This document shows, in pieces, positions 1 to 64,000 of a stretch of DNA of 64,000 nt. The stretch spans positions 1 to 64,000 of the forward strand of contig NZ_JAQQLE010000013.1 in assembly GCF_028548475.1 (NCBI RefSeq), in the 5' to 3' direction. The first letter of the stretch is position 1, and every line of letters begins with the position of its first letter. Origin of the DNA: Vogesella margarita (GTDB lineage: Bacteria > Pseudomonadota > Gammaproteobacteria > Burkholderiales > Chromobacteriaceae). A program made the translations under genes and the position numbers. The notes under the pieces are model-generated. The model worked only from the letters and a program-made list of their open reading frames with translations. It had not been told where the DNA came from and searched no databases.

Positions 1-1
1 G

Positions 2-103
2 CCCAAGAAAGCGCTGGGTGGTTTGACGCCAGCGGCCTACGCCAAATCACTCGCGGCGAAATCAGGTAAATTAACCTCGGACTCTAAAGCTCAGTGCTCC
101 TAA
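2..103 (+). pseudogene. C-terminal end of an IS3-family transposase (cut by window edge)
   Basis: Frame 2 reads 33 codons to a TAA at 101-103. The peptide begins PKKALGGLTPAAYAKSL, which resembles the C-terminus of IS3-family OrfB (DDE) transposases, where a (R)PH/PKKALGGLTP motif closes the protein. The rest of the element lies outside the window, so it cannot be said whether it is intact. The G-rich stretch after the stop (about 107-118) is probably the element's right end, but no matching left end is visible. Family assignment is from motif recognition only. Confidence 0.6.
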
Positions 104-484
104 GAATGGGGGGACCTCGGGTGCTCTTTAAGTGACACCGGCAAGCCGGCTGCACGCAAAGCATTGAAGAAGGGAAGCAGCATGACAATTCGCTCGTGAC
201 AAATGGGACACAACTGCATGGAGCGCAAACCCCAAACAATTGTTTGTGGCTGGGTAGTCCGGCCCGCCTGCAGTTCTACCAGCACGAGCAAACCACCACA
301 AGCATCGACCTCGGCATCGTAGCGCAGTGAAACCTCGACCGAGGAGAACGCACTTCCGGCACTGACCGACACCCGCCTCAGAGTAACGAAGCACGTCTAT
401 GCTTGTCAGAAGCAAGCCGTCACCGTAAACAGTGCAGAACACCATTGCACACAGGAAAATCTTGGCAAAACGCATCGGCATCAA
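100..484 (-). pseudogene. Possible small secreted protein gene, broken by frameshift or IS insertion
   Basis: Two overlapping minus-strand frames share this interval. The frame starting at 484 opens with a signal-peptide-like segment (MRFAKIFLCAMVFC). The frame ending at 100 has the more protein-like middle and C-terminus, including a CPIC motif and a hydrophobic helix (IVMLLPFFNALRAAGLPV). A single frameshift near 370-390 would join them. The 3' end runs into the sequence bordering the IS3-type fragment, so the original stop may have been lost. No family is recognised. It may not be a gene at all. Confidence 0.2.
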
Positions 485-490
485 TATAAT
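462..490 (+). promoter_or_regulatory. Sigma-70 promoter of tRNA-Ser
   Basis: TTGGCA at 462-467 and TATAAT at 485-490 are separated by exactly 17 bases. A GC-rich discriminator follows, typical of stable RNA promoters. The tRNA starts 32 bases after the -10 box. Confidence 0.75.
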
Positions 491-522
491 CGCCGCCTGT
501 TGTTGCTAGCGCGCAGCACAAA

Positions 523-612
523 GGAAGCGTGGCCGAGTGGTTTAAGGCAGCGGTCTTGAAAACCGCCGAAGGTGTGAGCCTTCCGTGAGTTCGAATCTCA
601 CCGCTTCCGCCA
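523..612 (+). tRNA. serT: tRNA-Ser (anticodon UGA)
   Basis: This is a 90-nt cloverleaf with acceptor strands GGAAGCG and CGCTTCC, an encoded discriminator G and CCA at the 3' end. It has a long variable arm typical of serine tRNAs, a T-loop GTTCGAATC, and an anticodon loop TCTTGAAAA giving UGA. It has its own promoter upstream and a terminator 9 bases downstream, so it is a single-gene unit. The gene symbol follows E. coli usage for the UGA isoacceptor. Confidence 0.95.
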
Positions 613-620
613 GTACATGT

Positions 621-650
621 AAAAAAGCCCTGAATTCTCAGGGCTTTTTT
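621..650 (+). terminator. Intrinsic terminator after tRNA-Ser, probably bidirectional
   Basis: AGCCCTGA and TCAGGGCT form a stem around ATTC, flanked by six A and six T. The symmetry means it can also stop the Tad operon transcript arriving on the minus strand from 710. Confidence 0.85.
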
Positions 651-709
651 GTTGCCTGTATGAAGAGCCTTCCCTCATTGTCGACAAACAATCAGCCGAA
701 ACTTCATAT

Positions 710-1876
710 TCAAGGCTTCACCAGCCGCTGCGGCATGCCGAGCGCCAGCTGGGTTTCGCGCGCCCTTGGCATAACCAGTGTAAGGTGAGTCATCACGTCG
801 CGGCCTAGCACCAATCGGACATCGATACTCTGGCGCAGGCCAACCGTTTCCGCAATGGCAGGTTTCAAAGGCAAGCTGGCACTCAGTCTGGCCGCCACGC
901 CGGCATAACCTGGGCGATACTCCACCACGGTCACCGGCTGACGGAACGGTTTGCTATTAGTGAGGTGTGCCGCCGGGTAGCCTTGAGCGAGCAAGCCACG
1001 GTTTACGCGCTTGGCCATGCCGGTAACGCCGTTTCCATTGGACACTTCATAACGGGCAGGGCGCACCGATGACGGCTCCTCTTTCGGCAAGAAAGACGGG
1101 GCTGCGGCCAACATGGTAGGGGCTACCGGCTCTACCACTTGCTGTGGTTCGACTGGTGCAGGGGTAGGCTGTGGCGGGACTATAACGGGAGCCGGCTTTG
1201 CCACTAGCGGGACAGGAACTGCCAAGGTCGGCGAGGGTGCGACCGCTTCGACTGTAGCCGGCTGCTTGGCTGGTGCCACCACAGGTGCAGCCACTGTGGT
1301 TTCAATCACCGGCGATGCCGCAACATTGCCAGCGACAGCTGTCGGCGATTTGACCGGAGCCGGAGCAAACGCATGCTGCACCAGTTCAGCCTTTGACTTC
1401 TGTACCAATGCCAGATTGAGGTTGGTTGTGATCTTGGCATCACCGGGCTTCAGCGCGGCAGCTTTCTCCAATGCAGAGGCGGCCTCAACCGGGCGGCCTT
1501 GCAGATAGTAGGCATAGCCAAGGTTGTTGTAGAAATGTGCGGTCTCCGGCGCGGCCTCCAGTGCAAGCTGAAACTCCATGATCGCCAGATCGAACTGGCG
1601 CTGACCAGCATAGAGGCTGCCGAGCGCGTTATGGGCTTCGGCGTAGTTCTTGTCCAGCACAAGAGCCTGCTGGAATGCGGGTATGGCGAGATCGCTCCGG
1701 TTCTGACCTTGGTAGTAGCGACCCAGCTGATAGTACGCCGCCGGGCTTGCATTGGCATGCTGCACTTTCAGTAGTGGCTGGAGGCCCCATGCCTGCTTCG
1801 ATGGAGGTACCGACTCGCAGCTTTGCAGCATAGGAACACAGCACAGCAACGACAATAGTAGCGGGGTGTTTTTCAT
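710..1876 (-). CDS. tadD: TadD-like TPR lipoprotein with C-terminal LytR_C-type domain
   Basis: The protein has 388 residues if it starts at the ATG at 1876, which has a GGGAG box 9-13 bases upstream; a start 15 bases earlier is less likely. It opens with a lipoprotein signal (LLLSLLCCVPMLQSC). Residues about 45-160 contain three TPR-like repeats (AYYQLGRYYQGQ, AEAHNALGSLYAGQ, AHFYNNLGYAYYLQ). A Pro/Ala/Val-rich linker follows. The last 100 residues (YEVSNGNGVTGMA, GYPAAHLTNSKPF, YRPGYAGVAARL) resemble a LytR/CpsA/Psr C-terminal domain. TadD lipoproteins help assemble the Tad pilus. It is the last gene of the pilus operon. The Tad role is inferred from position and the TPR lipoprotein form. 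Confidence 0.75.
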   Translation of the reverse strand: MKNTPLLLSLLCCVPMLQSCESVPPSKQAWGLQPLLKVQHANASPAAYYQLGRYYQGQNRSDLAIPAFQQALVLDKNYAEAHNALGSLYAGQRQFDLAIMEFQLALEAAPETAHFYNNLGYAYYLQGRPVEAASALEKAAALKPGDAKITTNLNLALVQKSKAELVQHAFAPAPVKSPTAVAGNVAASPVIETTVAAPVVAPAKQPATVEAVAPSPTLAVPVPLVAKPAPVIVPPQPTPAPVEPQQVVEPVAPTMLAAAPSFLPKEEPSSVRPARYEVSNGNGVTGMAKRVNRGLLAQGYPAAHLTNSKPFRQPVTVVEYRPGYAGVAARLSASLPLKPAIAETVGLRQSIDVRLVLGRDVMTHLTLVMPRARETQLALGMPQRLVKP

Positions 1877-1906
1877 GGCGTTTTCTCCCATGACGCTTAA
1901 AGCCGA

Positions 1907-2851
1907 CTAGATGCCACCACTAAGCGTTGGCAACAGTACGCGGTAGATCTGGATGAAGGCAGGTCCCAGCAGCACCAGCAATAGGGCAGGAAAGATGCAG
2001 AAGATCAGCGGAAATAGCAGCTTAAGCGGAATCTTGGCGGCAGCTTCTTCCGCACGCAAGCGACGCTTGGTACGCAGATCATCAGCATGCACTCTTAAAG
2101 ATTCACCGATACTGGTACCGAAGCGATCAGCCTGAATCAGCATCGCTACCAAGGTATCCACCTCTTGCACACCGGTACGCATCGCCAGATTACGCAGCGC
2201 ACGCTCCTTGGTGCTGCCGGCACGCAACTCCAGGTTCACCAGATGAAGTTCGTCGGCCAGGATGGTGCTCTTGATGCGAATTTCCTCACCAACTTTCAGC
2301 AACGCGGCATCCAGCCCCAACCCAGCTTCGACACAGACCAGCAGCAGATCAATGGCATCGGGGAAGTTGTTGAATATTTCCTGTTGCCGCTGCTCGATGC
2401 GCCGAGCCAGGATGATGTTGGGTAGGTAGTAGCCTACAGCAGCGGCAAACAGCATCGATATCAGTAAATTATTGCCCTCCATATGTTCGCCAGTCAGGCC
2501 GATATACAGAAATAGCACACCCGGGAATGCCAGTGCCAAAAGGGTCTTGGCTCCGAAGTACAGTGGTATCGCCGAAGTGCCACGGTAACCCGCATTCATA
2601 AAGCGAATACGGATCGGCGAGCTTTCCCAGCCATCGGTCGGCACCGATAGTTTAGCCAAAGGCGTCGCGATCTTGATGGCCTTGGCCACCCAAGCAGAGG
2701 CATTGTCGCTATCCAGTGGTGTATCCGCCTGCACCACCTTTTCCAGACGTGCCTTTACCCGGTTGGGGGCAACCTGCATCGAGATGGTCAGCGCAACGCC
2801 AAACACCACCAGGAAGATAATCGCCAAGTAGATCCATTGAGAGGTATTCAT
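1907..2851 (-). CDS. tadC: Tad pilus inner-membrane platform protein TadC
   Basis: The 314-residue protein has the T2SSF (GspF-type) domain, with membrane segments near the N-terminus, around residues 90-150, and at the C-terminus (LLFPLIFCIFPALLLVLLGPAFIQIY). The conserved stretch FPDAIDLLLVCVEAGLGLDAAL is typical of the TadB/TadC family. With TadB it forms the membrane platform on which the TadA ATPase acts. A GAGG ribosome site precedes the start. It lies directly downstream of tadB and upstream of tadD on the same strand. Confidence 0.9.
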   Translation of the reverse strand: MNTSQWIYLAIIFLVVFGVALTISMQVAPNRVKARLEKVVQADTPLDSDNASAWVAKAIKIATPLAKLSVPTDGWESSPIRIRFMNAGYRGTSAIPLYFGAKTLLALAFPGVLFLYIGLTGEHMEGNNLLISMLFAAAVGYYLPNIILARRIEQRQQEIFNNFPDAIDLLLVCVEAGLGLDAALLKVGEEIRIKSTILADELHLVNLELRAGSTKERALRNLAMRTGVQEVDTLVAMLIQADRFGTSIGESLRVHADDLRTKRRLRAEEAAAKIPLKLLFPLIFCIFPALLLVLLGPAFIQIYRVLLPTLSGGI

Positions 2852-2884
2852 GACTGTTTCCTCGCCATGACAAGTAGGCAGCAG

Positions 2885-3859
2885 TCAGACCTTGATCTTG
2901 ATGATCTGCCGCATCCAGAAAATACCGATGATCATCATACAGCCTATCAGGGCGACCATAATGAAGCCGCTGGGGTCTTCCCATAGCACTGTCATGAAGC
3001 CCGGATTAATCAGCTGAATCACTACCCCCACCGCAAAAGGCAGCAGGGTCAGGATCCACGCCGACAGCTTGCCCTCGGCCGACAGCACCCGGATGGTGCC
3101 GTACAGTTTCAGCCGAGCCCGGATCAACGCGCTGATATTGCCAAGCAGCTCGGCCAGATTGCCCCCTGTTTCGCGCTGGATCAGCACCGCGATCACCATA
3201 TAGCGCAGGTCGGTACTGGGGATGCGCGTAGCCAGGTTCATCAGCGCTTCCTGCATCGAGAAGCCGTAGTTGACCTCGTCGAAGGCAATACGAAATTCCC
3301 CCGCGATCGGATCCTGCATTTCATCACCAATCATCTTCAGCGATTGCGGCAAGGCATGACCAGAACGCAAAGCCCGGCACATCAGATCCAGCGCATCAGG
3401 CAATTGTGCCTCGAACAGCACTAGTCGCTTGTGGCGGGCTCTCATGACGAGCATCCACGGGATACAGGCTGCTGCCGACCCAATCAACAGCGATAGCAGC
3501 AGTGGCAGCGGAAAAAACCGGCTGACAACAAATGTGGCCAATCCTAGCGCCACACTGAAGCCGAGAAACGCCCCGACATTCAGCTTCAACCCGGACTGCA
3601 GCAGGATGCGATCCAATGCGTGCACACGCGGGAACGCCAGCAGCAAGCGCTGTACTACCCGGGTTTCGCTAAGCAGGCGTTCTTTCATCAGCTGCATGGC
3701 TTCGCCGTGGTGGGCGCCGGCAGACATCGCCTGCAAGCGCCGCTCGATGCGACTGGCTTCCGGACCTTTGTACGAATTCCAGGTCAAGAACGCGCCTTCG
3801 AGCAGGAAGACCACCGCGACAAAGATCAGCAGAATGAGAATGACATAGGTCGTGTCCAT
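2885..3859 (-). CDS. tadB: Tad pilus inner-membrane platform protein TadB
   Basis: The 324-residue protein has an N-terminal membrane anchor (VILILLIFVAVVFLLEG), a pair of central membrane helices (about residues 100-140) and a T2SSF domain containing LPDALDLMCRALRSGHALPQSL. A C-terminal membrane pair follows (AWILTLLPFAVGVVIQL and FIMVALIGCMMIIGIFWM). It is the partner of TadC in the pilus assembly platform. It starts 8 bases after the tadA stop, so translation is probably coupled. Confidence 0.9.
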   Translation of the reverse strand: MDTTYVILILLIFVAVVFLLEGAFLTWNSYKGPEASRIERRLQAMSAGAHHGEAMQLMKERLLSETRVVQRLLLAFPRVHALDRILLQSGLKLNVGAFLGFSVALGLATFVVSRFFPLPLLLSLLIGSAAACIPWMLVMRARHKRLVLFEAQLPDALDLMCRALRSGHALPQSLKMIGDEMQDPIAGEFRIAFDEVNYGFSMQEALMNLATRIPSTDLRYMVIAVLIQRETGGNLAELLGNISALIRARLKLYGTIRVLSAEGKLSAWILTLLPFAVGVVIQLINPGFMTVLWEDPSGFIMVALIGCMMIIGIFWMRQIIKIKV

Positions 3860-3867
3860 GATGGCAC

Positions 3868-5226
3868 CTACTCGAATCTTTTGCTGGGGTCGAACAGCGC
3901 ATCCGGAATCTCCACGCCGTGGGTTTTCAGACGCTCGATGAACTTCGGCCGCACACCGGTGGCACAGAAGTAGCCCTGTACCGCACCATCCACACCAATG
4001 CCGGTTTGTACAAAATGGAAAATTTCCTGCATGGTGATCACATCGCCTTCGGTACCGGTGATTTCCATGATGCTGGTAACTTTGCGCTTGCCATCAGTCA
4101 AACGCGCCACCTGGATCACCACACTCAGTGCGGAACTGATCTGTTGGCGGATCACCTTGGGTGGCAGGTTCATCCCGGCCATACCCACCATATTTTCCAT
4201 ACGCGTAATAGCGTCGCGCGGAGTGTTGGCGTGGATGGTCGCCATCGAACCTTCGTGACCGGTGTTCATTGCCTGCAGCATGTCGACCGCCTCCGCGCCG
4301 CGCACCTCGCCAAGAATGATGCGATCCGGCCGCATACGCAGACTGTTGCGCACCAGGGCCCGTTGCGACACTTCTCCGCGACCTTCGATATTGGGCGGTC
4401 TGGTCTCCAGCCGGATGACATGCGGCTGCTGCAGTTGCAGTTCGGCTGCATCTTCAATGGTGATGATTCGCTCTGTATCGGGAATGAAACCGGACAAGAT
4501 GTTAAGCAAGGTAGTCTTGCCGCTACCGGTACCGCCGGAAATCAGCATGTTGACCTTAGCCTTGGCCAAGCCACGAACCACGATGCCCATGTCCGGCGTC
4601 AGGCTTTTCAACTCGATGATGTCGTTCAGACGCAGCGGGGTCGCGGCAAAACGGCGGATCGACAGCATCGGCCCGTCAATCGCCAGTGGCGGGATGATGG
4701 CGTTGACGCGAGAACCGTCCGGCAGGCGGGCATCGACCATCGGGCTGGACTCATCGACACGTCGCCCGACACGCGACACGATCTTGTCGATGATCTTCAT
4801 CAGGTGCGCGTCGTCGGTAAAACGCACATCGGTCTGTTCCAGCTTGCCTCGGCGTTCAACATAGACCTGCTGGAAAGTGTTGACCAGAATATCGGAGATG
4901 GTCGAATCTGCCAGCAATGGCTCCAGCGGGCCAAGACCCAGCATTTCATGCTGGATGTCCTTGACCAGGCTACGCCGTTCGTTATCGTTGAGGGCTGCGT
5001 TTTCTTCGGCCAGCAGCCGCTCCACCAGGATCTTGAGCTCGTCTTTCAAACGGTCGGGAGTGAGGCTTTCCATCACTGCCAAATCAACCCGCTCTAGCAG
5101 TTTCTGGTGAATACGAGACTTCAGGTCGTGGTAAGACTCGTAGTTGGTCGACGTAGCCGACTTGACTATAGCCTGCAGGGTTTCGGTGCTGGGCTGGATT
5201 GATTCGAGCCGATCGCGCAATGACAT
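3868..5226 (-). CDS. tadA: Tad pilus assembly ATPase TadA/CpaF
   Basis: The 452-residue secretion ATPase of the CpaF/VirB11-like type powers Flp pilin polymerisation. Walker A GGTGSGKT lies at about residues 231-238. An Asp-box-like segment [12 protein letters not shown] and a Walker B/His-box region ([36 protein letters not shown]) follow. The N-terminal 100 residues are helical, as usual in CpaF. Length matches the family. A 126-base gap without a gene separates it from tadZ upstream. Confidence 0.95.
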
Positions 5227-5352
5227 GATAGCTACCCCTTTGCCGATGATCAGTCTGCTCGGGCCCCGAAGTGGCGGGTTATCAGGCTGATGCGTTAGTT
5301 GCCGAGAGATTTATCGTTAACAAGCATTCCATTCAGTTACATGTGCCAACCG

Positions 5353-6588
5353 TTAATCGGGCGTTTGTGGTGCAGAGGCATTCCCCAGCACTCCACCAGT
5401 TCGAGTGGGCTGCACTCCGCCTTGAATGTGCTGCAGCAAGTTACCCCACCAAGATGTTTCTCCATTGCCACCCTGCACCAACTCACGCCCCAGCTCCTGC
5501 AACGTGCGCGCCACCGGGTTGTTGGGCGACAGCTTGCTGATCGGGATCCCCTGGTTCACTGATGTCGCCACCGCTTTGAAACTGTTGGGGATGGTCTTGT
5601 ACACCGTCATCCCCAGCGTGCGTTCGACATCCTCCAACCGGATGTCACCTCCTTTTTCGTAGCGATTGACCAGAAGCTTGATCTTCTCTTGCGAGTAGCC
5701 CAGTGAGCGCAGCACATCCAGCAACCGGCGGGCATCTCGAATGAACGGCAACGTGATCTGTAGCACAGGGAACACCACATCAGCGTGATCCAGTGCCTTG
5801 ATGCTGACCGGATCCAGCGCGCGGCCAACATCCAAGATAATCACGTCATAGTGATTGCGCGCCAGGTTGATCAGGGTGTCGATGTGGCTAGGGCTGACCT
5901 CCATCGCCTGCACCGGGTCTTCCGGAGCCGACAGGATGCCCAGGTTGGGCAGCACGTTCAGCAGGCTGGCAGCAAGAAACGACGCATCCATGCGCATGAT
6001 CTGGCGTGCCACCTCGGCCAGATTGGTCGACGGCTTGTGATCGGAGATGAACAGCGAGGCATCACCAAACTGCAGGTTGACATCGATTACGATCACGTTC
6101 TTGCCTTCCTGCGACGCCAGGTTGTAAGCAAGATTGGTCGACAGGAAGGTCGAACCGCTGCCTCCCTTGCACGGGATAAAGGCAAATACCTTGCCTTTCT
6201 GGCGCGAGGTATTCTGCAGATTGCGTTTTTCCTCGACCCGTACCAGTGCCACATGCAGCGCATCACGGCCAACGGGGGAGGGCAGTACCTCACGCACACC
6301 GGCACGCATCGCCCGCAACAACACTTCCGGCGTCTGGTTGCTCGATAGCAGAATCAGGGTGATGTCCGGATGGCGCAGGTTCAGCTGCGCCAATGGAGAA
6401 AAGTCCGCCAATGCTTCGTCGGTCGCACACTCAAGAATGATGATGTCCGGCCGCAACTGGTCGGCAACCGGTGCAAGCATCTCCGCCCCACCAGTAAACA
6501 CCTTAACATCGCGACTGTTGTCCGTCTCGACGAAGCGGCGCAGTTCGTCCAGGTTCTTGGTGTTGTGCGAAATAATCGAGATTCTCAT
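5353..6588 (-). CDS. tadZ: Tad pilus localisation ATPase TadZ/CpaE
   Basis: The 411-residue protein has an N-terminal receiver-like domain (about 1-120, MRISIISHNTKNLDEL through REVLPSP) and a ParA/MinD-type ATPase domain. The deviant Walker A CKGGSGST lies at residues 140-147, with IVIDVNLQFGD and VIILDVGRALD as later nucleotide-binding strands. TadZ/CpaE places the Tad apparatus at the cell pole. The Walker A has Ser where MinD has Lys (KGGSGST versus KGGVGKT), a departure known for some CpaE proteins, so ATPase activity is uncertain. Confidence 0.9.
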   Translation of the reverse strand: MRISIISHNTKNLDELRRFVETDNSRDVKVFTGGAEMLAPVADQLRPDIIILECATDEALADFSPLAQLNLRHPDITLILLSSNQTPEVLLRAMRAGVREVLPSPVGRDALHVALVRVEEKRNLQNTSRQKGKVFAFIPCKGGSGSTFLSTNLAYNLASQEGKNVIVIDVNLQFGDASLFISDHKPSTNLAEVARQIMRMDASFLAASLLNVLPNLGILSAPEDPVQAMEVSPSHIDTLINLARNHYDVIILDVGRALDPVSIKALDHADVVFPVLQITLPFIRDARRLLDVLRSLGYSQEKIKLLVNRYEKGGDIRLEDVERTLGMTVYKTIPNSFKAVATSVNQGIPISKLSPNNPVARTLQELGRELVQGGNGETSWWGNLLQHIQGGVQPTRTGGVLGNASAPQTPD

Positions 6589-6639
6589 GATTGCGCCCCA
6601 ACTAAAATAATTTAATGATCGAGCCTGAAGAAATAACGG

Positions 6640-7104
6640 CTAACAATCTGGATTGGCGTCTGTACCGATGCCGGTCGTAAGGCTTTCACGTGTCAAAGTA
6701 GTGCTGAATGCGGGTATTCGCCACGACTGATTAATAAACGGTAAAGCGTAACGAAATGCCGGCGCATTAGATGAGATGGAGACGGTTACGCTCTGGCAGT
6801 TTGCAGCACCAGTGCAGCCACTCGGTGCATAGTTAACTGTGATGTCATTAGTGCTAATCATAGGCACAAATTTTTGCATCGAGGTTCTTATCTTGGCGAC
6901 ATTCATGTCACAAACCACCGCCAAACGGGCTCCGCGTCGCGTTGCCTCCACCGCCGAATTCCAGGTAAACATTAGCCGCCCAAACTCCATGATGCCAAGT
7001 AACAGGGAAAACAGGATCATGGCGACCAGAGCAAACTCCACCGCAGCGGCACCATGCTGCGCCTGCCTGCTGGATGGCAGGAGATGTCGAAGTGAGGTTT
7101 TCAT
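6640..7104 (-). CDS. TadE-like minor pseudopilin
   Basis: The 154-residue protein has a short basic N-terminus followed by the TadE signature GAAAVEFALVAMILFSLLLGIMEFGR. Its single membrane helix begins at a prepilin-type GAAAVE segment. The soluble part has one Cys pair (CTGAANCQS) and ends in Cys. Its start overlaps the stop of the upstream pseudopilin gene by four bases, implying translational coupling. It is probably processed by the prepilin peptidase at 13240-13821. Confidence 0.85.
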   Translation of the reverse strand: MKTSLRHLLPSSRQAQHGAAAVEFALVAMILFSLLLGIMEFGRLMFTWNSAVEATRRGARLAVVCDMNVAKIRTSMQKFVPMISTNDITVNYAPSGCTGAANCQSVTVSISSNAPAFRYALPFINQSWRIPAFSTTLTRESLTTGIGTDANPDC

Positions 7105-7550
7105 AGGTTTGCCTTCATTACAGTGCGAATCGGATCAAAAGTAATAGTCGACAGATTCGCGGTAACAAACGGTACCACTGAGACAAACTGGTAATTACTG
7201 ACTGTCACCGACACCAAATTCACAACCGGAGCCGCACCCTGCGCAAGATGATTAGCACAACGCTGCCAGTCACAAATCGCCACCGTGGCACTTCCCAAGT
7301 ATGGCGCCAGTAACGGGCCAGAGCATGTCGTGTTGCCATAACGTACAAGACAAATTGCCTCGGTATCTTTTGTGCCCGGCTGTTGTGCCGAAAGATAACG
7401 GGCCGCATCGCGCGTGGCCTTGACCACTGTGTTGTATTGGTAAAACGCCCGGCCGAACTCGGTGATACCGAACACGATGAAGATCAGCGGCATCAACAAG
7501 ATCGCCATTTCGACGGCGGCAACACCTTGTTGGCGAGAGCGCAGTTGCAT
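7101..7550 (-). CDS. TadE/TadF-like minor pseudopilin
   Basis: The 149-residue protein begins MQLRSRQQGVAAVEMAILLMPLIFIVFGITEFGRAF (shown here as MQLRSRQQGVAAVEMAILL). This is a TadE-type N-terminus with a conserved Glu in the hydrophobic start and an FGR motif after the helix. The soluble domain contains four cysteines (CLVRYGNTTCSG, ICDWQRCAN), likely disulfide-forming. It is the first of two adjacent pseudopilins, which is normal for Tad loci (TadE plus TadF). Confidence 0.85.
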   Translation of the reverse strand: MQLRSRQQGVAAVEMAILLMPLIFIVFGITEFGRAFYQYNTVVKATRDAARYLSAQQPGTKDTEAICLVRYGNTTCSGPLLAPYLGSATVAICDWQRCANHLAQGAAPVVNLVSVTVSNYQFVSVVPFVTANLSTITFDPIRTVMKANL

Positions 7551-7559
7551 GGCCGTCTC

Positions 7560-8843
7560 CTATCTCACCAACGCCGGCACTTTGGGGCCGACACCGCCAC
7601 CGGCACCGGGCAGACCCAGCGTGGCACACGGGTTGCCCGGCAAATCTGCCTGTCCACGATACTCGACAAAGGTCTCATCCCCAGGCCCCTGCATCGGCTG
7701 CAACAACAGTACACAGGCAAACTTCTGAATGGGAACGGTCTGCGAGCTGCTCCAACCGTCACAGTTAACAATCGGCATCAGTGCCAAGCGCCGGTCTGCG
7801 CCATTGGCTGCCAGTTGTGCCGCAGTAGCGCTGCGCGGGTTGCCGTTCAGGTTAAGACCTGCGGCCGCATCCCCCTGGTAAATGGTGTGGGCAATGCGCG
7901 AGGCCAGAAAATTGGGGGTTGCCCCAGAAGTGCCGTTGTAGGCGTTGAACTGGCTTACCCAGGATGTATCGGTATAAGCAAAGCCGGTGAAATCCGGCGG
8001 TGCATTGTTAACGTTATCACTACCCTGATACAGACCCAATCGGGTATTCCATGCCTGGGCAATGGACTGCTGCATACCTGTTTGTCCAACAGGGGTGGTG
8101 ACATTCAAATTGCACTGTCCCGCACCTGTCAGCAGCGCAGACAGCTCGCTGGCGCCACCTGCCGGTGGAGAGTAGTCGATCAGATTGAAGTTACCGGTAA
8201 AACCGCCACCGGCAGTGAAACGGCTACCGTACCACTTGCCGATACAAAAGCCGTGGCTGTCCGGCGTAGCGCCATCGGGGCAAGTAGTCGGGGCGGGGGA
8301 TACAAAAGGCGGGGTTTGTGAGCACATCCCCACCGGAATAGCACAGTTGGTCTGCGACGGCGACAACGAAGCCACCGCATGCGCCGTAACACTCTGCGCA
8401 CCTTGGCCCATTATCCCCATGAACCAAGGCACAATGCCCGTTTGCGGCAAGGTGCACTTGGCATACTTCATGTTTGGGATGCTGGCTGCCGCTACCGCAT
8501 TCTTGGTGAAATAGGTGCCGGCCAAGTGATCACTGAAAGTGACGTCGCTATTAACCAAAATCGAAACGGCATTATCCTGGAAGTTGACATTGTTTCGCTG
8601 CCCTACGGTAATGCCGGCACTTTCCGCCCGCTCCAGCGATTCGGCATCGCCTTTCAGCTCTGCCGCCGCCGCCAGGGCGCAGGCGTCTGCTGCGTTGCTC
8701 AGTTCGGTCTTGGTAATGAACAGCCGCCCAAGGTCAGCGACCAGCCCCAGAAAACCGACCAGCACAACGATACATAGCCCAACGATGATGGCTACCGCGC
8801 CTTTTTGGTATTGCCGGCCCGGTAGCTTGCCTGTGCGTTTCAT
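7560..8843 (-). CDS. tadG: TadG-like pilus protein
   Basis: The 427-residue protein begins with a basic segment and one membrane helix (GAVAIIVGLCIVVLVGFLGL), followed by DLGRLFITKTELSNAADACALAAA. This is the Flp-pilus TadG (TadE/PilX-like) N-terminus. A DUF2134-like extracytoplasmic region with several Cys residues follows. The role in the Tad system is not well defined; the family occurs in almost all Tad loci. It lies 9 bases upstream of the pseudopilin at 7101-7550 and is co-transcribed. Confidence 0.85.
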   Translation of the reverse strand: MKRTGKLPGRQYQKGAVAIIVGLCIVVLVGFLGLVADLGRLFITKTELSNAADACALAAAAELKGDAESLERAESAGITVGQRNNVNFQDNAVSILVNSDVTFSDHLAGTYFTKNAVAAASIPNMKYAKCTLPQTGIVPWFMGIMGQGAQSVTAHAVASLSPSQTNCAIPVGMCSQTPPFVSPAPTTCPDGATPDSHGFCIGKWYGSRFTAGGGFTGNFNLIDYSPPAGGASELSALLTGAGQCNLNVTTPVGQTGMQQSIAQAWNTRLGLYQGSDNVNNAPPDFTGFAYTDTSWVSQFNAYNGTSGATPNFLASRIAHTIYQGDAAAGLNLNGNPRSATAAQLAANGADRRLALMPIVNCDGWSSSQTVPIQKFACVLLLQPMQGPGDETFVEYRGQADLPGNPCATLGLPGAGGGVGPKVPALVR

Positions 8844-8895
8844 AACGCCACCTCATGCATCTATCCCTGAAACAAGGCGGGGAAACAAGCCGGAG

Positions 8896-9180
8896 CTATT
8901 TGTCGCCGCCCAACACATCAATGGTGAGAATGTCAGCCGTGGAAGGCGGTTTCTGGAACGATTCGTGGTAGCGGTCTATCCCGTCTTTGGCTGCCACACC
9001 GTCGATACCGGTAACCGGGTCCATATTCTGGGATGCCTCCGGATTGATGGTTTGCTGTGCCTTGGCCATGTTGACGGCCTCGCCGAAGCGGCTATCCAGA
9101 TACGGCGTCGAAGAGCAGGCCGTCAGCAGGGACGCCAGTAATATGGCGCGGAAAATCATCACCTGTTTGTAAGTTTGCAT
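8896..9180 (-). CDS. Small lipoprotein of the Tad locus
   Basis: The 94-residue protein has a lipobox (ILLASLLTAC) with Cys at residue 22. The start at 9180 is supported by AGGAGG seven bases upstream; a second Met at residue 8 lacks such a site. The mature part is polar with no recognised domain. It sits directly after the secretin, where other Tad loci carry CpaD or RcpB-type outer-membrane lipoproteins. A pilotin or secretin-partner role is therefore plausible, but this is inference from position. Confidence 0.75.
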   Translation of the reverse strand: MQTYKQVMIFRAILLASLLTACSSTPYLDSRFGEAVNMAKAQQTINPEASQNMDPVTGIDGVAAKDGIDRYHESFQKPPSTADILTIDVLGGDK

Positions 9181-9192
9181 GACTTGGCCTCC

Positions 9193-10761
9193 TTATTTCA
9201 CTTCAAAGCCGGATGGCGCTTGAGGGGCTTGTGGCGGGGCTGGCTGTGCCACATTGCTGCCAGCGCTGGTGGGACCTTCGGCTGCGGGTGGTTTGCCTTC
9301 CATCTTCCCGCCGAGGAAGAACTCACCTCGGTTTGGTGGAGTGTAGTTATCGGTTGGCAACGCATAGTTTGGTGGCAGCGGTTTCACCAGGCGCGGGGTG
9401 ACCACGAAGATCAGCTCACTCTTGTCGGTTTGGAAACTGCTGCTACGGAACAAGGCACCCAGAATCGGGATTTCTCCCAGCAATGGGAAGGCGCTGATAT
9501 TGGTGGTGACATTGTTCTTGATCAGGCCGCCGATGGCGAAGCTCTGGCCATCACGCAGTTGCACGGTTGTCGCGGCGCGGCGGGTGGTGAACGACGGCAG
9601 GATGGCCGTACCGTTGAGACCGGTGATATTGACACCACTGGCGTTCAGCTCGGATACCTCCGGCGATACTTTCAGGTTGATCCGGCCTCCATCGAGTACG
9701 GTCGGGGTGAAGCGCAGGGCAACACCGAATTCTTTCTCTTCCAAGGTAATGGTTTGGCCGCCATTGTTGCTGTTCTGCGCCACCGGGATAAATATCTTGC
9801 CACCGGCGAGGAAGCTCCCTTCCTGGCCACTGATCGCCATCACGGTTGGCTCGGCCAGAACCTTGACCAAACCGTCATCATGCTGGCCATCAATCTTGAA
9901 GCTGCGCGGATTGGAGGTGCTGCTATTAGAACCACCTAACAACAGTCCGAGTGCATTGGAGGTACTACCGGAGAAATTAGTATTCCAGTTATAGCTCCAG
10001 CCTCCATGGTTTAGTATCCCGGCCAGGTTGATACCAACCTGATCCAGCAGTTTCTTCGAGATTTCTGCAACCTTGACTTCCAGCATCACCTGCTGTGGTG
10101 CATCCACCGACAGCATGTTGATGACTTTGGATTGGCCTGCATAGGCTGCGGCCAACGTTAGAGCCTTGTCGACCCGAGTTGAGTCTGCCACGCTCCCCGT
10201 CAGCACCAAAGAATCAGAGGCGGCGCTGACCTTGATACGGCTGCCATCTCCGGCCAGCATGTCGTTGAGTGAGCTTTGCAGCGAGGCTGTATCCACTCCG
10301 ACGGTGACATCGACCAGCATGCACTGCCCGGTACGGCTCAGCAGGATGATGTTGGTTGACCCGACACTCTTGCCCAGCAGGTAGATTTCGCTTGGGCTCA
10401 GCAGAATCACGTCCAGCCCGGCCACCCCCGCGTTAGCCTTGCCTTCTGGTGCTTTCTTGCTGTCGCCTTCCGCCCCTTCCTTCGGCTGTGCCGCTTGCGT
10501 ACCTGCCGGATTGCCAAGCAGGATGCGGCTGACCGGAGAGGTCGTCTTCAGGCGGAATGACTTGCCAACGGTGACATTGACCATCGGTGCCGATTCGATG
10601 GTATTACACGGTGTCGTGGCCGCCGGTTTCGGGGCAATGGTTGCCGCTTTCGGTGCAAGCGTGGCCGCCTGGACCTGTGCGGTCATCATCATGCAGGTAG
10701 CAATTGCCATCGCAGCAAGATTCAGGCGGGGCAAGCGTGCTTCGACAGGTTTCTTTTTCAT
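9193..10761 (-). CDS. rcpA: Tad pilus outer-membrane secretin RcpA/CpaC
   Basis: The 522-residue protein has a signal peptide (LNLAAMAIATCMMMTAQVQA), an N-terminal pilus-formation domain (residues about 60-150, with GKSFRLKTTSPVSRILLGNP), a BON-like segment, and a C-terminal secretin domain. The secretin domain has VMLEVKVAEISKKLLDQVG, VLAEPTVMAISGQEGSFLAGG and ATTVQLRDGQSFAIGGLI. It forms the outer-membrane pore for the pilus. A Pro/Ala-rich tail ends the protein. One near-match of the dispersed 14-mer lies inside it at 10146-10159. Confidence 0.95.
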   Translation of the reverse strand: MKKKPVEARLPRLNLAAMAIATCMMMTAQVQAATLAPKAATIAPKPAATTPCNTIESAPMVNVTVGKSFRLKTTSPVSRILLGNPAGTQAAQPKEGAEGDSKKAPEGKANAGVAGLDVILLSPSEIYLLGKSVGSTNIILLSRTGQCMLVDVTVGVDTASLQSSLNDMLAGDGSRIKVSAASDSLVLTGSVADSTRVDKALTLAAAYAGQSKVINMLSVDAPQQVMLEVKVAEISKKLLDQVGINLAGILNHGGWSYNWNTNFSGSTSNALGLLLGGSNSSTSNPRSFKIDGQHDDGLVKVLAEPTVMAISGQEGSFLAGGKIFIPVAQNSNNGGQTITLEEKEFGVALRFTPTVLDGGRINLKVSPEVSELNASGVNITGLNGTAILPSFTTRRAATTVQLRDGQSFAIGGLIKNNVTTNISAFPLLGEIPILGALFRSSSFQTDKSELIFVVTPRLVKPLPPNYALPTDNYTPPNRGEFFLGGKMEGKPPAAEGPTSAGSNVAQPAPPQAPQAPSGFEVK

Positions 10762-10803
10762 TATGACTTTACTCCCTAACGAATTGGGCTGGATGTCTGA
10801 CAG

Positions 10804-11691
10804 TTAGAAACACTCGATATGTCGAGACGTGCCGCTGACGATTTCTACACAGTTCGGGGTTGCTGCGACTGAGGCAGACTTGGCTGGAGCTGGCCGTTTC
10901 GCGGCAACCTTTTTCACCACCCGCTTGGCCACCGGTTTGCTGGCCACCACCGGTTTGGCTACCGGGGCCGGCTCTTCCTCGCCCCGCAGGAGAATCTGCT
11001 TGGTAATGCCGGAGGTTTCTACCGGTTTAGGGTCAACCTGATTACGCAGCACCAGAGACAAAGTACCGACACTGCGCGCCAAATCCAGCTTCTCTGCCTG
11101 CTCCGGGGTAACCTCCAGTGTCACGGCATTGACCACCTTGGGCTTGGTATCGTCGCGACTGGCTTCCTGCGCCACCGCCAGCACCAGAATGTGCTCCAGC
11201 ACGATCTTGGAGATGCTCAGATCGACCTTTTCCTTGGTATTCGCCTTGGCATCATCTGTGGTGTTGACGAGGATATCGACATAGTTGCCAGGCAAGGCAA
11301 AGCCCGCTACGCCGATCACGTCGTTAACCCGCACCGTCATCGCACGCTTGCCTTCCATCACCACCGCCGACAGGCCACCCTTGGTGCCGAGTGGCGCCAG
11401 TTTCGACTCCAGAATAGCCTCGCCGCGTAGCACGCTGGTTTTCAGCACCCGCCCGTCCAGCGCCTGCGGATCTACAATCGCGCCATCGGGAATGCTGCCA
11501 CTGGGCCAGTCAACCAGCCGCAACATCTCTGGCGTCAACTTGGAACCGAGGTCGACATCCACCGCCGCGATGACTACTTTCTGGGCGGAAACACTTGTCT
11601 GCTTGTTGATCCATTGCGACGCCATCACCACAGCCACCAGGCCGACGATGATGGACACCACGATCATTGCTATGGCTCTTGGGTTTTTCAC
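10804..11691 (-). CDS. cpaB: Tad pilus assembly protein CpaB/RcpC
   Basis: The 295-residue protein has an N-terminal membrane anchor (AIAMIVVSIIVGLVAVVMASQWI), a SAF-like domain (VVIAAVDVDLGSKLTPEMLRLVDWP) and the RcpC/CpaB core (RAMTVRVNDVIGVAGFALPGNYVDILV). An Ala/Lys/Pro-rich region precedes the C-terminus, which carries two Cys. CpaB is a periplasmic component that works with the secretin. It lies 42 bases upstream of rcpA, in the usual cpaB-cpaC order. Confidence 0.92.
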   Translation of the reverse strand: MKNPRAIAMIVVSIIVGLVAVVMASQWINKQTSVSAQKVVIAAVDVDLGSKLTPEMLRLVDWPSGSIPDGAIVDPQALDGRVLKTSVLRGEAILESKLAPLGTKGGLSAVVMEGKRAMTVRVNDVIGVAGFALPGNYVDILVNTTDDAKANTKEKVDLSISKIVLEHILVLAVAQEASRDDTKPKVVNAVTLEVTPEQAEKLDLARSVGTLSLVLRNQVDPKPVETSGITKQILLRGEEEPAPVAKPVVASKPVAKRVVKKVAAKRPAPAKSASVAATPNCVEIVSGTSRHIECF

Positions 11692-11742
11692 TGCCTTCTC
11701 CCCACACTTGATTAACAGCTCAAGCCAGGTCGCAACCGCAAC

Positions 11743-13053
11743 CTATCCCTTGGTGTAGTAGTTTTCCCATGCCCACGTCAGCAACTCCTCACTCAGCTCC
11801 GGCTTAATCCCTTGGTAAAAGGTGAAATCGCGGATCTGTTCCAGCAAATCGCGTGGAATACAGGCGAGGAGGGGTTTGTCGTGTTTGCCGTGCAACTCAT
11901 CAATCACAAACCGGAGCCCTTGTTCGGTAAAAGGAATGCCCAAACGGGTGCAGTTCTGCTCGAAAATCGCGCGGTAGTCTTCTTCCTCAAGCTTGCCGAT
12001 GTAGATCTTGTAACCAAGCCGGCGTAGAAATGCCTCGTCGGCCAGCGTGCTTGGTGGAATGTTGCTGGAGAAAATCACGATCACGTCGAATGGCACCATG
12101 AACTTGGTACCGGTATGCAGCGCCAGATAGTCCACCCGACGATCCAGCGGCACAATCCAGCGATTCATCAGCATTTGGGGAGAAACCAGCTGCCGCCCCA
12201 GATCATCAATGATCAGCAAGCCATTGTTGGCCTTGACTTGTGGTGGTGCCTGGTAAAAACGGGTGCTCTCGTCGAAATCTAGATCCAGCATCGACAGTGT
12301 CAACTCCCCACCGGTCATCACCACCGGCCGCTGGCACTCAACCCAGCGCGCATCATGCAGTGGCCCTTTGTCCAGTGAGCTGCCACTGTGACTGCTGGCC
12401 ACTGGCCGATGCACCAGCGGATCAAACAGCTGGATTACCTCACTATCAACCAGTACGGCATAAGGAATGGCACAGTTACCGGTCAGCAAAGTAGCCAAGT
12501 GCTCGGAGACATAAGTCTTGCCGCTCCCGGGAGGACCGTATACCAGGATGGCGCGACCAGAGTTCATCGCAGCACCAAGCTGGTTCATGGTGCTCTGGCG
12601 AAGGACAAACCCTTTGAAGCCTTCGGCTACCAGCTCTTTGGTGACCTTCATGCTGGCGACTGACTGGCGGTGCACCGCATCGATATACGCTTGCAAGGTC
12701 ACCGGGGCAGGGCCAGCGTAATGGCTTTTCTGAAGGAAGGTCTGCGTACGGTTGCGGCCAACGTCGGTCAGCGTGTAGGCGATGGTGGCTTCTGTTTCGT
12801 TACGGCCGGACACTTCACACAGCTGTTCGCTGCGCATGAAGGCTAGCAGCGGCTCCAACACGCTTACGGGGAGCTTGGTATGGTTGACCAAATCGACTAG
12901 GCGGGTCTGACCGTGAAAGAAGAGGGTCTTGCAGAGCAGCTCCACCAGAAACAGGAAATCGAGACCAGTTTCTTTTACATTTTGTGGAGCACGGGGCAAA
13001 AGGTCACGAGGAGGAGTACTGCCCTGCAATTCCAAGCCATCGGGATTGAACAT
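11743..13053 (-). CDS. AAA+ ATPase of the Tad locus
   Basis: The 436-residue protein has an N-terminal winged-helix-like region (about 20-110) followed by an AAA+ module. Walker A is VYGPPGSGKTYVSEHL, Walker B-like LLIIDDLGRQLV, with sensor and arginine-finger region VIVIFSSNIPPSTLADEAFLRRLGYKIYIG. Two ATGs compete for the start. GAGAGGAGG touches the one at 13059, whereas the one at 13053 has normal spacing, so 13053 is preferred. Its job in pilus biogenesis is not known to me; similar ATPases occur in other betaproteobacterial Tad loci. It is not TadA and lacks the secretion-ATPase boxes. Confidence 0.8.
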   Translation of the reverse strand: MFNPDGLELQGSTPPRDLLPRAPQNVKETGLDFLFLVELLCKTLFFHGQTRLVDLVNHTKLPVSVLEPLLAFMRSEQLCEVSGRNETEATIAYTLTDVGRNRTQTFLQKSHYAGPAPVTLQAYIDAVHRQSVASMKVTKELVAEGFKGFVLRQSTMNQLGAAMNSGRAILVYGPPGSGKTYVSEHLATLLTGNCAIPYAVLVDSEVIQLFDPLVHRPVASSHSGSSLDKGPLHDARWVECQRPVVMTGGELTLSMLDLDFDESTRFYQAPPQVKANNGLLIIDDLGRQLVSPQMLMNRWIVPLDRRVDYLALHTGTKFMVPFDVIVIFSSNIPPSTLADEAFLRRLGYKIYIGKLEEEDYRAIFEQNCTRLGIPFTEQGLRFVIDELHGKHDKPLLACIPRDLLEQIRDFTFYQGIKPELSEELLTWAWENYYTKG

Positions 13054-13239
13054 TTTCATCCTCCTCTCCCACACAAAAACCGAAACGGGTATTTATGCAA
13101 TGAGATATAGCCCAGCAAAAACCATTAACCAAGAATAATTTCTGACCGCCAATTAACAAAAACGCGCACAAAAAAACAGCGCTAGTGCCAACTGGCGCAT
13201 TGAATTTTTAATGAAAATACATCTCAATAATAACGACTG

Positions 13240-13821
13240 TTAAAATCTGATACTTTGCCAAACAAGATAACCTGCCGTGCCGATGGCAATTGCCACGGCA
13301 TAAGGCAGGGATCCCACCGAAGCAGCCATGTCATGAGAGGAAGTAAGTCCACCACCGATCGTCTTGATAGACTTCATAAAGATCATGAACTTCACGTTAT
13401 CCAGCATCTGGCGAAATGCCTTGATCTTTATGGAAAAGATCAGAGAGAGTACGCCACCAGCTAGCAAAGTACACAGCATCACACCAAAGATTGCGGGCGA
13501 TCCTGTAAAACAGCCAACCATGGCCATCAACTTGACATCCCCCGCCCCCATGACGCGTAACAGATAAAGCGGAAAGAATAAACCGAAACCGAACAAAAAC
13601 CCTTTGAACGCGGGCATGAAACCGTCACCACTTGGCAAGAAGGCTTGTACCAAAACACCGATAATCATGCCGGTAAAAACCAGCCTGTTTGGAATTTTTC
13701 TGCTCGCCATATCGGCAAAAACGGCAGCGAGGAGTAAGCCTGTCAGAAGACCCAACCTCGCGCCGAAAAAAAACGCAACCAAGACAGTGGCAATTATAAT
13801 AAAAAATTTATATATATACAT
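13240..13821 (-). CDS. tadV: Prepilin peptidase TadV/CpaA
   Basis: The 193-residue polytopic membrane protein belongs to the A24 aspartic peptidase family. The first catalytic Asp lies in FADMASRKIPNRL, and the second motif is GAGDVKLMAMVG. It cleaves the leader of Flp pilins and TadE-like pseudopilins. The ATG at 13821 is chosen, although no good ribosome site precedes it; an upstream TTG at 13872 is possible. The gene and the flanks up to 14860 are AT-rich compared with the rest of the locus. Confidence 0.85.
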   Translation of the reverse strand: MYIYKFFIIIATVLVAFFFGARLGLLTGLLLAAVFADMASRKIPNRLVFTGMIIGVLVQAFLPSGDGFMPAFKGFLFGFGLFFPLYLLRVMGAGDVKLMAMVGCFTGSPAIFGVMLCTLLAGGVLSLIFSIKIKAFRQMLDNVKFMIFMKSIKTIGGGLTSSHDMAASVGSLPYAVAIAIGTAGYLVWQSIRF

Positions 13822-13890
13822 GTAATTTAAGTTTTTTATTAAAAACAAAACCAAACTCAACACAAGCCACAAGCTGCCACAACTTAATTT

Positions 13891-14070
13891 TTAAGCCGAG
13901 GCCAAGGCGCTGGCAATTTGATTAAATACAGTAACCAGATTTGTGCCAACCGTTCTAACGGCGGCGATAATTACAACGGCAATAAGGGCTGCAATCAATC
14001 CATACTCGATAGCAGTAACGCCATCTTCTTCTTTAAAAAATTTCTTGAACACAACACTAATATTGTCCAT
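13891..14070 (-). CDS. flp1: Flp pilin (major pilin candidate)
   Basis: The 59-residue Flp/Fap-type pilin starts at 14070, preceded by GGAGG nine bases upstream. The leader ends at the typical G/xxxxEY cleavage context, EEDGVTAIEYGLIAALIAVV, where cleavage after Gly leaves VTAIEYG. A single hydrophobic helix and a short amphipathic tail follow. It is the structural subunit of the Tad pilus. The ORF can be extended upstream to 14118, but that start has no ribosome site and would break the usual pilin length. Confidence 0.92.
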   Translation of the reverse strand: MDNISVVFKKFFKEEDGVTAIEYGLIAALIAVVIIAAVRTVGTNLVTVFNQIASALASA

Positions 14071-14395
14071 TTTCAACGCCTCCATTGAAATTGAATCCAT
14101 GGCAACAACAGTTACCATTCATTGTGCGCCAGCAACATCTGGCACATAATTTGTTCAGGCACTTGAATAGTAAGAATTTATCCGAGTGCTCAAAACAAAT
14201 TCTGATGCCACGGATTAAACAACAAAACATGACACCTTAAACATCACGTTAGCACAGCATACGCAAGGTGCAAGAAAAATTTCATTCCACTTGAGCATAC
14301 GCCACCCACCGCTCCCAAAGACTATCTACCAAAGAGCTATTTTGAAAAACAACATAAACGTGATTCTGCGTTCTAAAAAATTGACCAAATTACAA

Positions 14396-14584
14396 CTAAG
14401 TAGCAACTGCAGCTCCAACTTGGTCAGCTACATTCAGGAAGAGTGTCAAAACACTTGCACCAACCCCTGTAACAGCCGACACAATGACAACGGCAATAAG
14501 GCCGCCTAACAATGCATATTCAATTGCAGTCACACCACATTCTTCAGAAAAAAACATACGCAAACAACCAATTAAACGCTTCAT
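14396..14584 (-). CDS. flp2: Second Flp pilin, Cys-containing
   Basis: The 62-residue Flp pilin is preceded by GGAGG eight bases upstream of the ATG at 14584. The cleavage region is SEECGVTAIEYALLGGLIAVV. Unlike the first pilin it has two Cys residues before the cleavage site (GCLRMFF and EECG) and ends in AAVAT. About 325 bases of AT-rich DNA separate the two pilin genes, so they may be transcribed separately. It may be a minor or alternative pilin; the duplication could allow different pilus forms. Confidence 0.88.
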   Translation of the reverse strand: MKRLIGCLRMFFSEECGVTAIEYALLGGLIAVVIVSAVTGVGASVLTLFLNVADQVGAAVAT

Positions 14585-15137
14585 GATGACCTCCAAATAA
14601 ACACTGATTTTGTTTAAAATAGAACAGATCAACAACACCATCCATATGGCTTTAGATCACCAACAGCATAAAGTCAAAAATCACCCATCAGAATTATCAA
14701 TAAAAACCTTAAAACAGCATATAAAAATTAATCACAAAGCCGAATTAGATAGGTGTACTTTGTCACGCTCAACCAAATATTTACATGAGTACGCATTGTG
14801 CATCTTTCTCCATCCACAATCCTGCAACGCAGTGCTGGCTCATAGCACATGCTGACCGTTAGGTTCGTAATAAGCAGATATACTTGGGCTCTCTACGGGC
14901 GAGATCTATGTGAGAAGGGGAATGAATATCATCGACAACACACAGCCGGAACTGAAGATGCCTTGCTTCAATTTATGTGTGAACCACCTCGTGAGGAGTG
15001 ACTTTGATCAGCAGATAGATGTGTTCTGATTTGCTTGGCAATCCAGAGTCACTTCATGCATCTAGGTACCCAGAAAACGGCATGTCCTGATGAGTCTGCT
15101 TGATGTCTGGAAACGTAATGTATGCGACAAGTCGGTA
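14585..15137. other. AT-rich intergenic region without a recognisable gene
   Basis: This stretch between the second Flp pilin and the recN terminator holds only short open frames with no ribosome site or family resemblance. It should contain the flp2 promoter, but no convincing -10/-35 pair was found. Composition changes from AT-rich (to about 14830) to mixed. Confidence 0.6.
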
Positions 15138-15167
15138 AAAAGCCCTGATCGATTCGATCAGGGCTTT
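15138..15167 (-). terminator. Intrinsic terminator of recN
   Basis: AAAGCCCTGATC and GATCAGGGCTTT form a 12-bp stem around GATTC. Read on the minus strand, it ends in a T-run. It lies 16 bases after the recN stop; a copy of the dispersed 14-mer fills the space between. Confidence 0.85.
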
Positions 15168-15170
15168 GTC

Positions 15171-15184
15171 TTGCGGCCAACCTT
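15171..15184 (+). repeat. Dispersed 14-mer, exact copy (C form)
   Basis: TTGCGGCCAACCTT lies between the recN terminator and the recN stop codon, overlapping the stop by two bases. Confidence 0.85.
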
Positions 15185-16847
15185 ATTCCGCGTTCGCCAG
15201 CAGCATTTCGCTGGCGTGTTGCCGCGTGGTGCTGGTGATGTCCTCGCCACCCAGCATCCGCGCCAGTTCGTCGATGCGCTGCATCTGGTCCAGTGGCTGG
15301 ATGCGGCTGACGGTGCGGCCGTCAACACCGGACTTGCTGACCTGCCAGTGCTGGCTGGCGCAGGACGCCACCTGCGGCAGGTGCGTGACGCACAGCACCT
15401 GGTAGCGTTCGCCCAGCTGCCGCAGTAGCTTGCCGACCACCTCGGCGACGCGACCGCCAATGCCGACGTCCACTTCGTCGAAAATCAGCGTCGGCACGCT
15501 GGCGACCTGGCTGATCACCACCTGCATCGCCAGGCTGATACGCGACAGCTCGCCACCGGATGCCACCTTGGCCAGCGGCCGCAGGGTACTGCCCTGATTG
15601 GCCGCCACCAGATACTCGACGGCTTCCAGCCCGTTGGCGGTCGGTTCCGCCGCCGCGGACAGCTCGATGGCAAAACGCGCGCCCTCCATCGCCAGCCGCT
15701 GCATCTCGGTACTGATGCGGGACGACAGCTCGTTGGCGGCCTGGCGGCGTTTGCCGGACAGTGCCTCAGCGTGGGCACGGTAGCGTGCCAGCGCCGCCGA
15801 TTCGGCAACGGCCAGCGCCTCCTGATCGGTCGACGCCTCCAGTGCGGCCAACTGTTGCTGCCAGTCGCCAAGTTTTTTCGGCAGCTCTTCCGGCGTGCAG
15901 CGGTACTTGCGGGCGATACGCATCAGCACGTCGAGGCGTGCCTCGACATCCAGCAACTGTTTGGGGTCGTCGTCAAAGTCGCTGCCGTAGCTGCGCAGGC
16001 TGTACACCACCTCGCGCAATTCGGCATCGACCGAATCCAGCAGTGCCAGCGACTCCGCCAGCCGCGTATCCAGCGCCGACAGCCGGCCGAGGCGGTTCTG
16101 CACCTGCGACAGCAGTGACAGACAGTTGCCGTCCATGTCGGACAGCACGTCCACCGCCAGCTGCGCGGTTTGCGCCAGCTCGGCGGCATTGGCCAGTCGC
16201 GAGTGCTGCTGGTTGAGCTGCGGCCACTCGTCAGCCTGCAGGTTCAGCTCGCTCAACTCGTTGATCTGCCAGGTCAGGCGTTCGCGCTCGACTTCCGATT
16301 CGCGCGACAGCCGCTCGGCGTCCTCGCGCTGGCGCCGCGCTTGTTGCCAGTCCTGCCATGCCTCGCGCACGTCGCGCGCCAGCTGTGTGCTGCCGGCGTA
16401 GGCGTCGAGCAGCGCGCGCTGGGTGTCGGCGCGCATCAGCGACTGGTGCGCGTGCTGGCCGTGGATGTCGACCAGATACTCGCCGATGGCCTTGAGCTGG
16501 CTTTGGGTTGCCTGCTGGCCGTTGATGAAACTGCGCGAGCGGCCATTGCGATCGACCAAGCGGCGGATCAGCAGATCGTCATCGTCGCCGCTCAACTCGT
16601 TGTCCTGCAGCCAGGCACGCAGATCGGGGCTGTTATGGATGGAGAACTGCGCGGCGATTTCGGCACGCTCGGCCCCGTCACGGATCTGGCCGACATCGGC
16701 ACGGTCACCCATTAGCAGGCCAAGCGCATCGAGGATGATGGACTTGCCGGCACCGGTCTCACCGGTGAGCACGGTAAAGCCGGCGTGAAAATCGAGATCG
16801 AGTTGATCGACGATGACAAAGTCGCGGACATTAAGTGACAACAGCAT
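15183..16847 (-). CDS. recN: DNA repair protein RecN
   Basis: The 554-residue SMC-like ATPase helps repair double-strand breaks by recombination. Walker A GETGAGKSIILDALG is at residues about 29-43. A long central coiled coil (about 150-370) follows, and the C-terminal ATPase half has GGELSRISLAMQ (signature) and PTLIFDEVDVGIGG (Walker B). Length matches the family. It is followed by nadK on the upstream side (15 bases), the usual nadK-recN order in proteobacteria. Confidence 0.96.
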   Translation of the reverse strand: MLLSLNVRDFVIVDQLDLDFHAGFTVLTGETGAGKSIILDALGLLMGDRADVGQIRDGAERAEIAAQFSIHNSPDLRAWLQDNELSGDDDDLLIRRLVDRNGRSRSFINGQQATQSQLKAIGEYLVDIHGQHAHQSLMRADTQRALLDAYAGSTQLARDVREAWQDWQQARRQREDAERLSRESEVERERLTWQINELSELNLQADEWPQLNQQHSRLANAAELAQTAQLAVDVLSDMDGNCLSLLSQVQNRLGRLSALDTRLAESLALLDSVDAELREVVYSLRSYGSDFDDDPKQLLDVEARLDVLMRIARKYRCTPEELPKKLGDWQQQLAALEASTDQEALAVAESAALARYRAHAEALSGKRRQAANELSSRISTEMQRLAMEGARFAIELSAAAEPTANGLEAVEYLVAANQGSTLRPLAKVASGGELSRISLAMQVVISQVASVPTLIFDEVDVGIGGRVAEVVGKLLRQLGERYQVLCVTHLPQVASCASQHWQVSKSGVDGRTVSRIQPLDQMQRIDELARMLGGEDITSTTRQHASEMLLANAE

Positions 16848-16861
16848 GGTCTTTTGATTTC

Positions 16862-17746
16862 TCAGAGCAGGCGCTCGCCCCAGTGCAGTTTGTGGCGCAG
16901 CATGTCGTAGTAGTTGTAGCCAATCGGATGCAGGATTTTCAGCGTATTGCGGTAGCTGCGCACGATGACCCGGTCCATCTCCATCAGGTCGCAGTGCGAC
17001 TGGCCGTCAAAGTGTACGCGCGTGTCCAGCCCGCGGGTAAGCATGAAGGCCACTTCGCAATTGTCGCTGACCGCAATCGGGCGGTTGCTGAGCGACTGCG
17101 GGCAGATCGGCACCAGCGCCATCGCGCGCAGGGTAGGGTGCAGGATCGGCCCGCCGGAGGCCAGCGAGTAGGCGGTAGAGCCGGTCGGGGTGCTGATGAT
17201 CAGGCCGTCGGAGCGCTGGCTGTAGACAAACTGGTTATCGACGAACACTTCAAACTCGATCATCGAGCCGAGGGCGCCGCGGCTGATCACCACGTCGTTG
17301 AGCGCCAACGCGCTGGTGATCTCCGCTTCTTCGCGGATCACCGACGCCTGCAGCAGGATGCGCTCTTCCGGCACGAACTGGCCTTCCAGGATCTGGTCGA
17401 TGGCCCCCAGCATTTCGTGCAACGGGATGTCGGTCATGAAGCCGAGTCGGCCCTGATTGATGCCGACCAGCGGCACGCGATAGGCAGCCAGCACTCGGGC
17501 GATCGACAGCATGGTGCCGTCGCCACCGAGCACGATCACCAGATCGGCGAGCTTGCCTAGGTCCTCACGCTCGACGGCGGGGTAGGCCGGAGTATTGTCA
17601 CCCGCCGGCGGCATGCTCTCCGCGTCGATCAGCACGCGAACACCGCGCTGGGTCAGGTGTGCGGCCAACGTCAGCAGCGATTCGATAATGTGCGGTTTGC
17701 TGTGTCGGGCAACCAGGCCGATCACACTGAACAGGTTTTTGGTCAT
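16862..17746 (-). CDS. nadK: NAD kinase
   Basis: The 294-residue enzyme phosphorylates NAD to NADP using ATP. The family motif VLGGDGTMLSIARVLA is at about residues 71-86, and the conserved DGLIISTPTGSTAYSLASGGPI segment is present. Length is normal for the proteobacterial enzyme. Its start overlaps the stop of the response regulator gene upstream by four bases, so the two may be coupled by chance of packing rather than function. Confidence 0.96.
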   Translation of the reverse strand: MTKNLFSVIGLVARHSKPHIIESLLTLAAHLTQRGVRVLIDAESMPPAGDNTPAYPAVEREDLGKLADLVIVLGGDGTMLSIARVLAAYRVPLVGINQGRLGFMTDIPLHEMLGAIDQILEGQFVPEERILLQASVIREEAEITSALALNDVVISRGALGSMIEFEVFVDNQFVYSQRSDGLIISTPTGSTAYSLASGGPILHPTLRAMALVPICPQSLSNRPIAVSDNCEVAFMLTRGLDTRVHFDGQSHCDLMEMDRVIVRSYRNTLKILHPIGYNYYDMLRHKLHWGERLL

Positions 17747-18387
17747 GATGGATGCGTGATGCTTTCGTTGCCGGTAATCGGCAAGGCTTTCAGGTAGAAG
17801 CGGATCAATTCCGCCAGCGAATTGACGCCCAGCTTGTTGAACAGGTTGGCGCGGTGCGCCTCGATAGTACGCGGCGACACGTCCAGTTCCTTGGCGATTT
17901 CCTTGCTGGACAGGCCGTCGGCCACCAGCCGCAGGATCACCATCTCGCGTTCGGTCACCTTTTCCAGCTGCTGCTTGACCTCGGCGGTTTCCGCCTCGTG
18001 CTGCTGCAGCTGGATGCTGCTACGGATCGCCTTGCGCAGGCTTTCCAGCAGCCGGTTGCGATCGATCGGCTTGGTGATGAAGTCCACCGCCCCGCCGCGG
18101 AAGGCACGGGTACATTGTTCCAGGTCGCCATGGCCGGTAATGAAGATGATCGGCAGCCTGTTTTCCTTGATGCTGAGGATATCCTGTAGCGCCAGCCCGT
18201 TGATGTCTGGCATGCGGATATCCAGCACCAGGCAGCCGATATCGCCCGGCGTGTAGGCCTGCAGGAAAGAGGTGGCACTGTCAAAGGTCAACACGTGCAG
18301 CCCCTGGGTGCCGATCTGGATGGCAAGCGCGTCGCGCACCCCGGGGTCGTCGTCCACCACATACACGGATGGTGTCATCGATGCCAT
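17743..18387 (-). CDS. LuxR-type response regulator (FixJ-like)
   Basis: The 214-residue regulator has a receiver domain (residues 8-120) with phosphorylation site Asp in CLVLDIRMPDINGL, Thr/Lys switch residues (FITGHGD and FITKP), and a C-terminal LuxR-type helix-turn-helix (EREMVILRLVADGLSSKEIAKELDVSPRTIEAHR). This is the FixJ/TtrR architecture. The start codon touches the stop of the histidine kinase gene, so the two form a cognate pair. The regulated genes are unknown. Confidence 0.9.
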   Translation of the reverse strand: MASMTPSVYVVDDDPGVRDALAIQIGTQGLHVLTFDSATSFLQAYTPGDIGCLVLDIRMPDINGLALQDILSIKENRLPIIFITGHGDLEQCTRAFRGGAVDFITKPIDRNRLLESLRKAIRSSIQLQQHEAETAEVKQQLEKVTEREMVILRLVADGLSSKEIAKELDVSPRTIEAHRANLFNKLGVNSLAELIRFYLKALPITGNESITHPS

Positions 18388-20564
18388 TATTGCTGCTCCT
18401 CTTTTGCGTCGGGATGGCTGTTTTTGAGTGCCGGCAAGGTCAGCGAAAACTCCGCGCCGCCGGTCTCGAGATTACGGGCGGCAAGACGGCCGCCAATGCT
18501 TTCGATGATGGTCTGGCTGATGGTCAGCCCCAACCCCATGCCCTCGCTCTTTGAACTGTAAAACGGGTCAAAGACGTGTGGCAGGATATTTTCCGGTATA
18601 CCGGTGCCGTTGTCACGGATGCCCAGCCGGACATGTCGACCGCGGCGTTCGCTGTAGGCGAAGATCCGCATCGCTTCGTCGCTGCGGTTTTTCTCGGTCA
18701 TGGCATCGACGGCATTCTTGATCAGGTTGATGATCACCTGTTCCAGCTGGATGCTGTCCGCCATCACCTGCGGCAAACCTTCAGCCAGATCGGTGGTGAC
18801 GATCACCCCGCGCGCGGCCAGTTCACTCTTGGTCAGGTCCAGCGCGCTGCGCAGCGCGTCGTTGATATTGAGCGGCGCCACCTCCGGCTGCTTGCGGCTG
18901 GCCAGCTCGCGCAGGCGGCGGATGATCTGGCCGGCTCGATTGGCCTGTCGTACAGAGGAGACCAGCGAGATACGCAGCAATACCGGATCAGGATTGGCGT
19001 CGTCCATCATCGCAAGGCAAGCCTCGTTGTAGCTCATGATCGCCGACAGCGGCTGGTTGATCTCGTGTGCCACGCCGGACGACATTTCGCCCAGCGTATT
19101 GATGCGGGCGACGCGCGCCAGTTCGTCCTGGTGTTTTTTCAGCTGCATTTCGCTGGCTTTCAGGGCGGCGACCATGTCCTGGCGCAGCTTGCCGACGTGG
19201 CGGAAGCTGAGCAGATAACGCACCGCAACGTTGGCCGCATCGTTCAGCGGAATGAACTCGCCCTCGATCTCGCACTCCTGCCCTTGGGCGTCGATCAGGA
19301 TGCTGCCTGGCGGCAGCATCGCTCGTACTTTTTTCTCAATCAGGCGGGGCAGGACATGCACACGGCGCTGGTTGCGCGGATAGCAGATGCTGAAGCGGGC
19401 TCCATCCAGCTGTTTGCCCTGCAAGGCCGCATCCCCGGTCAATACCATGGCGCGGGTATTGGCGTACAACACCTGGTTGCGCGTCGACAGTAACAGCACG
19501 GCATCATCCGTCGCCTGCAAGGCGATATGTTCCAGCGTGGCCAGAGGCTGCGGTGCGGCAACCGGTGACGGCAGTACCGGCAGCGGGGCAGAGCGCCGGA
19601 AGAGGCTGTGCGACAAGATACCGACGCCCAGCAGACCACAGCCAGCAAGCAGCAGCCATGGCAGCCAGCCCGGTGCTGGCTGACTCAGTTGCAGCACATA
19701 CGGCAGTGCCTGCCCCGGCACGACAAGCGTTTGCTGCAGCGGCCCCGGCAAGGCCGGCAAGGACCAGTCCGCGGCGGCATTGCCGGCCAACGGTGCCCCT
19801 CCCGCTACGGCACGAATCGACAGCTGCAACGGACTGTTGCCAGGCTGCGGCAACAGCTGGCGCACGTCGATAAAGACGACCGCCACGCCACTCAGCTTTT
19901 CCAGTCGCTGCGCCGGCGTAACTGGCAACAGGCCACCGGCATAGGCCGCCTTGACGAGGGCGACACCCGGAGCACCGTCACGATAGGTGAACGGCTCGCT
20001 GACCTTCATTTCGCCACTGTCGATGGCGTCCGTCACCGCCGCTGCGAAAAAGCTGTCAGTCGCCAGATCCAGTCCGTGCAGATACTCGAGACGGCCGCTG
20101 GTGGGGCCTGGGAGCAGGGTGGTCAACGGTAGGTAATGGCTGCGCGCGGGAGCAGGGAACCAGGCGCTGCTTTCCGCCCAGGTATTGCTTCCCGGGTCAC
20201 GATATTCCCGGATCATGAACAGGGCGCGCCGTCGGTAGCTCTGCTGCAACTCGAAAGCGTCGCGACTGCCGGTATCGACCTTCTGCTGGAAGCCTGCGGC
20301 CACCACGAAAGAGGGTATTCCAGTGCCACTTTGTGAGGTGACGGCATTCACGGATGCCAGCTGCTGCAGCATTAGTGCGCTGTAATCCAGTTGCCGCTGC
20401 AGCAGCGCCTGGTTCAGTCGTACGGCCTGCTCAAATGCTTGCTGCCTATCACGCTCCAGCTGCACCGCCAACGCGTAGCACAACAACAGGCAAAGCAGAC
20501 CCGACAGCCACTTAGCCCCCCCGTGTTGTCGTACCGCCTGCAGAAATGTTTTTATTGTGATCAA
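18387..20564 (-). CDS. CHASE/PAS sensor histidine kinase
   Basis: The membrane kinase (725 residues from the proposed start) has an N-terminal membrane helix (WLSGLLCLLLCYALAVQL), a large periplasmic CHASE-like sensor (about 40-290), a second membrane helix (WLPWLLLAGCGLLGVGIL), a PAS-like domain (LEHIALQATDDAVLLLSTRN), HisKA with phospho-His in SSGVAHEINQPLSAIM, and a HATPase_c domain (DNGTGIPENI, GMGLGLTIS). An ATG/GTG-type start further upstream would run about 100 bases into msrA. The TTG at 20564, placing the first helix near residue 20, is therefore preferred but has only a weak GAAAG site. The ligand is unknown. It pairs with the FixJ-like regulator downstream. Confidence 0.85.
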   Translation of the reverse strand: MITIKTFLQAVRQHGGAKWLSGLLCLLLCYALAVQLERDRQQAFEQAVRLNQALLQRQLDYSALMLQQLASVNAVTSQSGTGIPSFVVAAGFQQKVDTGSRDAFELQQSYRRRALFMIREYRDPGSNTWAESSAWFPAPARSHYLPLTTLLPGPTSGRLEYLHGLDLATDSFFAAAVTDAIDSGEMKVSEPFTYRDGAPGVALVKAAYAGGLLPVTPAQRLEKLSGVAVVFIDVRQLLPQPGNSPLQLSIRAVAGGAPLAGNAAADWSLPALPGPLQQTLVVPGQALPYVLQLSQPAPGWLPWLLLAGCGLLGVGILSHSLFRRSAPLPVLPSPVAAPQPLATLEHIALQATDDAVLLLSTRNQVLYANTRAMVLTGDAALQGKQLDGARFSICYPRNQRRVHVLPRLIEKKVRAMLPPGSILIDAQGQECEIEGEFIPLNDAANVAVRYLLSFRHVGKLRQDMVAALKASEMQLKKHQDELARVARINTLGEMSSGVAHEINQPLSAIMSYNEACLAMMDDANPDPVLLRISLVSSVRQANRAGQIIRRLRELASRKQPEVAPLNINDALRSALDLTKSELAARGVIVTTDLAEGLPQVMADSIQLEQVIINLIKNAVDAMTEKNRSDEAMRIFAYSERRGRHVRLGIRDNGTGIPENILPHVFDPFYSSKSEGMGLGLTISQTIIESIGGRLAARNLETGGAEFSLTLPALKNSHPDAKEEQQ

Positions 20565-20581
20565 GTCCGGACTTTCAATGG

Positions 20582-21127
20582 CTAATCGGTCAGGCCTCGC
20601 TGCTGCAGCGCGGTCAATACCTGCTCGCCTTTCATTACCTTGCCGGCGATGACCGCGCGGCAATAGGGTGCATAAGGATTCAGCTCATAATAACGGTGAT
20701 GCTCGGTTTCGGCAGGGTAAAAGGTGGCGGCCGGCTGCGACTGCGTCACGATCTGCACGTCAGGCGGCAAGGTTGGCCGCAACTCGTCAATGATGCGCGC
20801 CAGCGCGGCTTCCTGCTCCGGAAAATGCCAGAACACCGCCGAGCGGTATTGCGTGCCGACATCGTGGCCTTGCCTGTTTGGCGTTGTCGGGTCGTGAGTG
20901 GCGAAAAAAAGCCGCAGCAGGTTTTCGTAGCTGACAACTTCATCATCGAATTCGATTTCGACCGCTTCGGCATGGCCGGTGCGGCCGCTACACACCTGTT
21001 CGTAGGCGGGATTGGCGGTCACGCCACCGGTATAACCGGGTGTTACCGACTTGACGCCCGGCACCTGGCGAAAAACCGCCTCGGTACACCAGAAGCAGCC
21101 TCCGGCGAATGTTGCCTTGTTCAACAT
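20582..21127 (-). CDS. msrA: Peptide methionine-S-sulfoxide reductase MsrA
   Basis: The 181-residue enzyme reduces the S form of methionine sulfoxide in oxidised proteins. The active-site motif GGCFWCTE is at residues 9-16, and VTPGYTGG and GHAEAVEIEFD are family segments. The length is that of a stand-alone MsrA. An exact copy of the dispersed 14-mer lies inside and encodes LRPTL. Confidence 0.95.
   Translation of the reverse strand: MLNKATFAGGCFWCTEAVFRQVPGVKSVTPGYTGGVTANPAYEQVCSGRTGHAEAVEIEFDDEVVSYENLLRLFFATHDPTTPNRQGHDVGTQYRSAVFWHFPEQEAALARIIDELRPTLPPDVQIVTQSQPAATFYPAETEHHRYYELNPYAPYCRAVIAGKVMKGEQVLTALQQRGLTD
20769..20782 (-). repeat. Dispersed 14-mer, exact copy (C form)
   Basis: AAGGTTGGCCGCAA on the plus strand lies within msrA, where the coding strand reads LRPTL. 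Confidence 0.85.
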
Positions 21128-21165
21128 GATGTAGTCCTCGTTCCGGCATGACCCGTGCTGTCGTT

Positions 21166-22107
21166 TCAGGGGAGTGTAGATAAATTATCTGCCAGCAAAC
21201 GGAAAAAGCCATCACTATCAACAGTTGTAAGATAGTTCACATTTGCGGGTTTCCCGGTAACGCCCCACCAGTCTACCGGTGTAGCGCCCAGCGTCAGCTC
21301 GCTGTTCTGCTCCACCGCCACATGCACCCTGCGTCCGGAAAACAGTCCCGGCTGCAGCACGTAGGCGATCACGGTCGGATCATGCAGCGGCGCGCCATCG
21401 GCGCCATAACGCTGCACATCGAAACGCTCCAGCGTGGTCAGGATATCGGCCGCCAGATTGCCGGCGCGGTTGGGCAGGGCGCGCAGCAAGCCGATGCGCG
21501 CCGGCGACGCGGTCGCCTTGTGCGTAACATCCAGCGGCAGCATGGTGATGCTGGCACTGCACGCCAGCACCGTAGCCGCTGCGTCCGGGTCGACATAGAT
21601 ATTGAACTCCGCCGACGGCGTGATGTTGCCGCCTTCAAAGTAGGCGCCACCCATCAGCACGATTTCGCGGATGCGGCCAACGATGTCCGGCGCCCGTACG
21701 ATCGCCATCGCCAGGTTGGTCAACGGCCCCAACATGCACAGCGTGACCGTGCCGGCCTCGCGCTCGCGCAGGGTACGGATGATGAAATCGACAGCGTGCT
21801 CCTGCTGCAACGGCATCACTGGCTCATGCAGCGGCACGCCATCCAGCCCGGTCTTGCCGTGTACGTGCTCGGCGGTGACCAGCGGACGCAGAAGAGGGCG
21901 CCCGCAGCCGGCATAAACCGGCACCTCCGGCCGCCCGGCCCACTCGCAAATGATTCGAGCATTCTTTGCCGTCAACTCCAGCGGCACATTGCCTGCCACC
22001 ACCGAAATTCCGACAACTTCGAGCTGGGGCGAGCCTAAAGCTGTCAAAATAGCGACCGCATCGTCCTGGCCCGGATCGGTATCAATAATTATCGCGGTCT
22101 TGCTCAT
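21166..22107 (-). CDS. Inosine/uridine-preferring nucleoside hydrolase
   Basis: The 313-residue protein belongs to the IunH/RihA family and splits nucleosides into base and ribose. The calcium-binding N-terminal motif IIIDTDPGQDDAVAIL is at residues 6-21. The family segments LGPLTNLAMA, EIVLMGGAYFEGGNITPSAEFNIYVDPDAA and PTVIAYVLQP are also present. The exact substrate cannot be told. It is divergent from dusC, with a 107-base gap holding one near-copy of the dispersed 14-mer (22169-22182). Confidence 0.92.
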   Translation of the reverse strand: MSKTAIIIDTDPGQDDAVAILTALGSPQLEVVGISVVAGNVPLELTAKNARIICEWAGRPEVPVYAGCGRPLLRPLVTAEHVHGKTGLDGVPLHEPVMPLQQEHAVDFIIRTLREREAGTVTLCMLGPLTNLAMAIVRAPDIVGRIREIVLMGGAYFEGGNITPSAEFNIYVDPDAAATVLACSASITMLPLDVTHKATASPARIGLLRALPNRAGNLAADILTTLERFDVQRYGADGAPLHDPTVIAYVLQPGLFSGRRVHVAVEQNSELTLGATPVDWWGVTGKPANVNYLTTVDSDGFFRLLADNLSTLP

Positions 22108-22214
22108 GATGAATGGCTTGCCTTTGATGCAAAGGCGCCAAGATTTACCATGCCCCGTTTAAAAGTCAAGCGTTGGCCGCAAGGCGGAGCTTTCTCAGTT
22201 TTGGTGAAAATAGT

Positions 22215-23168
22215 ATGAAGATCGTATTGGCCCCGATGGAAGGGCTTGTAGATGACGTGATGCGGGATGTGCTGACCGAGATTGGCGGCATCGATTGGTG
22301 TGTTACCGAGTTCATTCGCGTCACCAATGCCTTGCTGCCGGTAAAGACTTTTCACCGCCTGGCACCCGAACTGCAGCAGCAGTCAAAAACACGAGCGGGC
22401 ACACCGGTACGCTTGCAATTGCTTGGCTCCGATCCGGCCTGCCTGGCCGATAACGCGGCAAGGGCGGCGGAACTGGGCGCGCCGGTCATCGACCTGAATT
22501 TTGGCTGCCCGGCGCCGACCGTTAACCGCCATCGCGGCGGCGCCGTGTTGCTCAAAGAACCGCAAACGCTCTACGAGATCGTCACCGCAGTCCGCGCTGC
22601 GGTACCCGCCGACATCCCGGTCACCGCGAAGATGCGACTGGGCTATGAAGATACCAGCCTGACGCTGGATTGCGCCCGCGCCATCAACGCCGCCGGCGCG
22701 GCGGAACTGACTGTCCATGCCCGCACCAAGGTGGAAGGCTACAAACCGCCGGCACACTGGGAGTGGTTTGCCCGGATCAAGGAAGTGATCGACATCCCGC
22801 TGATTGCCAATGGCGAAGTCTGGACCCTGGAAGACTATTGCAACATTCGAGAGGTCAGCCAGTGCGAAACGATCATGATCGGCCGCGGCCTGATTGCCGC
22901 CCCCGATTTTGCCAAGCGCATCAAACACCTGCAGCAAACCGGCACCAAACTGCCACCGAAGCCATGGCCCGAGGTGCTGGCGCATGTCGACAACTTGTTC
23001 ACGCAATGTCAGCTGCGTGCCGGTGACAGCAGCTATGCCGTCAGCAGGGTCAAACAATGGCTCAACCAGCTGAAACGGACCTATATCGAAGCCGGCGATT
23101 TCTTCAATGAAATCAGGTCAATACGCGAACCTGAGCAGCTAAAAAGCAAGCTAGACGCAGCCCATTAA
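22215..23168 (+). CDS. dusC: tRNA-dihydrouridine synthase (DusC-like)
   Basis: The 317-residue flavoenzyme reduces uridine to dihydrouridine in tRNA. It begins MKIVLAPMEGLVDDVMRD, with the FMN-site APMEG, the catalytic Cys in FGCPAPTVNRHRGGAVLL, and LTVHARTKVEGYKPPAHWEW and NGEVWTLEDY typical of the DusC (U16) branch. An in-frame extension to 22173 is unlikely because the family starts at this Met. It is followed by a terminator at 23290, before the dif region. Confidence 0.9.
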   Translation: MKIVLAPMEGLVDDVMRDVLTEIGGIDWCVTEFIRVTNALLPVKTFHRLAPELQQQSKTRAGTPVRLQLLGSDPACLADNAARAAELGAPVIDLNFGCPAPTVNRHRGGAVLLKEPQTLYEIVTAVRAAVPADIPVTAKMRLGYEDTSLTLDCARAINAAGAAELTVHARTKVEGYKPPAHWEWFARIKEVIDIPLIANGEVWTLEDYCNIREVSQCETIMIGRGLIAAPDFAKRIKHLQQTGTKLPPKPWPEVLAHVDNLFTQCQLRAGDSSYAVSRVKQWLNQLKRTYIEAGDFFNEIRSIREPEQLKSKLDAAH

Positions 23169-23686
23169 AGACTAGGTATTTTTACGAATAGCCATTACAC
23201 CGATGGTAGCCTTATCATTAACCATGCTTTCTGATATGGAATGGCGTTCCTCATCTGAAGCGTAACGGAGATCAAATCCGTGCTTCCAAAACCTCCTGCC
23301 ATCGGTGACTGATGCTGGAGGTTCTTTTTTTGCCCGCCGTTCGGTGTTTGGTTTGCTGACGGGCATCGCTTAGACAAGCCCAGCAATGCCAAACCGTCCA
23401 TGGCTGATCGAACCTGGACTTACTCACGGTCAAAACCAGCCCGACACGAACTAACGCTTGTGCACAAGCTTGCATGCAAATGAACGTTCATCCAGGAATG
23501 AGTACGCCAGGATTGATTCCAGCCACCCAAGATCATGCATGATGCGAGAAAACCCAAGCCAGACGGGATTTTTGGGCGGATTTTCGCAAAAAGATCGGCC
23601 AATTGGCCGTGGCCGGTCTTGTGATTCTGACGACGCTGGCGAGCCCAGTTAATGCTGAAAAAGCCCCCCAAGGGGTTTAGCCGTTC
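23169..23686. other. Intergenic region between dusC and dif
   Basis: No gene is recognised in these 518 bases beyond the terminator at 23290. Several minus-strand open frames of 60-90 codons overlap one another and lack recognisable features. The resemblance of its hairpin to one in the prophage suggests it may carry remains of an earlier dif-integrated phage. Confidence 0.5.
23290..23331 (+). terminator. Intrinsic terminator upstream of dif
   Basis: AACCTCC and GGAGGTT enclose a 20-base loop, and seven T follow. It can end the dusC transcript. Its sequence is clearly related to the prophage terminator at 24452-24491 read on the opposite strand. Confidence 0.7.
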
Positions 23687-23714
23687 GTGTCGCATAATGT
23701 TTATTATGTCAAAT
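23687..23714 (+). other. dif: dif site (left prophage junction, attL)
   Basis: The 28 bases are GTGTCGCATAA (XerC arm), TGTTTA (centre) and TTATGTCAAAT (XerD arm). They agree closely with the proteobacterial dif consensus (E. coli XerC arm GGTGCGCATAA, XerD arm TTATGTTAAAT). XerCD resolve chromosome dimers here with help from FtsK. After phage insertion the XerC arm is chromosomal and the XerD arm is phage-derived. Of the two copies, this one has the better XerC arm and is probably the working dif. Confidence 0.9.
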
Positions 23715-23807
23715 TACGCACCCGATTCCGCCACTTTTTGCACTCCTCTCGCGTGGCTTGCAGCTGTTTTTCAGTGTTGCAATTCAGATACACTAAAAAT
23801 TTGCAAA

Positions 23808-24260
23808 ATGCGTAAAGAGTTCAAAATCTACTGCACGTCGCCAGACATTAGGCCGGATCACCTGATCCGGCTTTTTCATTTCGGCCGCACCGAGACCGAG
23901 CTTGCCAGTGTGCTACACACCGACGTGGCAACGATTCGGCGCTGGAAGTCCGGCACCTTGGCCGTACCGCTGCTGTGCGTCAAACACCTTGAGCTGCTGG
24001 ACGCCGACAACGTGCTGCGTTGTCCTGGCGTTTGGCACGGCACCCGCGCCGAAGGCTCAAAGCTGGTAATCCCATACGGCACTGAACTGACCTTCGACTA
24101 TGCCGAGGTCGAACGCCTCAGCCAGTACCGCCGCCTATACCACTTGCATGCCATGCAGACCGATTTGGTGGAAAAACTGATGATGGAACGCGACTTCTAC
24201 CGCGAAAACTGCCACCGGCAGGCGCGGTTCGGGCTTATGTTAAATAGGCTATTTGGATAG
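23808..24260 (+). CDS. Phage HTH regulator (DUF3653-like)
   Basis: The 150-residue protein starts at 23808. An in-frame extension back across dif to 23652 is possible but spans the integration junction and is rejected. Residues about 20-50 (GRTETELASVLHTDVATIRRWKSGTLAVP) look like a helix-turn-helix, and LRCPGVWHG follows as in DUF3653 phage proteins. The C-terminal third is helical. It is on the plus strand, opposite to the structural genes. In the circular phage it would follow directly on the repressor gene now at the right end. Confidence 0.75.
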   Translation: MRKEFKIYCTSPDIRPDHLIRLFHFGRTETELASVLHTDVATIRRWKSGTLAVPLLCVKHLELLDADNVLRCPGVWHGTRAEGSKLVIPYGTELTFDYAEVERLSQYRRLYHLHAMQTDLVEKLMMERDFYRENCHRQARFGLMLNRLFG

Positions 24261-24451
24261 ACCGTGGGGCGCTGCCCCACCCCCGCTCTCGGCGAGGGCC
24301 AGCCGGGCAGGTGTAAAAAGCCCCACCTGCCCAGCAGGCGGAAGCGTCTTTGAGTGGGCAGCGGCTCAAGGGCTTTCGCGGCATAAAACCCGCACGGTAA
24401 AGCTGTGCGGATTTATTCCACGACCCTTGACCGCACGAAGCGTGCCCTCAT
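24261..24451. other. Phage intergenic region with strong hairpins (origin or packaging signal candidate)
   Basis: Three hairpins are packed here: GTGGGGC/GCCCCAC at 24264-24280, GGGCAGGTG/CACCTGCCC at 24305-24332, and CCGCAC/GTGCGG at 24390-24410. Filamentous phages keep their replication origins and packaging signal in a gene-free hairpin region. This is the largest such region in the prophage, so it is the best candidate. No nick site could be proven. Confidence 0.55.
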
Positions 24452-24491
24452 GAAAAAAAAAACCTCCTGCGCCAGTCACCGACAGCAGGAG
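24452..24491 (-). terminator. Terminator of the phage structural operon
   Basis: CCTCCTGC at 24463-24470 pairs with GCAGGAGG at 24484-24491. On the minus strand a run of ten T follows. It lies 28 bases after the last gene of the operon. Confidence 0.88.
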
Positions 24492-24519
24492 GGTTGCAAG
24501 CTTAGGCGCCCTACTTCAA

Positions 24520-24960
24520 CTACGTGAAATGACGACGATCAACATACAAACGATCAAGCGCTGACACCGTTGCCGCTGAACGGGTCAGTCGCGGGTCTTG
24601 CTTGATTTCGTAATCAATCAGTCGCTCAACAGTTCTGCGATCACCACCACAAGCTGTCAGGAGCTTCCGATAGCTTGGCGTGCTGCGATAATCACCGCCA
24701 GCTTGTGCGCCCTCCTTTGAGCCACCAGTAAATTCCGACTGCTGATCTTGCTGCGGCTTACGCGCGACATTGGGCAGCGCACGAGAAACAAACGGCTTGT
24801 CATCAGCTGAACGTCGATAGAACTCTTTCGTCTTCCGCTGCCAATGTTCCAGGGCAAGGAAGCAAAGTGCAGCCAACAAGGCGATCAGGTTGTCATTCGT
24901 AACCGCATACATGGCAACAAAAATAAGGATGGATACAGCAACACCGAAAACCTTGAACAT
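24520..24960 (-). CDS. Phage membrane protein of unknown function
   Basis: The 146-residue protein has two N-terminal membrane helices (VAVSILIFVAMYAV and LIALLAALCFLAL), a charged linker, and a C-terminal helical segment (SYRKLLTACGGDRRTVERLIDYEIKQ). That helical segment resembles a small domain found in many phage and plasmid proteins. It is the last gene of the structural operon, after Zot. The function is unknown; a role in assembly is only suggested by position. Confidence 0.65.
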   Translation of the reverse strand: MFKVFGVAVSILIFVAMYAVTNDNLIALLAALCFLALEHWQRKTKEFYRRSADDKPFVSRALPNVARKPQQDQQSEFTGGSKEGAQAGGDYRSTPSYRKLLTACGGDRRTVERLIDYEIKQDPRLTRSAATVSALDRLYVDRRHFT

Positions 24961-25017
24961 AGCGTAGCGTCACACGAGCAATGATCCGCCCATGATAATG
25001 CGATAAATGCAGATGCG

Positions 25018-26157
25018 CTAAAAAATGCGCTCCGGCGTCACCATCAGATTCGGCTTGCCGGTAGTGTCGGGCACCGAGTAGCTATCGACTTCAGCGGTCG
25101 CATCGTCGGCAGGGTCTGGACGATTGCGATCAGGTGCAAGAGCAGCAGCGACTGGCGGCGGCGAGGCGCTGCGAACAGTGTACGGGTCAAACGGCGGGTT
25201 CTTGATGTAGTCGCGGCAAGTCTTGTCGTCAGCAGGGTAGACCGTGGCCTGATCAGTGAAGCAGGTGCACTTGGTCGAATTGACGATGCAACCGGCAATA
25301 CGGGGCACATTCGTGACTGAGCGCATGCCATCGTACATCGGCGCCGTTTCCGGCTGATTCACGATGCGCGGCAGCGAGGGCTGCACAAGGGTGGCGAAGC
25401 CTTCGACCGGCTGAAGCCCCCCACCCTCCTTAAATCGAGCAGAGTTCAATGAAGTTTGAGCCAATGGCTGTGAAGCATCAGAAGACACCGGCGGATCAAT
25501 ACGGGAGGTGACGTTACGGTAGAGATACCAGCCACCACCCACCAAAGTCAGGATGACCGCCGCGACCACATAGATTTGCTTCGGTATACGGCGCTTGTGC
25601 TTGAGATGGCGCGTGGCGGACTTGTAGAGGCCGAACACCTTCTTGGGGGGCTTGTACGAGCGGGTGACCGCCACACGAAGCGCAGACGACGAATCCGGGT
25701 CAACACACTGGGTCCACTCGAACAGAGTCTGGATACCCAAGGCGTTGGTCTTGATATCGACGTGGCGACCGGCCAACTTGCGGATGTTGTTGTCGAGCAA
25801 GGACGGGTTCTGCGTAATCAGCCAGAAATCGACGCCAGTGTGTCGGTGGGTCTCGAAGGCGGCAACATGGTCGGGAACCTTGGAAGTCGCGCCACGAGGC
25901 CGGTAGACGTTCTGCGCTTCATCAATAAGGATGATCGCGTTATCCGGAAAGGTAAAAACCGGTCGGGTGATAGTGGGGTCTTCTTCGGATGCAACATGCG
26001 TCGTCCATTCGGCAATGGGCGGCGTTTTTTCATGGGGGATGAGCAAGTCGGGAATGCCCATCACAAACAGCGGCCGTGAGCCCTGTTCCTCAAGCAGCAT
26101 GGAAACCGCCAAGGCGGTTTTGCCTGCACCTGGTTGACCGGTAATGACGGTGATCAT
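25018..26157 (-). CDS. zot: Zot-family phage assembly ATPase (pI-like)
   Basis: The 379-residue protein begins MITVITGQPGAGKTALAVSML, with Walker A GQPGAGKT at residues 7-14, Walker B-like AIILIDEAQNVYRPRG, and a membrane helix near residue 195-210 (IYVVAAVILTLVGGGWYLY). The C-terminal periplasmic part has four Cys. Zot/pI proteins drive extrusion of the virion through the inner membrane. The toxin name comes from the Vibrio phage homologue and does not imply toxicity here. Its start overlaps the pVI-like gene by four bases. Confidence 0.92.
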   Translation of the reverse strand: MITVITGQPGAGKTALAVSMLLEEQGSRPLFVMGIPDLLIPHEKTPPIAEWTTHVASEEDPTITRPVFTFPDNAIILIDEAQNVYRPRGATSKVPDHVAAFETHRHTGVDFWLITQNPSLLDNNIRKLAGRHVDIKTNALGIQTLFEWTQCVDPDSSSALRVAVTRSYKPPKKVFGLYKSATRHLKHKRRIPKQIYVVAAVILTLVGGGWYLYRNVTSRIDPPVSSDASQPLAQTSLNSARFKEGGGLQPVEGFATLVQPSLPRIVNQPETAPMYDGMRSVTNVPRIAGCIVNSTKCTCFTDQATVYPADDKTCRDYIKNPPFDPYTVRSASPPPVAAALAPDRNRPDPADDATAEVDSYSVPDTTGKPNLMVTPERIF

Positions 26158-26423
26158 TTGAATTCGAACCTCTTGAACGTGTTCATCGAAAGGCGGAAGG
26201 CAAAGGCGCCGACCAGAATGCCGAGGGCTTCGCCGAAGCCGGAGAGGCCAACCAGATTCATGGCCACGGAGGGCATAGCAGAAAAATTGTTTTGAATGGC
26301 GGTATTGAGGCCAGAAAGCACGGCAGTCATGCCGGTGTAACTGACAATCGAAATCCCCAGCGCCACCAAAATACGCGACAGCAAAGGCTTAACGAGGTCA
26401 AGAAGGACAGAAATCAAGTTCAT
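26154..26423 (-). CDS. pVI-like minor virion protein (DUF2523)
   Basis: The 89-residue hydrophobic protein has three predicted membrane segments (LVALGISIVSYTGM, FSAMPSVAMNLVGLSGF, GEALGILVGAFAF). DUF2523 proteins stand between the adsorption protein and Zot in inoviruses and correspond to pVI, which caps the virion end. Four-base overlaps on both sides (ATGA) show translational coupling with the TspB-like gene and zot. Confidence 0.85.
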   Translation of the reverse strand: MNLISVLLDLVKPLLSRILVALGISIVSYTGMTAVLSGLNTAIQNNFSAMPSVAMNLVGLSGFGEALGILVGAFAFRLSMNTFKRFEFK

Positions 26424-27853
26424 TCTTTACGCGCCCCCATGATGATGAAGTAAGCACCGATGAAAGCCAGAATCAGGATGAACGGCTTTGTTTTGGTGGC
26501 GAAGTCGCAGTAATACGTCCACTGGTACAAGTAGGTTTTGCCCTTGATGGTCATGGAGTAAGGCGCAGGGCAGGTGGCGGACACGGAAAACGGTGTCCAG
26601 GTGAAATTCAGGTTTTTGGTTTGAGTCGGAATTTCTTCGTTAGGAATATCACCGACATCGAGACATTCCAGCGCCTTCGGATTGGCCTCGCAAAGCTCTT
26701 GCTTAGGAGTCTTTTCGGGCTGTGGCGGCGTTTGTTCGGCAGTCTTAACGTCAGTGGTGCAAGTGCCGCCCTGAGTGCAATTCGTGGTCTGGGTGGTGGT
26801 CGTAGTGCCGGTGGAAATGCTGTATGGGGCGAGATTGTCACAACCAAGAATGCCATTGGGGATGCACCGAACGGAATAGGTCTCAGCAGACGTTTGAGTA
26901 ACAGCCTGTGTTGAACCATCGGCATTCGTTTGCATAGAGGTAGTAACTGTCGCAGGGGCAACAACAGGAGCAGCAGGGACAAGCGTTATAGGACGATCTT
27001 GCGGAATCTCAATAATAGTATCGTCATCAACAGCAGCTTTAAACCAAGTTCCGAAGTTGGCGGTAGCAGCTTGCTCAAGCTTAGGCTGAATTTCAGAATC
27101 GGAGACTGGAGTAGAAGGCCTTGGCTGATTGGCATTTAAAGAAGGTTCAATTTTAATGTAAAAAGTTCGATCATTGCCTCCAGGAGAAGCACAAGCGGTG
27201 CCGTAATACATAACCCCCAAACCCAAACGCGCACAAATTTCCTTGATCCTGTCTTTTTGCGATGCCGTACAACAAGAAGAAACATTTGACCACCTTTCTA
27301 AAAACATCGGCGGGTCATAACAATAATAGGCAGTAACAGGACAATAAAAGGTATAAAGAACATAATCTTTTAACGGGTCGTACGGAACATCGCCAAATAA
27401 GCTCTTGCCCCAACAAGAAACCTGAGCTTGACACTTCAATTCATCCATCCAAACATAACCTTGCTGTATAGCCCAGGTCAAAGCCAAGCCGCCAAGTATC
27501 GGACCGAGGCCAAAACCACCCTTGGCGAGTCCCTTAAAACCAGATGTCAGGCCTTGCTTCAGAGCAGGGTAAAGGTCTGGCGCATAAAAATCCTGATTGG
27601 CAGAAAATGGAACATTAAAACCATTCTTTTTAAATGAACCATTACTTTTAAATGTTGGCGGATTCCAAACACCATCATTTGCCGACCAAACAGGGGGCGA
27701 ACTCGACCCTGTAAAACCCTTGGTGACACCGGAGTTTGAACCATACCAAGCTTTTGGCTGCACCTTGACCGCCCCAGCATAGGCAGGGGCAAAAAAGGCA
27801 GAGGCAATAAAAAAGCCCAGGACAAAGTAAATCAGGTTTCGGAGATTCCTCAT
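26420..27853 (-). CDS. TspB/pIII-like adsorption protein
   Basis: The 477-residue protein has a signal peptide (NLIYFVLGFFIASAFFAPAYA). A long variable middle contains Thr/Gln/Pro-rich stretches, and a C-terminal domain (SVSATCPAPYSMTIKGKTYL and QWTYYCDF) is followed by one membrane anchor (FILILAFIGAYFIIMGARKE). This is the layout of neisserial TspB and of phage pIII, the receptor-binding tip protein. The central Cys-rich region (CCTASQKDRIKEIC) is probably folded by disulfides. The local base composition is AT-rich. Confidence 0.82.
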   Translation of the reverse strand: MRNLRNLIYFVLGFFIASAFFAPAYAGAVKVQPKAWYGSNSGVTKGFTGSSSPPVWSANDGVWNPPTFKSNGSFKKNGFNVPFSANQDFYAPDLYPALKQGLTSGFKGLAKGGFGLGPILGGLALTWAIQQGYVWMDELKCQAQVSCWGKSLFGDVPYDPLKDYVLYTFYCPVTAYYCYDPPMFLERWSNVSSCCTASQKDRIKEICARLGLGVMYYGTACASPGGNDRTFYIKIEPSLNANQPRPSTPVSDSEIQPKLEQAATANFGTWFKAAVDDDTIIEIPQDRPITLVPAAPVVAPATVTTSMQTNADGSTQAVTQTSAETYSVRCIPNGILGCDNLAPYSISTGTTTTTQTTNCTQGGTCTTDVKTAEQTPPQPEKTPKQELCEANPKALECLDVGDIPNEEIPTQTKNLNFTWTPFSVSATCPAPYSMTIKGKTYLYQWTYYCDFATKTKPFILILAFIGAYFIIMGARKE

Positions 27854-27921
27854 TTTGGTAGCCCCAATGCAAGCAACAAAACGCTGATGAATGCCGCGAT
27901 GAAGTAAATGTTTTCGGTCAT
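27850..27921 (-). CDS. 23-residue phage membrane peptide (pVII/pIX-like)
   Basis: The peptide begins MTENIYFIAAFISVLLLALG and ends LPK, a single membrane helix. It has ATGA overlaps with the gene before (stop at 27918-27920) and the gene after (start at 27853), so it lies in a tightly coupled chain. Filamentous phages encode such tiny minor coat proteins next to pVIII. The function is inferred from size and place. Confidence 0.7.
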   Translation of the reverse strand: MTENIYFIAAFISVLLLALGLPK

Positions 27922-28235
27922 GTGAAAAAGGCCTTTCGCAGATACAAAACGCACCACAGGAGGATGGCCGGGGTAATGGTCAACCAGCCAAGGGCAATAC
28001 CATCAATGGCGTTTTGCGCGTTGTCACAGAACGGGAACTGCTGGCTGACTGCAACGCTAGAAACCAAAACGGAGCCAGCTGGCTCCGAGTTGTAGGCGTT
28101 GAGTAGCCATTGATTCCCAGACTTTTCGAAGGTCTGAAAGCCGGTTTCAGTGAGCCGAGGCGGGACAGTGCTGTAGTACAGGTCTGCTGCCTCGGCCGCT
28201 GATTCCAGACAGCGGGAACCAACGGCGAAGCCCAT
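27918..28235 (-). CDS. Phage protein with C-terminal membrane anchor
   Basis: The 105-residue protein starts at the ATG that shares one base with the coat protein stop (TAATG). Longer in-frame starts upstream would run through the coat gene in another frame and are rejected. The N-terminal part is soluble with Cys residues (GSRCLESAAEA, QFPFCDNAQNAID). The C-terminus is a membrane helix (IALGWLTITPAILLWCVLYL). No family is recognised; it may be a minor virion or assembly protein. Confidence 0.7.
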   Translation of the reverse strand: MGFAVGSRCLESAAEAADLYYSTVPPRLTETGFQTFEKSGNQWLLNAYNSEPAGSVLVSSVAVSQQFPFCDNAQNAIDGIALGWLTITPAILLWCVLYLRKAFFT

Positions 28236-28450
28236 TACAGTGCCTTGCGCAGGTACTTGAAGCTGGCGATACCCACGATGACGACCAGAACAAGGCCGCC
28301 AACGGTGGCGGCATCGGTGCCGGCATCGGTAATGGCGGTGGTCACAGCAGCCGGCACAGCAGCTTGAGCGGAAGCCATCAGACCGAAGGTGGCGGCAGTA
28401 GCAGCGGAAACTTTGGCGCCAAAGCGCAGAGCAACGGAACGGAATTTCAT
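28235..28450 (-). CDS. Major coat protein (pVIII-like)
   Basis: The 71-residue preprotein has a long signal peptide ending ASAQA (about residue 30), a short acidic/amphipathic N-terminus (AVTTAITDAGTDAATVG), a membrane helix (GLVLVVIVGIASF) and a basic tail (KYLRKAL) that would contact DNA. This is the inovirus pVIII layout. A GGAGAAATACTC site lies before the start. It is separated from rep by 67 bases, where a separate strong promoter might be expected. Confidence 0.9.
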   Translation of the reverse strand: MKFRSVALRFGAKVSAATAATFGLMASAQAAVPAAVTTAITDAGTDAATVGGLVLVVIVGIASFKYLRKAL

Positions 28451-28517
28451 GAGTATTTCTCCTGACCACGACTATGAAATGCAGGGCGACTGGTGGCCGC
28501 AATCACCCCGCAGGGAA

Positions 28518-30347
28518 TTAACTTGTAAGCGGCGGTGAAGCCTGATTCGTGAGCATGCCAATCCAGTCCGGGAAGAATCGTCCAGGCGGTACTGTTAACG
28601 GAGGCAGGGTTGGCAATGGGGGCTGATGCAGGATGATTTCTGCTGACAGGGTTTTAGCGAGTGAGGGAGCGATGCCCGTACAGTTATTTACACGGGTCCA
28701 AGGCGCTACGCGCGGCGCTTGCCTCGCTGCGCTCGGCATATCGCCGTGCTTCGCGCTTCCGACCGTCCACACGTGAATGCGGGTTTCCACGATTTCTCCG
28801 GTTGGCCGGAAGGTGATGCCTTTCGTGACCTTGACGAATTCGGCGTAGCGGTTCTGGCGTGCCTCGCGGTGCGTGCACACCGGGATGTCTTTGCGCGGTG
28901 CGGCAGGTCCACCGCAGAGGCGCACGAAGTCGCCCCAGTTGGAGGCATCAGCGGCTTCCACGTAAGCGCGCAAGCCCTCCTCGACCTGATCGGCCTTGAG
29001 GCGACGCAGCTCTCGCCAGACGGTGACGCTGGTGGTGCCGATGAACTGGAACTGGCGGATTCCGTGACTGGACGCCCATGCGCCAACACGAACGGCGGAT
29101 TCGTGAATCTTGGCCAGCTTGGTGTCGGAGCTTTCAAAGTCGTAATCCTCGACCGGGGCGCCATCAGCCTTGAAGCCGTCGATGTTTTTGCTGATGTATT
29201 TGGCGAGATAGCCGACGGCACTGCCCTTCTCCGGGTCAATGGTCTTGAAGGTGAAACGACGCAGCCATGCGCCCTTCTCGCTTGGCGAGTCCTGCAAGGC
29301 GTAGTCGCGGAAGGTCTTGAGCATGGCCTTGCGGTCTGCCGGTGCGACGAACAGCAGCAGGTGCCAGTGCGGGGTGCCGTCGTGGTGTGGCTCGACGGTG
29401 CGGACGCCGTAGCAGCGAATGCCGTCACGCGCCCACTGTGCGCGGGTGCGCGCCCAGACGGTGTTCAGGTAATCGTGAACATGGCGCGGGGTGACGTGGC
29501 AGAAGTTCGGATTCTCCTCACCGGTCTTGCTTTGGCGTGCGTGCATTCGTCCAGGTGCGGTCAGCGTCAGGAAAACGCCAATGTCGCCCTGCTCTTTCGC
29601 GTAGTCCTCAAGGCCACGCGTGCGAACCATGAGTTCGGCGCGCTTGATAACGGGGTTGGACGGGCCTTTGTCGGCCAGTTCTTGAAGGGTGAAGCTGTCA
29701 CCAAATTCATTGGTGGCAACGAGGCTGGACAGGATGTCGCGGTTTTTGCGCCGGCGACCGTTTACGCGGGACTGGGTGGCGTCGGAGACATAGAGCGCTC
29801 GACGACGGTTAACGAGTCCGGCAGCGATAGCGACAGACTCGAAAGCACGACCATGAACAGACCGAATCTGACGTTTCCAGAAGTCCGGATCGACGGCGCG
29901 GAGTCGGCAGGGTTCGAGGTTTGATCGGTCTTTTTTGACTTCGGGGAGATGAACCAGTAGCTGCCGGGCCAGCGCCTGAAGCTCAGGACATTGGCTGCGG
30001 GGCCAGCCGCTATGCAGCGCAAGCGCAGCAAGTTTTTTTGCGGTCGTGTCGATTGTGCCTTCATCAAGCAGGACGCTGTCTGCTCTAGCGTCAAGGCGTA
30101 CTCGACGGGGCAACCCGGCCACAGTTTTAGAGCTAAGGAAGCGTCGCAGCCAGACGTTGGCAGCGGAGCGCTGTTCATTGGAGCCTTTGCCATATTTTCG
30201 TGACCAGCTGTTGAAAATGGGGGCAACCACATCACCGGCCAACCCAGCAGCAGCGATAGTGTGCTTTGCCCATGCCGGATCAGACATGGCAACGAGCTGG
30301 CGCTTGGTCTGCTCAGGGGTTGGCGGCGTGAGGTTGCGGCGTTTCAT
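28518..30347 (-). CDS. Phage replication protein (GPA-type rolling-circle endonuclease)
   Basis: The 609-residue protein has the HUH metal motif HWH in VEPHHDGTPHWHLLLFV, at about residues 315-330. Candidate catalytic tyrosines are Y-x3-Y in GYLAKYISKN. This matches the phage replication gene A (P2 gpA-like) family used by some inoviruses. It would nick the origin to start rolling-circle replication. Its start overlaps the stop of the preceding small gene (ATGA). A role in site choice at the hairpin region 24261-24451 is inference. Confidence 0.88.
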   Translation of the reverse strand: MKRRNLTPPTPEQTKRQLVAMSDPAWAKHTIAAAGLAGDVVAPIFNSWSRKYGKGSNEQRSAANVWLRRFLSSKTVAGLPRRVRLDARADSVLLDEGTIDTTAKKLAALALHSGWPRSQCPELQALARQLLVHLPEVKKDRSNLEPCRLRAVDPDFWKRQIRSVHGRAFESVAIAAGLVNRRRALYVSDATQSRVNGRRRKNRDILSSLVATNEFGDSFTLQELADKGPSNPVIKRAELMVRTRGLEDYAKEQGDIGVFLTLTAPGRMHARQSKTGEENPNFCHVTPRHVHDYLNTVWARTRAQWARDGIRCYGVRTVEPHHDGTPHWHLLLFVAPADRKAMLKTFRDYALQDSPSEKGAWLRRFTFKTIDPEKGSAVGYLAKYISKNIDGFKADGAPVEDYDFESSDTKLAKIHESAVRVGAWASSHGIRQFQFIGTTSVTVWRELRRLKADQVEEGLRAYVEAADASNWGDFVRLCGGPAAPRKDIPVCTHREARQNRYAEFVKVTKGITFRPTGEIVETRIHVWTVGSAKHGDMPSAARQAPRVAPWTRVNNCTGIAPSLAKTLSAEIILHQPPLPTLPPLTVPPGRFFPDWIGMLTNQASPPLTS

Positions 30348-30559
30348 GCGGCACCCCGGACGAATTCAAGTGGCCCGAAAAAGGTGATGCCTTCAGGACA
30401 ACGATAGATGGCGAGTTCGTCCAGGCTGTACTGCGGCAGGTGTTCAGCCCCCAACCGTTGCAGGTGATGGCGTTCCGACAGCGTCAGGTCATCAAAGGCG
30501 ACGCGCTGGTAGCCCTTGAAATCCTGCGGGATGAGTTCTGGCAGATTGGGGGTGAACAT
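30344..30559 (-). CDS. Small phage protein of unknown function
   Basis: The 71-residue soluble acidic protein (MFTPNLPELIPQDFKGYQR) starts two bases after the ssDNA-binding protein stop and overlaps rep by four bases. No family is recognised. Placement between the ssDNA-binding protein and rep suggests a part in replication, but nothing in the sequence proves it. Confidence 0.65.
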   Translation of the reverse strand: MFTPNLPELIPQDFKGYQRVAFDDLTLSERHHLQRLGAEHLPQYSLDELAIYRCPEGITFFGPLEFVRGAA

Positions 30560-30561
30560 GA

Positions 30562-30885
30562 TTAGCCAGCCTTTTTCTGCTGCTGGATCACGGGAGCGAC
30601 CATCGTCATGAAGTCATCAAAGCCGATGAGCTTGGGCGAAACAGCAAGAGCGTCGAACTCGCCGACATAGATCGAGGTTGGCGACAGGATGTAAACGCCG
30701 GGAGCGTAAGGCGCTTGATCTTGACCAAGGCGAATGCGGGTTTCAACCGGGTAGCGCTTGAGCTTGCCGGTTTCAGTGTCGTAGGTGGCGGCGTAGGCGG
30801 TTTGCGAACGGCTGATACCGGAGCGGCCGTCACGCTGCCACGGCTTTTCTGTGACTGGCTTATCTTCGACTTCGATAACGATCAT
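30562..30885 (-). CDS. Phage single-stranded DNA-binding protein (gpV-like)
   Basis: The 107-residue protein begins MIVIEVEDKPVTEKPWQRDG, as in phage G5P-type proteins. It has basic and aromatic residues along the predicted beta strands (TAYAATYDTETGKLKRYPVE). It coats phage ssDNA and hands it over for packaging. The Met at 30885 overlaps the stop of the 39-codon gene upstream (ATGA); a longer version starting at 30921 would duplicate that gene's DNA in another frame. Confidence 0.85.
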   Translation of the reverse strand: MIVIEVEDKPVTEKPWQRDGRSGISRSQTAYAATYDTETGKLKRYPVETRIRLGQDQAPYAPGVYILSPTSIYVGEFDALAVSPKLIGFDDFMTMVAPVIQQQKKAG

Positions 30886-31001
30886 GATGCGACTCCTTGG
30901 AGGTGGTAGTAAGCAAGGCAAAAGGCGGCACCGGACGCAAAAGCGAGTGCCGAAACAAAAACAAAAAGGCGGGAAATGAGGTCAAGCAAGAAGGGGGTCA
31001 T
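30882..31001 (-). CDS. 39-residue phage membrane peptide
   Basis: The peptide begins MTPFLLDLISRLFVFVSALA and contains a single membrane helix (about residues 10-32) and a short tail ending GVAS. The start lies three bases after the previous gene, and the stop overlaps the ssDNA-binding protein start. Small hydrophobic proteins occur at this place in several inoviruses. The function is unknown. Confidence 0.65.
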   Translation of the reverse strand: MTPFLLDLISRLFVFVSALAFASGAAFCLAYYHLQGVAS

Positions 31002-31004
31002 GGG

Positions 31005-31247
31005 TCAGTCCCGCGCCGGAGCAGCTGGATAAGCACGAAAAGCAGCGTAAGCGGCCCTGTGGGCTTCACGGGATTTGGCATACTTCTCCAGAGCGAACTG
31101 GAGCTGATGCGGCGGGCAATCCGGATCAAGCGAGAAATCAGCGAAAACACCCGCATCCAAATTTCGATTTAAAAGAGCGTCCTTGCATGCCTCATTGAGG
31201 CGTTCAAAGCCCTCGGCCCACTCGTTGAAAGTCATCGGTTGTTGCAT
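31005..31247 (-). CDS. First gene of the phage minus-strand operon, unknown function
   Basis: The 80-residue protein begins MQQPMTFNEWAEGFERLNEA and is helical and acidic. AAGGAA lies 8 bases upstream of the ATG at 31247. An upstream Met at 31298 would add a basic segment (MTRNGQRHPQPRKGTAV) and is also preceded by a purine-rich stretch, so the start is not certain. No family is recognised. Its promoter must lie in the operator region shared with the divergent repressor. Confidence 0.6.
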   Translation of the reverse strand: MQQPMTFNEWAEGFERLNEACKDALLNRNLDAGVFADFSLDPDCPPHQLQFALEKYAKSREAHRAAYAAFRAYPAAPARD

Positions 31248-31334
31248 GACGGCAGTTCCTTTGCGTGGCTGCGGGTGGCGTTGTCCGTTGCGCGTCATGG
31301 CCTGCCCCCTGCTAGAATTAGGTGATTACAAACG

Positions 31335-31348
31335 TACACATCCGTGTA
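31335..31348. promoter_or_regulatory. Operator 1 of the phage switch region
   Basis: TACAC-ATCC-GTGTA is a perfect 5-4-5 inverted repeat between the divergent early operon and the repressor gene. It is 30 bases from an identical-arm copy. Confidence 0.75.
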
Positions 31349-31364
31349 TGGCCTGAATCATATG

Positions 31365-31378
31365 TACACGGCCGTGTA
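31365..31378. promoter_or_regulatory. Operator 2 of the phage switch region
   Basis: TACAC-GGCC-GTGTA has the same arms as operator 1. The centres are 30 bases apart, about three helical turns, so two bound dimers would lie on one face of the DNA. Confidence 0.75.
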
Positions 31379-31396
31379 TGCGGCAAGGAGAACGTC

Positions 31397-31780
31397 ATGA
31401 AGGCGTCTAGGGACTACCTAGAAGAAGCACTATCAAAAATTGGGGACTGCTCTGATGCCGAGAAGGCCAGACAAATGAAATTCAGCCCCCAAGCAATGAG
31501 CTTTTACCGATCAGGTGAACGAAAAATGGACGATTTCGCGTGCATCATGGTGGCGCGCGTGCTCGGTCTTGACCCAATGGAGATCATCGCGGCCTGCCAA
31601 GAAGAACGAGAGAAAAGCGAGGAACGACGGGAGTTCTGGAAGGATTTTCGGAAAACGTTAGGCGTTCAAGTAGTGGCAAGCCTGACGTTGGGAGCAATGA
31701 CAATGACAGCGGCACCGGAGGCAAAAGCGAGTAGCAACAACCCGCTAAAACCGCCTATGACAAATGTTTATTATGTCTAA
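31397..31780 (+). CDS. Phage repressor (DUF3693-like), 3' end formed by the att site
   Basis: The 127-residue protein starts at 31397, preceded by AAGGAG 8 bases upstream. Residues about 5-65 form a helix-turn-helix of the phage repressor type (YLEEALSKIGDCSDAEKARQ, FSPQAMSFYRSGERKMDDFA). The segment LDPMEIIAACQEEREKSEER matches the DUF3693 pattern. A hydrophobic stretch follows. The last five codons (NVYYV) and the stop are the right dif-like site itself, so the integrated form has a truncated end. It is divergent from the early operon and presumably binds the TACAC-N4-GTGTA operators. Confidence 0.8.
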   Translation: MKASRDYLEEALSKIGDCSDAEKARQMKFSPQAMSFYRSGERKMDDFACIMVARVLGLDPMEIIAACQEEREKSEERREFWKDFRKTLGVQVVASLTLGAMTMTAAPEAKASSNNPLKPPMTNVYYV

Positions 31781-31781
31781 T
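31754..31781 (+). other. dif-like site (right prophage junction, attR)
   Basis: CCTATGACAAA (diverged XerC arm), TGTTTA (centre) and TTATGTCTAAT (XerD arm). Fourteen bases (ATGTTTATTATGTC) are identical to the left site. The XerC arm comes from the phage and departs strongly from consensus, as in other XerCD-using phages. The XerD arm is chromosomal. Confidence 0.88.
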
Positions 31782-32441
31782 AAACTACACGAATCTGTCA
31801 CAAGAGATCCTCCCCTCACGCCCTGACTATGGAGTTTTTACAAATACGTTCCATGTAGGCTGGCGAAAAGCCAGCACCGCGGAGCCTGTGCGTCGTCAGT
31901 CTGGCCGGCAACAATCAGTCGACAGGCAAACACCGATGCAAGGTACACCTGCAGAAGGCAATTAGCTGTAGTCTGGGGAGCCACGTCTTGCTGAGCTACA
32001 TATGCCATCCTTGGCTCTCGGCTGGTGATAACCAAATATTTTTAACGAGCCGGTTCAAACCGTGGCGCCCGCTCACCATCCCAAGTCACTTTCAAGGAAC
32101 TGGCTAGCCAAGCCGGCCATGCCAACAAGGCTGAAGAACCCAACGACAAAATGAAAGAAGCCGACATTTCTGCCGGCTTCTGGGGGTGGTTGAATGGTAC
32201 AACGTCGCTTTACTGCTACAACATAACTACCTTTCACTGCACCAGACACTAACGAAGGTGAGAGCGTTGCCGGCTCGATGCCGGAGCTTTAACACGTACA
32301 ACATCACGTTTACGGTTGGAGGAAAACGCTTTAACAAAGATCAGTACTAACATCAACAAGGTTATCAGCGATACCATCTAGCCCTCCTCCTTCCCAGTGT
32401 CTGACTGTTTTATAGTTCATCGCGCGGTAATCGCCAAGAAA
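31782..32441. other. Intergenic region right of the prophage
   Basis: No gene is recognised in 660 bases. A hairpin AGAAGCCG/CGGCTTCT at 32156-32181 lacks a T-run. A plus-strand frame around 32090-32200 reads a short polar peptide (QAGHANKAEEPNDKMKEADI) without a start and may be a gene remnant. A minus-strand frame at 31838-32035 has no ribosome site and is not called. Confidence 0.5.
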
Positions 32442-34019
32442 TTATTCGGCCTCTTCCGCGATATCCGAATCGAGCAGCAAATGTGACGGCAACTGCTTGC
32501 TGGTCTTGGCGCCCAGCTTGCGCAGTTTCTCGGCGCGCCCCAGCAGATTGCCGCTGCCAGTGCTGAGCTGTTTCATCGCAGTGCCGTAGCTGTCCTGCAC
32601 GGTGCCGATCTGCTTGCCCAGCTTCTCCAGTGTATCCACCAGCCCCGCCAGCTTGTCGAACATGGCGCCGGATTGTCGTGCGATTTCCTGCGCATTCTGG
32701 TTCTGGTGTTCGTAACGCCAGATGCTGGCCACGGTGCGCAGTGTTGCCAGCAAGGTGCTGGGGCCGACGATCATGATGCGACGCTCGAAGGCCTCGTTGA
32801 ACAGGCCCATGTCGTGCTGTACCGCCAGCAGATAGGCCGGCTCCACCGGCACGAACATGAACACGAAGTCGAGGGTGTTGAGCTTGTACAGATCCTGGTA
32901 GCGCTTCTCGGACAGGCTGCGGATGTGCGCCCGCAAGGCGGCGATGTGCGCCTTCAGCTCGCTGTCGCGCACCGCTTCGTCGCTGCTGGCGCTGTAACGG
33001 ACATAGGCATTGAGCGATACCTTGGAGTCGATCACCAGCTGCTTGCCTTCCGGCAGGTCGATCACCACGTCCGGCTGGTAGCGTTTCTGGCCGCCCTCGC
33101 CTGTTTCCACCGTATCCGACACCTGCACACGGTATTCGCGGTCGCGGGTCAGGCCGGAGGTTTCCAGCACCCGCTCCAGAATCATCTCGCCCCAGTTGCC
33201 CTGCGTCTTGTTGTTGCTGCCGGTCAGCGCCTGGGTCAGCGCCACCGCGTCGTGATTGAGCCGGGTATTCAGCTCCTGCAGCCGGCGCAATTCCTGCTCC
33301 AGTGTCAGCCGCTCCTTGGAATCCTTGTCGTAGGTGTCCTGCACCAGCTTGCCGAAATGCTGGATGCGCTCGCCCAGCGGGCCCAGCAACAGGCCGAGGT
33401 TTTCGCGGTTCTGCTCGGTGAAGCGCTTGGACTTTTCTTCCAGGATGTCGGTAGCCAGCGCCTTGAACTGGTTGGACAGCGCCTCCCGTGCCTCCTGTAG
33501 CAGCTGCAGCTTTTCCGCCGACTGACGCTGTTCCTGTTGCAGCAAGGTCAACAGCTCCTGTTCGCGCGCGCCCAGCCGGGCCAGGTCGTTTTGCTGCGCC
33601 TGCCATGCGGCGCGCAGCTGCTGCAACTCCTGCTGCAGCAACGGCAGCTGCCTGCCCTGCTCTTCGCGTGCGGCCAACCTTTCGCCCTGCTCGCGCAGCT
33701 GCAGCTGTTGCTGTTGCAGCTGGCCTTCCAGCTCCGGCAGGCGCTGTGCACGATTGGCGAGCACCGCCAGTTTTTGCTGTGCCTCGGACAGCAGCTGGCG
33801 CAGGCTATCCAGCTGTTGCTGCTGCGCGGTCGCACGCGCCTGGCTGTCGTCGAGCTGCCACTGCAAGGATTCGCCCCGCGCCTGCGCCGCGGCCAGCTGC
33901 GCCGCCGTCTCGCCTAGCCCGCGCTGGTAGGCAGCCTCGGCACGGTGCTTGCCGACCAGCCAGGTAGCGGCGATGCCCGCGCCGGCACCGGTCAGCAGCC
34001 CCATCAGTAGTTCGATCAT
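32442..34019 (-). CDS. rmuC: DNA recombination protein RmuC
   Basis: The 525-residue protein has an N-terminal membrane anchor (LLMGLLTGAGAGIAATWLV), a long Gln/Leu/Arg-rich coiled coil (about 35-190) and the C-terminal RmuC nuclease-like domain. That domain contains GNWGEMILERVLETSGL, QKRYQPDVVIDLPEGKQLVIDSKV and FMFVPVEPAYLLAVQHD. RmuC limits inversions at short inverted repeats. It follows recJ at a 30-base interval that contains an exact copy of the dispersed 14-mer. Confidence 0.95.
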   Translation of the reverse strand: MIELLMGLLTGAGAGIAATWLVGKHRAEAAYQRGLGETAAQLAAAQARGESLQWQLDDSQARATAQQQQLDSLRQLLSEAQQKLAVLANRAQRLPELEGQLQQQQLQLREQGERLAAREEQGRQLPLLQQELQQLRAAWQAQQNDLARLGAREQELLTLLQQEQRQSAEKLQLLQEAREALSNQFKALATDILEEKSKRFTEQNRENLGLLLGPLGERIQHFGKLVQDTYDKDSKERLTLEQELRRLQELNTRLNHDAVALTQALTGSNNKTQGNWGEMILERVLETSGLTRDREYRVQVSDTVETGEGGQKRYQPDVVIDLPEGKQLVIDSKVSLNAYVRYSASSDEAVRDSELKAHIAALRAHIRSLSEKRYQDLYKLNTLDFVFMFVPVEPAYLLAVQHDMGLFNEAFERRIMIVGPSTLLATLRTVASIWRYEHQNQNAQEIARQSGAMFDKLAGLVDTLEKLGKQIGTVQDSYGTAMKQLSTGSGNLLGRAEKLRKLGAKTSKQLPSHLLLDSDIAEEAE

Positions 34020-34032
34020 GGTGTCCTCCGGA

Positions 34033-34046
34033 TTGCGGCCAACCTT
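34033..34046 (+). repeat. Dispersed 14-mer, exact copy (C form)
   Basis: TTGCGGCCAACCTT lies in the 30-base gap between recJ and rmuC. Confidence 0.85.
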
Positions 34047-34049
34047 TTG

Positions 34050-35741
34050 TCAGCCGGGCTGGCGCCAGTGCTGGATGTAGATCTGCAGCTCCTTGCGCCC
34101 CTGCCACTCGTTGGCCGCCAGCTGGTACACCGCGTTGATGGTCTGCGGCAGCCACTCCACCTGGTTGAACAGCATGCCGTCGCACTGCACGCCGTCCTTT
34201 TCCAGGCGCAGTTTCAGGTGCTTGTCGCCGACCACGCGCTGGCTGACGATGTGGAAGTCGTCATGGAAGGTCGGCGCGGCAAAGCCCTGCCCCCACACTT
34301 CTGCGGCCAACGTTTCCGCCACCGCCAGCGACAGCTCGCGGCCGCTGAGCGGGCCGTCGGTTTCCAGCGTGCGGGTCAGCGTGTTGCTGTCCAGCAGCTG
34401 GCGCGCCACGCTCTCGAAGGCGGCGGCGAATTCGTCGAAACGGGCCTCGGCAATGGTCAGCCCCGCCGCCATCGCGTGGCCGCCGAACTTGAGGATCAGC
34501 TGCGGGTGGCGCTTGTACACCAGATCCAGCGCGTCGCGCAGGTGGAAGCCGGGAATGGAACGGCCGGAGCCCTTGATCTCGCCCTCGTCACCCGGCGCGA
34601 ACACGATGGCCGGGCGGTGATACTTTTCCTTCAGCCGCGACGCGACGATGCCGACCACGCCCTGGTGCCAGTCGTCGCGATACAGTGACAAGGTGTAGCG
34701 CTGCTCGGCGTCGATACCGGACAGCACCGCCAATGCCTCATCCTGCATGCCGTGCTCGATGCTGCGCCGCTCGCGGTTGAGCCTGTCCAGCTCCTGCGCC
34801 AGCGTCAGCGCCTGCACTTCGTCGCCCGCCAGCAGGCAGGCGATGCCGAGGCTCATGTCGTCCAGCCGGCCGGCGGCGTTCAGCCGCGGCCCGACGGTGA
34901 AACCGAGGTCGAAGGCGTTGGCCTTGTGCGCGGCGCGGCCGGCAACACGAAACAGTGCGGCGATGCCCGGCGCCATGCGCCCGGCTCGCATGCGGCGCAG
35001 GCCGTTGTCGACCAGGATGCGGTTGTTGCGATCCAGCTTGACCACGTCGGCCACGGTGCCCAGCGCTACCAGATCCAGCAGCTCGCCCAGGTTCGGCTCC
35101 GGCTGCTGCCGGAACGCGCCACGGGCACGCAGCTCGGCGCGCAGCGCCATCAGCACGTAGAACATCACGCCGACGCCGGCCAGGTTCTTGGACGGAAACT
35201 CGCAGCCGGGCTGGTTGGGGTTGACGATCAGCGCCGCGGGCAAGGTGTCGCCGGGCAGGTGGTGATCGGTAACCAGCACCTCGATGCCGCGCGCGTTGGC
35301 GGCCTCGACCCCGGCGACGCTGGCGATGCCGTTATCGACGGTGACGATGATGTCCGGCCGGCTCTGCGCCGCCAGTTCTACGATTTCCGGCGTCAGGCCG
35401 TAGCCGTACTCGAAGCGGTTGGGCACGATGAAGTCGATCACCGCGCCCAGCGCCGCCAGCCCCTTCACCGCCACCGCGCAGGCGGTGGCGCCGTCGGCGT
35501 CGTAGTCGGCGACCACCAGCAGCCGTTGCCGGGCGGCGATGGCGTCGGCCAGTCGCGCGGCCATCGGCTGGATGTTTTTCAGACTGTGATAGGGCAATAG
35601 GCCCTTGAGGCCGTAATCCACTTCGGCGGCGTCGGCGATGCCGCGCGCGGCGTACAGGCGCGCCATCAGCGGCGCGATGCCCTGTTGATGCAGTTGCCGG
35701 GCGGGATCGGCCGGGACTTGACGGGTAACGATACGGGTCAT
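34050..35741 (-). CDS. recJ: Single-stranded-DNA-specific exonuclease RecJ
   Basis: The 563-residue DHH-family nuclease degrades ssDNA 5' to 3' in recombination and mismatch repair. The metal motifs VVADYDADGATACAVAV and VTVDNGIASVAGVEAA are present, as are the DHH box VTDHHLPGD, GPRLNAAGRLDDMSLG and the C-terminal KFGGHAMAAGLTI (DHHA1). The Met at 35741 is chosen because it overlaps the upstream gene's stop (ATGA); the open frame extends further but through that gene. Confidence 0.96.
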   Translation of the reverse strand: MTRIVTRQVPADPARQLHQQGIAPLMARLYAARGIADAAEVDYGLKGLLPYHSLKNIQPMAARLADAIAARQRLLVVADYDADGATACAVAVKGLAALGAVIDFIVPNRFEYGYGLTPEIVELAAQSRPDIIVTVDNGIASVAGVEAANARGIEVLVTDHHLPGDTLPAALIVNPNQPGCEFPSKNLAGVGVMFYVLMALRAELRARGAFRQQPEPNLGELLDLVALGTVADVVKLDRNNRILVDNGLRRMRAGRMAPGIAALFRVAGRAAHKANAFDLGFTVGPRLNAAGRLDDMSLGIACLLAGDEVQALTLAQELDRLNRERRSIEHGMQDEALAVLSGIDAEQRYTLSLYRDDWHQGVVGIVASRLKEKYHRPAIVFAPGDEGEIKGSGRSIPGFHLRDALDLVYKRHPQLILKFGGHAMAAGLTIAEARFDEFAAAFESVARQLLDSNTLTRTLETDGPLSGRELSLAVAETLAAEVWGQGFAAPTFHDDFHIVSQRVVGDKHLKLRLEKDGVQCDGMLFNQVEWLPQTINAVYQLAANEWQGRKELQIYIQHWRQPG

Positions 35742-36742
35742 TGCGGATACAGTTTGCTGAGTGGCAAGGGACGACGCCACAGTTTCCAGAGATCCAGCCG
35801 CGTGGTGCGGCTGTGCAGGCCGGCGCTGCCATGACAGCACAGCTCTACTTCGCTGAGCTTGCCCTGCTGCAGTGCGGCCAACGTTGGCGCAAACCAGTCG
35901 CGCTCCAGCCGCAGCAGCCCTTCGCGCCAGCCCCACACGTCACGGAACTGCGCGGCGCCCTCGGCGGCGTCGAGGTGGATCAGCACGTCGTCACCCCCTT
36001 CCGCCAGTGCAAAGGCATAGCCCGGGCTGTCGCCGGCGACACCGGCCTGCTGCGCCAGCTGCTGCCACAGCAGGTCATGGCTGTGCACCGCCGGATAGGC
36101 GCTGGCCAGTGACTGCGGCTGGCTGGCCTCGCCCCAGAACCACAGGCTGTTCACCGTCGGCTCGCCGCGCGCCTCGCGCGCCTCGTTGACCGGGTGGGTA
36201 TATAGCAACATCTGCAGCTCGTTGAGAAAGCGGCTCCAGCGCATGCCTTTTGCGCCCTTGGGCAGGTGGTGGTTGATGTCCTCGCCGATCACATCCGGCA
36301 GCGCAGAGAACTCGGCACCGCTCGCCTCCGGCAGGGCGACGAACCAGCGCGCTGGTGTCGGCGCGTGAAACAGCAGGCCGTCCTCGGCGAAGAAGGCGTT
36401 CAGGCTGGCCAGCAGCGCCGCGGCCTCGTCCTGCGAGAGATTCATGATACCAATGTCGCCCAGCAGCGCGCGGTCGCGATCGACGCGCAGGTTGACCGGG
36501 TCGGCAATCAGCCAGCTGGTCGCCGGCGGCAGGCCGGCAGCGCGGGCAAGGTTGGCCGCAAGAGCCGGCTGCGGCAGGCCGAAAGTGCGGCACAGCATCT
36601 CGCTCGCGCTCAGCGGCGCACTGCGCCACTGGCCGCGGCCCAGCAGCGTCGACAGCGCCGGCAGCGACAGGTCCTTGCACAGCTCGGGGCCGTCGGCGCT
36701 GTCCAGCCAGGTCAGGCCGGGAACAAACAGGGTGTATTTCAT
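35738..36742 (-). CDS. RpfE-like protein (phosphoglycerate-mutase-related family)
   Basis: The 334-residue protein begins MKYTLFVPGLTWLDSADGPE. It matches the RpfE-type family that sits beside recJ in Xanthomonas and many betaproteobacteria and is distantly related to cofactor-independent phosphoglycerate mutases. Conserved stretches include DPVNLRVDRDRALLGD and LNELQMLLYTHPVNEARE. Its biochemical role is unknown. The stop overlaps recJ by four bases. An in-frame upstream Met (36811) is rejected because homologues begin at MKY. Confidence 0.8.
   Translation of the reverse strand: MKYTLFVPGLTWLDSADGPELCKDLSLPALSTLLGRGQWRSAPLSASEMLCRTFGLPQPALAANLARAAGLPPATSWLIADPVNLRVDRDRALLGDIGIMNLSQDEAAALLASLNAFFAEDGLLFHAPTPARWFVALPEASGAEFSALPDVIGEDINHHLPKGAKGMRWSRFLNELQMLLYTHPVNEAREARGEPTVNSLWFWGEASQPQSLASAYPAVHSHDLLWQQLAQQAGVAGDSPGYAFALAEGGDDVLIHLDAAEGAAQFRDVWGWREGLLRLERDWFAPTLAALQQGKLSEVELCCHGSAGLHSRTTRLDLWKLWRRPLPLSKLYPQ
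36547..36560 (-). repeat. Dispersed 14-mer, exact copy (C form)
   Basis: AAGGTTGGCCGCAA on the plus strand lies within the rpfE-like gene, where it encodes LAANL. Confidence 0.85.
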
Positions 36743-37082
36743 GGCGGGTGTGGCGTCGGTGGGTGCGATGACAGGCCGGCATTGTAGCGGTTTGCGAGCG
36801 GCGCTGACCAATTGCGGCAGGCGTTGAACTTATTTAGAGACAAAACAGTCTTTGCAGTCGGCTCCGCTTGACACCAATGCCGGTGAAAGCGGGAACTGTC
36901 GTAAAACGGACGATGACATTGAGTTAGTTTGTTGATTATTAAACATTATTTGTTTGCCTGTCTCCGTTTTTTTGCTAACCTGCCCCCTTTGTATTTTTAT
37001 CAATAGCTGTTGATTAAGCAGCTTGTTCGATAAACGTACTTGTCCCGGGCACCCTCCGGGCCATACAAGACCATAGAGATCC

Positions 37083-38414
37083 ATGAGCTACCAGACACTG
37101 CTGCCATCCCGTCTCCAAGGCCTCCAGCGCCTGATGAAACATCGCTTCAGCTGGCTGATCGGCGCCGCCACCCTGCCCTTTCTCGGCGTGCTGACCGCCG
37201 TTGCCGTCGCCCCCGGCGCGGCCGAGCCGGCACCACTCGAAGTACGCGAAGTCAGCCAGTTGCTGGCGCTGCCGGCACTGCCGGCCGGCCAGTCCGACGG
37301 CTCGCGCTACTGGCGCGAAGAGCGCATCCAGCGCGGCGATACCATTGCCCGCCTGCTGAACCGCCTCGGCGTCGGCAGCGACGAAGCCAACCGCTTCATT
37401 CATACCGCGCCGGTGTCGCGCGACCTGCTGAAACTGCACGCCGGCGCGACGCTGTCGGTACAGATCAACGACCAGGGCGAGCTGTTCGGCCTGCGCTTCC
37501 TCAACGACGACGAGAACGGCGAAAAAGTGCTGGTCGTGATCGAGAAGCACGGCGAACAGTGGCAAGCCAGCGCCGAACCGCCGCGCACCGAGACGATCCA
37601 GGCGGTACGCTCCGTCGAGGTCCGCACCAGTCTTAGCGGCGCGCTGGCCCAGGCCGGCGTACCGGTGGAAATCCGCACCCAGCTGGGCGAGATTTTCTCC
37701 GACCAGCTGGATACCACTCGCCTGCAGCCGGGCGATCGTGTCAACCTGGTGTACGAGACGCTGCTGTACAAGGGCTCGCCGATTGCCAACGGCAATGTGC
37801 TGGCCGCCGAGATCCAGTCCGGCGGCAAGACCTGGCAGGCGTTCTACTTTGCCCACGACAGTGAATCCGGCGCCTACTACGACGCCGCTGGCCAGTCGCT
37901 GCGCAAGGGCTTCAGCAACCAACCTGTCAGCAATGCCCGCATCAGCTCCGGCTTCGGCATGCGCTTCCACCCGATACTGCGCAGCCTGCGCATGCACGAG
38001 GGCATCGACTATGCCGCCGGCAGCGGCACACCGATCATGGCCACCTCCGACGGCGTGATCGACACCATCGCCAGCCAGAGCGGCTACGGCAACGTGGTGA
38101 TCATCAAGCACAACGCCAAGCTGTCGACGCTGTACGCGCACATGAGCCGCTTCGAGCCGAAGCTGAAACGTGGCAGCAAGGTGTCCGCCGGCCAGGTAAT
38201 CGGCTATGTCGGCAGCACCGGACGCTCCACCGGCCCGCACCTGCACATGGAGGTGCGCGTCAACGGCCAGGCGGTCGATCCGTCGACCACCGCACTGCCG
38301 GTGCCGGGCCTGAGCACGCAGCAACGCTTGGCCTTCCGCCAGCAGAGCGTTAAGCTGGCGGCTAATTTGAAGCTGCTCAGGGAGATTCCGGTCAGCGTTG
38401 CCCAGCTGGAGTAA
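37083..38414 (+). CDS. mepM: Murein DD-endopeptidase, M23 family (MepM-like)
   Basis: The 443-residue protein has an N-terminal membrane anchor (WLIGAATLPFLGVLTAVAV), a LysM/OapA-like middle (GDTIARLLNRLGVGSDEANRF) and a C-terminal peptidase_M23 domain. That domain contains the zinc ligands in MHEGIDYAAGSGTPI, LSTLYAHMSRF and TGPHLHMEVRVNG. It cuts peptide cross-links so that new wall can be inserted. Pairing with anmK downstream is common in betaproteobacteria. The 340-base region upstream, to the rpfE-like start, should hold its promoter, but no strong match was found. Confidence 0.92.
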   Translation: MSYQTLLPSRLQGLQRLMKHRFSWLIGAATLPFLGVLTAVAVAPGAAEPAPLEVREVSQLLALPALPAGQSDGSRYWREERIQRGDTIARLLNRLGVGSDEANRFIHTAPVSRDLLKLHAGATLSVQINDQGELFGLRFLNDDENGEKVLVVIEKHGEQWQASAEPPRTETIQAVRSVEVRTSLSGALAQAGVPVEIRTQLGEIFSDQLDTTRLQPGDRVNLVYETLLYKGSPIANGNVLAAEIQSGGKTWQAFYFAHDSESGAYYDAAGQSLRKGFSNQPVSNARISSGFGMRFHPILRSLRMHEGIDYAAGSGTPIMATSDGVIDTIASQSGYGNVVIIKHNAKLSTLYAHMSRFEPKLKRGSKVSAGQVIGYVGSTGRSTGPHLHMEVRVNGQAVDPSTTALPVPGLSTQQRLAFRQQSVKLAANLKLLREIPVSVAQLE

Positions 38415-38433
38415 ACGCCCCCGTGCAATCCTC

Positions 38434-38464
38434 AACCCTGACAGCACTACTGTCAGGGTTTTTT
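38434..38464 (+). terminator. Terminator between mepM and anmK, overlapping the anmK ribosome site
   Basis: AACCCTGACAG and CTGTCAGGGTT form an 11-bp stem around CACTA, followed by T. The final T is one base from the anmK ATG, and the only Shine-Dalgarno-like bases (CAGGG) are within the 3' arm. Confidence 0.85.
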
Positions 38465-38465
38465 C

Positions 38466-39566
38466 ATGTCTGCGTATTTTATCGGTTTGATGTCCGGCAC
38501 CAGCCTCGACGGCGTGGATGCGGTTCTGGTGGATTTTTCCGGCCCGCGTTTCCGCGTTTGCGGCGAGGCCTTCGTTGACTATCCGGCGACGCTGCGCGAG
38601 GACATCCTTGCGCTACAGACCCCGGCACACAACGAGCTGGACCGCAGCGCCCAGCTGGCCAACCAGCTGGCTCAGCGCTACGCGCAAGTGGTGCAGCAGC
38701 TGCTGGCCAGCTGCCGGCTCGACGCCGGCGCCGTGAGCGCCATCGCCTGCCACGGCCAGACTATCCGCCACGCACCGGAGCGCGGCTACACGCTGCAGCT
38801 GGGCAACCTCGCACTGCTGGCCGAGCTGACCGGCATCGACGTGATCGGCGACCTGCGCAGCCGTGACGTTGCCGCCGGCGGCCAGGGGGCGCCACTGGTA
38901 CCCGCCTTCCACGCGCACGCTTTCCATGACGAGAACGTGAACCGCCTGATCGTCAACATCGGCGGCATCGCCAACCTGACTTACCTCGGCCATGACGGCG
39001 CGGTCTCCGGCTTCGACAGCGGCCCTGGCAACATGCTGCTCGACGCCTGGGTCAAGCTGCATTGCGGCCAACCTTATGACGCCGACGGCGCGTGGTCGGC
39101 CTCCGGCAACGTGCATCCACGCCTGCTGCAGCAGCTGCTGGCCACCAGCTACTTTGACGCGCCGCCCCCCAAGAGCACCGGCCGCGACCTGTTCGATCTC
39201 GCCTGGCTGCAGGCGCAGCTGCACGCGCTGGGCGAAGTGCTGCGCCCGGCCGACGTGCAGGCTACCCTGGCCGAACTGGTCGCACACAGCATCGTCAACG
39301 CCGCGCAGCGTTTCCTGCCCGCCGTCAGCGCGGTCTACCTGTGCGGCGGCGGCGCGCGCAACCGCGACCTGCGCCAGCGGCTGCAGCAACGTTGGCCGCA
39401 GGTCGGCTGGCACCTGACCGACGAGTTGGGACTGCCCTTGCACCAGGTGGAAGCCACCGCCTTTGCCTGGCTGGGCTATTGCTTCAGCCGGCGCCAGGGC
39501 GCCAACCTGCCGGCGGTGACCGGCGCCAGCGGCCGGCGCGTGCTGGGAGCGCTGTATCCGGCCTGA
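38466..39566 (+). CDS. anmK: Anhydro-N-acetylmuramic acid kinase
   Basis: The 366-residue sugar kinase converts 1,6-anhydroMurNAc from wall recycling to MurNAc-6-phosphate. The start motif YFIGLMSGTSLDGVDAVL is typical. Other conserved parts are IACHGQTIRH, LIVNIGGIANLTYL, GFDSGPGNMLLDAW and LCGGGARN. The start is fixed by homology, although it abuts a strong terminator hairpin that hides the ribosome site. Two copies of the dispersed 14-mer (39062-39075 exact, 39388-39401 one mismatch) lie within. Confidence 0.95.
   Translation: MSAYFIGLMSGTSLDGVDAVLVDFSGPRFRVCGEAFVDYPATLREDILALQTPAHNELDRSAQLANQLAQRYAQVVQQLLASCRLDAGAVSAIACHGQTIRHAPERGYTLQLGNLALLAELTGIDVIGDLRSRDVAAGGQGAPLVPAFHAHAFHDENVNRLIVNIGGIANLTYLGHDGAVSGFDSGPGNMLLDAWVKLHCGQPYDADGAWSASGNVHPRLLQQLLATSYFDAPPPKSTGRDLFDLAWLQAQLHALGEVLRPADVQATLAELVAHSIVNAAQRFLPAVSAVYLCGGGARNRDLRQRLQQRWPQVGWHLTDELGLPLHQVEATAFAWLGYCFSRRQGANLPAVTGASGRRVLGALYPA
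39062..39075 (+). repeat. Dispersed 14-mer, exact copy (C form)
   Basis: TTGCGGCCAACCTT lies within anmK and is read as CGQP in frame. Confidence 0.85.
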
Positions 39567-39645
39567 CAAATTCACGTGCCGGTACGCGGATTTTGTGCGG
39601 TTTGCCGATATAATCAGCCACCACCCTAATCAAACAGAATAATCA

Positions 39646-41943
39646 ATGCGCCTCTTCAAGCGTAAAGCCGCCGTTCGCAACACCGACCCGCTGCCGCCAC
39701 GGCTCTCCAGCCTGCTGCGCGAAGCGTGGTGGTTGCTGATGGCCGTGACCGCCGTTTACCTCGTTCTGACGCTGGCGTCGTTTTCTCCCGCAGATTCTTC
39801 CTGGTCGCACAGCTCGGCCGATGCGCAGGTGCGCAACTATGGCGGCGCCTTTGGCGCCTGGCTGTCCGACATCCTGCTGTACCTGTTCGGCTACTCGGCG
39901 TGGCTGAGCGTGGCATTCTGTCTCGCCGCCATCGCCTGGGGCTATCGCCAGCTGGGCGAAGGCATCCGCCGCCCAGGGCCGATGGCGTGGGCGGCCAGCT
40001 TCGGTTTCCTGTTGTTCATTCTTTGCTCTGCCAGCCTCGAAGCGCTGATCTGGCGTGGCGAGACGCTGAGCCTGCCGCTGGTCGCCGGCGGCCTGTTCGG
40101 CCAGTTCCTCGGGGATATCGCCGCGCGCGTATTCGGTCTGACCGGCGGCGGCCTGCTGTTGCTGGTGAGCGGCGCCATCGGTTTCTCGCTGTTTACCGGC
40201 CTGTCGTGGCTGAACCTGATGGAGCGCATCGGCGGCGGCATCGAGGATGGCGTACTGAAGATCTGGCAGGCGTGGCAGGCACGCCAGGACCGCGAGATCG
40301 GTCGCGAAGTCGCACAGCAGCGCGAGGAAAAAGTCGTCACCGAGAAAAAGAAAATCGAAGACAAGCCGCCGGTACGCATCGAGGCGCCGGTGCTGGACAT
40401 CCCGCTGTCGCCCAAGGTGACCAAGCCGGTACAACAGTCGCTGTTTGCCGCGCCCGGCGACGACACCCTGCCCGGCCTGCCACTGTTGGCCGCACCGAAG
40501 GAACAGGGCGAGCCGGTGTCCGCCGAGACGGTGGAATACACCTCGCGCCTGATCGAACGCAAGCTGGCCGACTTTGGCGTCGACGTGAAAGTGGTCGCCG
40601 CCTACCCCGGCCCGGTAATCACCCGTTACGAGATCGAGCCGGCCATCGGCGTCAAGGGCGCGCAGATCGTCAACCTGATGCGCGACCTCGCGCGCGCTCT
40701 CTCCCTGGTGTCGATCCGCGTGGTGGAAACCATCCCCGGCAAGACCTATATGGGCCTGGAGCTTCCTAACCCGAAGCGCCAGATCGTGCGTCTGTCCGAG
40801 ATCGTCGGCTCCGACAGCTACCAGAACATGAGCTCGCGCCTGGCGATGGCGCTGGGCAAGGACATTGCCGGCCAGCCGGTGTCCGCCGACCTCGCCAAGA
40901 TGCCGCACGTACTGGTGGCCGGCACCACCGGCTCCGGCAAATCGGTGGCCATCAACGCCATGATCCTGTCGGTGCTGTACAAGGCAACGCCCAAAGAAGC
41001 CCGCCTGATCATGGTCGATCCGAAAATGCTTGAATTGTCGGTATATGAAGGCATCCCGCACCTACTGGCACCAGTGGTCACCGACATGAAGCAGGCCGCC
41101 AACGCACTGAACTGGTGTGTCGGCGAGATGGAAAAACGCTACCGACTGATGTCCAAGCTCGGCGTGCGCAACCTCGCCGGCTACAACCAGAAGATCCGCG
41201 ACGCGGAAAAGGCCGGTGAAAAGCTGCCCAATCCGTTCAGCCTGACCCCGGAAACGCCGGAGCCGCTGGAGACCATGCCGATGATCGTGGTGGTGATCGA
41301 CGAGCTGGCCGACCTGATGATGGTGGCCGGCAAGAAGATCGAGGAGCTAATCGCCCGCCTGGCGCAGAAGGCGCGCGCCGCCGGCATTCATCTGATTCTG
41401 GCCACGCAGCGGCCGTCGGTGGACGTGATCACCGGCCTGATCAAGGCCAATATCCCGACCCGCATCGCCTTCCAGGTATCCAGCAAGATCGACAGCCGCA
41501 CCATCCTCGACCAGATGGGCGCCGAGACGCTGCTGGGCCAGGGCGACATGCTGTACCTGCCGCCTGGCACCGGCTACCCGCTGCGCGTGCACGGCGCCTT
41601 CGTCGCCGACGACGAGGTGCATCAGGTGGTGGAATTCCTCAAGACCACCGGCGAGCCGGACTACATCGAGGGCATCCTCACCGGCGGCACCGAAACCGAG
41701 GCAGGTGACGGCGGCGACGGCCTGTCCGGCAGCGGCGATAGCGAAGCCGACCCGCTGTACGACGATGCCGTCGCCATTGTGCTGAAAACGCGCAAGGCGT
41801 CGATTTCGTCGGTGCAACGTCATCTGCGCATCGGCTACAACCGTGCCGCGCGACTGATCGAACAGATGGAAGCCAGCGGCATCGTCTCGGCGATGGAAAC
41901 CAACGGCAACCGCAGCGTGCTGGTGCCGGCGCGAGAGGAATAA
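39646..41943 (+). CDS. ftsK: DNA translocase FtsK
   Basis: The 765-residue septal translocase pumps DNA at division and activates XerCD at dif. It has four N-terminal membrane helices (about 25-190), a short linker and the motor. The motor has Walker [17 protein letters not shown], Walker [18 protein letters not shown] and the [24 protein letters not shown] segment. The C-terminal gamma winged helix ([20 protein letters not shown]) reads KOPS. Its place 16 kb from the dif site in this window is a neat but not required proximity. Confidence 0.96.
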
Positions 41944-42045
41944 GCCGTGCCATTTCATTGAGCAAGGTTGGCCGCAGCAATGCGGCCATTGCTTTTTCAG
42001 GCGCGCAAGGTAAGCTTCATCCTTATTATTTGTACTGGACAAAAC

Positions 42046-43131
42046 ATGGCCGTACCACACGCAGAACCGGCTTTCCGCCACAGCTACACCCCCAAGACCG
42101 GCGTGCTGCTGATCAACCTCGGCACTCCGGACGCTCCCACCGCCAAGGCCTTGCGCCCTTACCTCAAGCAGTTCCTGTCCGACCAACGCGTGATCGAAAT
42201 CCCGAAGGCGCTGTGGTGGCTGATCCTCAACGGCATCATCCTCAATCTGCGCCCGCGTAAGAGTGCCGAGAAGTACGCCAGCATCTGGAGCAGCGAAGGC
42301 TCGCCGCTGCTGATCCACACCCGCAAGCAGAGCCAACTGCTGGCCGAGCAGCTGGCTGCGGCAGGACTGGAAAACCTGGTGGTCGACTTCGCGATGCGCT
42401 ACGGCAACCCGTCGGTCGACAGCGTGCTGCGCAGCATGCGCGAACAGGGTGTCGAGCGCCTGCTGGTGGTGCCGCTGTACCCGCAGTATGCCGGCTCTTC
42501 GGTAGCGACCGCGCTGGACGAGGTGTTCCGCAGCCTGCTGCGCATGCGCAATATGCCGGAAATCCGCACCGTGCGGCATTTCCACGATTTCCCACCCTAT
42601 ATCGAGGCGCTGGCGCGACAGGTAGAGGCGCACTGGCAGGCAAACGGCCGTGGCGACAAGCTGCTGATGTCCTTTCACGGCGTGCCGCGTTTCACGCTGG
42701 ACAAGGGTGACCCCTATCACTGCGAATGCCTGAAGACCGGCCGCCTGCTGGCGGAGCGCCTGCAGCTGGACAAGGACCAGTATGTGGTGGCATTCCAGAG
42801 CCGCTTCGGCAAGGCGGAATGGATCAAGCCCTATACCGTCGACACCCTGACGGCACTGGCCAAAGCCGGTACGCAAAAACTGGACGTAATGTGCCCCGGC
42901 TTTGTCGGCGACTGTCTGGAGACGCTGGAAGAAATCGCGATGGAAGGGAAGGAAATTTTCCTGACCAATGGCGGTGGCGAATACCACTACATTCCCTGCC
43001 TGAATGAAGATCCAAACTGGCTGAATGCGCTGTCAGCACTGGTACAGCAGCATCTTGGTGGCTGGATAACAACACCGGAAGATCCGGTGCAGCGTTTTCA
43101 GCGTGCGCAAGATTCAGGCGCAAACCGCTAG
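42046..43131 (+). CDS. hemH: Ferrochelatase
   Basis: The 361-residue enzyme inserts Fe2+ into protoporphyrin IX, the last step of protoheme synthesis. The N-terminal motif [20 protein letters not shown] and the active-site segments [19 protein letters not shown] (catalytic His) and [20 protein letters not shown] (catalytic Glu) are present. The start at 42046 ([10 protein letters not shown]) is preferred over an upstream in-frame Met at 41968, since homologues begin shortly before the TGVLL segment. Confidence 0.95.
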
Positions 43132-43152
43132 CAAAAGCGATTTTTTCACCCC

Positions 43153-43179
43153 AATGGCGCACCATCATGGTGCGCCATT
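43153..43179 (+). terminator. Perfect hairpin after hemH
   Basis: AATGGCGCACC and GGTGCGCCATT pair over 11 bases with loop ATCAT. The following T-run is poor (TTGTTCATTTT), so termination is likely but not certain. Confidence 0.6.
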
Positions 43180-43287
43180 GTTCATTTTATACTTTATCCC
43201 TCTGGCAATCTGACCAGTGCGGTGCAACAAATATGTCATAGCCTTTGACGTGTCTGACAATCTCCAAATCGGCCAAATCAAACTTCG

Positions 43288-43316
43288 TTGACACTGCATA
43301 GGGTGCTACGCATAAT
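43288..43316 (+). promoter_or_regulatory. Sigma-70 promoter of the first binding-protein gene
   Basis: TTGACA at 43288-43293 and CATAAT at 43311-43316 have a 17-base spacer. It lies 77 bases upstream of the start codon. Confidence 0.75.
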
Positions 43317-43392
43317 CAGTCCGCATCTGCTCTTTCCAAAAGAACCGGGCAGATCTTACAAGTCACATGACTAAGATCAGGGGAAACACAAG

Positions 43393-44586
43393 ATGAATAA
43401 ATTCGCACGCCTTAGCCTCTTTGCAGCAGCCGCCATTGCTCTGACTGCCTGCGGCAACAAAGAAGAAAAACCAGCTGCCGAAGCTTCCGCTGCTGCTGCC
43501 GATGCCGGCGGTGATGTGGTAGTCAAGATCGGTCAAGTATCGCCAATGACCGGCCCGATTGCTCACCTGGGCAAAGACAACGAATTCGGCGCGCGCCTGG
43601 CCATTGAAGACCTGAACGCCGAAGGCGTCGAGATCGGTGGCAAGAAAGTCAAATTTGAACTGGTCTCCGAAGACGACCAAGGTGACCCGAAAATCGGTAC
43701 CCAGGTTGCACAGCGTCTGGTTGACGCAGGCGTAGTCGGTGTTGTGGGCCACCTGAACTCCGGCACCACCATCCCTGCATCCAAGATCTACTCCGATGCC
43801 GGCATCCCGCAGATCTCCCCTTCCGCGACCAACCCTGACTACACCAAGCAAGGTTACAAGACCACTTTCCGCGTGATTGCCAACGACGTACAGCAAGGCA
43901 AGGCACTGGGCGAGTTTGCCGTTGACACCCTGAAAGCGAAAAAAGTCGCCATCATCGACGACCGTACCGCTTACGGCCAGGGTCTGGCTGACGAATTCGA
44001 AAAAGCCATCAAGGCCAAGGGCGGCGAAATCGCCAAGCGCGAATTCACCACCAACACCGCCACCGACTTCAACGCCATCCTGACCTCGATCAAGTCGGCA
44101 CAGCCGGACGTGATCTTCTACGGCGGCATGGACGCACAGGCAGCACCTCTGGCCAAGCAGATGCAGCGTCTGGGCATCAAGGCCAAGCTGATGGGCGGCG
44201 ACGGCTGGCAGACTCCGGAGTTCATCAAGCTGGCAGGCGAAGCATCCGAAGGTCAGTACTCCTCCAGCTGCGGCGTGCCACGTGACAAGATGCCAGGCTT
44301 CGCAGCGTTCAACGACCGCTTCAAGGCCAAGTTCAACACTGATGTACAGATCTACGCTCCGTACGAGTACGATGCCGTGAAAGTACTGGTTGACTCCATG
44401 AAGCGTGCCGGTTCGACCGATCCTAAAGCCTACCTGCCTGAAGTGGGCAAAACCAAGATGACCGGCGTGACTGGCGTGATCGCCTTTGACGAAAAAGGCG
44501 ACATCAAGGACGGCGCAGTGACTGTTTACCAGGTTAAAGGCGGCAAGTGGGAAGTGGTTTCCACCGTTGGCGGCCCAGCCAAGTAA
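43393..44586 (+). CDS. Branched-chain amino acid ABC transporter binding lipoprotein (LivK-like), copy 1
   Basis: The 397-residue protein has a lipoprotein signal (LSLFAAAAIALTAC) and a Peripla_BP_6 (LivK/LivJ) fold. Typical parts are VKIGQVSPMTGPIAHLGKD, FELVSEDDQGDPKIGTQVAQ, VGVVGHLNSGTTIPAS, FRVIANDVQQGKALGEF and IIDDRTAYGQGLADEF. It should capture a branched-chain or related amino acid in the periplasm. No permease or ATPase genes are adjacent, so it probably serves a transporter encoded elsewhere. It has its own promoter and terminator. A close paralogue follows. Confidence 0.9.
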   Translation: MNKFARLSLFAAAAIALTACGNKEEKPAAEASAAAADAGGDVVVKIGQVSPMTGPIAHLGKDNEFGARLAIEDLNAEGVEIGGKKVKFELVSEDDQGDPKIGTQVAQRLVDAGVVGVVGHLNSGTTIPASKIYSDAGIPQISPSATNPDYTKQGYKTTFRVIANDVQQGKALGEFAVDTLKAKKVAIIDDRTAYGQGLADEFEKAIKAKGGEIAKREFTTNTATDFNAILTSIKSAQPDVIFYGGMDAQAAPLAKQMQRLGIKAKLMGGDGWQTPEFIKLAGEASEGQYSSSCGVPRDKMPGFAAFNDRFKAKFNTDVQIYAPYEYDAVKVLVDSMKRAGSTDPKAYLPEVGKTKMTGVTGVIAFDEKGDIKDGAVTVYQVKGGKWEVVSTVGGPAK

Positions 44587-44614
44587 GCTGATCTGACAAG
44601 GCTTCTGCCTGTGA

Positions 44615-44643
44615 AAATGGCGCCCTAAGGGGCGCCATTTTTT
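44615..44643 (+). terminator. Terminator of binding-protein copy 1
   Basis: AAATGGCGCCC and GGGCGCCATTT form an 11-bp stem with loop TAAG, and more T follow. Confidence 0.9.
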
Positions 44644-44867
44644 ATGCTTGCCATATCGCAGTGCACCATTTATGATCGATCCAGTACGCGTCGATTGTAT
44701 CCAGTCGCCGCTCCCCCTTGTCTCCACGACTGCCACCACCCCGCGCGGTCCGGACACAATGTCACGACAACAGGCGCCCGACCGGGCCGTGTTCGGCTGA
44801 CCATAAAACCACCTGCATTTTACAAACAAAATGTTCCCGCCATGAGGAACAGGGACCCGTTTTCACC

Positions 44868-46061
44868 ATGAATCCATATCGCATCACCGCCATCGCCGCG
44901 GCCGCACTGACGCTGGCCGCCTGCAACAATGCCGAACCACAAAAAGACGCCGCCGCCAGCGCCCCCGCTTCCGCGCAGGAGCACGTCGTCAAGATCGGTT
45001 CCGCCAACCCGCTGACCGGCCCGTTCGCCCACTGGGGCCGTGACGCCGACAATGGCGTACAACTGGCCGCCGAAGAAGCCAACGCGGAAAAGCTGACTCT
45101 GGACGGCAAGCCGGTTCGCTTTGAGGTCGTTTCCGAAGACGACCAGGCCGACCCGAAAGTCGCTACCCAAGTTGCCCAGCGCTTTGTCGACGCCGGTGTT
45201 GCCGCCGTGATCGGTCACCTGACCTCCGGCGCCGCCATTCCGGCCTCGCGTCTGTACAACGATGCCGGCATCGCCATGATCGCCGGCTCGGTAACCAGCC
45301 CGAAATTTACCCAGCAAGGCTATAACAACACCTTCCGCATCATCGCCAATGACCTGCAACAGGGTCAGGCGCTGGCGAAGTACGCCGTGACCGAGCTGAA
45401 GTCGAAGCGCATCGCCGTCATCGACGACCGCACCACCTACGGCCAGGGTCTGGCCGACGATTTTGCCAAGGCTACCGAAGCAGCCGGCGGCACCATCGTC
45501 AAGCGTGAATACACCACCAACAGCGCCACCGACTTTATGGCGATCCTAACCTCGATCAAGGCCGAGAAGCCGGAACTGATCTTCTACGGCGGCATGGATG
45601 CACAGGCCGGCCCGATGGTGAAACAGATGCGCAAGCTGGGCATCCAGGCGGTATTCATGGGTGCCGACGGGGTCAACACCGCCGAGTTCGCCAAGCTGTC
45701 GGGCAAGGATGGCGAAGGCGCCTACGCGTCCAGCGCCGGCGCCTCGAAAGAGCTGATGCCGGGCTATGCCGCGTTCAACACCAAGTACAAGGCACGCTTC
45801 AACGGCGAGATCCAGGCCTACGCCCCGTACACCTACGACGCCACCCGCGTGGTGATCGACGCGATGAAACGCGCCAACTCTGCCGACCCGAAGAAATACC
45901 TGGCCGAAGTCGGCAAGACCTCGCTGCAGGGCGTAACCGGCCCGATCGCCTTTGAAAGCAACGGCGACATCAAGAACGGCACCGTGACCCTGTACCGCCT
46001 GGAAGGCGGCAAGTGGGCCGGTGTGGCCAAGCCGGCCGGTGACGCCTCCGCCGCGCAATAA
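44868..46061 (+). CDS. Branched-chain amino acid ABC transporter binding lipoprotein (LivK-like), copy 2
   Basis: The 397-residue paralogue of the preceding gene has the same length. Signal and lipobox are ITAIAAAALTLAAC. Equivalent segments are VKIGSANPLTGPFAHWGRD, FEVVSEDDQADPKVATQVAQ, FRIIANDLQQGQALAKY and VIDDRTTYGQGLADDF. A start at 44868 gives the signal peptide; the longer open frame from 44718 does not. It has its own terminator. The pair arose by tandem duplication and may have separated in ligand preference or regulation. Confidence 0.9.
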   Translation: MNPYRITAIAAAALTLAACNNAEPQKDAAASAPASAQEHVVKIGSANPLTGPFAHWGRDADNGVQLAAEEANAEKLTLDGKPVRFEVVSEDDQADPKVATQVAQRFVDAGVAAVIGHLTSGAAIPASRLYNDAGIAMIAGSVTSPKFTQQGYNNTFRIIANDLQQGQALAKYAVTELKSKRIAVIDDRTTYGQGLADDFAKATEAAGGTIVKREYTTNSATDFMAILTSIKAEKPELIFYGGMDAQAGPMVKQMRKLGIQAVFMGADGVNTAEFAKLSGKDGEGAYASSAGASKELMPGYAAFNTKYKARFNGEIQAYAPYTYDATRVVIDAMKRANSADPKKYLAEVGKTSLQGVTGPIAFESNGDIKNGTVTLYRLEGGKWAGVAKPAGDASAAQ

Positions 46062-46079
46062 GCCTGACCGTGACGCAAC

Positions 46080-46115
46080 AACGCCGTTCCCGCTGTGGCG
46101 GGAACGGCGTTTTTT
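46080..46115 (+). terminator. Terminator of binding-protein copy 2
   Basis: AACGCCGTTCCCGC and GCGGGAACGGCGTT form a 14-bp stem with a TGTG loop, then a T-run. Confidence 0.93.
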
Positions 46116-46150
46116 CATGCACGCTGCGCAGCAGCTGACCACTATTTTCT

Positions 46151-46486
46151 TTAGCCGGTCAGATCCTTGATCGTGGTCGAGGCGCCATTGCTCTTGACAC
46201 TCTCGATGCCGTTATCGCGCGCTGCTTCGGTGCCGTACATCTGGCTGCTGCCGATGATCTGGTGATTGCCGGCCTTGAGGTTGAAATACGCCTTGCCGTT
46301 GGCCGCAGTCTTGCGCTCGTAGCGCTCCTCCAGCGGGCTGTTGGCCTGCACCGAGGCGATGCCGTTTTCCGCGGCGGCGCGGGTGTGGTACAGCTCGCTG
46401 CCGAGTATGGTTTCCGCATTTCCCGCCTTCAGCACGAAACGGAACTGCCCGTCGCTGCTTTTGCTCAATTCGAACCAGCCTGCCAT
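46151..46486 (-). CDS. YegP-like protein (two DUF1508 repeats)
   Basis: The 111-residue protein has two tandem DUF1508 units. The first is AGWFELSKSSDGQFRFVLKA followed by ILGSELYHTRAAAENGIASV. The second is ERYERKTAANGKAYFNLKA followed by IGSSQMYGTEAARDNGIESV. The fold is known from YegP of E. coli, but the function is unknown. The start MAGWFEL at 46486 is the family start; the frame extends upstream without a ribosome site. It is a single gene convergent with the binding protein. Confidence 0.88.
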   Translation of the reverse strand: MAGWFELSKSSDGQFRFVLKAGNAETILGSELYHTRAAAENGIASVQANSPLEERYERKTAANGKAYFNLKAGNHQIIGSSQMYGTEAARDNGIESVKSNGASTTIKDLTG

Positions 46487-46635
46487 GTGACGACTCCTTG
46501 GTTGTGAAGTTGTAACGTTTGCAAACACCTCAAAACACCCATTGGCTACCACGCCCGACACTGCCACTTGGCGATAGTGCCTACCGGACAGCTTAGCAGG
46601 GAGGAAACCTTGTTACCAAACCGGATGCCACATGA

Positions 46636-46660
46636 AAAACGCCCCGTGACGGCACGGGGC
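46636..46660 (-). terminator. Terminator of the aminotransferase gene
   Basis: GCCCCGTG and CACGGGGC pair across four bases; on the minus strand the stem is followed by GTTTTTC. Confidence 0.8.
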
Positions 46661-46687
46661 ATTTCGGCAGACCAGGGTTGGCCGCAA

Positions 46688-47884
46688 TCAGGCTTTCAGC
46701 ACTTCCGCCATCGCGTCGGCGACGTATTCCACGTTGCGGCTGTTGAGACCGGCCACGCACATGCGGCCGGAGCGCACCAGGTACACCGCGAACTCCTCAC
46801 GTAAACGATCCACCTGCTCCGGCGTCAGACCGGTGTAGCTGAACATGCCACGTTGCTTGATAAAGTAGCTGAAATCGCGGCCCGGCACCTTGGCCGACAG
46901 CACCGCGTACAACTTCTGGCGCATCGCCTTGATGCGCTCGCGCATCTCGGTCACTTCGTCCTCCCACTCGGCGCGTAGTGCCGGCTCGGTCATCACCATC
47001 GCGGTCACCTGGCCGCCGTGGGTTGGCGGGCTGGAATAGTTGCGACGCACGGTGGCCTTCAGCTGGCCCAGCACGCGGCCGGCCTCTTCGGCGTCGTGGC
47101 ACACCACCGACAGGCCGCCGCAGCGCTCGCCGTAGAACGACAGGTTCTTGGAGAAGGAGTTGCTGACGAAGAAGCTGACGCCGGCGGCGGTCATCGCGCG
47201 GATAGCAAAAGCGTCGTCCTCCAGGCTGTCGCCGAAGCCCTGGTAGGCGATGTCCATGAACGGCAACAGGTCACGCTGCTTCACCACCTCGATTACCTGC
47301 TCCCACTGCGCATTGGAGAGATCGACGCCGGTCGGGTTGTGGCAGCACGGGTGCAGCAACACGATGGTCTTGGCCGGCAGCCCCTTGAAGCAGGCGATCA
47401 TCTCGTCGAACTTCACCCCGCCGGTGGCGGCGTCGTAGTACGGGTAGTCGTGCACCACGAAGCCGGCCCCTTCGAACATCGCGCGGTGGTTGTCCCAGGT
47501 CGGCGCGCTGACCCACACTTCGCTCTGCGGGAAGTAGCGCTTGAGCAGGTCGCCGCCGATCTTCAGCGCACCGGAACCCCCGATGGTCTGGATGGTGGCG
47601 ATGCGGCCGGCGGTCACCGCCTCGTGGTCGGCGCCCCACAGCAGGGCCTGCACGGCGGCACGATAGTTGGCCGCACCTTCCATCGGCTGGTAGGAACGCG
47701 CGCCGGCGCTGGCCACGCGCGCGGCTTCGGCTTTCTGCACCGACGGCAGCAACGGAATGCGGCCTTCCTCGTCGTAGTACAGGCCGATGCCGAGGTTGAC
47801 TTTCGGATTGCGGGTGTCCTTGTTGAAGGTTTCAACCAGGGTCAGGATCGGGTCGCCGGCGTAGGCTTCGACATGCTGGAACAT
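46688..47884 (-). CDS. Aromatic/aspartate aminotransferase (TyrB/AspC-like)
   Basis: The 398-residue class I PLP aminotransferase moves amino groups between aspartate or aromatic amino acids and 2-oxoglutarate. It begins [20 protein letters not shown]. Conserved segments are [51 protein letters not shown] and the PLP-lysine segment [16 protein letters not shown]. Length and sequence fit the Ia subgroup that includes TyrB and AspC; substrate cannot be decided. The longer frame to 47926 lacks a better start. A near-copy of the dispersed 14-mer abuts its stop. Confidence 0.9.
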
Positions 47885-48049
47885 AGTTTTCCTGTTTCTC
47901 TCTTGTCTGGATCGGGTGGCAAACAAGCGATAAACCTAACATAAAGCCTACTTTTTCACAGCATCGACACCGACAAGCCGCCAAATCCGCAGCAACATTG
48001 CCAAAAACCACATTTACCCGCCACTAAATTGCCCGCCACTTGCGCAGTC

Positions 48050-48802
48050 TTACACCGCAATGGGCCACGCCTGCCCGGCTGCCTCTACCTGCGCCAGCGC
48101 CGCCACCTCGCCCAGCACGATCACCGCAGGGCTGGCCAGGCCGCTCTGCGCCACATCGGCGGCCAAGGTTTGCAAGCGGGTGACGATGTGGCGCTGCTCG
48201 GCACAGCCCGCACGGTGCACCACCGCCACCGGCAGGCTGGCGGCAAAGCCGGCGGCCATCAGCTCGCCGGTCAGCGCCTCGACATCGCTCATGCCCATGT
48301 AGCAGACCACGGTCAATTGCGAGGCCGCCAGCGCCTGCCAGTCCGGGCGCGAGCCGTCAACGGTGTGCGCGGTGACCAGCGCCACGCCGCGGGCGACGCT
48401 GCGGTGCGTCAGCGGCAAGCCCAGCGCCGGGCCGACGGCGAGACCGGCGGTGATGCCGCCGACTGCCTCTACGTCCACGCCGCGCTCCGCCAGCCACGCC
48501 CACTCCTCGCCGCCGCGCCCGAAGATGAACGGGTCGCCGCCCTTCACCCGCGCCACGGTCTTGCCCTGGCGCGCGTAACGCGCCATCAGGCGCAGGATGA
48601 AGGCCTGCGGCGTCGACTTGCAGCCGCCGCGCTTACCGACGTGCACGATGCGGGTACCGGGGCGGGCGAAATCGAGAATGTCGCGGCCAACCAGATCATC
48701 CACTAGCCAGGTGTCACAGGACTGCAGCACGCGCAGCGCCTTCAGGGTCAGCAATTCCGCATCGCCGGGACCTGCGCCGATCAACCATACCTTGCCGTTC
48801 AT
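48050..48802 (-). CDS. cobA: Uroporphyrinogen-III C-methyltransferase (SUMT)
   Basis: The 250-residue protein is a single-domain SUMT. It makes precorrin-2, the precursor of siroheme needed by the nitrite reductase encoded in the same operon. Motifs: VWLIGAGPGDAELLTLKALR, VHVGKRGG, VARVKGGDPFIFGRGGEE and PLTHRSVARGVALVTAH. The start MNGKVWL at 48802 has GGAAATATC upstream. It lies last in the nirB-nirD-nasA-cobA cluster. Confidence 0.93.
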   Translation of the reverse strand: MNGKVWLIGAGPGDAELLTLKALRVLQSCDTWLVDDLVGRDILDFARPGTRIVHVGKRGGCKSTPQAFILRLMARYARQGKTVARVKGGDPFIFGRGGEEWAWLAERGVDVEAVGGITAGLAVGPALGLPLTHRSVARGVALVTAHTVDGSRPDWQALAASQLTVVCYMGMSDVEALTGELMAAGFAASLPVAVVHRAGCAEQRHIVTRLQTLAADVAQSGLASPAVIVLGEVAALAQVEAAGQAWPIAV

Positions 48803-48911
48803 GATATTTCCTTTGCGTGTGCGGCCTGTTGGCCCTGCCGGCCACCATACCTGAAACAAAAAGTTCGATTAGAACGATGTTTTATAACTAAATATCGCAA
48901 AACCAGCGGGA

Positions 48912-51596
48912 TTACACCGCCACCATGCGCACCAGCTCCGGCACGCAGGAGCCACAGCCGGTGCCGCAGCGCAGCTCGCGCTTGAGCCCGTCCACGTCCA
49001 GCCCTCTGGCGATGCCGGCACAGATCGCGTCCTCGCGCACGCCTTCGCAGGAGCACACCACGCGTGAACGCGCCGCGCCGCGCGCCTGCCCGGTCAGCAG
49101 CGCCGACAGGCTGTCCGGTGCCGCGCCGCCGTCCAGCCAGCTGCTCAGTGCCTCGTCGGCGCGCACGTCGCCGGCCAGCACGAAGCCCAGCGGCTGTTTC
49201 GACTGCAGCCACACCCGGCGCAGGATGCCGCGCGCCGGATCGTCCAGCGCCGCCGACAGGCTGCCGGCCGGCTCCAGCACACTGGCCAGCTGTTGCAACA
49301 CGGCGGCGTCCGGTGCAGTAGCCGCTGCCAGCCGCAGCCGCAGCGCTTCCACGCCGCCCAGCATCACCGGCACCGCCACCGCGTACGGGAACAGTGCGCG
49401 CAATGCGTCCAGCCGCGCCCGCGCCGCCAGTGCATCGCCCTTGAGCAGCAGCGTGGCGCGCCACGGCAGCCTGGCCGGCTCCACCGCCACCGCGGCGTGT
49501 TTCAGCTCCGGCTGCCGCGACAGCGGATCGCTGACACGGGTGGTCAGCGCGTTGATACCCTGCCCGCCCAGCGCGGCGCCACCCCAGTGCATAGCGATGA
49601 AAGCCACGCCGGGGCGCAGGCTGTCGTCGGCCACCACCGGCAGGTAGATCGCGCCGCGCTTGTTGCGCATCTTGACCAGGTCGCCGCTGTTCAGGCGCTG
49701 CCGCTGCAGGTCGCGCGGGTGCATCGCCAGCTGCGGCTCTTCCACGTGGCGGGTCAGCGCCGGCACCAGCGCGGTGCGGCTCATGGTGTGCCAGTGGTCG
49801 CGCAGGCGGCCGGTGGTCAGGCGCAGCGGAAAATGCGCCGACACCTTGTCGCTGACCGTGCGCCAGGCGACATCGACAAACTGCGCGCGGCCAGATGCGG
49901 TGGCGAACACGCCGTCGCCGTACAGCCGGGCGGTGCCGTGGCCGTCGCGGAACGGCCACTGCTGCGGCCCGCGCTCGTCCAGCAGCGCGTAGCTGAGCGC
50001 GCTGTAGTCCAGATCGCGGCCGGCGGTGGTGGTGGCGTGCTCGGCGAACACCGCGGCGGCATCGACAAAACCGAACGCCGGCAGCCGCTCCGGCGCCAGG
50101 CTTGCAGCCAACCTTTGCGCCACGTCGTCAGCGATGCGCCAGTCTTCGCGCGCCTGCCCCGGTGCCGGCAGCGCGGCGCGCACACGGCTGATGCGGCGTT
50201 CGCTGTTGGTGACGGTGCCGTCCTTCTCCGGCCAGGTGGCGGCCGGCAGCACGATGTCGGCGTAGGCCAGCGTCTCGCTGCTGCTGAACGCTTCCTGCAC
50301 GATCACGCAGTCCACCTTTTCCAGCGCGGCGCGCACCAGTGCCTGCTCCGGCATCGACTGCGCCGGGTTGGTGCACACGATCCACAGCACCTTGATCTTG
50401 CCGGCCGCGGCGGCCTCGAACAGTTCCACCGCCGCCAGCCCCGGCGTGGCCGGCAGTGCCGGCACGCCCCACAGCGCGGCCACTTCGGCGCGGTGCGCGG
50501 CATTGCCCGGCTCGCGGTGGCCTGGTAGCGCGGTAGCGAGGCCGCCGACCTCGCGCCCGCCCATCGCGTTGGGCTGGCCGGTCAGCGAAAACGGGCCGCA
50601 GCCGGGACGGCCAATGTGGCCGGTGGCCAGATGCAGGTGGATCAACGCCGCGTTCTTGTCGCTGCCATTGCTGTACTGGTTCAGCCCCATGGTGTAACAG
50701 GACAGCGTCGCCGCGCTTTTGGCAAACCAGCGCGCGGCGGTGACCAGATCCTGCTCGCTGATGCCGCACAGCTCGGCGGCGGCGCGCGGGGTGAATTCCT
50801 GCAGCTGCCGCTTGAGCACGGCAAAGCCTTCGGTGTGCTGCGCGATGTAGTCGCGGTCGATCAGCTCTTCCCAAATCATCACGTTGAGCATGCCGTGGAA
50901 CAGCGCCACGTCGGTGCCGGGCAGCACCGGCAGGTACAGGTCGGCGATGCTGGCGGTGTCGGTGCGGCGCGGATCGACGACGATGATCTTCATCGCCGGG
51001 TTGGCGGCCTTGGCGTCTTCCAGGCGGCGGAACAGCACCGGGTGGGCGAACGCCATGTTGGAGCCGGCGATCAGCACGCACTCGGCGTGATCGAAGTCGT
51101 CGTAGCAGGCCGGCGGCGCATCGGCGCCCAGCGTCAGCTTGTAGCCGGTGACGGCGCTGGACATGCACAGCCGCGAGTTGGTATCGACGTTGTTGGTGCC
51201 GACCAGGCCGCGCGCCAGCTTGTTGAACAGGTAGTAGTCCTCGGTCAGCAGCTGGCCGGACAGATAAAAGCCGACCGAATCCGGGCCGTGCTGGCGGATG
51301 GCGTCGGCCAGCTTGCCGCTGACCGCGTCCAGTGCACTATCCCAGCCGACTTCCTGCGCCGGCTCATCCTTGGACAGCCGCAAGGTTGGCCGCAACAGCC
51401 GCGCCGACGGCCGGCCGGTGGTGTCGCCCAGCGTGCGGCCCTTGCTGCACAGGCGGCCGAAGTTGGCCGGATGGGCGCCGTCGCCGGTCACCGCCAGCAC
51501 GCGGCTGCCGTCGGTGGTGATCTCGACGCCGCAGCCGGTGCCGCAATAGCAGCAGATGGAGGAGACGGTGTGGTGGTGTCCCGTTGTTTCAGTCAT
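48912..51596 (-). CDS. nasA: Assimilatory nitrate reductase, large subunit
   Basis: The 894-residue molybdopterin enzyme reduces nitrate to nitrite in the cytoplasm. N-terminal 4Fe-4S motif CCYCGTGCGVEI, then the molybdopterin oxidoreductase domain (GLVGTNNVDTNSRLCMSSAV, HLATGHIGRPGCGPFSLTGQ), the dinucleotide-binding domain (LRLTTGRLRDHWHTMSRTAL) and a C-terminal BFD-like 2Fe-2S domain (CSCEGVREDAICAG, CGTGCGSCVPEL). The fused BFD domain probably takes electrons. There is no separate nasB-type reductase nearby. It carries one exact and one near-exact copy of the dispersed 14-mer. Confidence 0.95.
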   Translation of the reverse strand: MTETTGHHHTVSSICCYCGTGCGVEITTDGSRVLAVTGDGAHPANFGRLCSKGRTLGDTTGRPSARLLRPTLRLSKDEPAQEVGWDSALDAVSGKLADAIRQHGPDSVGFYLSGQLLTEDYYLFNKLARGLVGTNNVDTNSRLCMSSAVTGYKLTLGADAPPACYDDFDHAECVLIAGSNMAFAHPVLFRRLEDAKAANPAMKIIVVDPRRTDTASIADLYLPVLPGTDVALFHGMLNVMIWEELIDRDYIAQHTEGFAVLKRQLQEFTPRAAAELCGISEQDLVTAARWFAKSAATLSCYTMGLNQYSNGSDKNAALIHLHLATGHIGRPGCGPFSLTGQPNAMGGREVGGLATALPGHREPGNAAHRAEVAALWGVPALPATPGLAAVELFEAAAAGKIKVLWIVCTNPAQSMPEQALVRAALEKVDCVIVQEAFSSSETLAYADIVLPAATWPEKDGTVTNSERRISRVRAALPAPGQAREDWRIADDVAQRLAASLAPERLPAFGFVDAAAVFAEHATTTAGRDLDYSALSYALLDERGPQQWPFRDGHGTARLYGDGVFATASGRAQFVDVAWRTVSDKVSAHFPLRLTTGRLRDHWHTMSRTALVPALTRHVEEPQLAMHPRDLQRQRLNSGDLVKMRNKRGAIYLPVVADDSLRPGVAFIAMHWGGAALGGQGINALTTRVSDPLSRQPELKHAAVAVEPARLPWRATLLLKGDALAARARLDALRALFPYAVAVPVMLGGVEALRLRLAAATAPDAAVLQQLASVLEPAGSLSAALDDPARGILRRVWLQSKQPLGFVLAGDVRADEALSSWLDGGAAPDSLSALLTGQARGAARSRVVCSCEGVREDAICAGIARGLDVDGLKRELRCGTGCGSCVPELVRMVAV
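51382..51395 (-). repeat. Dispersed 14-mer, exact copy (C form)
   Basis: AAGGTTGGCCGCAA on the plus strand lies within nasA; it encodes LRPTL. Confidence 0.85.
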
Positions 51597-51608
51597 GTTC
51601 TAGTCTCC

Positions 51609-51622
51609 TTGCGGCCAACCTT
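51609..51622 (+). repeat. Dispersed 14-mer, exact copy (C form)
   Basis: TTGCGGCCAACCTT lies in the 39-base gap between nirD and nasA. Confidence 0.85.
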
Positions 51623-51635
51623 GTTGATGCAATGT

Positions 51636-51953
51636 TCAGTCCAGCGCCAGAAAAATGGCGCCCGCTTCCAGCTTCACCGGAATGTGGCCGCTGCAGCCCT
51701 CGTCCGGCGCGCAGGCCTCGCCGGTGGCGAGGTCGATGTTCCAGTTGTGCAGCGGGCAGGTCACGGTGCGGCCGGAGACGATGCCCTGCGACAGCGGCCC
51801 ACCCTTGTGCGGGCACTTGTCGACCAGCGCGAACACCTGGTCGTCGATGGTGCGGAAGATGGCGATGTCGTCGCCGTCCTCGCGCTTCAGCACGCGGGCG
51901 CCCTGCGCCGGGATGTCGTTCAGCTGGCAGATGGTTTTCCAGTTGCGGCTCAT
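51636..51953 (-). CDS. nirD: Nitrite reductase small subunit NirD
   Basis: The 105-residue Rieske-type protein begins MSRNWKTICQLNDIPAQGAR. The cluster ligands are seen in DKCPHKGGPLSQG and TCPLHNWNIDLATG (Cys-His pairs). It partners NirB in NADH-dependent reduction of nitrite to ammonium. A start at 51953 is preferred to 52040, which would overlap nirB. It lies 67 bases after nirB. Confidence 0.94.
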   Translation of the reverse strand: MSRNWKTICQLNDIPAQGARVLKREDGDDIAIFRTIDDQVFALVDKCPHKGGPLSQGIVSGRTVTCPLHNWNIDLATGEACAPDEGCSGHIPVKLEAGAIFLALD

Positions 51954-52020
51954 GATGTGATCCTTTCGGTGGTGGCCACGGCGGCGCGCTGCTGCCGTGG
52001 CCGATGGACAAGTCGCCGGC

Positions 52021-54468
52021 TCAGGCGGTGACCGTTTCAATGCTCAATGGCGCGAACTCGTGACGGGCGACGCCGCCCTTGGTGCGCTCCGCCCACGGGT
52101 CCTGCTCGAAGGACAGCGCGAACTTCAGCCGCGCGTACAGCTCGTTGCGGCCAACCTCGTCTTCCAGCACCCGCTGCTTGATGTACTCCATGCCGACGCG
52201 GTGCAGGTAGTGCACGGTGCGCTCCAGATAGAACGCTTCCTCGCGGTACAGCTGCAGGAAGGCGCCGCTGTACACCATCACCTCGTCGTGCGTCTTCACC
52301 TTGCACAGAAACTCGGCCACCTCGGTCTTGATGCCGCCGTTGCCGCCGATGTACAGCTCCCAGCCGGAATCGACGCCGATGATGCCCACGTCCTTGATGC
52401 CGGATTCGGCGCAGTTGCGCGGGCAGCCGGACACCGCCAGTTTGACCTTGGCCGGGCTCCACATGCCGAACAGGTCTTTTTCCAGGTCGATGCCCATCTG
52501 CGTCGAGTCCTGGGTGCCGAAGCGGCAGAATTCGCTGCCGACGCAGGTTTTCACCGTGCGCAGGCTCTTGCCGTAGGCGTGGCCGGACGGCATGTTGAGG
52601 TCGGCCCACACTTTCGGCAGGTCTTCCTTCTTCACGCCCAGCAGGTCGATACGCTGGCCGCCGGTGACCTTCACCATCGGGATGTCGTACTTGTCGGCGA
52701 CGTCGGCGATGCGGCGCAGCTCGGACGGGTTGGTGACGCCGCCCCACATGCGCGGGATCACCGAGTAGGTGCCGTCCTTCTGGATGTTGGCGTGTACCCG
52801 TTCGTTGATGAAGCGCGACTGCGGATCGTCCTTCGCCTCGCCCGGCCAGCTGGAGATCAGGTAGTAGTTGATGGCCGGACGGCAGCTGCTGCAGCCGTCC
52901 ACCGAGCGCCAGTCCAGCGCGGTGAAGGTGTCTGCCAGCGAGGTCAGGTGCCGCTCGCGGATTGCCTGGCGCACCTGGCCGTGGTTGAGGTCGGTACAGC
53001 CGCAGATCGCCTTTTCCGATTTCGGCTTCACGTCGGCGGCGCCGCCGACGCAGTTGATCAGGATCTGCTCCACGAGGCCGGTGCAGGAGCCGCAGGAGCT
53101 GGCCGCCTTGGTGTGCTTCTTCACTTCGTCGACGGTGAACAGGCCCTTCTCCTGGATCGCCTTGACGATGCTGCCCTTGCACACGCCGTTGCAGCCGCAC
53201 ACCTCGGCATCGTCGCTCATGCCCATCGCGCGGTTCTGGCCTTGGTGACCGGTGTCGCCGATGGCGCCTTCGCCCAGCATCAGCTGTTCGCGCATCTCGT
53301 GGATGGCGTGACCTTCGCGGATCAGGCGGAAGTACCAGCCGCCGTCGGCGGTGTCGCCGTACAGGCAGGCGCCGACCAGCTTGTCGTCCTTGACGATCAG
53401 CTTCTTGTAGATGCCGCCGACCGGATCGGACAGCGTGATTTCTTCGTGGCCGTCGCCACCCATGAAGTTGCCGGCCGAAAACAGGTCGACCCCGGTCACT
53501 TTCAGCTTGGTGCTGGTCGCCGCCGGCACGTAGCGGGCGATGCCGAAGTTGGCCAGGTGGTTGGCGACCACTTTCGCCATGTCGAACAGCGGCGCCACCA
53601 GGCCGTAGCTGACGCCACGATGGCTGACGCATTCGCCCACCGCATAGACGCGCGGGTCGAAGGTCTGCATGAAATCGTTGACCACGATGCCGCGGTCGCA
53701 ATAAATGCCACTCTGTTCCGCCAGGTTGAAATTGGGGCGGATGCCGACTGCCATCACCACCAGATCGGCCGGCACCTCGTCGCCGTCCTTGAAACGGACG
53801 CTGGCGACGCGGCCGTTACTGCCGGCCACCAGCTCGGCGGTCTGCTTCTGCAGCAGGAAGCTCAGGCCGCGCTCCTGCAGCGTGTCCTGCAGCATGGCGG
53901 CGGCGGTGCGATCCAGCTGGCGGTCAAGCAGCCATTCGCCCAGATGCACCACGGTCACCTTCATGCCGCGCACCGACAGGCCGTTGGCGGCTTCCAGCCC
54001 CAGCAGGCCGCCACCGATCACCACCGCGTGACGATGGTTGGCCGCAGCGTCAATCATGGTGTTGACGTCATGGATGTCGCGGAAGGTGACCACGCCGTCC
54101 AGCTCCTTGCCCGGCACCGGCAGGATGAACGGGTTGGAGCCGGTGGCCAGCAGCAGGCGGTCATATTCGGCCTCGGTGCCATCGGCGGCACGCACGATGC
54201 GGCGGCCGCGGTCGATCTCCACCACTTCCTTACCCAGGTGCAGGGTGATGCCGTGCTCGGCGTACCAGTCGACATCGTTGAGCATGATCTCCGGCAGCGT
54301 CTGTTCGCCGGTCAGCACCGGCGACAGCAGGATGCGGTTGTAGTTGGCGTGCGGTTCGGCACCGAACACGGTGATGTCGTACAGCTCCGGGGTCAGCTTG
54401 AGCAGCTCTTCCAGCGTGCGCACCCCGGCCATGCCGTTGCCGACCATTACCAATTTGAGCTTCTTCAT
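52021..54468 (-). CDS. nirB: NADH-dependent nitrite reductase large subunit NirB
   Basis: The 815-residue cytoplasmic enzyme has an N-terminal FAD/NAD module (MVGNGMAGVRTLEELL, AVVIGGGLLGLEAANGL), two BFD-type 2Fe-2S segments (CGCNGVCKGSIVKAI with SCGSCTG, and CGCTDLNHGQ with CSSCRPA), and the siroheme/4Fe-4S domain with CVGSEFC and GCPRNC. The start MKKLKLVMVGNG at 54468 has GGAAACACC upstream. It is the first gene of the nirB-nirD-nasA-cobA operon and follows a sigma-54 promoter and an attenuator leader. Confidence 0.96.
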   Translation of the reverse strand: MKKLKLVMVGNGMAGVRTLEELLKLTPELYDITVFGAEPHANYNRILLSPVLTGEQTLPEIMLNDVDWYAEHGITLHLGKEVVEIDRGRRIVRAADGTEAEYDRLLLATGSNPFILPVPGKELDGVVTFRDIHDVNTMIDAAANHRHAVVIGGGLLGLEAANGLSVRGMKVTVVHLGEWLLDRQLDRTAAAMLQDTLQERGLSFLLQKQTAELVAGSNGRVASVRFKDGDEVPADLVVMAVGIRPNFNLAEQSGIYCDRGIVVNDFMQTFDPRVYAVGECVSHRGVSYGLVAPLFDMAKVVANHLANFGIARYVPAATSTKLKVTGVDLFSAGNFMGGDGHEEITLSDPVGGIYKKLIVKDDKLVGACLYGDTADGGWYFRLIREGHAIHEMREQLMLGEGAIGDTGHQGQNRAMGMSDDAEVCGCNGVCKGSIVKAIQEKGLFTVDEVKKHTKAASSCGSCTGLVEQILINCVGGAADVKPKSEKAICGCTDLNHGQVRQAIRERHLTSLADTFTALDWRSVDGCSSCRPAINYYLISSWPGEAKDDPQSRFINERVHANIQKDGTYSVIPRMWGGVTNPSELRRIADVADKYDIPMVKVTGGQRIDLLGVKKEDLPKVWADLNMPSGHAYGKSLRTVKTCVGSEFCRFGTQDSTQMGIDLEKDLFGMWSPAKVKLAVSGCPRNCAESGIKDVGIIGVDSGWELYIGGNGGIKTEVAEFLCKVKTHDEVMVYSGAFLQLYREEAFYLERTVHYLHRVGMEYIKQRVLEDEVGRNELYARLKFALSFEQDPWAERTKGGVARHEFAPLSIETVTA

Positions 54469-54553
54469 GGTGTTTCCTTTGTCTGATTTGCGACGCATTG
54501 CGCGGTGTCCTACCTGCGCCGCCCGTCGTCATTGCCGTAGCGGTGCCGAAACG

Positions 54554-54632
54554 AAAAAAGGTCCGCCGGTGTGGCTTGCGCCACGCCGAACGGACCTCAT
54601 TGTCCCTGTCCCGGTCACCGCCATTGGCGACC
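54554..54632 (-). promoter_or_regulatory. Nitrate attenuator leader of nirB (NasT/ANTAR target)
   Basis: On the minus strand a 7-bp hairpin at 54613-54632 closes the hexaloop AAUGGC (A at position 1, G at position 4, the ANTAR-target pattern). It is followed by a terminator at 54554-54596: GGUCCG/CGGACC with inner GUGGC/GCCAC and six U. NasT bound to the first hairpin would let transcription continue into nirB. Confidence 0.8.
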
Positions 54633-54659
54633 CGGACAATCTGATTGTGCCTGTCTTAA

Positions 54660-54675
54660 TGCAAAGGCCGTGCCA
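54660..54675 (-). promoter_or_regulatory. Sigma-54 promoter of nirB
   Basis: On the minus strand the sequence reads TGGCACG-GCCT-TTGCA, a full match to the -24/-12 consensus TGGCACG-N4-TTGCW. It lies about 28 bases before the attenuator hairpin, so the leader starts close to 54648. Confidence 0.85.
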
Positions 54676-54771
54676 GCCGGAAAACCCCTTTATTGCGGCC
54701 AACCCCGGCGGTTACCACCCGCTTCTGCCTGCCTATGGTGCAAGGCAGCACCAAAAACAGGCAGCGTGCGC

Positions 54772-56436
54772 TCAGCGCAGCAGCAGCGCGTACAGCAACA
54801 GCAGATTCAGCAGCAGCGAAACCAGCGCCAGCGTGCGCCACAGCCGCAGCGGCGCCCGCTCCGTCCACGGCACGCGCTGCAGGCGGCGCTGCGGTACGCT
54901 GTCGCCCCGCGCCAGCGCCAGCAGCATTTCCTCGGCGGTCTCGAAGCGCTGTGCCGGCTCGCGCGCCACCGCTTTCAGCAGCAGGTTGTCCAGCCACAGC
55001 GGCACGTCCGGGCGCTGGCGCGACGCCGGCTGCGGCGCGTCGAAATGCGGCGTCTGGAACGCCTCGATCTCGCCGTAGGGGTAGCGCCCGGTCAGCAACT
55101 GGTAGAGGGTGACGCCGGCGGCGTACAGGTCGCTGCTGTTACTGGCCCTGGCGCCGGCGAAACGCTCCGGCGCCATGTAGCTGGCAGTGCCTGGCCCGGG
55201 GCCGTCATGTTCCGGCGTCAGCCCGGCGCAATAGGCGACGCCGAGATCAAGCAGGCGCAGCTGGCCGTCGCGGCCCAGATGCACGTTGTCCGGCTTGATG
55301 TCGCGGTGCACGATGCCGAGGCGGTGCAAGGCCGACATCGCGCGACACAGCGCGAGGCCGCAGGCGACCACCTCGCTGATGCCGAAGCGCTGCTGCGCCA
55401 TCCTTGCGGCCAACGTTTCGCCGTCATGCCAGCGCTGCAGGTAGTACAGGTGCTGCCGCGTCATGCCGGTGGCGACCTCGGCGAAATACGGCGAGCTGAT
55501 GCGTTTCTGCAGCCACTCCTCCACCAGCAGCGCCTGCTCCGCCCCCTGGTCGCCGGCCAGCAGCGGCGGCAGCGTCTTCAGCACCCAGTGGCGGCCGGCG
55601 GCATCGGCGACACGATAGGCCAGCCCGCCGGGCGAGGCGTGCAGGTTCGCCACCACGGTCAGCCCCTCGAACACCTGGCCGTCGCGCAAGCGTGGCGGCA
55701 ACGGCAGACTGGCGCCACGCGCCAGCTCGTCGCCCAGCGCCCCCGCCGGCAGCGCCTCCACCCGCAACACCAGCGCCGACAGATTGTCCTGCGCCCCGGC
55801 CGCCAATGCCGACTCGCACAGCACGCTGGCAGCGCGCTGCACGTCGAGGTGCAGGTGCAGAATCTCGTCGATGCGCTTGTCGCCCAGCGCCTGCCACACG
55901 CCGTCGCACAGCAGCGCAAACACGTCGCCGGCATGCAGGTCGCCATCGCAGAAATCCGGCATCACGTGCTCGTCCAGGCCCATGCCGCGCTTGAGCACAT
56001 GCGACAGCGACGCTTCCTCCCACACGTGATCGACGGTCAGCTGCGTCAGCCGCCCGTCCCGCAGGCGGTAGACGCGGCAGTCGCCGACGTGGGCGACGGT
56101 GTAGCGGTGACCGCGCAACACCAGCGCCGACAGCGTCGCCACCAGCGGCTTGCCCTGCGAACGCAGCCAGCGGTTGTGCGCCGCCAGCAGCCGGTCCAGC
56201 GCCGACGACACCGCCCACGTTTCCGGCGTGGCGTAGTAGTCGGCGCATACCGCGCGCACGGTGGACTGCGCCGCCAGGCGGCCGTCGGCACAGCCGGACA
56301 CGCCGTCTGCCAGCGCGAACAGCGCGCCCTTGCTGGTCAACAGCCCGTCCTGCGGCACGCTCCAGCCCAGCGCGTCCTCGTTGCGTTCACGGCGGCCGGC
56401 ATCGCTGGCGTGGCCGACGGCAAGTTGCAAGCTCAT
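54772..56436 (-). CDS. Bifunctional PP2C phosphatase and Ser/Thr protein kinase
   Basis: The 554-residue fusion has residues 1-235 as a PP2C phosphatase (NEDALGWSV, LFALADGVSGCADGR, VAHVGDCRVYRL, LLCDGVW, AQDNLSALVL). Residues about 260-520 are a protein kinase (VLKTLPP Lys, GIVHRDIKPDNVHL catalytic loop, LLDLGVAY in place of DFG, GTASYMAPERF). A C-terminal membrane helix follows (LALVSLLLNLLLLYALLL). It is downstream of the nitrate transporter gene and under the same leader. A similar fusion accompanies nitrate assimilation genes in other proteobacteria. The protein targets are unknown; control of nitrate uptake or reduction is an inference. Confidence 0.9.
   Translation of the reverse strand: MSLQLAVGHASDAGRRERNEDALGWSVPQDGLLTSKGALFALADGVSGCADGRLAAQSTVRAVCADYYATPETWAVSSALDRLLAAHNRWLRSQGKPLVATLSALVLRGHRYTVAHVGDCRVYRLRDGRLTQLTVDHVWEEASLSHVLKRGMGLDEHVMPDFCDGDLHAGDVFALLCDGVWQALGDKRIDEILHLHLDVQRAASVLCESALAAGAQDNLSALVLRVEALPAGALGDELARGASLPLPPRLRDGQVFEGLTVVANLHASPGGLAYRVADAAGRHWVLKTLPPLLAGDQGAEQALLVEEWLQKRISSPYFAEVATGMTRQHLYYLQRWHDGETLAARMAQQRFGISEVVACGLALCRAMSALHRLGIVHRDIKPDNVHLGRDGQLRLLDLGVAYCAGLTPEHDGPGPGTASYMAPERFAGARASNSSDLYAAGVTLYQLLTGRYPYGEIEAFQTPHFDAPQPASRQRPDVPLWLDNLLLKAVAREPAQRFETAEEMLLALARGDSVPQRRLQRVPWTERAPLRLWRTLALVSLLLNLLLLYALLLR
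55404..55417 (+). repeat. Dispersed 14-mer, exact copy (G form)
   Basis: TTGCGGCCAACGTT lies within the phosphatase-kinase gene, whose coding strand reads TLAAR. Confidence 0.85.
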
Positions 56437-56529
56437 GCTGCGCTCCCGCTAAAGATGAGGTGATACGCCACCACGGCGTAACGGTGCGGGATCACCGATC
56501 CCGCCCCGCAGATGGGCAGTCGCAGCCGC

Positions 56530-57741
56530 TTATACCCGCGCCGCGGTCACATTGCTGGCGCCCCAGGTGGTACGCCAGCGCAGCTTCACGCCGTGCAGAC
56601 CGATCCAGGCCACCACGCCGAGACTGGCGAACAGCCACAGCCCGAGCTGGTAGTTGCCGGTGTGCTGCTTGACGAGACCGAGACCGGCCGCAAGCAGGAA
56701 GCCACCGATACCGCCGGCCATGCCGATCAGCCCGGTCATCACCCCGATTTCCTTGCGGAAGCGTTGTGGCACCAGCTGGAACACCGCGCCGTTACCGCTA
56801 CCCAGTGCCAGCATCGCGCCGACAAACAGCGCCAGCGCCACATTGACCTGTGGCAGGTTGAAGCCGACCACCGCGATCAGCAGCGCAGCCACGGTATACA
56901 TCACCAGCAGGGTGCGGATGCCGCCGATACGGTCGGCCAGCGCGCCGCCCAGCGGCCGCATCAGCGAACCGGCAAACACACAGGCGGCGGTGTAGTAGCC
57001 GGCGGTGACGGCGCCCAGACCATACTGGTCATGGAAGTAGCCAGGCAGCGCGCTGGCGAGGCCGGCAAAGCCGCCGAAGGTCACACAGTAGAAGAACATG
57101 AACCACCAGCTGTCCTTGTCGCCCAGCACGCGCAGGTAGTCGGCCATCGCCTTGGGCTTGGGGCGTTGCGGTGCGTTCTTGGCAAACAGGCAGAACAGCA
57201 CGAATACCACGCCAAGCGGCAGTACCGCGAGGCCGAACACGTTCTCCCAGCCATAGATTGCGGCCAACGTTGGCGCCAGCAGCGCGGCAAACACGGTACC
57301 GGAGTTACCGGCGCCGGCGATGCCCATCGCCTTGCCCTGGTGCTCGGGCGGGTACCACTGCGACGCCAGCGGCAGCGACACAGCAAAGGCGGCGCCGGCC
57401 ACGCCGAGGAACACCCCCAGCAGCAGCGCCTGCGTCAGCGACTGGATGCCGTGCAGCCAGGCAAAGCCCAGTGCCAGCATCACCACCACCTGGCCGAGGA
57501 TGCCGGCGAATTTCGGTGACACGCGATCGACGATCAGCCCCATGCCCAGACGCAGGATGGCGCCGGCCAGGATCGGTGTCGCCACCATCAGCCCGCGCTG
57601 CTGTGCCGACAGTTGCAATGCCTCGGCGATCTGGATCGCCAGCGGCCCGAGGAGATACCACACCATGAAGCTGAGATCGAAATAGAGAAACGACACCAGC
57701 AGTGTCGGGGTATGGCCTGCTTTCCAGAAGTCCTTGCTCAT
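56530..57741 (-). CDS. Nitrate/nitrite MFS transporter (NarK/NasA family)
   Basis: The 403-residue protein has 12 predicted membrane helices and begins MSKDFWKAGHTPTLLVSFLY. The nitrate/nitrite porter signatures are recognisable: FFYCVTFGGFAGLASALP and GNSGTVFAALLAPTLAAI. It should import nitrate for the assimilatory pathway. The start at 57741 fits the family, and the upstream extension runs into the leader terminator. The phosphatase-kinase gene follows after 93 bases with a hairpin (GCGGGATC/GATCCCGC at about 56491-56509) lacking a T-run. Confidence 0.92.
   Translation of the reverse strand: MSKDFWKAGHTPTLLVSFLYFDLSFMVWYLLGPLAIQIAEALQLSAQQRGLMVATPILAGAILRLGMGLIVDRVSPKFAGILGQVVVMLALGFAWLHGIQSLTQALLLGVFLGVAGAAFAVSLPLASQWYPPEHQGKAMGIAGAGNSGTVFAALLAPTLAAIYGWENVFGLAVLPLGVVFVLFCLFAKNAPQRPKPKAMADYLRVLGDKDSWWFMFFYCVTFGGFAGLASALPGYFHDQYGLGAVTAGYYTAACVFAGSLMRPLGGALADRIGGIRTLLVMYTVAALLIAVVGFNLPQVNVALALFVGAMLALGSGNGAVFQLVPQRFRKEIGVMTGLIGMAGGIGGFLLAAGLGLVKQHTGNYQLGLWLFASLGVVAWIGLHGVKLRWRTTWGASNVTAARV
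57258..57271 (+). repeat. Dispersed 14-mer, exact copy (G form)
   Basis: TTGCGGCCAACGTT lies within the nitrate transporter gene, whose coding strand reads PTLAAI. Confidence 0.85.
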
Positions 57742-57777
57742 TTGAATGTTCCCTTGCCAGTCGTAACCACAAAATGC

Positions 57778-57853
57778 AAAAAGGTCCGCCACGCAGCATG
57801 GGGCTGCGCGGCGGACCTCGTTGTCCGGGCCCGGTGCCGTCATTGGCAGCCGG
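57778..57853 (-). promoter_or_regulatory. Nitrate attenuator leader of the MFS transporter gene
   Basis: On the minus strand the hairpin CCGGCUGCC/GGCACCGG (57831-57853, one bulged base) closes the hexaloop AAUGAC, again A1 and G4. The terminator at 57778-57817 has GGUCCGCC/GGCGGACC with inner CGCAGC/GCUGCG and five U. The design matches the nirB leader. Confidence 0.8.
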
Positions 57854-57870
57854 GTCTGTGCCGCTTATCC

Positions 57871-57886
57871 AGCAAGTACCGTGCCT
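57871..57886 (-). promoter_or_regulatory. Sigma-54 promoter of the MFS transporter gene
   Basis: On the minus strand the sequence reads AGGCACG-GTAC-TTGCT, one base from the -24/-12 consensus. It stands 18 bases before the attenuator hairpin, as in the other two operons. Confidence 0.78.
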
Positions 57887-58073
57887 GCTGCAAAGCAGCA
57901 AATGGCGTGACATTGCCGTCAATCACGCCAGAAAACGGGGCACGCCTGCACCACGGCGGTCCGCTTTGCGCCGGCATGGCGCACACTACAAATCGTTACA
58001 ATCAGGATTCATTCGCGTTCATATTTGCACTACAATGACCGGGTCTGACAACCGCACTCAACCGGAGTACACC

Positions 58074-58397
58074 ATGCGCAAATTTGCCGCCGCCCTGCTT
58101 CTCGCCGCCACCGCCCTGTCCGCCGTCGCCGCCGACAACGTGGTCAAGATCGCCGTCAACGAAAACGGCTTTACCCCTGCCCAGCTGAACGTGAGCGCTG
58201 GCCAGGCCTTCGTGATCGAGGTGCAGAACACCGGCAAGAAAGCCGTGGAATTCGAAAGCAAGCAGCTGCACGTGGAAAAAGTGATCGCCGCCGGCAAGAC
58301 CAGCCAGGTCAAGGTCAAGGCGCTGAAGGCCGGCAGCTACAAGTTCTTTGACGAATTCAACGAAGACAAGGCCAAGGGCGAAGTTGTCGCCAAGTAA
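58074..58397 (+). CDS. Periplasmic cupredoxin-like protein
   Basis: The 107-residue protein has a signal peptide (FAAALLLAATALSAVAA) and one cupredoxin-like beta domain (VVKIAVNENGFTPAQLNVSA, FVIEVQNTGKKAVEFESKQ). It has no Cys, so it is not a type-1 copper protein; His and Glu residues near the end (LHVEK, FDEFNEDKA) may bind metal. Such proteins are found beside FTR1-type iron permeases and may pass iron to them. A start at 58074 gives the signal peptide. It lies 11 bases before ftr1. Confidence 0.85.
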   Translation: MRKFAAALLLAATALSAVAADNVVKIAVNENGFTPAQLNVSAGQAFVIEVQNTGKKAVEFESKQLHVEKVIAAGKTSQVKVKALKAGSYKFFDEFNEDKAKGEVVAK

Positions 58398-58408
58398 GCA
58401 GGCAGATC

Positions 58409-59209
58409 ATGGGTAACGCACTCTTCATCGTCTGGCGGGAAACCGTCGAAGCCATGCTGGTGGTGGGCATCCTGCACAGCTGGCTGAAACAGAACGGCCA
58501 CAGCACCGGCATGCGCTTCCTGTGGGGCGGCGTGGCCGCGGGCGTCGGGCTGGCCATTCTGCTGGCCTTCACCATCGTCGGCATCGCCGATGTGCTGTCC
58601 GATACCGGGCTGGAATACTTCCAGCTCGGCATGGTCGCCACCGCGGCCCTGCTGATCGTGCAGATGGTGTTCTGGATGCGCGCCCATGGCCGCAAGCTCA
58701 AGCGCGAGCTGGAAAGCAGCCTCGCGCAGGCGCAGCAGCAGGCCAACTGGTGGGGCATGCTGGTGGTGGTCGCCCTGGCCGTGGCGCGCGAAAGCTCGGA
58801 GGCGGTCGTGTTCCTCTATGGCCTTGGCACCGGCGAAGGCGGCAATCCGCTGTTCTGGCTGATGCTGCCGCTGGGCGTGGTGCTGGCCTGGGGCACGTTC
58901 TGGCTGCTGCAGCAGAGCAGCCGCATCCTGACCTGGCAGCGCTTCTTCCGTATCAGCGAAGTGTTGCTGCTGCTGTTGGCCGCATCGTTGCTGGTCAATG
59001 CCTGCGAACGCGCCATCAACCTGGACCTGTTGCCAGCCCTGCTGGATCCGGTGTGGGACAGCAGCGAGCTGTTGAGCGACAACGGCAGCATTGGCGGTTT
59101 CCTGGGCACCTTCACCGGCTATCGTGCGCAACCGTCACTGAGCATGGTGCTGGTCTATGGCCTGTTCTGGAGCAGCGTGTTGTTCGGCCTGCGCCGCCAG
59201 CAACGCTAG
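58409..59209 (+). CDS. FTR1-family iron permease
   Basis: The 266-residue polytopic protein has the two REXXE iron motifs: RETVE at residues 10-14 and RESSE at 127-131, each in a membrane helix. This is the EfeU/FTR1 layout. It likely imports ferric or ferrous iron together with the cupredoxin upstream. The EfeB peroxidase is absent. It lies inside the nitrate cluster and may serve the iron-rich enzymes, but no shared control is visible. Confidence 0.9.
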   Translation: MGNALFIVWRETVEAMLVVGILHSWLKQNGHSTGMRFLWGGVAAGVGLAILLAFTIVGIADVLSDTGLEYFQLGMVATAALLIVQMVFWMRAHGRKLKRELESSLAQAQQQANWWGMLVVVALAVARESSEAVVFLYGLGTGEGGNPLFWLMLPLGVVLAWGTFWLLQQSSRILTWQRFFRISEVLLLLLAASLLVNACERAINLDLLPALLDPVWDSSELLSDNGSIGGFLGTFTGYRAQPSLSMVLVYGLFWSSVLFGLRRQQR

Positions 59210-59230
59210 ACCTGCCGATAAGCGGCAACA

Positions 59231-59260
59231 AAAAACCGGGCACACGCCCGGTTTTTTTTC
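59231..59260. terminator. Bidirectional terminator between ftr1 and nrtD
   Basis: CCGGGC and GCCCGG with ACAC loop, flanked by A-run and T-run, serves both converging genes. Confidence 0.9.
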
Positions 59261-59268
59261 GCGTCGCA

Positions 59269-60060
59269 TCAAGCGGCATCGCGCCTATGCTTCTGGTACA
59301 GGAAATCCAGCACCGCGCTGCGATAGCGGTGGTAGTCGGCGTCGTTCGCCAGCGCCAGCCGGTTACGCGGCCGTGGCAGCTGCACGTCCAGGATCTCGCC
59401 GACGGTAGCCGCCGGACCGTTGGTCATCATCACGATGCGGTCGGACAGCAGCACCGCCTCGTCCACGTCGTGGGTCACCATCACCACGGTGCTGCCGGTG
59501 GCATCGACGATCTTCACCATCTCGTCCTGCAGGTTGGCGCGGGTCAGCGCGTCAAGCGCGCCAAACGGCTCGTCCATCAGCAGCACCTTCGGCTCCATCG
59601 CCAGCGCGCGGGCGATGCCCACCCGCTGCTTCATGCCACCGGAGATCTCGTGCGGGTGCTTGTCGCGGGCGTGGCTCAGCCCCACCAGCACCAGCGCGGC
59701 GTCGGTGCGCGCGGCCAGCTGCGCCTTGCCCTCCTTCGCACCGAACACGCGCTCCACCGCCAGCAGGATGTTGCCGTAGCAGCTCAGCCACGGCAGCAGG
59801 CTGTGGTTCTGGAACACCACCGCGCGCTCGGGGCCGGGGCCGTCGATCTCGCGGCCGTTGCACAGCGCGATGCCGTCGGACGGCTCCAGCAGCCCGGCGA
59901 TGATGTTGAGCACCGTGGACTTGCCGCAGCCGGAGTGGCCGATCAGCGACACTACCTCGCCCTGGCGGATGGTGAGATTGATGTCCTGCAGCGCGACGAA
60001 GCGGCCTTTTTTGGTATCGAAGTGCTTTTGCACGTTCTCCAGCTCGACGAAACGTTCCAT
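59269..60060 (-). CDS. nrtD: Nitrate ABC transporter ATPase
   Basis: The 263-residue ABC ATPase has Walker A LIGHSGCGKSTVLNII, signature ISGGMKQRVGIARAL, Walker B VLLMDEPFGALD, and switch His in VMVTHDVDEAVLLSDRI. The family is that of nitrate/sulfonate/taurine importers. It is encoded one base after nrtB and so is translationally coupled. NrtD powers NrtABD nitrate import. Confidence 0.93.
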   Translation of the reverse strand: MERFVELENVQKHFDTKKGRFVALQDINLTIRQGEVVSLIGHSGCGKSTVLNIIAGLLEPSDGIALCNGREIDGPGPERAVVFQNHSLLPWLSCYGNILLAVERVFGAKEGKAQLAARTDAALVLVGLSHARDKHPHEISGGMKQRVGIARALAMEPKVLLMDEPFGALDALTRANLQDEMVKIVDATGSTVVMVTHDVDEAVLLSDRIVMMTNGPAATVGEILDVQLPRPRNRLALANDADYHRYRSAVLDFLYQKHRRDAA

Positions 60061-60061
60061 G

Positions 60062-60958
60062 TCACTCTCCCTGTCCGAAGCTGGCCTTCTTCGCCAGCCA
60101 TACCAGTGCCTGTTCCAGCGCCAGCCCCACCAGACCGACCACGAAGATGGCGATCAGGATGTGCTCGACGTTCAGGTTGTTCCATTCGTCCCACACCCAG
60201 AAGCCCAGTCCCACACCGCCGGTGAGCATCTCGGCCGCCACGATCACCAGCCAGGCGGTGCCGATCGCGAGGCGCACGCCGGTGAGCATGTGCGGCAGCA
60301 CCGCCGGCAGCAGGATGACACTGAACACCTTCCACTCCGACAGCCGCAGCACGCGCGCCACGTTGAGGTAATCCTGCGGCACCGCGCGCACGCCGGCGGC
60401 GGTGTTGAGGATCATCGGCCAGATGCTGGAGATGAAGATCACCCAGATCGACGCTGGACTCGCGGCCTTGAACACCAGGAGGCCGATCGGCAGCCACGCC
60501 AGCGGCGACACCGGGCGCAGCAGGCTGATCACCGGCGCCGTCATCCGCGACAGAAAATTAAAGCGCCCGATCATGAAGCCCAGCGGAATGCCGACCAGCG
60601 CGGCAAGGCCGAAGCCGACGCCGACCCGGCCCAGCGACATCAGGATGTTCCAGCCTATGCCTTGGTCGTTGGGGCCGTTCTGGTAGAACGGATCGGCGAA
60701 CAGCTCGCACGCCGAGGCCCAGGTGCTGGCCGGCCCGGGCAGGCTACCCTTGCTCCATTGCGACACCAGCGACCACAACAGCACGAAGGCGATCAGCCCC
60801 AGCAGCGGCGGCACCAGCCAGCGGATGAAGCGCACCAGCGGTTGCAACGACGGCGGCGCCGCGGCGAGCAGGGTCTTGCGCTTGCGCGGGCGGGCGCTGC
60901 GCGCGGTGGCGGGCTGGCCTGCGGCCAACGTTGGCGAGAAAGTTTCTGCAGCACTCAT
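60062..60958 (-). CDS. nrtB: Nitrate ABC transporter permease
   Basis: The 298-residue integral membrane protein is of the BPD_transp_1 type with six helices. The ABC-interaction EAA loop is about LNVARVLRLSEWKVFSVILL. The start MSAAETFSPTLAAGQ at 60958 is selected, 11 bases after nrtA. The Pro/Thr/Leu/Ala run at the N-terminus is encoded by a near-copy of the dispersed 14-mer (60919-60932). Confidence 0.93.
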   Translation of the reverse strand: MSAAETFSPTLAAGQPATARSARPRKRKTLLAAAPPSLQPLVRFIRWLVPPLLGLIAFVLLWSLVSQWSKGSLPGPASTWASACELFADPFYQNGPNDQGIGWNILMSLGRVGVGFGLAALVGIPLGFMIGRFNFLSRMTAPVISLLRPVSPLAWLPIGLLVFKAASPASIWVIFISSIWPMILNTAAGVRAVPQDYLNVARVLRLSEWKVFSVILLPAVLPHMLTGVRLAIGTAWLVIVAAEMLTGGVGLGFWVWDEWNNLNVEHILIAIFVVGLVGLALEQALVWLAKKASFGQGE

Positions 60959-60969
60959 GATGTCGCTCC

Positions 60970-62238
60970 TCAGGCCTTGATCTTGAAGCTGGCGGCGTAG
61001 GCGGCCGGGTTCTTGCCGTCCCACACCACGCCGTCAATCAGCTTGCTGGCACGCATGTCGCTGGCCGGCAGCGGCACGCGGGCCATCGCCGCCGCGTCCT
61101 TGTAGATGGCGATCTGGTTGATCTGCTTCGCCACCGCCAGGTAGTCGGGATCGGTCTTCAGCAAGCCCCAGCGCTTGTGCTGGGTCAGGAACCACATGCC
61201 GTCGGACAGATACGGGAAGTTGACCTTGCCGCCGTCGAAGAACTTCATCAGTTTCGGGTCCTGCCACTTCTTGCCCAGGCCGTCCTCGTAGGCTCCGGCA
61301 AAGCGGCCGGCGATCACCGCCTCCGGCGCGTTGACGTAGGCCTTCTCGGCGATCAGTTTGGCCACACTGGCGCGGTTCTTCACCTCGTCGATGTAGCGCG
61401 AGGCGTCCAGCAGCGCCGCCACCAGCGCGCGCGCGGTGTTGGGGTACTTCTTCACCCACTCGCCGGTAGTGCCGAGCACCTTTTCCGGGTGATCGGGCCA
61501 GATCTGCTGGCTGGTGGCCACCGAGAAGCCGATGCCGTCGGCGATGGCGCGCGCGTTCCACGGCTCGCCGACACAGTAGCCGTCCATATTGTCGACGCGC
61601 ATATTGGCCACCATCTGCGGCGGCGGCACCACGATGGTCTTCACGTCCGATAGCGGATTGACGCCGTGCGCCGCCAGCCAGTAGTACAGCCACATGGCGT
61701 GGGTGCCGGTGGGGAAGGTCTGCGCGAAGGTGTACTCGCGCGGCTCGGCCTTGATCAGCTTGGCCAGCGCCGGGCCGCTGGTGGCGCCCTTCTCCTTCAG
61801 CTGGTTGGAGAGCGTGATGCCCTGCCCGTTCTGGTTCAGCGTCATCAGCACCGCCATGTCCTTCTTCGGGCCGCCGATGCCCAAGTGCACGCCGTAGATC
61901 ATGCCGTACAGCGCGTGCGAGGCGTCCAGCTCGCCGTTGACCAGCTTGTCGCGTACCGCGGCCCAGCTGGCCTCCTTCGACGGCACGATGGTGATGCCGT
62001 ACTTCTTGTCGAAGCCCAGCTTGGACGCCACGATCACCGAGGCGCAGTCGGTCAGCGGGATGAAACCGACTTTGACTTCGGTCTTTTCGGGTTTGCCGGT
62101 GGCCGCGGCAAAGGCGGAGGTGGCAAAGCCGGCAGGCAAGGCGGTTGAGGCCATCAGTGACAAGGCTCCCTTGAGGAAGTCGCGGCGGTCGTTGCCCGCC
62201 GCGTGCGGGTGGAGATCGAGTTCGTGACGCTTTTCCAT
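60970..62238 (-). CDS. nrtA: Nitrate ABC transporter substrate-binding protein
   Basis: The 422-residue protein has a Tat-type signal (NDRRDFLKGALSLMAST) and a NrtA/CmpA-type binding fold: VGFIPLTDCASVIVASKLG, LVNGELDASHALYGMIYG, DNMDGYCVGEPWNARA. The signal indicates export, so it is a transporter protein rather than the related cytoplasmic nitrate sensor NasS. The start at 62238 gives the signal; an upstream frame goes into the leader. First gene of nrtABD. Confidence 0.93.
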   Translation of the reverse strand: MEKRHELDLHPHAAGNDRRDFLKGALSLMASTALPAGFATSAFAAATGKPEKTEVKVGFIPLTDCASVIVASKLGFDKKYGITIVPSKEASWAAVRDKLVNGELDASHALYGMIYGVHLGIGGPKKDMAVLMTLNQNGQGITLSNQLKEKGATSGPALAKLIKAEPREYTFAQTFPTGTHAMWLYYWLAAHGVNPLSDVKTIVVPPPQMVANMRVDNMDGYCVGEPWNARAIADGIGFSVATSQQIWPDHPEKVLGTTGEWVKKYPNTARALVAALLDASRYIDEVKNRASVAKLIAEKAYVNAPEAVIAGRFAGAYEDGLGKKWQDPKLMKFFDGGKVNFPYLSDGMWFLTQHKRWGLLKTDPDYLAVAKQINQIAIYKDAAAMARVPLPASDMRASKLIDGVVWDGKNPAAYAASFKIKA

Positions 62239-62271
62239 GTGCTGCTCCCAGAGTGAGTGGACTGCAAGTGC

Positions 62272-62357
62272 AAAAGAAAAAGCGCCCGTCACCCCTTCAT
62301 CAGAAAGGGCAACGGACGCCGTTGTCCGTGTTACCAGGCCTGCGCCGCCGTTGGCAC
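62272..62357 (-). promoter_or_regulatory. Nitrate attenuator leader of nrtA
   Basis: On the minus strand GUGCC/GGCGC (62342-62357) closes the hexaloop AACGGC (A1, G4). The following terminator (62282-62319) has GCGUCCGU/ACGGGCGC and a U-run. The hexaloop flanks match the nirB and MFS leaders (GCC before, GG after). Confidence 0.78.
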
Positions 62358-62399
62358 CTTCCTGCTTTGTGACGCGTGTTCGCGTCTCGCCACTCATTT

Positions 62400-62415
62400 A
62401 GCAAGGGCCGTGCCA
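62400..62415 (-). promoter_or_regulatory. Sigma-54 promoter of nrtA
   Basis: On the minus strand the sequence reads TGGCACG-GCCC-TTGCT, an exact -24/-12 consensus. A palindromic GGCACC-N5-GGCGCC at 62487-62503, about 80 bases upstream, may be an NtrC site. Confidence 0.85.
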
Positions 62416-62531
62416 GATATCAACATGCTGTTTTTAATGGATTTTTTGTTTACGGATGGTTTTTTTGCACTGCAACAGCACGGCGCGGCACCAGCACGGC
62501 GCCGGTACTGCACCACGAGCGCCAGCGCAGA

Positions 62532-62566
62532 AAGCAAAAGGCCGCAACAGTACGCCTGTTGCGGCC
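62532..62566 (-). terminator. Terminator of nasT
   Basis: GGCCGCAACAG and CTGTTGCGGCC form an 11-bp stem with a five-base loop; on the minus strand TTTTGCTTT follows. The arm facing nasT is part of a copy of the dispersed 14-mer. Confidence 0.85.
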
Positions 62567-62572
62567 AACCTT
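62559..62572 (+). repeat. Dispersed 14-mer, exact copy (C form)
   Basis: TTGCGGCCAACCTT overlaps the nasT terminator stem. Confidence 0.85.
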
Positions 62573-62588
62573 GTGTGCCGGCGGCGGC

Positions 62589-63167
62589 TCAGCTTTTCAG
62601 CCACTCCGCCAGGCTGATGATCTCCTGCGCCACCTCGGCCAGTTTCTTCTGCTGCTTCATCGCCCGCTCGCGCAGCTGCTTGTAGGCGGTGGCCTCGTCC
62701 AGCCCCTTCATTTCCATCAGCAGGCCCTTGGCTTTTTCCACCACCTTGCGGTCGGCCAGCTGCCGTTGCGCGTCGGCCAGCTCGGCGCGGCGCGAGACGT
62801 CGATCTGGTGGCGCTCGATCGCCACCTCCAGCAGCGGCTGGATGCGGCTGCTTTCCACCTCGCCGACCACATAGGCGGCCACGCCGGCGCTGAGCGCGGC
62901 GCGGATGGTGTCGCGACTGCCGTCGTCGGTGAACATCACCACCGGCCGCTCACTCTGCGCGCCCATCACGCACACCTGCTCCAGCATGTCGCGCGATGGT
63001 GCATCGCTGTCGATCAGCACCACGTCGGGACGCGCCGCCGCCAGCACGTCGGCCAGGTGCAGGTTCGCCTCCACCTCGGCCACCACGCGCACGCCAGCCT
63101 GCTCCAGCAGCGTCCGCAACGACGCGGCCTTGCCGGAACCGTCCTTCACCAGCATGACTGTCAGCAC
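62589..63167 (-). CDS. nasT: ANTAR-domain antiterminator NasT
   Basis: The 192-residue protein starts at a GTG (63167) with GAGAGGGA eight bases upstream; the upstream Met has no such site. Residues 1-120 are receiver-like (LTVMLVKDGSG, DVVLIDSDAPSRDML), with the usual acidic pair reduced. Residues about 125-185 are the ANTAR RNA-binding domain (LADRKVVEKAKGLLMEM, AYKQLRERAMKQQKKL). NasT binds leader RNA hexaloops to block termination. Three such leaders are in this window. Its usual partner NasS is not encoded here. It has its own terminator. Confidence 0.93.
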   Translation of the reverse strand: MLTVMLVKDGSGKAASLRTLLEQAGVRVVAEVEANLHLADVLAAARPDVVLIDSDAPSRDMLEQVCVMGAQSERPVVMFTDDGSRDTIRAALSAGVAAYVVGEVESSRIQPLLEVAIERHQIDVSRRAELADAQRQLADRKVVEKAKGLLMEMKGLDEATAYKQLRERAMKQQKKLAEVAQEIISLAEWLKS

Positions 63168-63293
63168 CTTGTGTCCCTCTCTTCCTTTGTTATTGCAGCA
63201 AGCCGCAGCAATTGCCATGCCATGTGCTGACAGCACGCTGGCAGCAGATCGCCATTACAATCATGTCATTACCCCTACGCACAGGAACCCGCC

Positions 63294-63875
63294 ATGACCA
63301 CCCTGCAACGCTGCGGCTGGTGCAGCGACGACCCGCTGTACATCGCCTACCACGACCACGAATGGGGACAGCCGGTGCACGACGACCGCAAGCTGTTCGA
63401 GATGCTGGTACTGGAGGGCGCCCAGGCCGGGCTGTCGTGGATCACCATCCTGAGAAAGCGCGACAACTACCGCCGCGCCTTCCACGATTTCGACCCGCAA
63501 CGGGTGGCGGCGATGGACGAGTCCGACGTCGAGCGGCTACTGCTGGATGCCGGCATCGTGCGCAACCGGTTGAAAATCAACAGCGCGATCCGCAATGCAC
63601 GCGTGTTCCTTGCCATGCAGCAGAAACACGGCAGCTTTGCGCGCTGGCTGTGGCAGCACGTCGACGGCCAGCCGCTGCAGAGCCGGTGGGCCAGCCTGGC
63701 CGAGTGTCCGGCCAGCACCGAGCTGTCCGACCGCATCAGCAAGGCGCTGAAAAAGGAAGGCATGAATTTTGTCGGCAGCACGGTGATCTACGCCTTCCTG
63801 CAGGCCACCGGCGTGGTCAACGACCACCTCTGCAATTGCCCGCAGCACCCGCAACACCGCAAGCCCTGCGCGTAA
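63294..63875 (+). CDS. tag: DNA-3-methyladenine glycosylase I
   Basis: The 193-residue base-excision repair enzyme removes 3-methyladenine. It begins MTTLQRCGWCSDDPLYIAYH. Typical segments are HDHEWGQPVHDDRKLFEMLVLEG, QAGLSWITILRKRDNYRRAF and the zinc site formed by N-terminal Cys/His and C-terminal Cys-His (HLCNCPQHPQH). Length matches the family. It is divergent from nasT by about 125 bases. Confidence 0.94.
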   Translation: MTTLQRCGWCSDDPLYIAYHDHEWGQPVHDDRKLFEMLVLEGAQAGLSWITILRKRDNYRRAFHDFDPQRVAAMDESDVERLLLDAGIVRNRLKINSAIRNARVFLAMQQKHGSFARWLWQHVDGQPLQSRWASLAECPASTELSDRISKALKKEGMNFVGSTVIYAFLQATGVVNDHLCNCPQHPQHRKPCA

Positions 63876-63889
63876 GCACGACAGCCCGG

Positions 63890-63917
63890 GGCTTGCGGCC
63901 AACCTTGGCCGCAAGCC
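63890..63917. repeat. Perfect inverted repeat built on the dispersed 14-mer
   Basis: GGCTTGCGGCCAA and TTGGCCGCAAGCC are 13-bp perfect arms around CC. It lies 15 bases after the tag stop and may end the tag transcript, though no T-run follows. Confidence 0.75.
63893..63906 (+). repeat. Dispersed 14-mer, exact copy (C form)
   Basis: TTGCGGCCAACCTT lies within the long inverted repeat after tag. Confidence 0.85.
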
Positions 63918-64000
63918 ATGCCTGCGCACCAGATCGGCGCGGCGGCACGCTTGCGGTCACCGCACTGCACCATGGCGACGCGCCATGATTTATCGGGCGA

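Follow-up and report, generated by a model that had tools for sequence, protein, structure and literature searches.

Judged from sequence, a short word dispersed through Vogesella genomes is very probably a self tag resembling the DNA uptake sequences (DUS) of Neisseriaceae, served by a ComP-type self-recognition system in Chromobacteriaceae. The core of the motif is the 10-mer TGCGGCCAAC (reverse complement GTTGGCCGCA), of which we located 33 exact copies on both strands of the window, the whole 64,000-nt stretch analyzed here (Table 1).

Identity and abundance of the word

The motif is real and lies far above chance. The 14-mer TTGCGGCCAACSTT, which the first-pass annotation had described as an over-represented DNA-level signal, occurs 30 times in the window (11 exact, 14 one-mismatch, and 5 two-mismatch copies), against a mean of 1.6 and a maximum of 4 in 100 dinucleotide shuffles. 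Across the 3.33-Mb Vogesella genome that contains the window (G000), the excess persists, with 2,044 copies of TGCGGCCAAC against 4 of the reversed word and 1,356 copies of the 13-mer TGCGGCCAACSTT against 0 of its reversed control. All 11 exact copies reported earlier were recovered, one of them beginning at 36548 rather than 36547, and the 13 reported one-mismatch copies were confirmed, although that list lacked a 14th at 63901-63914. The conserved unit is shorter than the 14-mer originally proposed: information content sits in TGCGGCCAAC and about five weaker flanking bases, chiefly at the CCAAC-end side, and in G000 flank information stops at about -4 and +11. In the G000 and G059 samples, the core itself occurs 563 times and its 30 single-base variants together 208 times.

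Table 1. Exact core copies in the window; the strand given is the one reading GTTGGCCGCA
Feature	Position	Strand	Remark
core 10-mer	1103..1112	-	
core 10-mer	10147..10156	-	
core 10-mer	12753..12762	-	
core 10-mer	15172..15181	-	exact 14-mer
core 10-mer	15843..15852	-	
core 10-mer	17660..17669	-	
core 10-mer	19230..19239	+	
core 10-mer	20772..20781	+	exact 14-mer
core 10-mer	21672..21681	-	
core 10-mer	22172..22181	+	
core 10-mer	33669..33678	-	
core 10-mer	34034..34043	-	exact 14-mer
core 10-mer	34302..34311	-	
core 10-mer	35873..35882	-	
core 10-mer	36551..36560	+	exact 14-mer
core 10-mer	39063..39072	-	exact 14-mer
core 10-mer	39391..39400	+	
core 10-mer	40485..40494	+	
core 10-mer	41967..41976	+	
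core 10-mer	46298..46307	+	
core 10-mer	46677..46686	+	
core 10-mer	47666..47675	+	
core 10-mer	51385..51394	+	exact 14-mer
core 10-mer	51610..51619	-	exact 14-mer
core 10-mer	52146..52155	-	
core 10-mer	54037..54046	+	
core 10-mer	54694..54703	-	
core 10-mer	55405..55414	-	exact 14-mer
core 10-mer	57259..57268	-	exact 14-mer
core 10-mer	58975..58984	+	
core 10-mer	60920..60929	-	
core 10-mer	62560..62569	-	exact 14-mer
core 10-mer	63894..63903	-	exact 14-mer; overlaps imperfect opposite copy 63901-63914 (near-palindromic dyad)

Placement, pairing, and turnover

Each of 20 G000 stretches sampled outside the window holds 7-18 copies, and 18 of 20 stretches spread around the complete G059 chromosome hold 8-23; the two copy-free stretches have GC contents of 0.506 and 0.553. 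With the word abundant in all 13 Vogesella genomes as well, a terminus- or region-specific binding site, the alternative originally offered, is refuted, and we give it a negligible probability. Within the window, the inovirus-like island at 23169-32441 contains no sites (P = 0.0034). Of the 291 G000 sites sampled, rough gene calls place 132 between genes, where 54 would be expected, and 152 within genes, in either orientation and in every reading frame, in agreement with the earlier description of copies on both strands, inside genes and between them.

Most copies are single, and abutting dyads and inverted pairs dominate among close copies. Neighbors within 80 bp in the sampled stretches number 39 inverted to 0 same-strand in G000, 28 to 1 in G059, and 12 to 0 in Crenobacter G034. 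Among genomes bearing TTCGGCCAAC, a sister word described below, G037 has six inverted pairs and one same-strand pair and G045 two inverted pairs; G038, G046, and G010 have no pairs within 80 bp among the 25-40 sites sampled in each. In G000 and G059 together, 30 "+-" pairs lie within 40 bp, of which 24 are intergenic and 13 adjoin TTTT, and all eight examples that were folded give hairpins. These pairs and the intergenic excess would suit a transcription terminator or regulatory element that spread in its own right. Against that reading, which we consider very unlikely, stand the genic sites in both orientations, the unpaired majority of copies, and the retention of the same core by dialects across genera. 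Terminator-like use by itself cannot separate an uptake tag from a terminator because inverted DUS pairs suggestive of terminators are reported from all DUS-bearing genomes of a 2013 study (PMC3630211).

In its own genome, the core is split 1057/987 between the strands, and a leading-strand excess in G059 is weak (143:100, P = 0.007, in stretches with clear GC skew). A Chi-like or other recombination or segregation signal, with an intracellular reader such as RecBCD, FtsK, or a nucleoid protein, would accord with the high genome-wide copy number and with this slight excess. However, the strand balance and weak orientation bias demote the strand-biased Chi/KOPS type, the close copies are mainly inverted pairs and abutting dyads, a housekeeping reader is not expected to show genus-specific changes of spelling, and known Chi sites are shorter than the Vogesella word. 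We therefore regard such a signal as very unlikely.

Copy number and some palindromic arrangements could likewise point to fragments of a transposable or REP-type repeat scattered through the genome, a reading for which conserved long flanks had been named as the expected mark. The far flanks are without information (mean of 0.008 bits at 16-25 bases from the site, 291 G000 sites), with nothing conserved beyond the short word, which argues against a transposable repeat. Nine pairwise comparisons over seven stretches yielded 34 between-species site differences in the aligned parts, to which these counts are confined: 22 with one mismatch, 4 with two, 8 with three or more, and none with a gap. 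Flanks and ortholog alignments thus largely refute a repeat, save one of about 15 bp that inserts precisely, and we deem this explanation exceedingly improbable.

Dialects in Chromobacteriaceae

All 13 Vogesella genomes carry 1,871-2,895 core copies, and the 48 other family genomes only 8-58 each. Ten of these 48 instead bear a sister word (238-2,223 copies) found de novo in samples, either TTCGGCCAAC or, in Crenobacter, CTCGGCCAAC. The respective dialect word is the top-ranked over-represented 10-mer in sampled stretches, with whole-genome counts of order 10^3 and lower values in G036 (744), G048 (942), and G047 (238). The CGGCCAAC core is common to all dialects, each of which reads CCG at DUS positions +6 to +8. 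They differ at +9 and +10, with A at +10 in Vogesella and the TTCGGCCAAC dialect and G in Crenobacter. The dialects are only a few bases apart and track phylogeny, the exception to the genus-wise pattern being G010, the sole motif-bearing genome among 10 of g2.

No strong 10-mer emerged from samples of G002 (g2), G022 and G015 (g3), G030 (g4), or G039 and G040 (g8), where a tag of another form is possible. Six known Neisseria 10-mers showed no clear enrichment in 13 genome samples, the largest excess being king3 in G059 (12 versus 6.7).

ComP and the proposed uptake route

The ComP profile, compared with the PDB, matched three ComP structures best (E = 5e-21, 2e-19, and 1e-18), ahead of the next pilin at 1e-11. 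An ortholog of ComP, which serves Neisseria as the receptor for its uptake sequences, is encoded in all 23 motif-bearing genomes, 13 Vogesella and 10 with sister words (E ≤ 5.4e-33). The presence of ComP is not enough to predict the motif, since every one of the 34 motif-poor genomes in g2 (9), g3 (19), and g8 (6) also gives a match (E ≤ 7.1e-22); these hits arise partly by construction because the profile was built in part from sequences of those three groups. The four g4 genomes, all motif-poor, gave pilin-level hits only. Across 18 aligned orthologs, only two cysteines are invariant, and the loop before the conserved cysteine varies with dialect (DQDG; TQTG in Vogesella; ESG in Crenobacter). 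DprA is present in 13/13 Vogesella genomes and ComEC in 11/13, with no ComEC hit in G057 or G058 (the latter 88% complete); both families are widespread, occurring in 11/14 and 10/14 controls, respectively. An initial PF16732 candidate from the genome's own C10 minor-pilin operon matched general pilins rather than ComP and was dropped, and a ComP model built with AlphaFold on the basis of three sequences (mean pLDDT 60) was set aside.

The uptake-signal reading of the first-pass annotation, which had proposed looking for comP and competence genes as a check, is best supported by genome-wide abundance in 13/13 Vogesella genomes, uninformative flanks, turnover by substitution, and the presence of ComP with competence genes. 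We propose that a ComP-type minor type IV pilin would bind the word, read as AG-GTTGGCCGCA, outside the cell, and that pilus retraction would draw in tagged DNA, biasing uptake; ComEC and DprA would then deliver this DNA for recombination. Copies would arise by point mutation and be spread and kept by transformation because tagged DNA would be taken up better, leading to build-up through the core genome and rarity in recent islands. Close inverted pairs may often double as transcription terminators, and related genera would use other spellings, changed at DUS +9 and +10. Our literature search found no report of natural transformation in Vogesella; one paper on the genetics of the genus relied on conjugation, and searching its text by term returned no natural transformation (PMC12826045). 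For V. indigofera, of which OSW_575 is a laboratory strain, an igiD deletion lacking pigment is available (PMC12826045).

Comparison with known systems

Chi sites and KOPS are abundant short words of the core genome with strong strand bias, whereas the Vogesella word is nearly strand-balanced and often paired head to head. The USS of Pasteurellaceae is a short self tag, densely spread and over-represented in the genome. The receptor for USS has only been predicted (PMC12616744). The Vogesella word shares the density, shortness, and genomic enrichment of a self tag with USS but is unrelated to it in sequence (USS, AAGTGCGGT).

To our knowledge, ComP-dependent uptake tags have been described only in Neisseriaceae. 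As with DUS, a 10-12-mer recurs about 2,000 times, on both strands and in coding and intergenic DNA, with inverted pairs, genus-wise dialects, and an encoded ComP ortholog. The first-pass annotation had not seen that the word belongs to a family of dialect words, nor that its reverse complement, read as AGGTTGGCCGMA, falls in the Neisseria DUS register at 8-9 of 12 letters. Matching positions are +1 G, +6 C, +8 G, +4 G (A in eikDUS), and mostly +10 A, together with the AG prefix, and the A/C variation at +9 recurs in king3DUS. The TTCGGCCAAC dialect agrees with AG-mucDUS and AG-simDUS at 9/12 letters (P about 0.009), the Vogesella word with DUS at only 8/12 (P = 0.06-0.08). Unlike DUS, the words here carry +5 G and +7 C, absent from all seven compared dialect words, and Crenobacter has G at +10. 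Owing to +7 C, the otherwise invariant CTG core reads CCG; according to PMC3630211, CTG is shared by eight known dialects, and meningococcus requires it. The single conserved cysteine pair also departs from Neisseria ComP, whose two disulfides were found crucial for DUS binding (PMC12061091).

The 2013 study (PMC3630211) reports no obvious DUS in five genomes of the Chromobacteriaceae group, dates the emergence of DUS to after the divergence from Chromobacterium violaceum, and refers to over-represented 10-mers of Laribacter, Lutiella, Pseudogulbenkiania, and Chromobacterium in Table S1D. We see an even chance that the ComP/uptake-tag system instead predates the split between the Neisseria group and the Vogesella family, with common descent from an ancestral tag near AGGTTGGCCGAA (core CCG or CTG). 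Vogesella would have retained that tag with +9 changed from A to C, and Crenobacter with +10 changed from A to G, and in several genera it would have disappeared or never multiplied. The ComP loop before the conserved cysteine would read the +9/+10 end, and the family would then provide a series of natural variants for working out how ComP recognizes DNA. If the words work, the uptake-tag system would be older and wider than Neisseriaceae, the "required" CTG core would not be universal, natural transformation would be predicted for Vogesella, and three spellings with matched ComP variants in 23 genomes would form a non-Neisseria test bed for receptor reading. We rate the Vogesella word as not a Neisseriaceae-type DUS dialect, and the sequence comparison suggests that tagging of the DUS kind may reach beyond the Neisseria group in which it was described.

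Results

By PilQ, the named genomes nearest to this one are those of Vogesella indigofera, V. fluminis and V. alkaliphila, in a comparison that may omit records of V. margarita itself. The 14-mer singled out by the first-pass annotation is present in the window, with 30 matches at up to two mismatches against 1.6 expected, and its site list was borne out apart from one coordinate that was off by one and one additional one-mismatch copy. As a conserved unit it is a real word, slightly over-extended relative to the core 10-mer TGCGGCCAAC, which occurs in 33 exact copies in the window and 2,044 in the genome (3,329,447 bases in 26 contigs, the window lying within contig C13). Site information in this genome covers CAAG-GTTGGCCGCA-A, and the far flanks carry a mean of 0.008 bits.

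Dialects within the family

Across 61 genomes of the family, which in the genome collection's scheme unites Vogesella, Crenobacter and Gulbenkiania (in NCBI taxonomy Crenobacter belongs to Neisseriaceae and the other two to Chromobacteriaceae), TGCGGCCAAC is abundant in all 13 Vogesella genomes (1,871–2,895 copies each) and rare in all 48 others (8–58 copies). De novo word counts yielded two sister words. Both Crenobacter genomes carry CTCGGCCAAC, and TTCGGCCAAC, the AA dialect, is found in Gulbenkiania, genera g6 and g9, two sampled g10 genomes and one g2 genome (G010). YTCGGCCAAC reaches 238–2,223 copies genome-wide in 10 of the 61, the lowest count belonging to an 84% complete genome (G047), and 24–154 copies in the remaining 51, Vogesella among them. 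We also tallied the shared 8-mer CGGCCAAC in 399 genomes sampled from the order; none of the 386 outside the family exceeded 736 copies, and among those with at least 100 the top excess over the reversed control word was 3.3-fold (G288, 438 versus 133). The excess in V. margarita is 12-fold (2,677 versus 223).

Several genomes depart from this scheme in detail. Alongside TTCGGCCAAC, the sampled stretches L275–L279 of G010 hold a second over-represented word, TTCGGCAAAC (18 copies versus 0.4 expected in 100 kb), which may be a second dialect differing at +4 in the register of the Neisseriaceae DNA uptake sequence (DUS). YTCGGCCAAC is raised in two g8 genomes, with 154 copies in G040 and 130 in G043 where the reversed word has 34 and 28; it may be a tag that is decaying or just emerging there. 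In seven Vogesella genomes (G050, G054–G058 and G060) the 13-mer falls to 473–717 copies with no drop in cores, so the preference for flanking bases differs there; position +10 is laxer in the three of them that were sampled (G054, G056 and G060).

Pairing and turnover of copies

Neighbouring copies at most 80 bp apart are inverted in 39 cases and same-strand in none in V. margarita, and in 28 and one, respectively, in G059, a complete Vogesella chromosome; 10 and 9 of the inverted neighbours are abutting dyads TGCGGCCAACGTTGGCCGCA. By rough gene calls on both genomes, 24 of 30 '+-' pairs within 40 bp are intergenic and 13 adjoin TTTT; 28 of 32 '-+' pairs are intergenic and 9 adjoin TTTT. Site density in V. 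margarita is 1.52/kb between genes versus 0.40/kb inside genes, on rough calls that likely miss some genes.

Aligned sites are mostly conserved between Vogesella species. The 34 site differences, drawn from nine overlapping, non-independent pairwise comparisons of aligned parts only (about 4 of 20 kb of stretch L030 being unaligned and uncounted), comprise 22 single, 4 double and 8 larger mismatches and no gaps. In samples of V. margarita and G059, the 30 one-base core variants together number 208 copies versus 563 for the core; they lie at or below Markov expectation at 7 of 10 core positions, and their counts mark +1, +8 and +10 as laxer than the other seven.

Motif-poor stretches

The prophage-like interval of the window contains zero core copies (P 0.0034). 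Two 20-kb stretches of G059 are likewise copy-free and low in GC, and are likely acquired islands. The window's GC-poorer Tad/Flp-type pilus locus has only three core copies.

Locations of the ComP ortholog and of motif-poor features (window coordinates unless a contig is given)
Feature	Position	Strand	Remarks
Tad/Flp-type pilus locus	710-13872		two T2SSF proteins, T2SSE ATPase, TadZ-like, TadE/G-like, secretin, A24 prepilin peptidase
Inovirus-like prophage	~23169-32441 (ends approximate)		between dihydrouridine-synthase gene and rmuC
Zot-like protein	25018-26157	-	phrog_197, Inovirus-like prophage
GPA/nicking replication protein	28518-30347	-	phrog_91, Inovirus-like prophage
ComP ortholog	V. 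margarita C1:11054-11461		in L030, outside window; best structure match ComP 2nba, E 4e-10
Copy-free stretch, G059	C1:615001-635000		GC 0.553
Copy-free stretch, G059	C1:1435001-1455000		GC 0.506

A candidate receptor

We found ComP, the minor pilin that serves as DUS receptor in Neisseria, in all 23 motif-bearing genomes (13 Vogesella and 10 with a sister word; E ≤ 5.4e-33, 18-member profile). All 13 Vogesella genomes have DprA and 11 have ComEC, both being common in other bacteria. The profile, built from family members, matched ComP structures 2nba (5e-21), 2m3k (2e-19) and 5hz7 (1e-18) best; the general pilins that came next scored no better than 1e-11. By eye, the V. margarita gene adjoins a FimT-like gene near aroB, aroK and pilQ. 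The profile also matched every one of the 34 motif-poor g2, g3 and g8 genomes (E ≤ 7.1e-22), and g4 gave only pilin-level matches (2.5e-15 to 6.8e-18). A passage of Frye et al. (PMC3630211) reports BLAST without a ComP match in C. violaceum.

Directly before the first conserved cysteine, ComP reads LTQTG in 12 of 13 Vogesella genomes (LLSTG in one), ESG in both Crenobacter, DQDG in all seven g6, g7 (Gulbenkiania), g9 and g10 proteins, and NQDG in G010. Among motif-poor genomes, DQDG occurs in the 8 g2 and 10 g3 sequences examined, and the loop varies in g8 too (DEYG in G044, DESA in G039). The loop follows the dialects, on roughly two independent changes. In a tree that has several long branches, Vogesella ComPs form a clade (support 100/99) on a long stem of 0.78.

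Discussion

The word statistics and gene content are observed steps of the mechanism that we propose. ComP binding, biased uptake and drive we infer: ComP in the type IV pilus would capture tagged extracellular DNA for import, and transformation would then favour tag-carrying alleles, which would produce accumulation by substitution, spread through the core genome and poverty in islands. Judged from sequence, the Vogesella word very probably works like a DUS.

Literature searches on Vogesella, Chromobacteriaceae, Chromobacterium/ComP and Neisseriales returned no uptake sequence in Chromobacteriaceae at the level of titles, abstract openings and passages, and matches listed for the words themselves were off topic by title. 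The text of PMC3630211 describes five genomes of the Chromobacteriaceae group as without obvious DUS.

Compared with seven known dialect words (three of them, AG-mucDUS, AG-simDUS and AG-kingDUS, verified), the AGGTTGGCCGMA reading sits in DUS register with zero offset. The AA dialect agrees with AG-mucDUS (AGGTCGTCTGAA) and with AG-simDUS (AGGCTGCCTGAA) at 9 of 12 letters, a score reached by 0.9% of 20,000 random 12-mers at 60% GC over both strands and offsets; the Vogesella word (P 0.06-0.08) and the Crenobacter word each score 8 of 12. The Vogesella word resembles king3DUS in carrying the same +9 A to C change that, according to a passage of PMC3630211, is one of two separating kingDUS from king3DUS. 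The mismatch that matters is at +7, where the core reads CCG rather than the CTG that the paper reports to be required and conserved across all the dialects. Given this mismatch and the partial letter match, common descent with Neisseria DUS is plausible rather than proven. Because testing found neither the CTG core nor the disulfide pattern of Neisseria ComP, we set the word apart from Neisseriaceae-type DUS dialects and regard it as a variant of the DUS kind of system.
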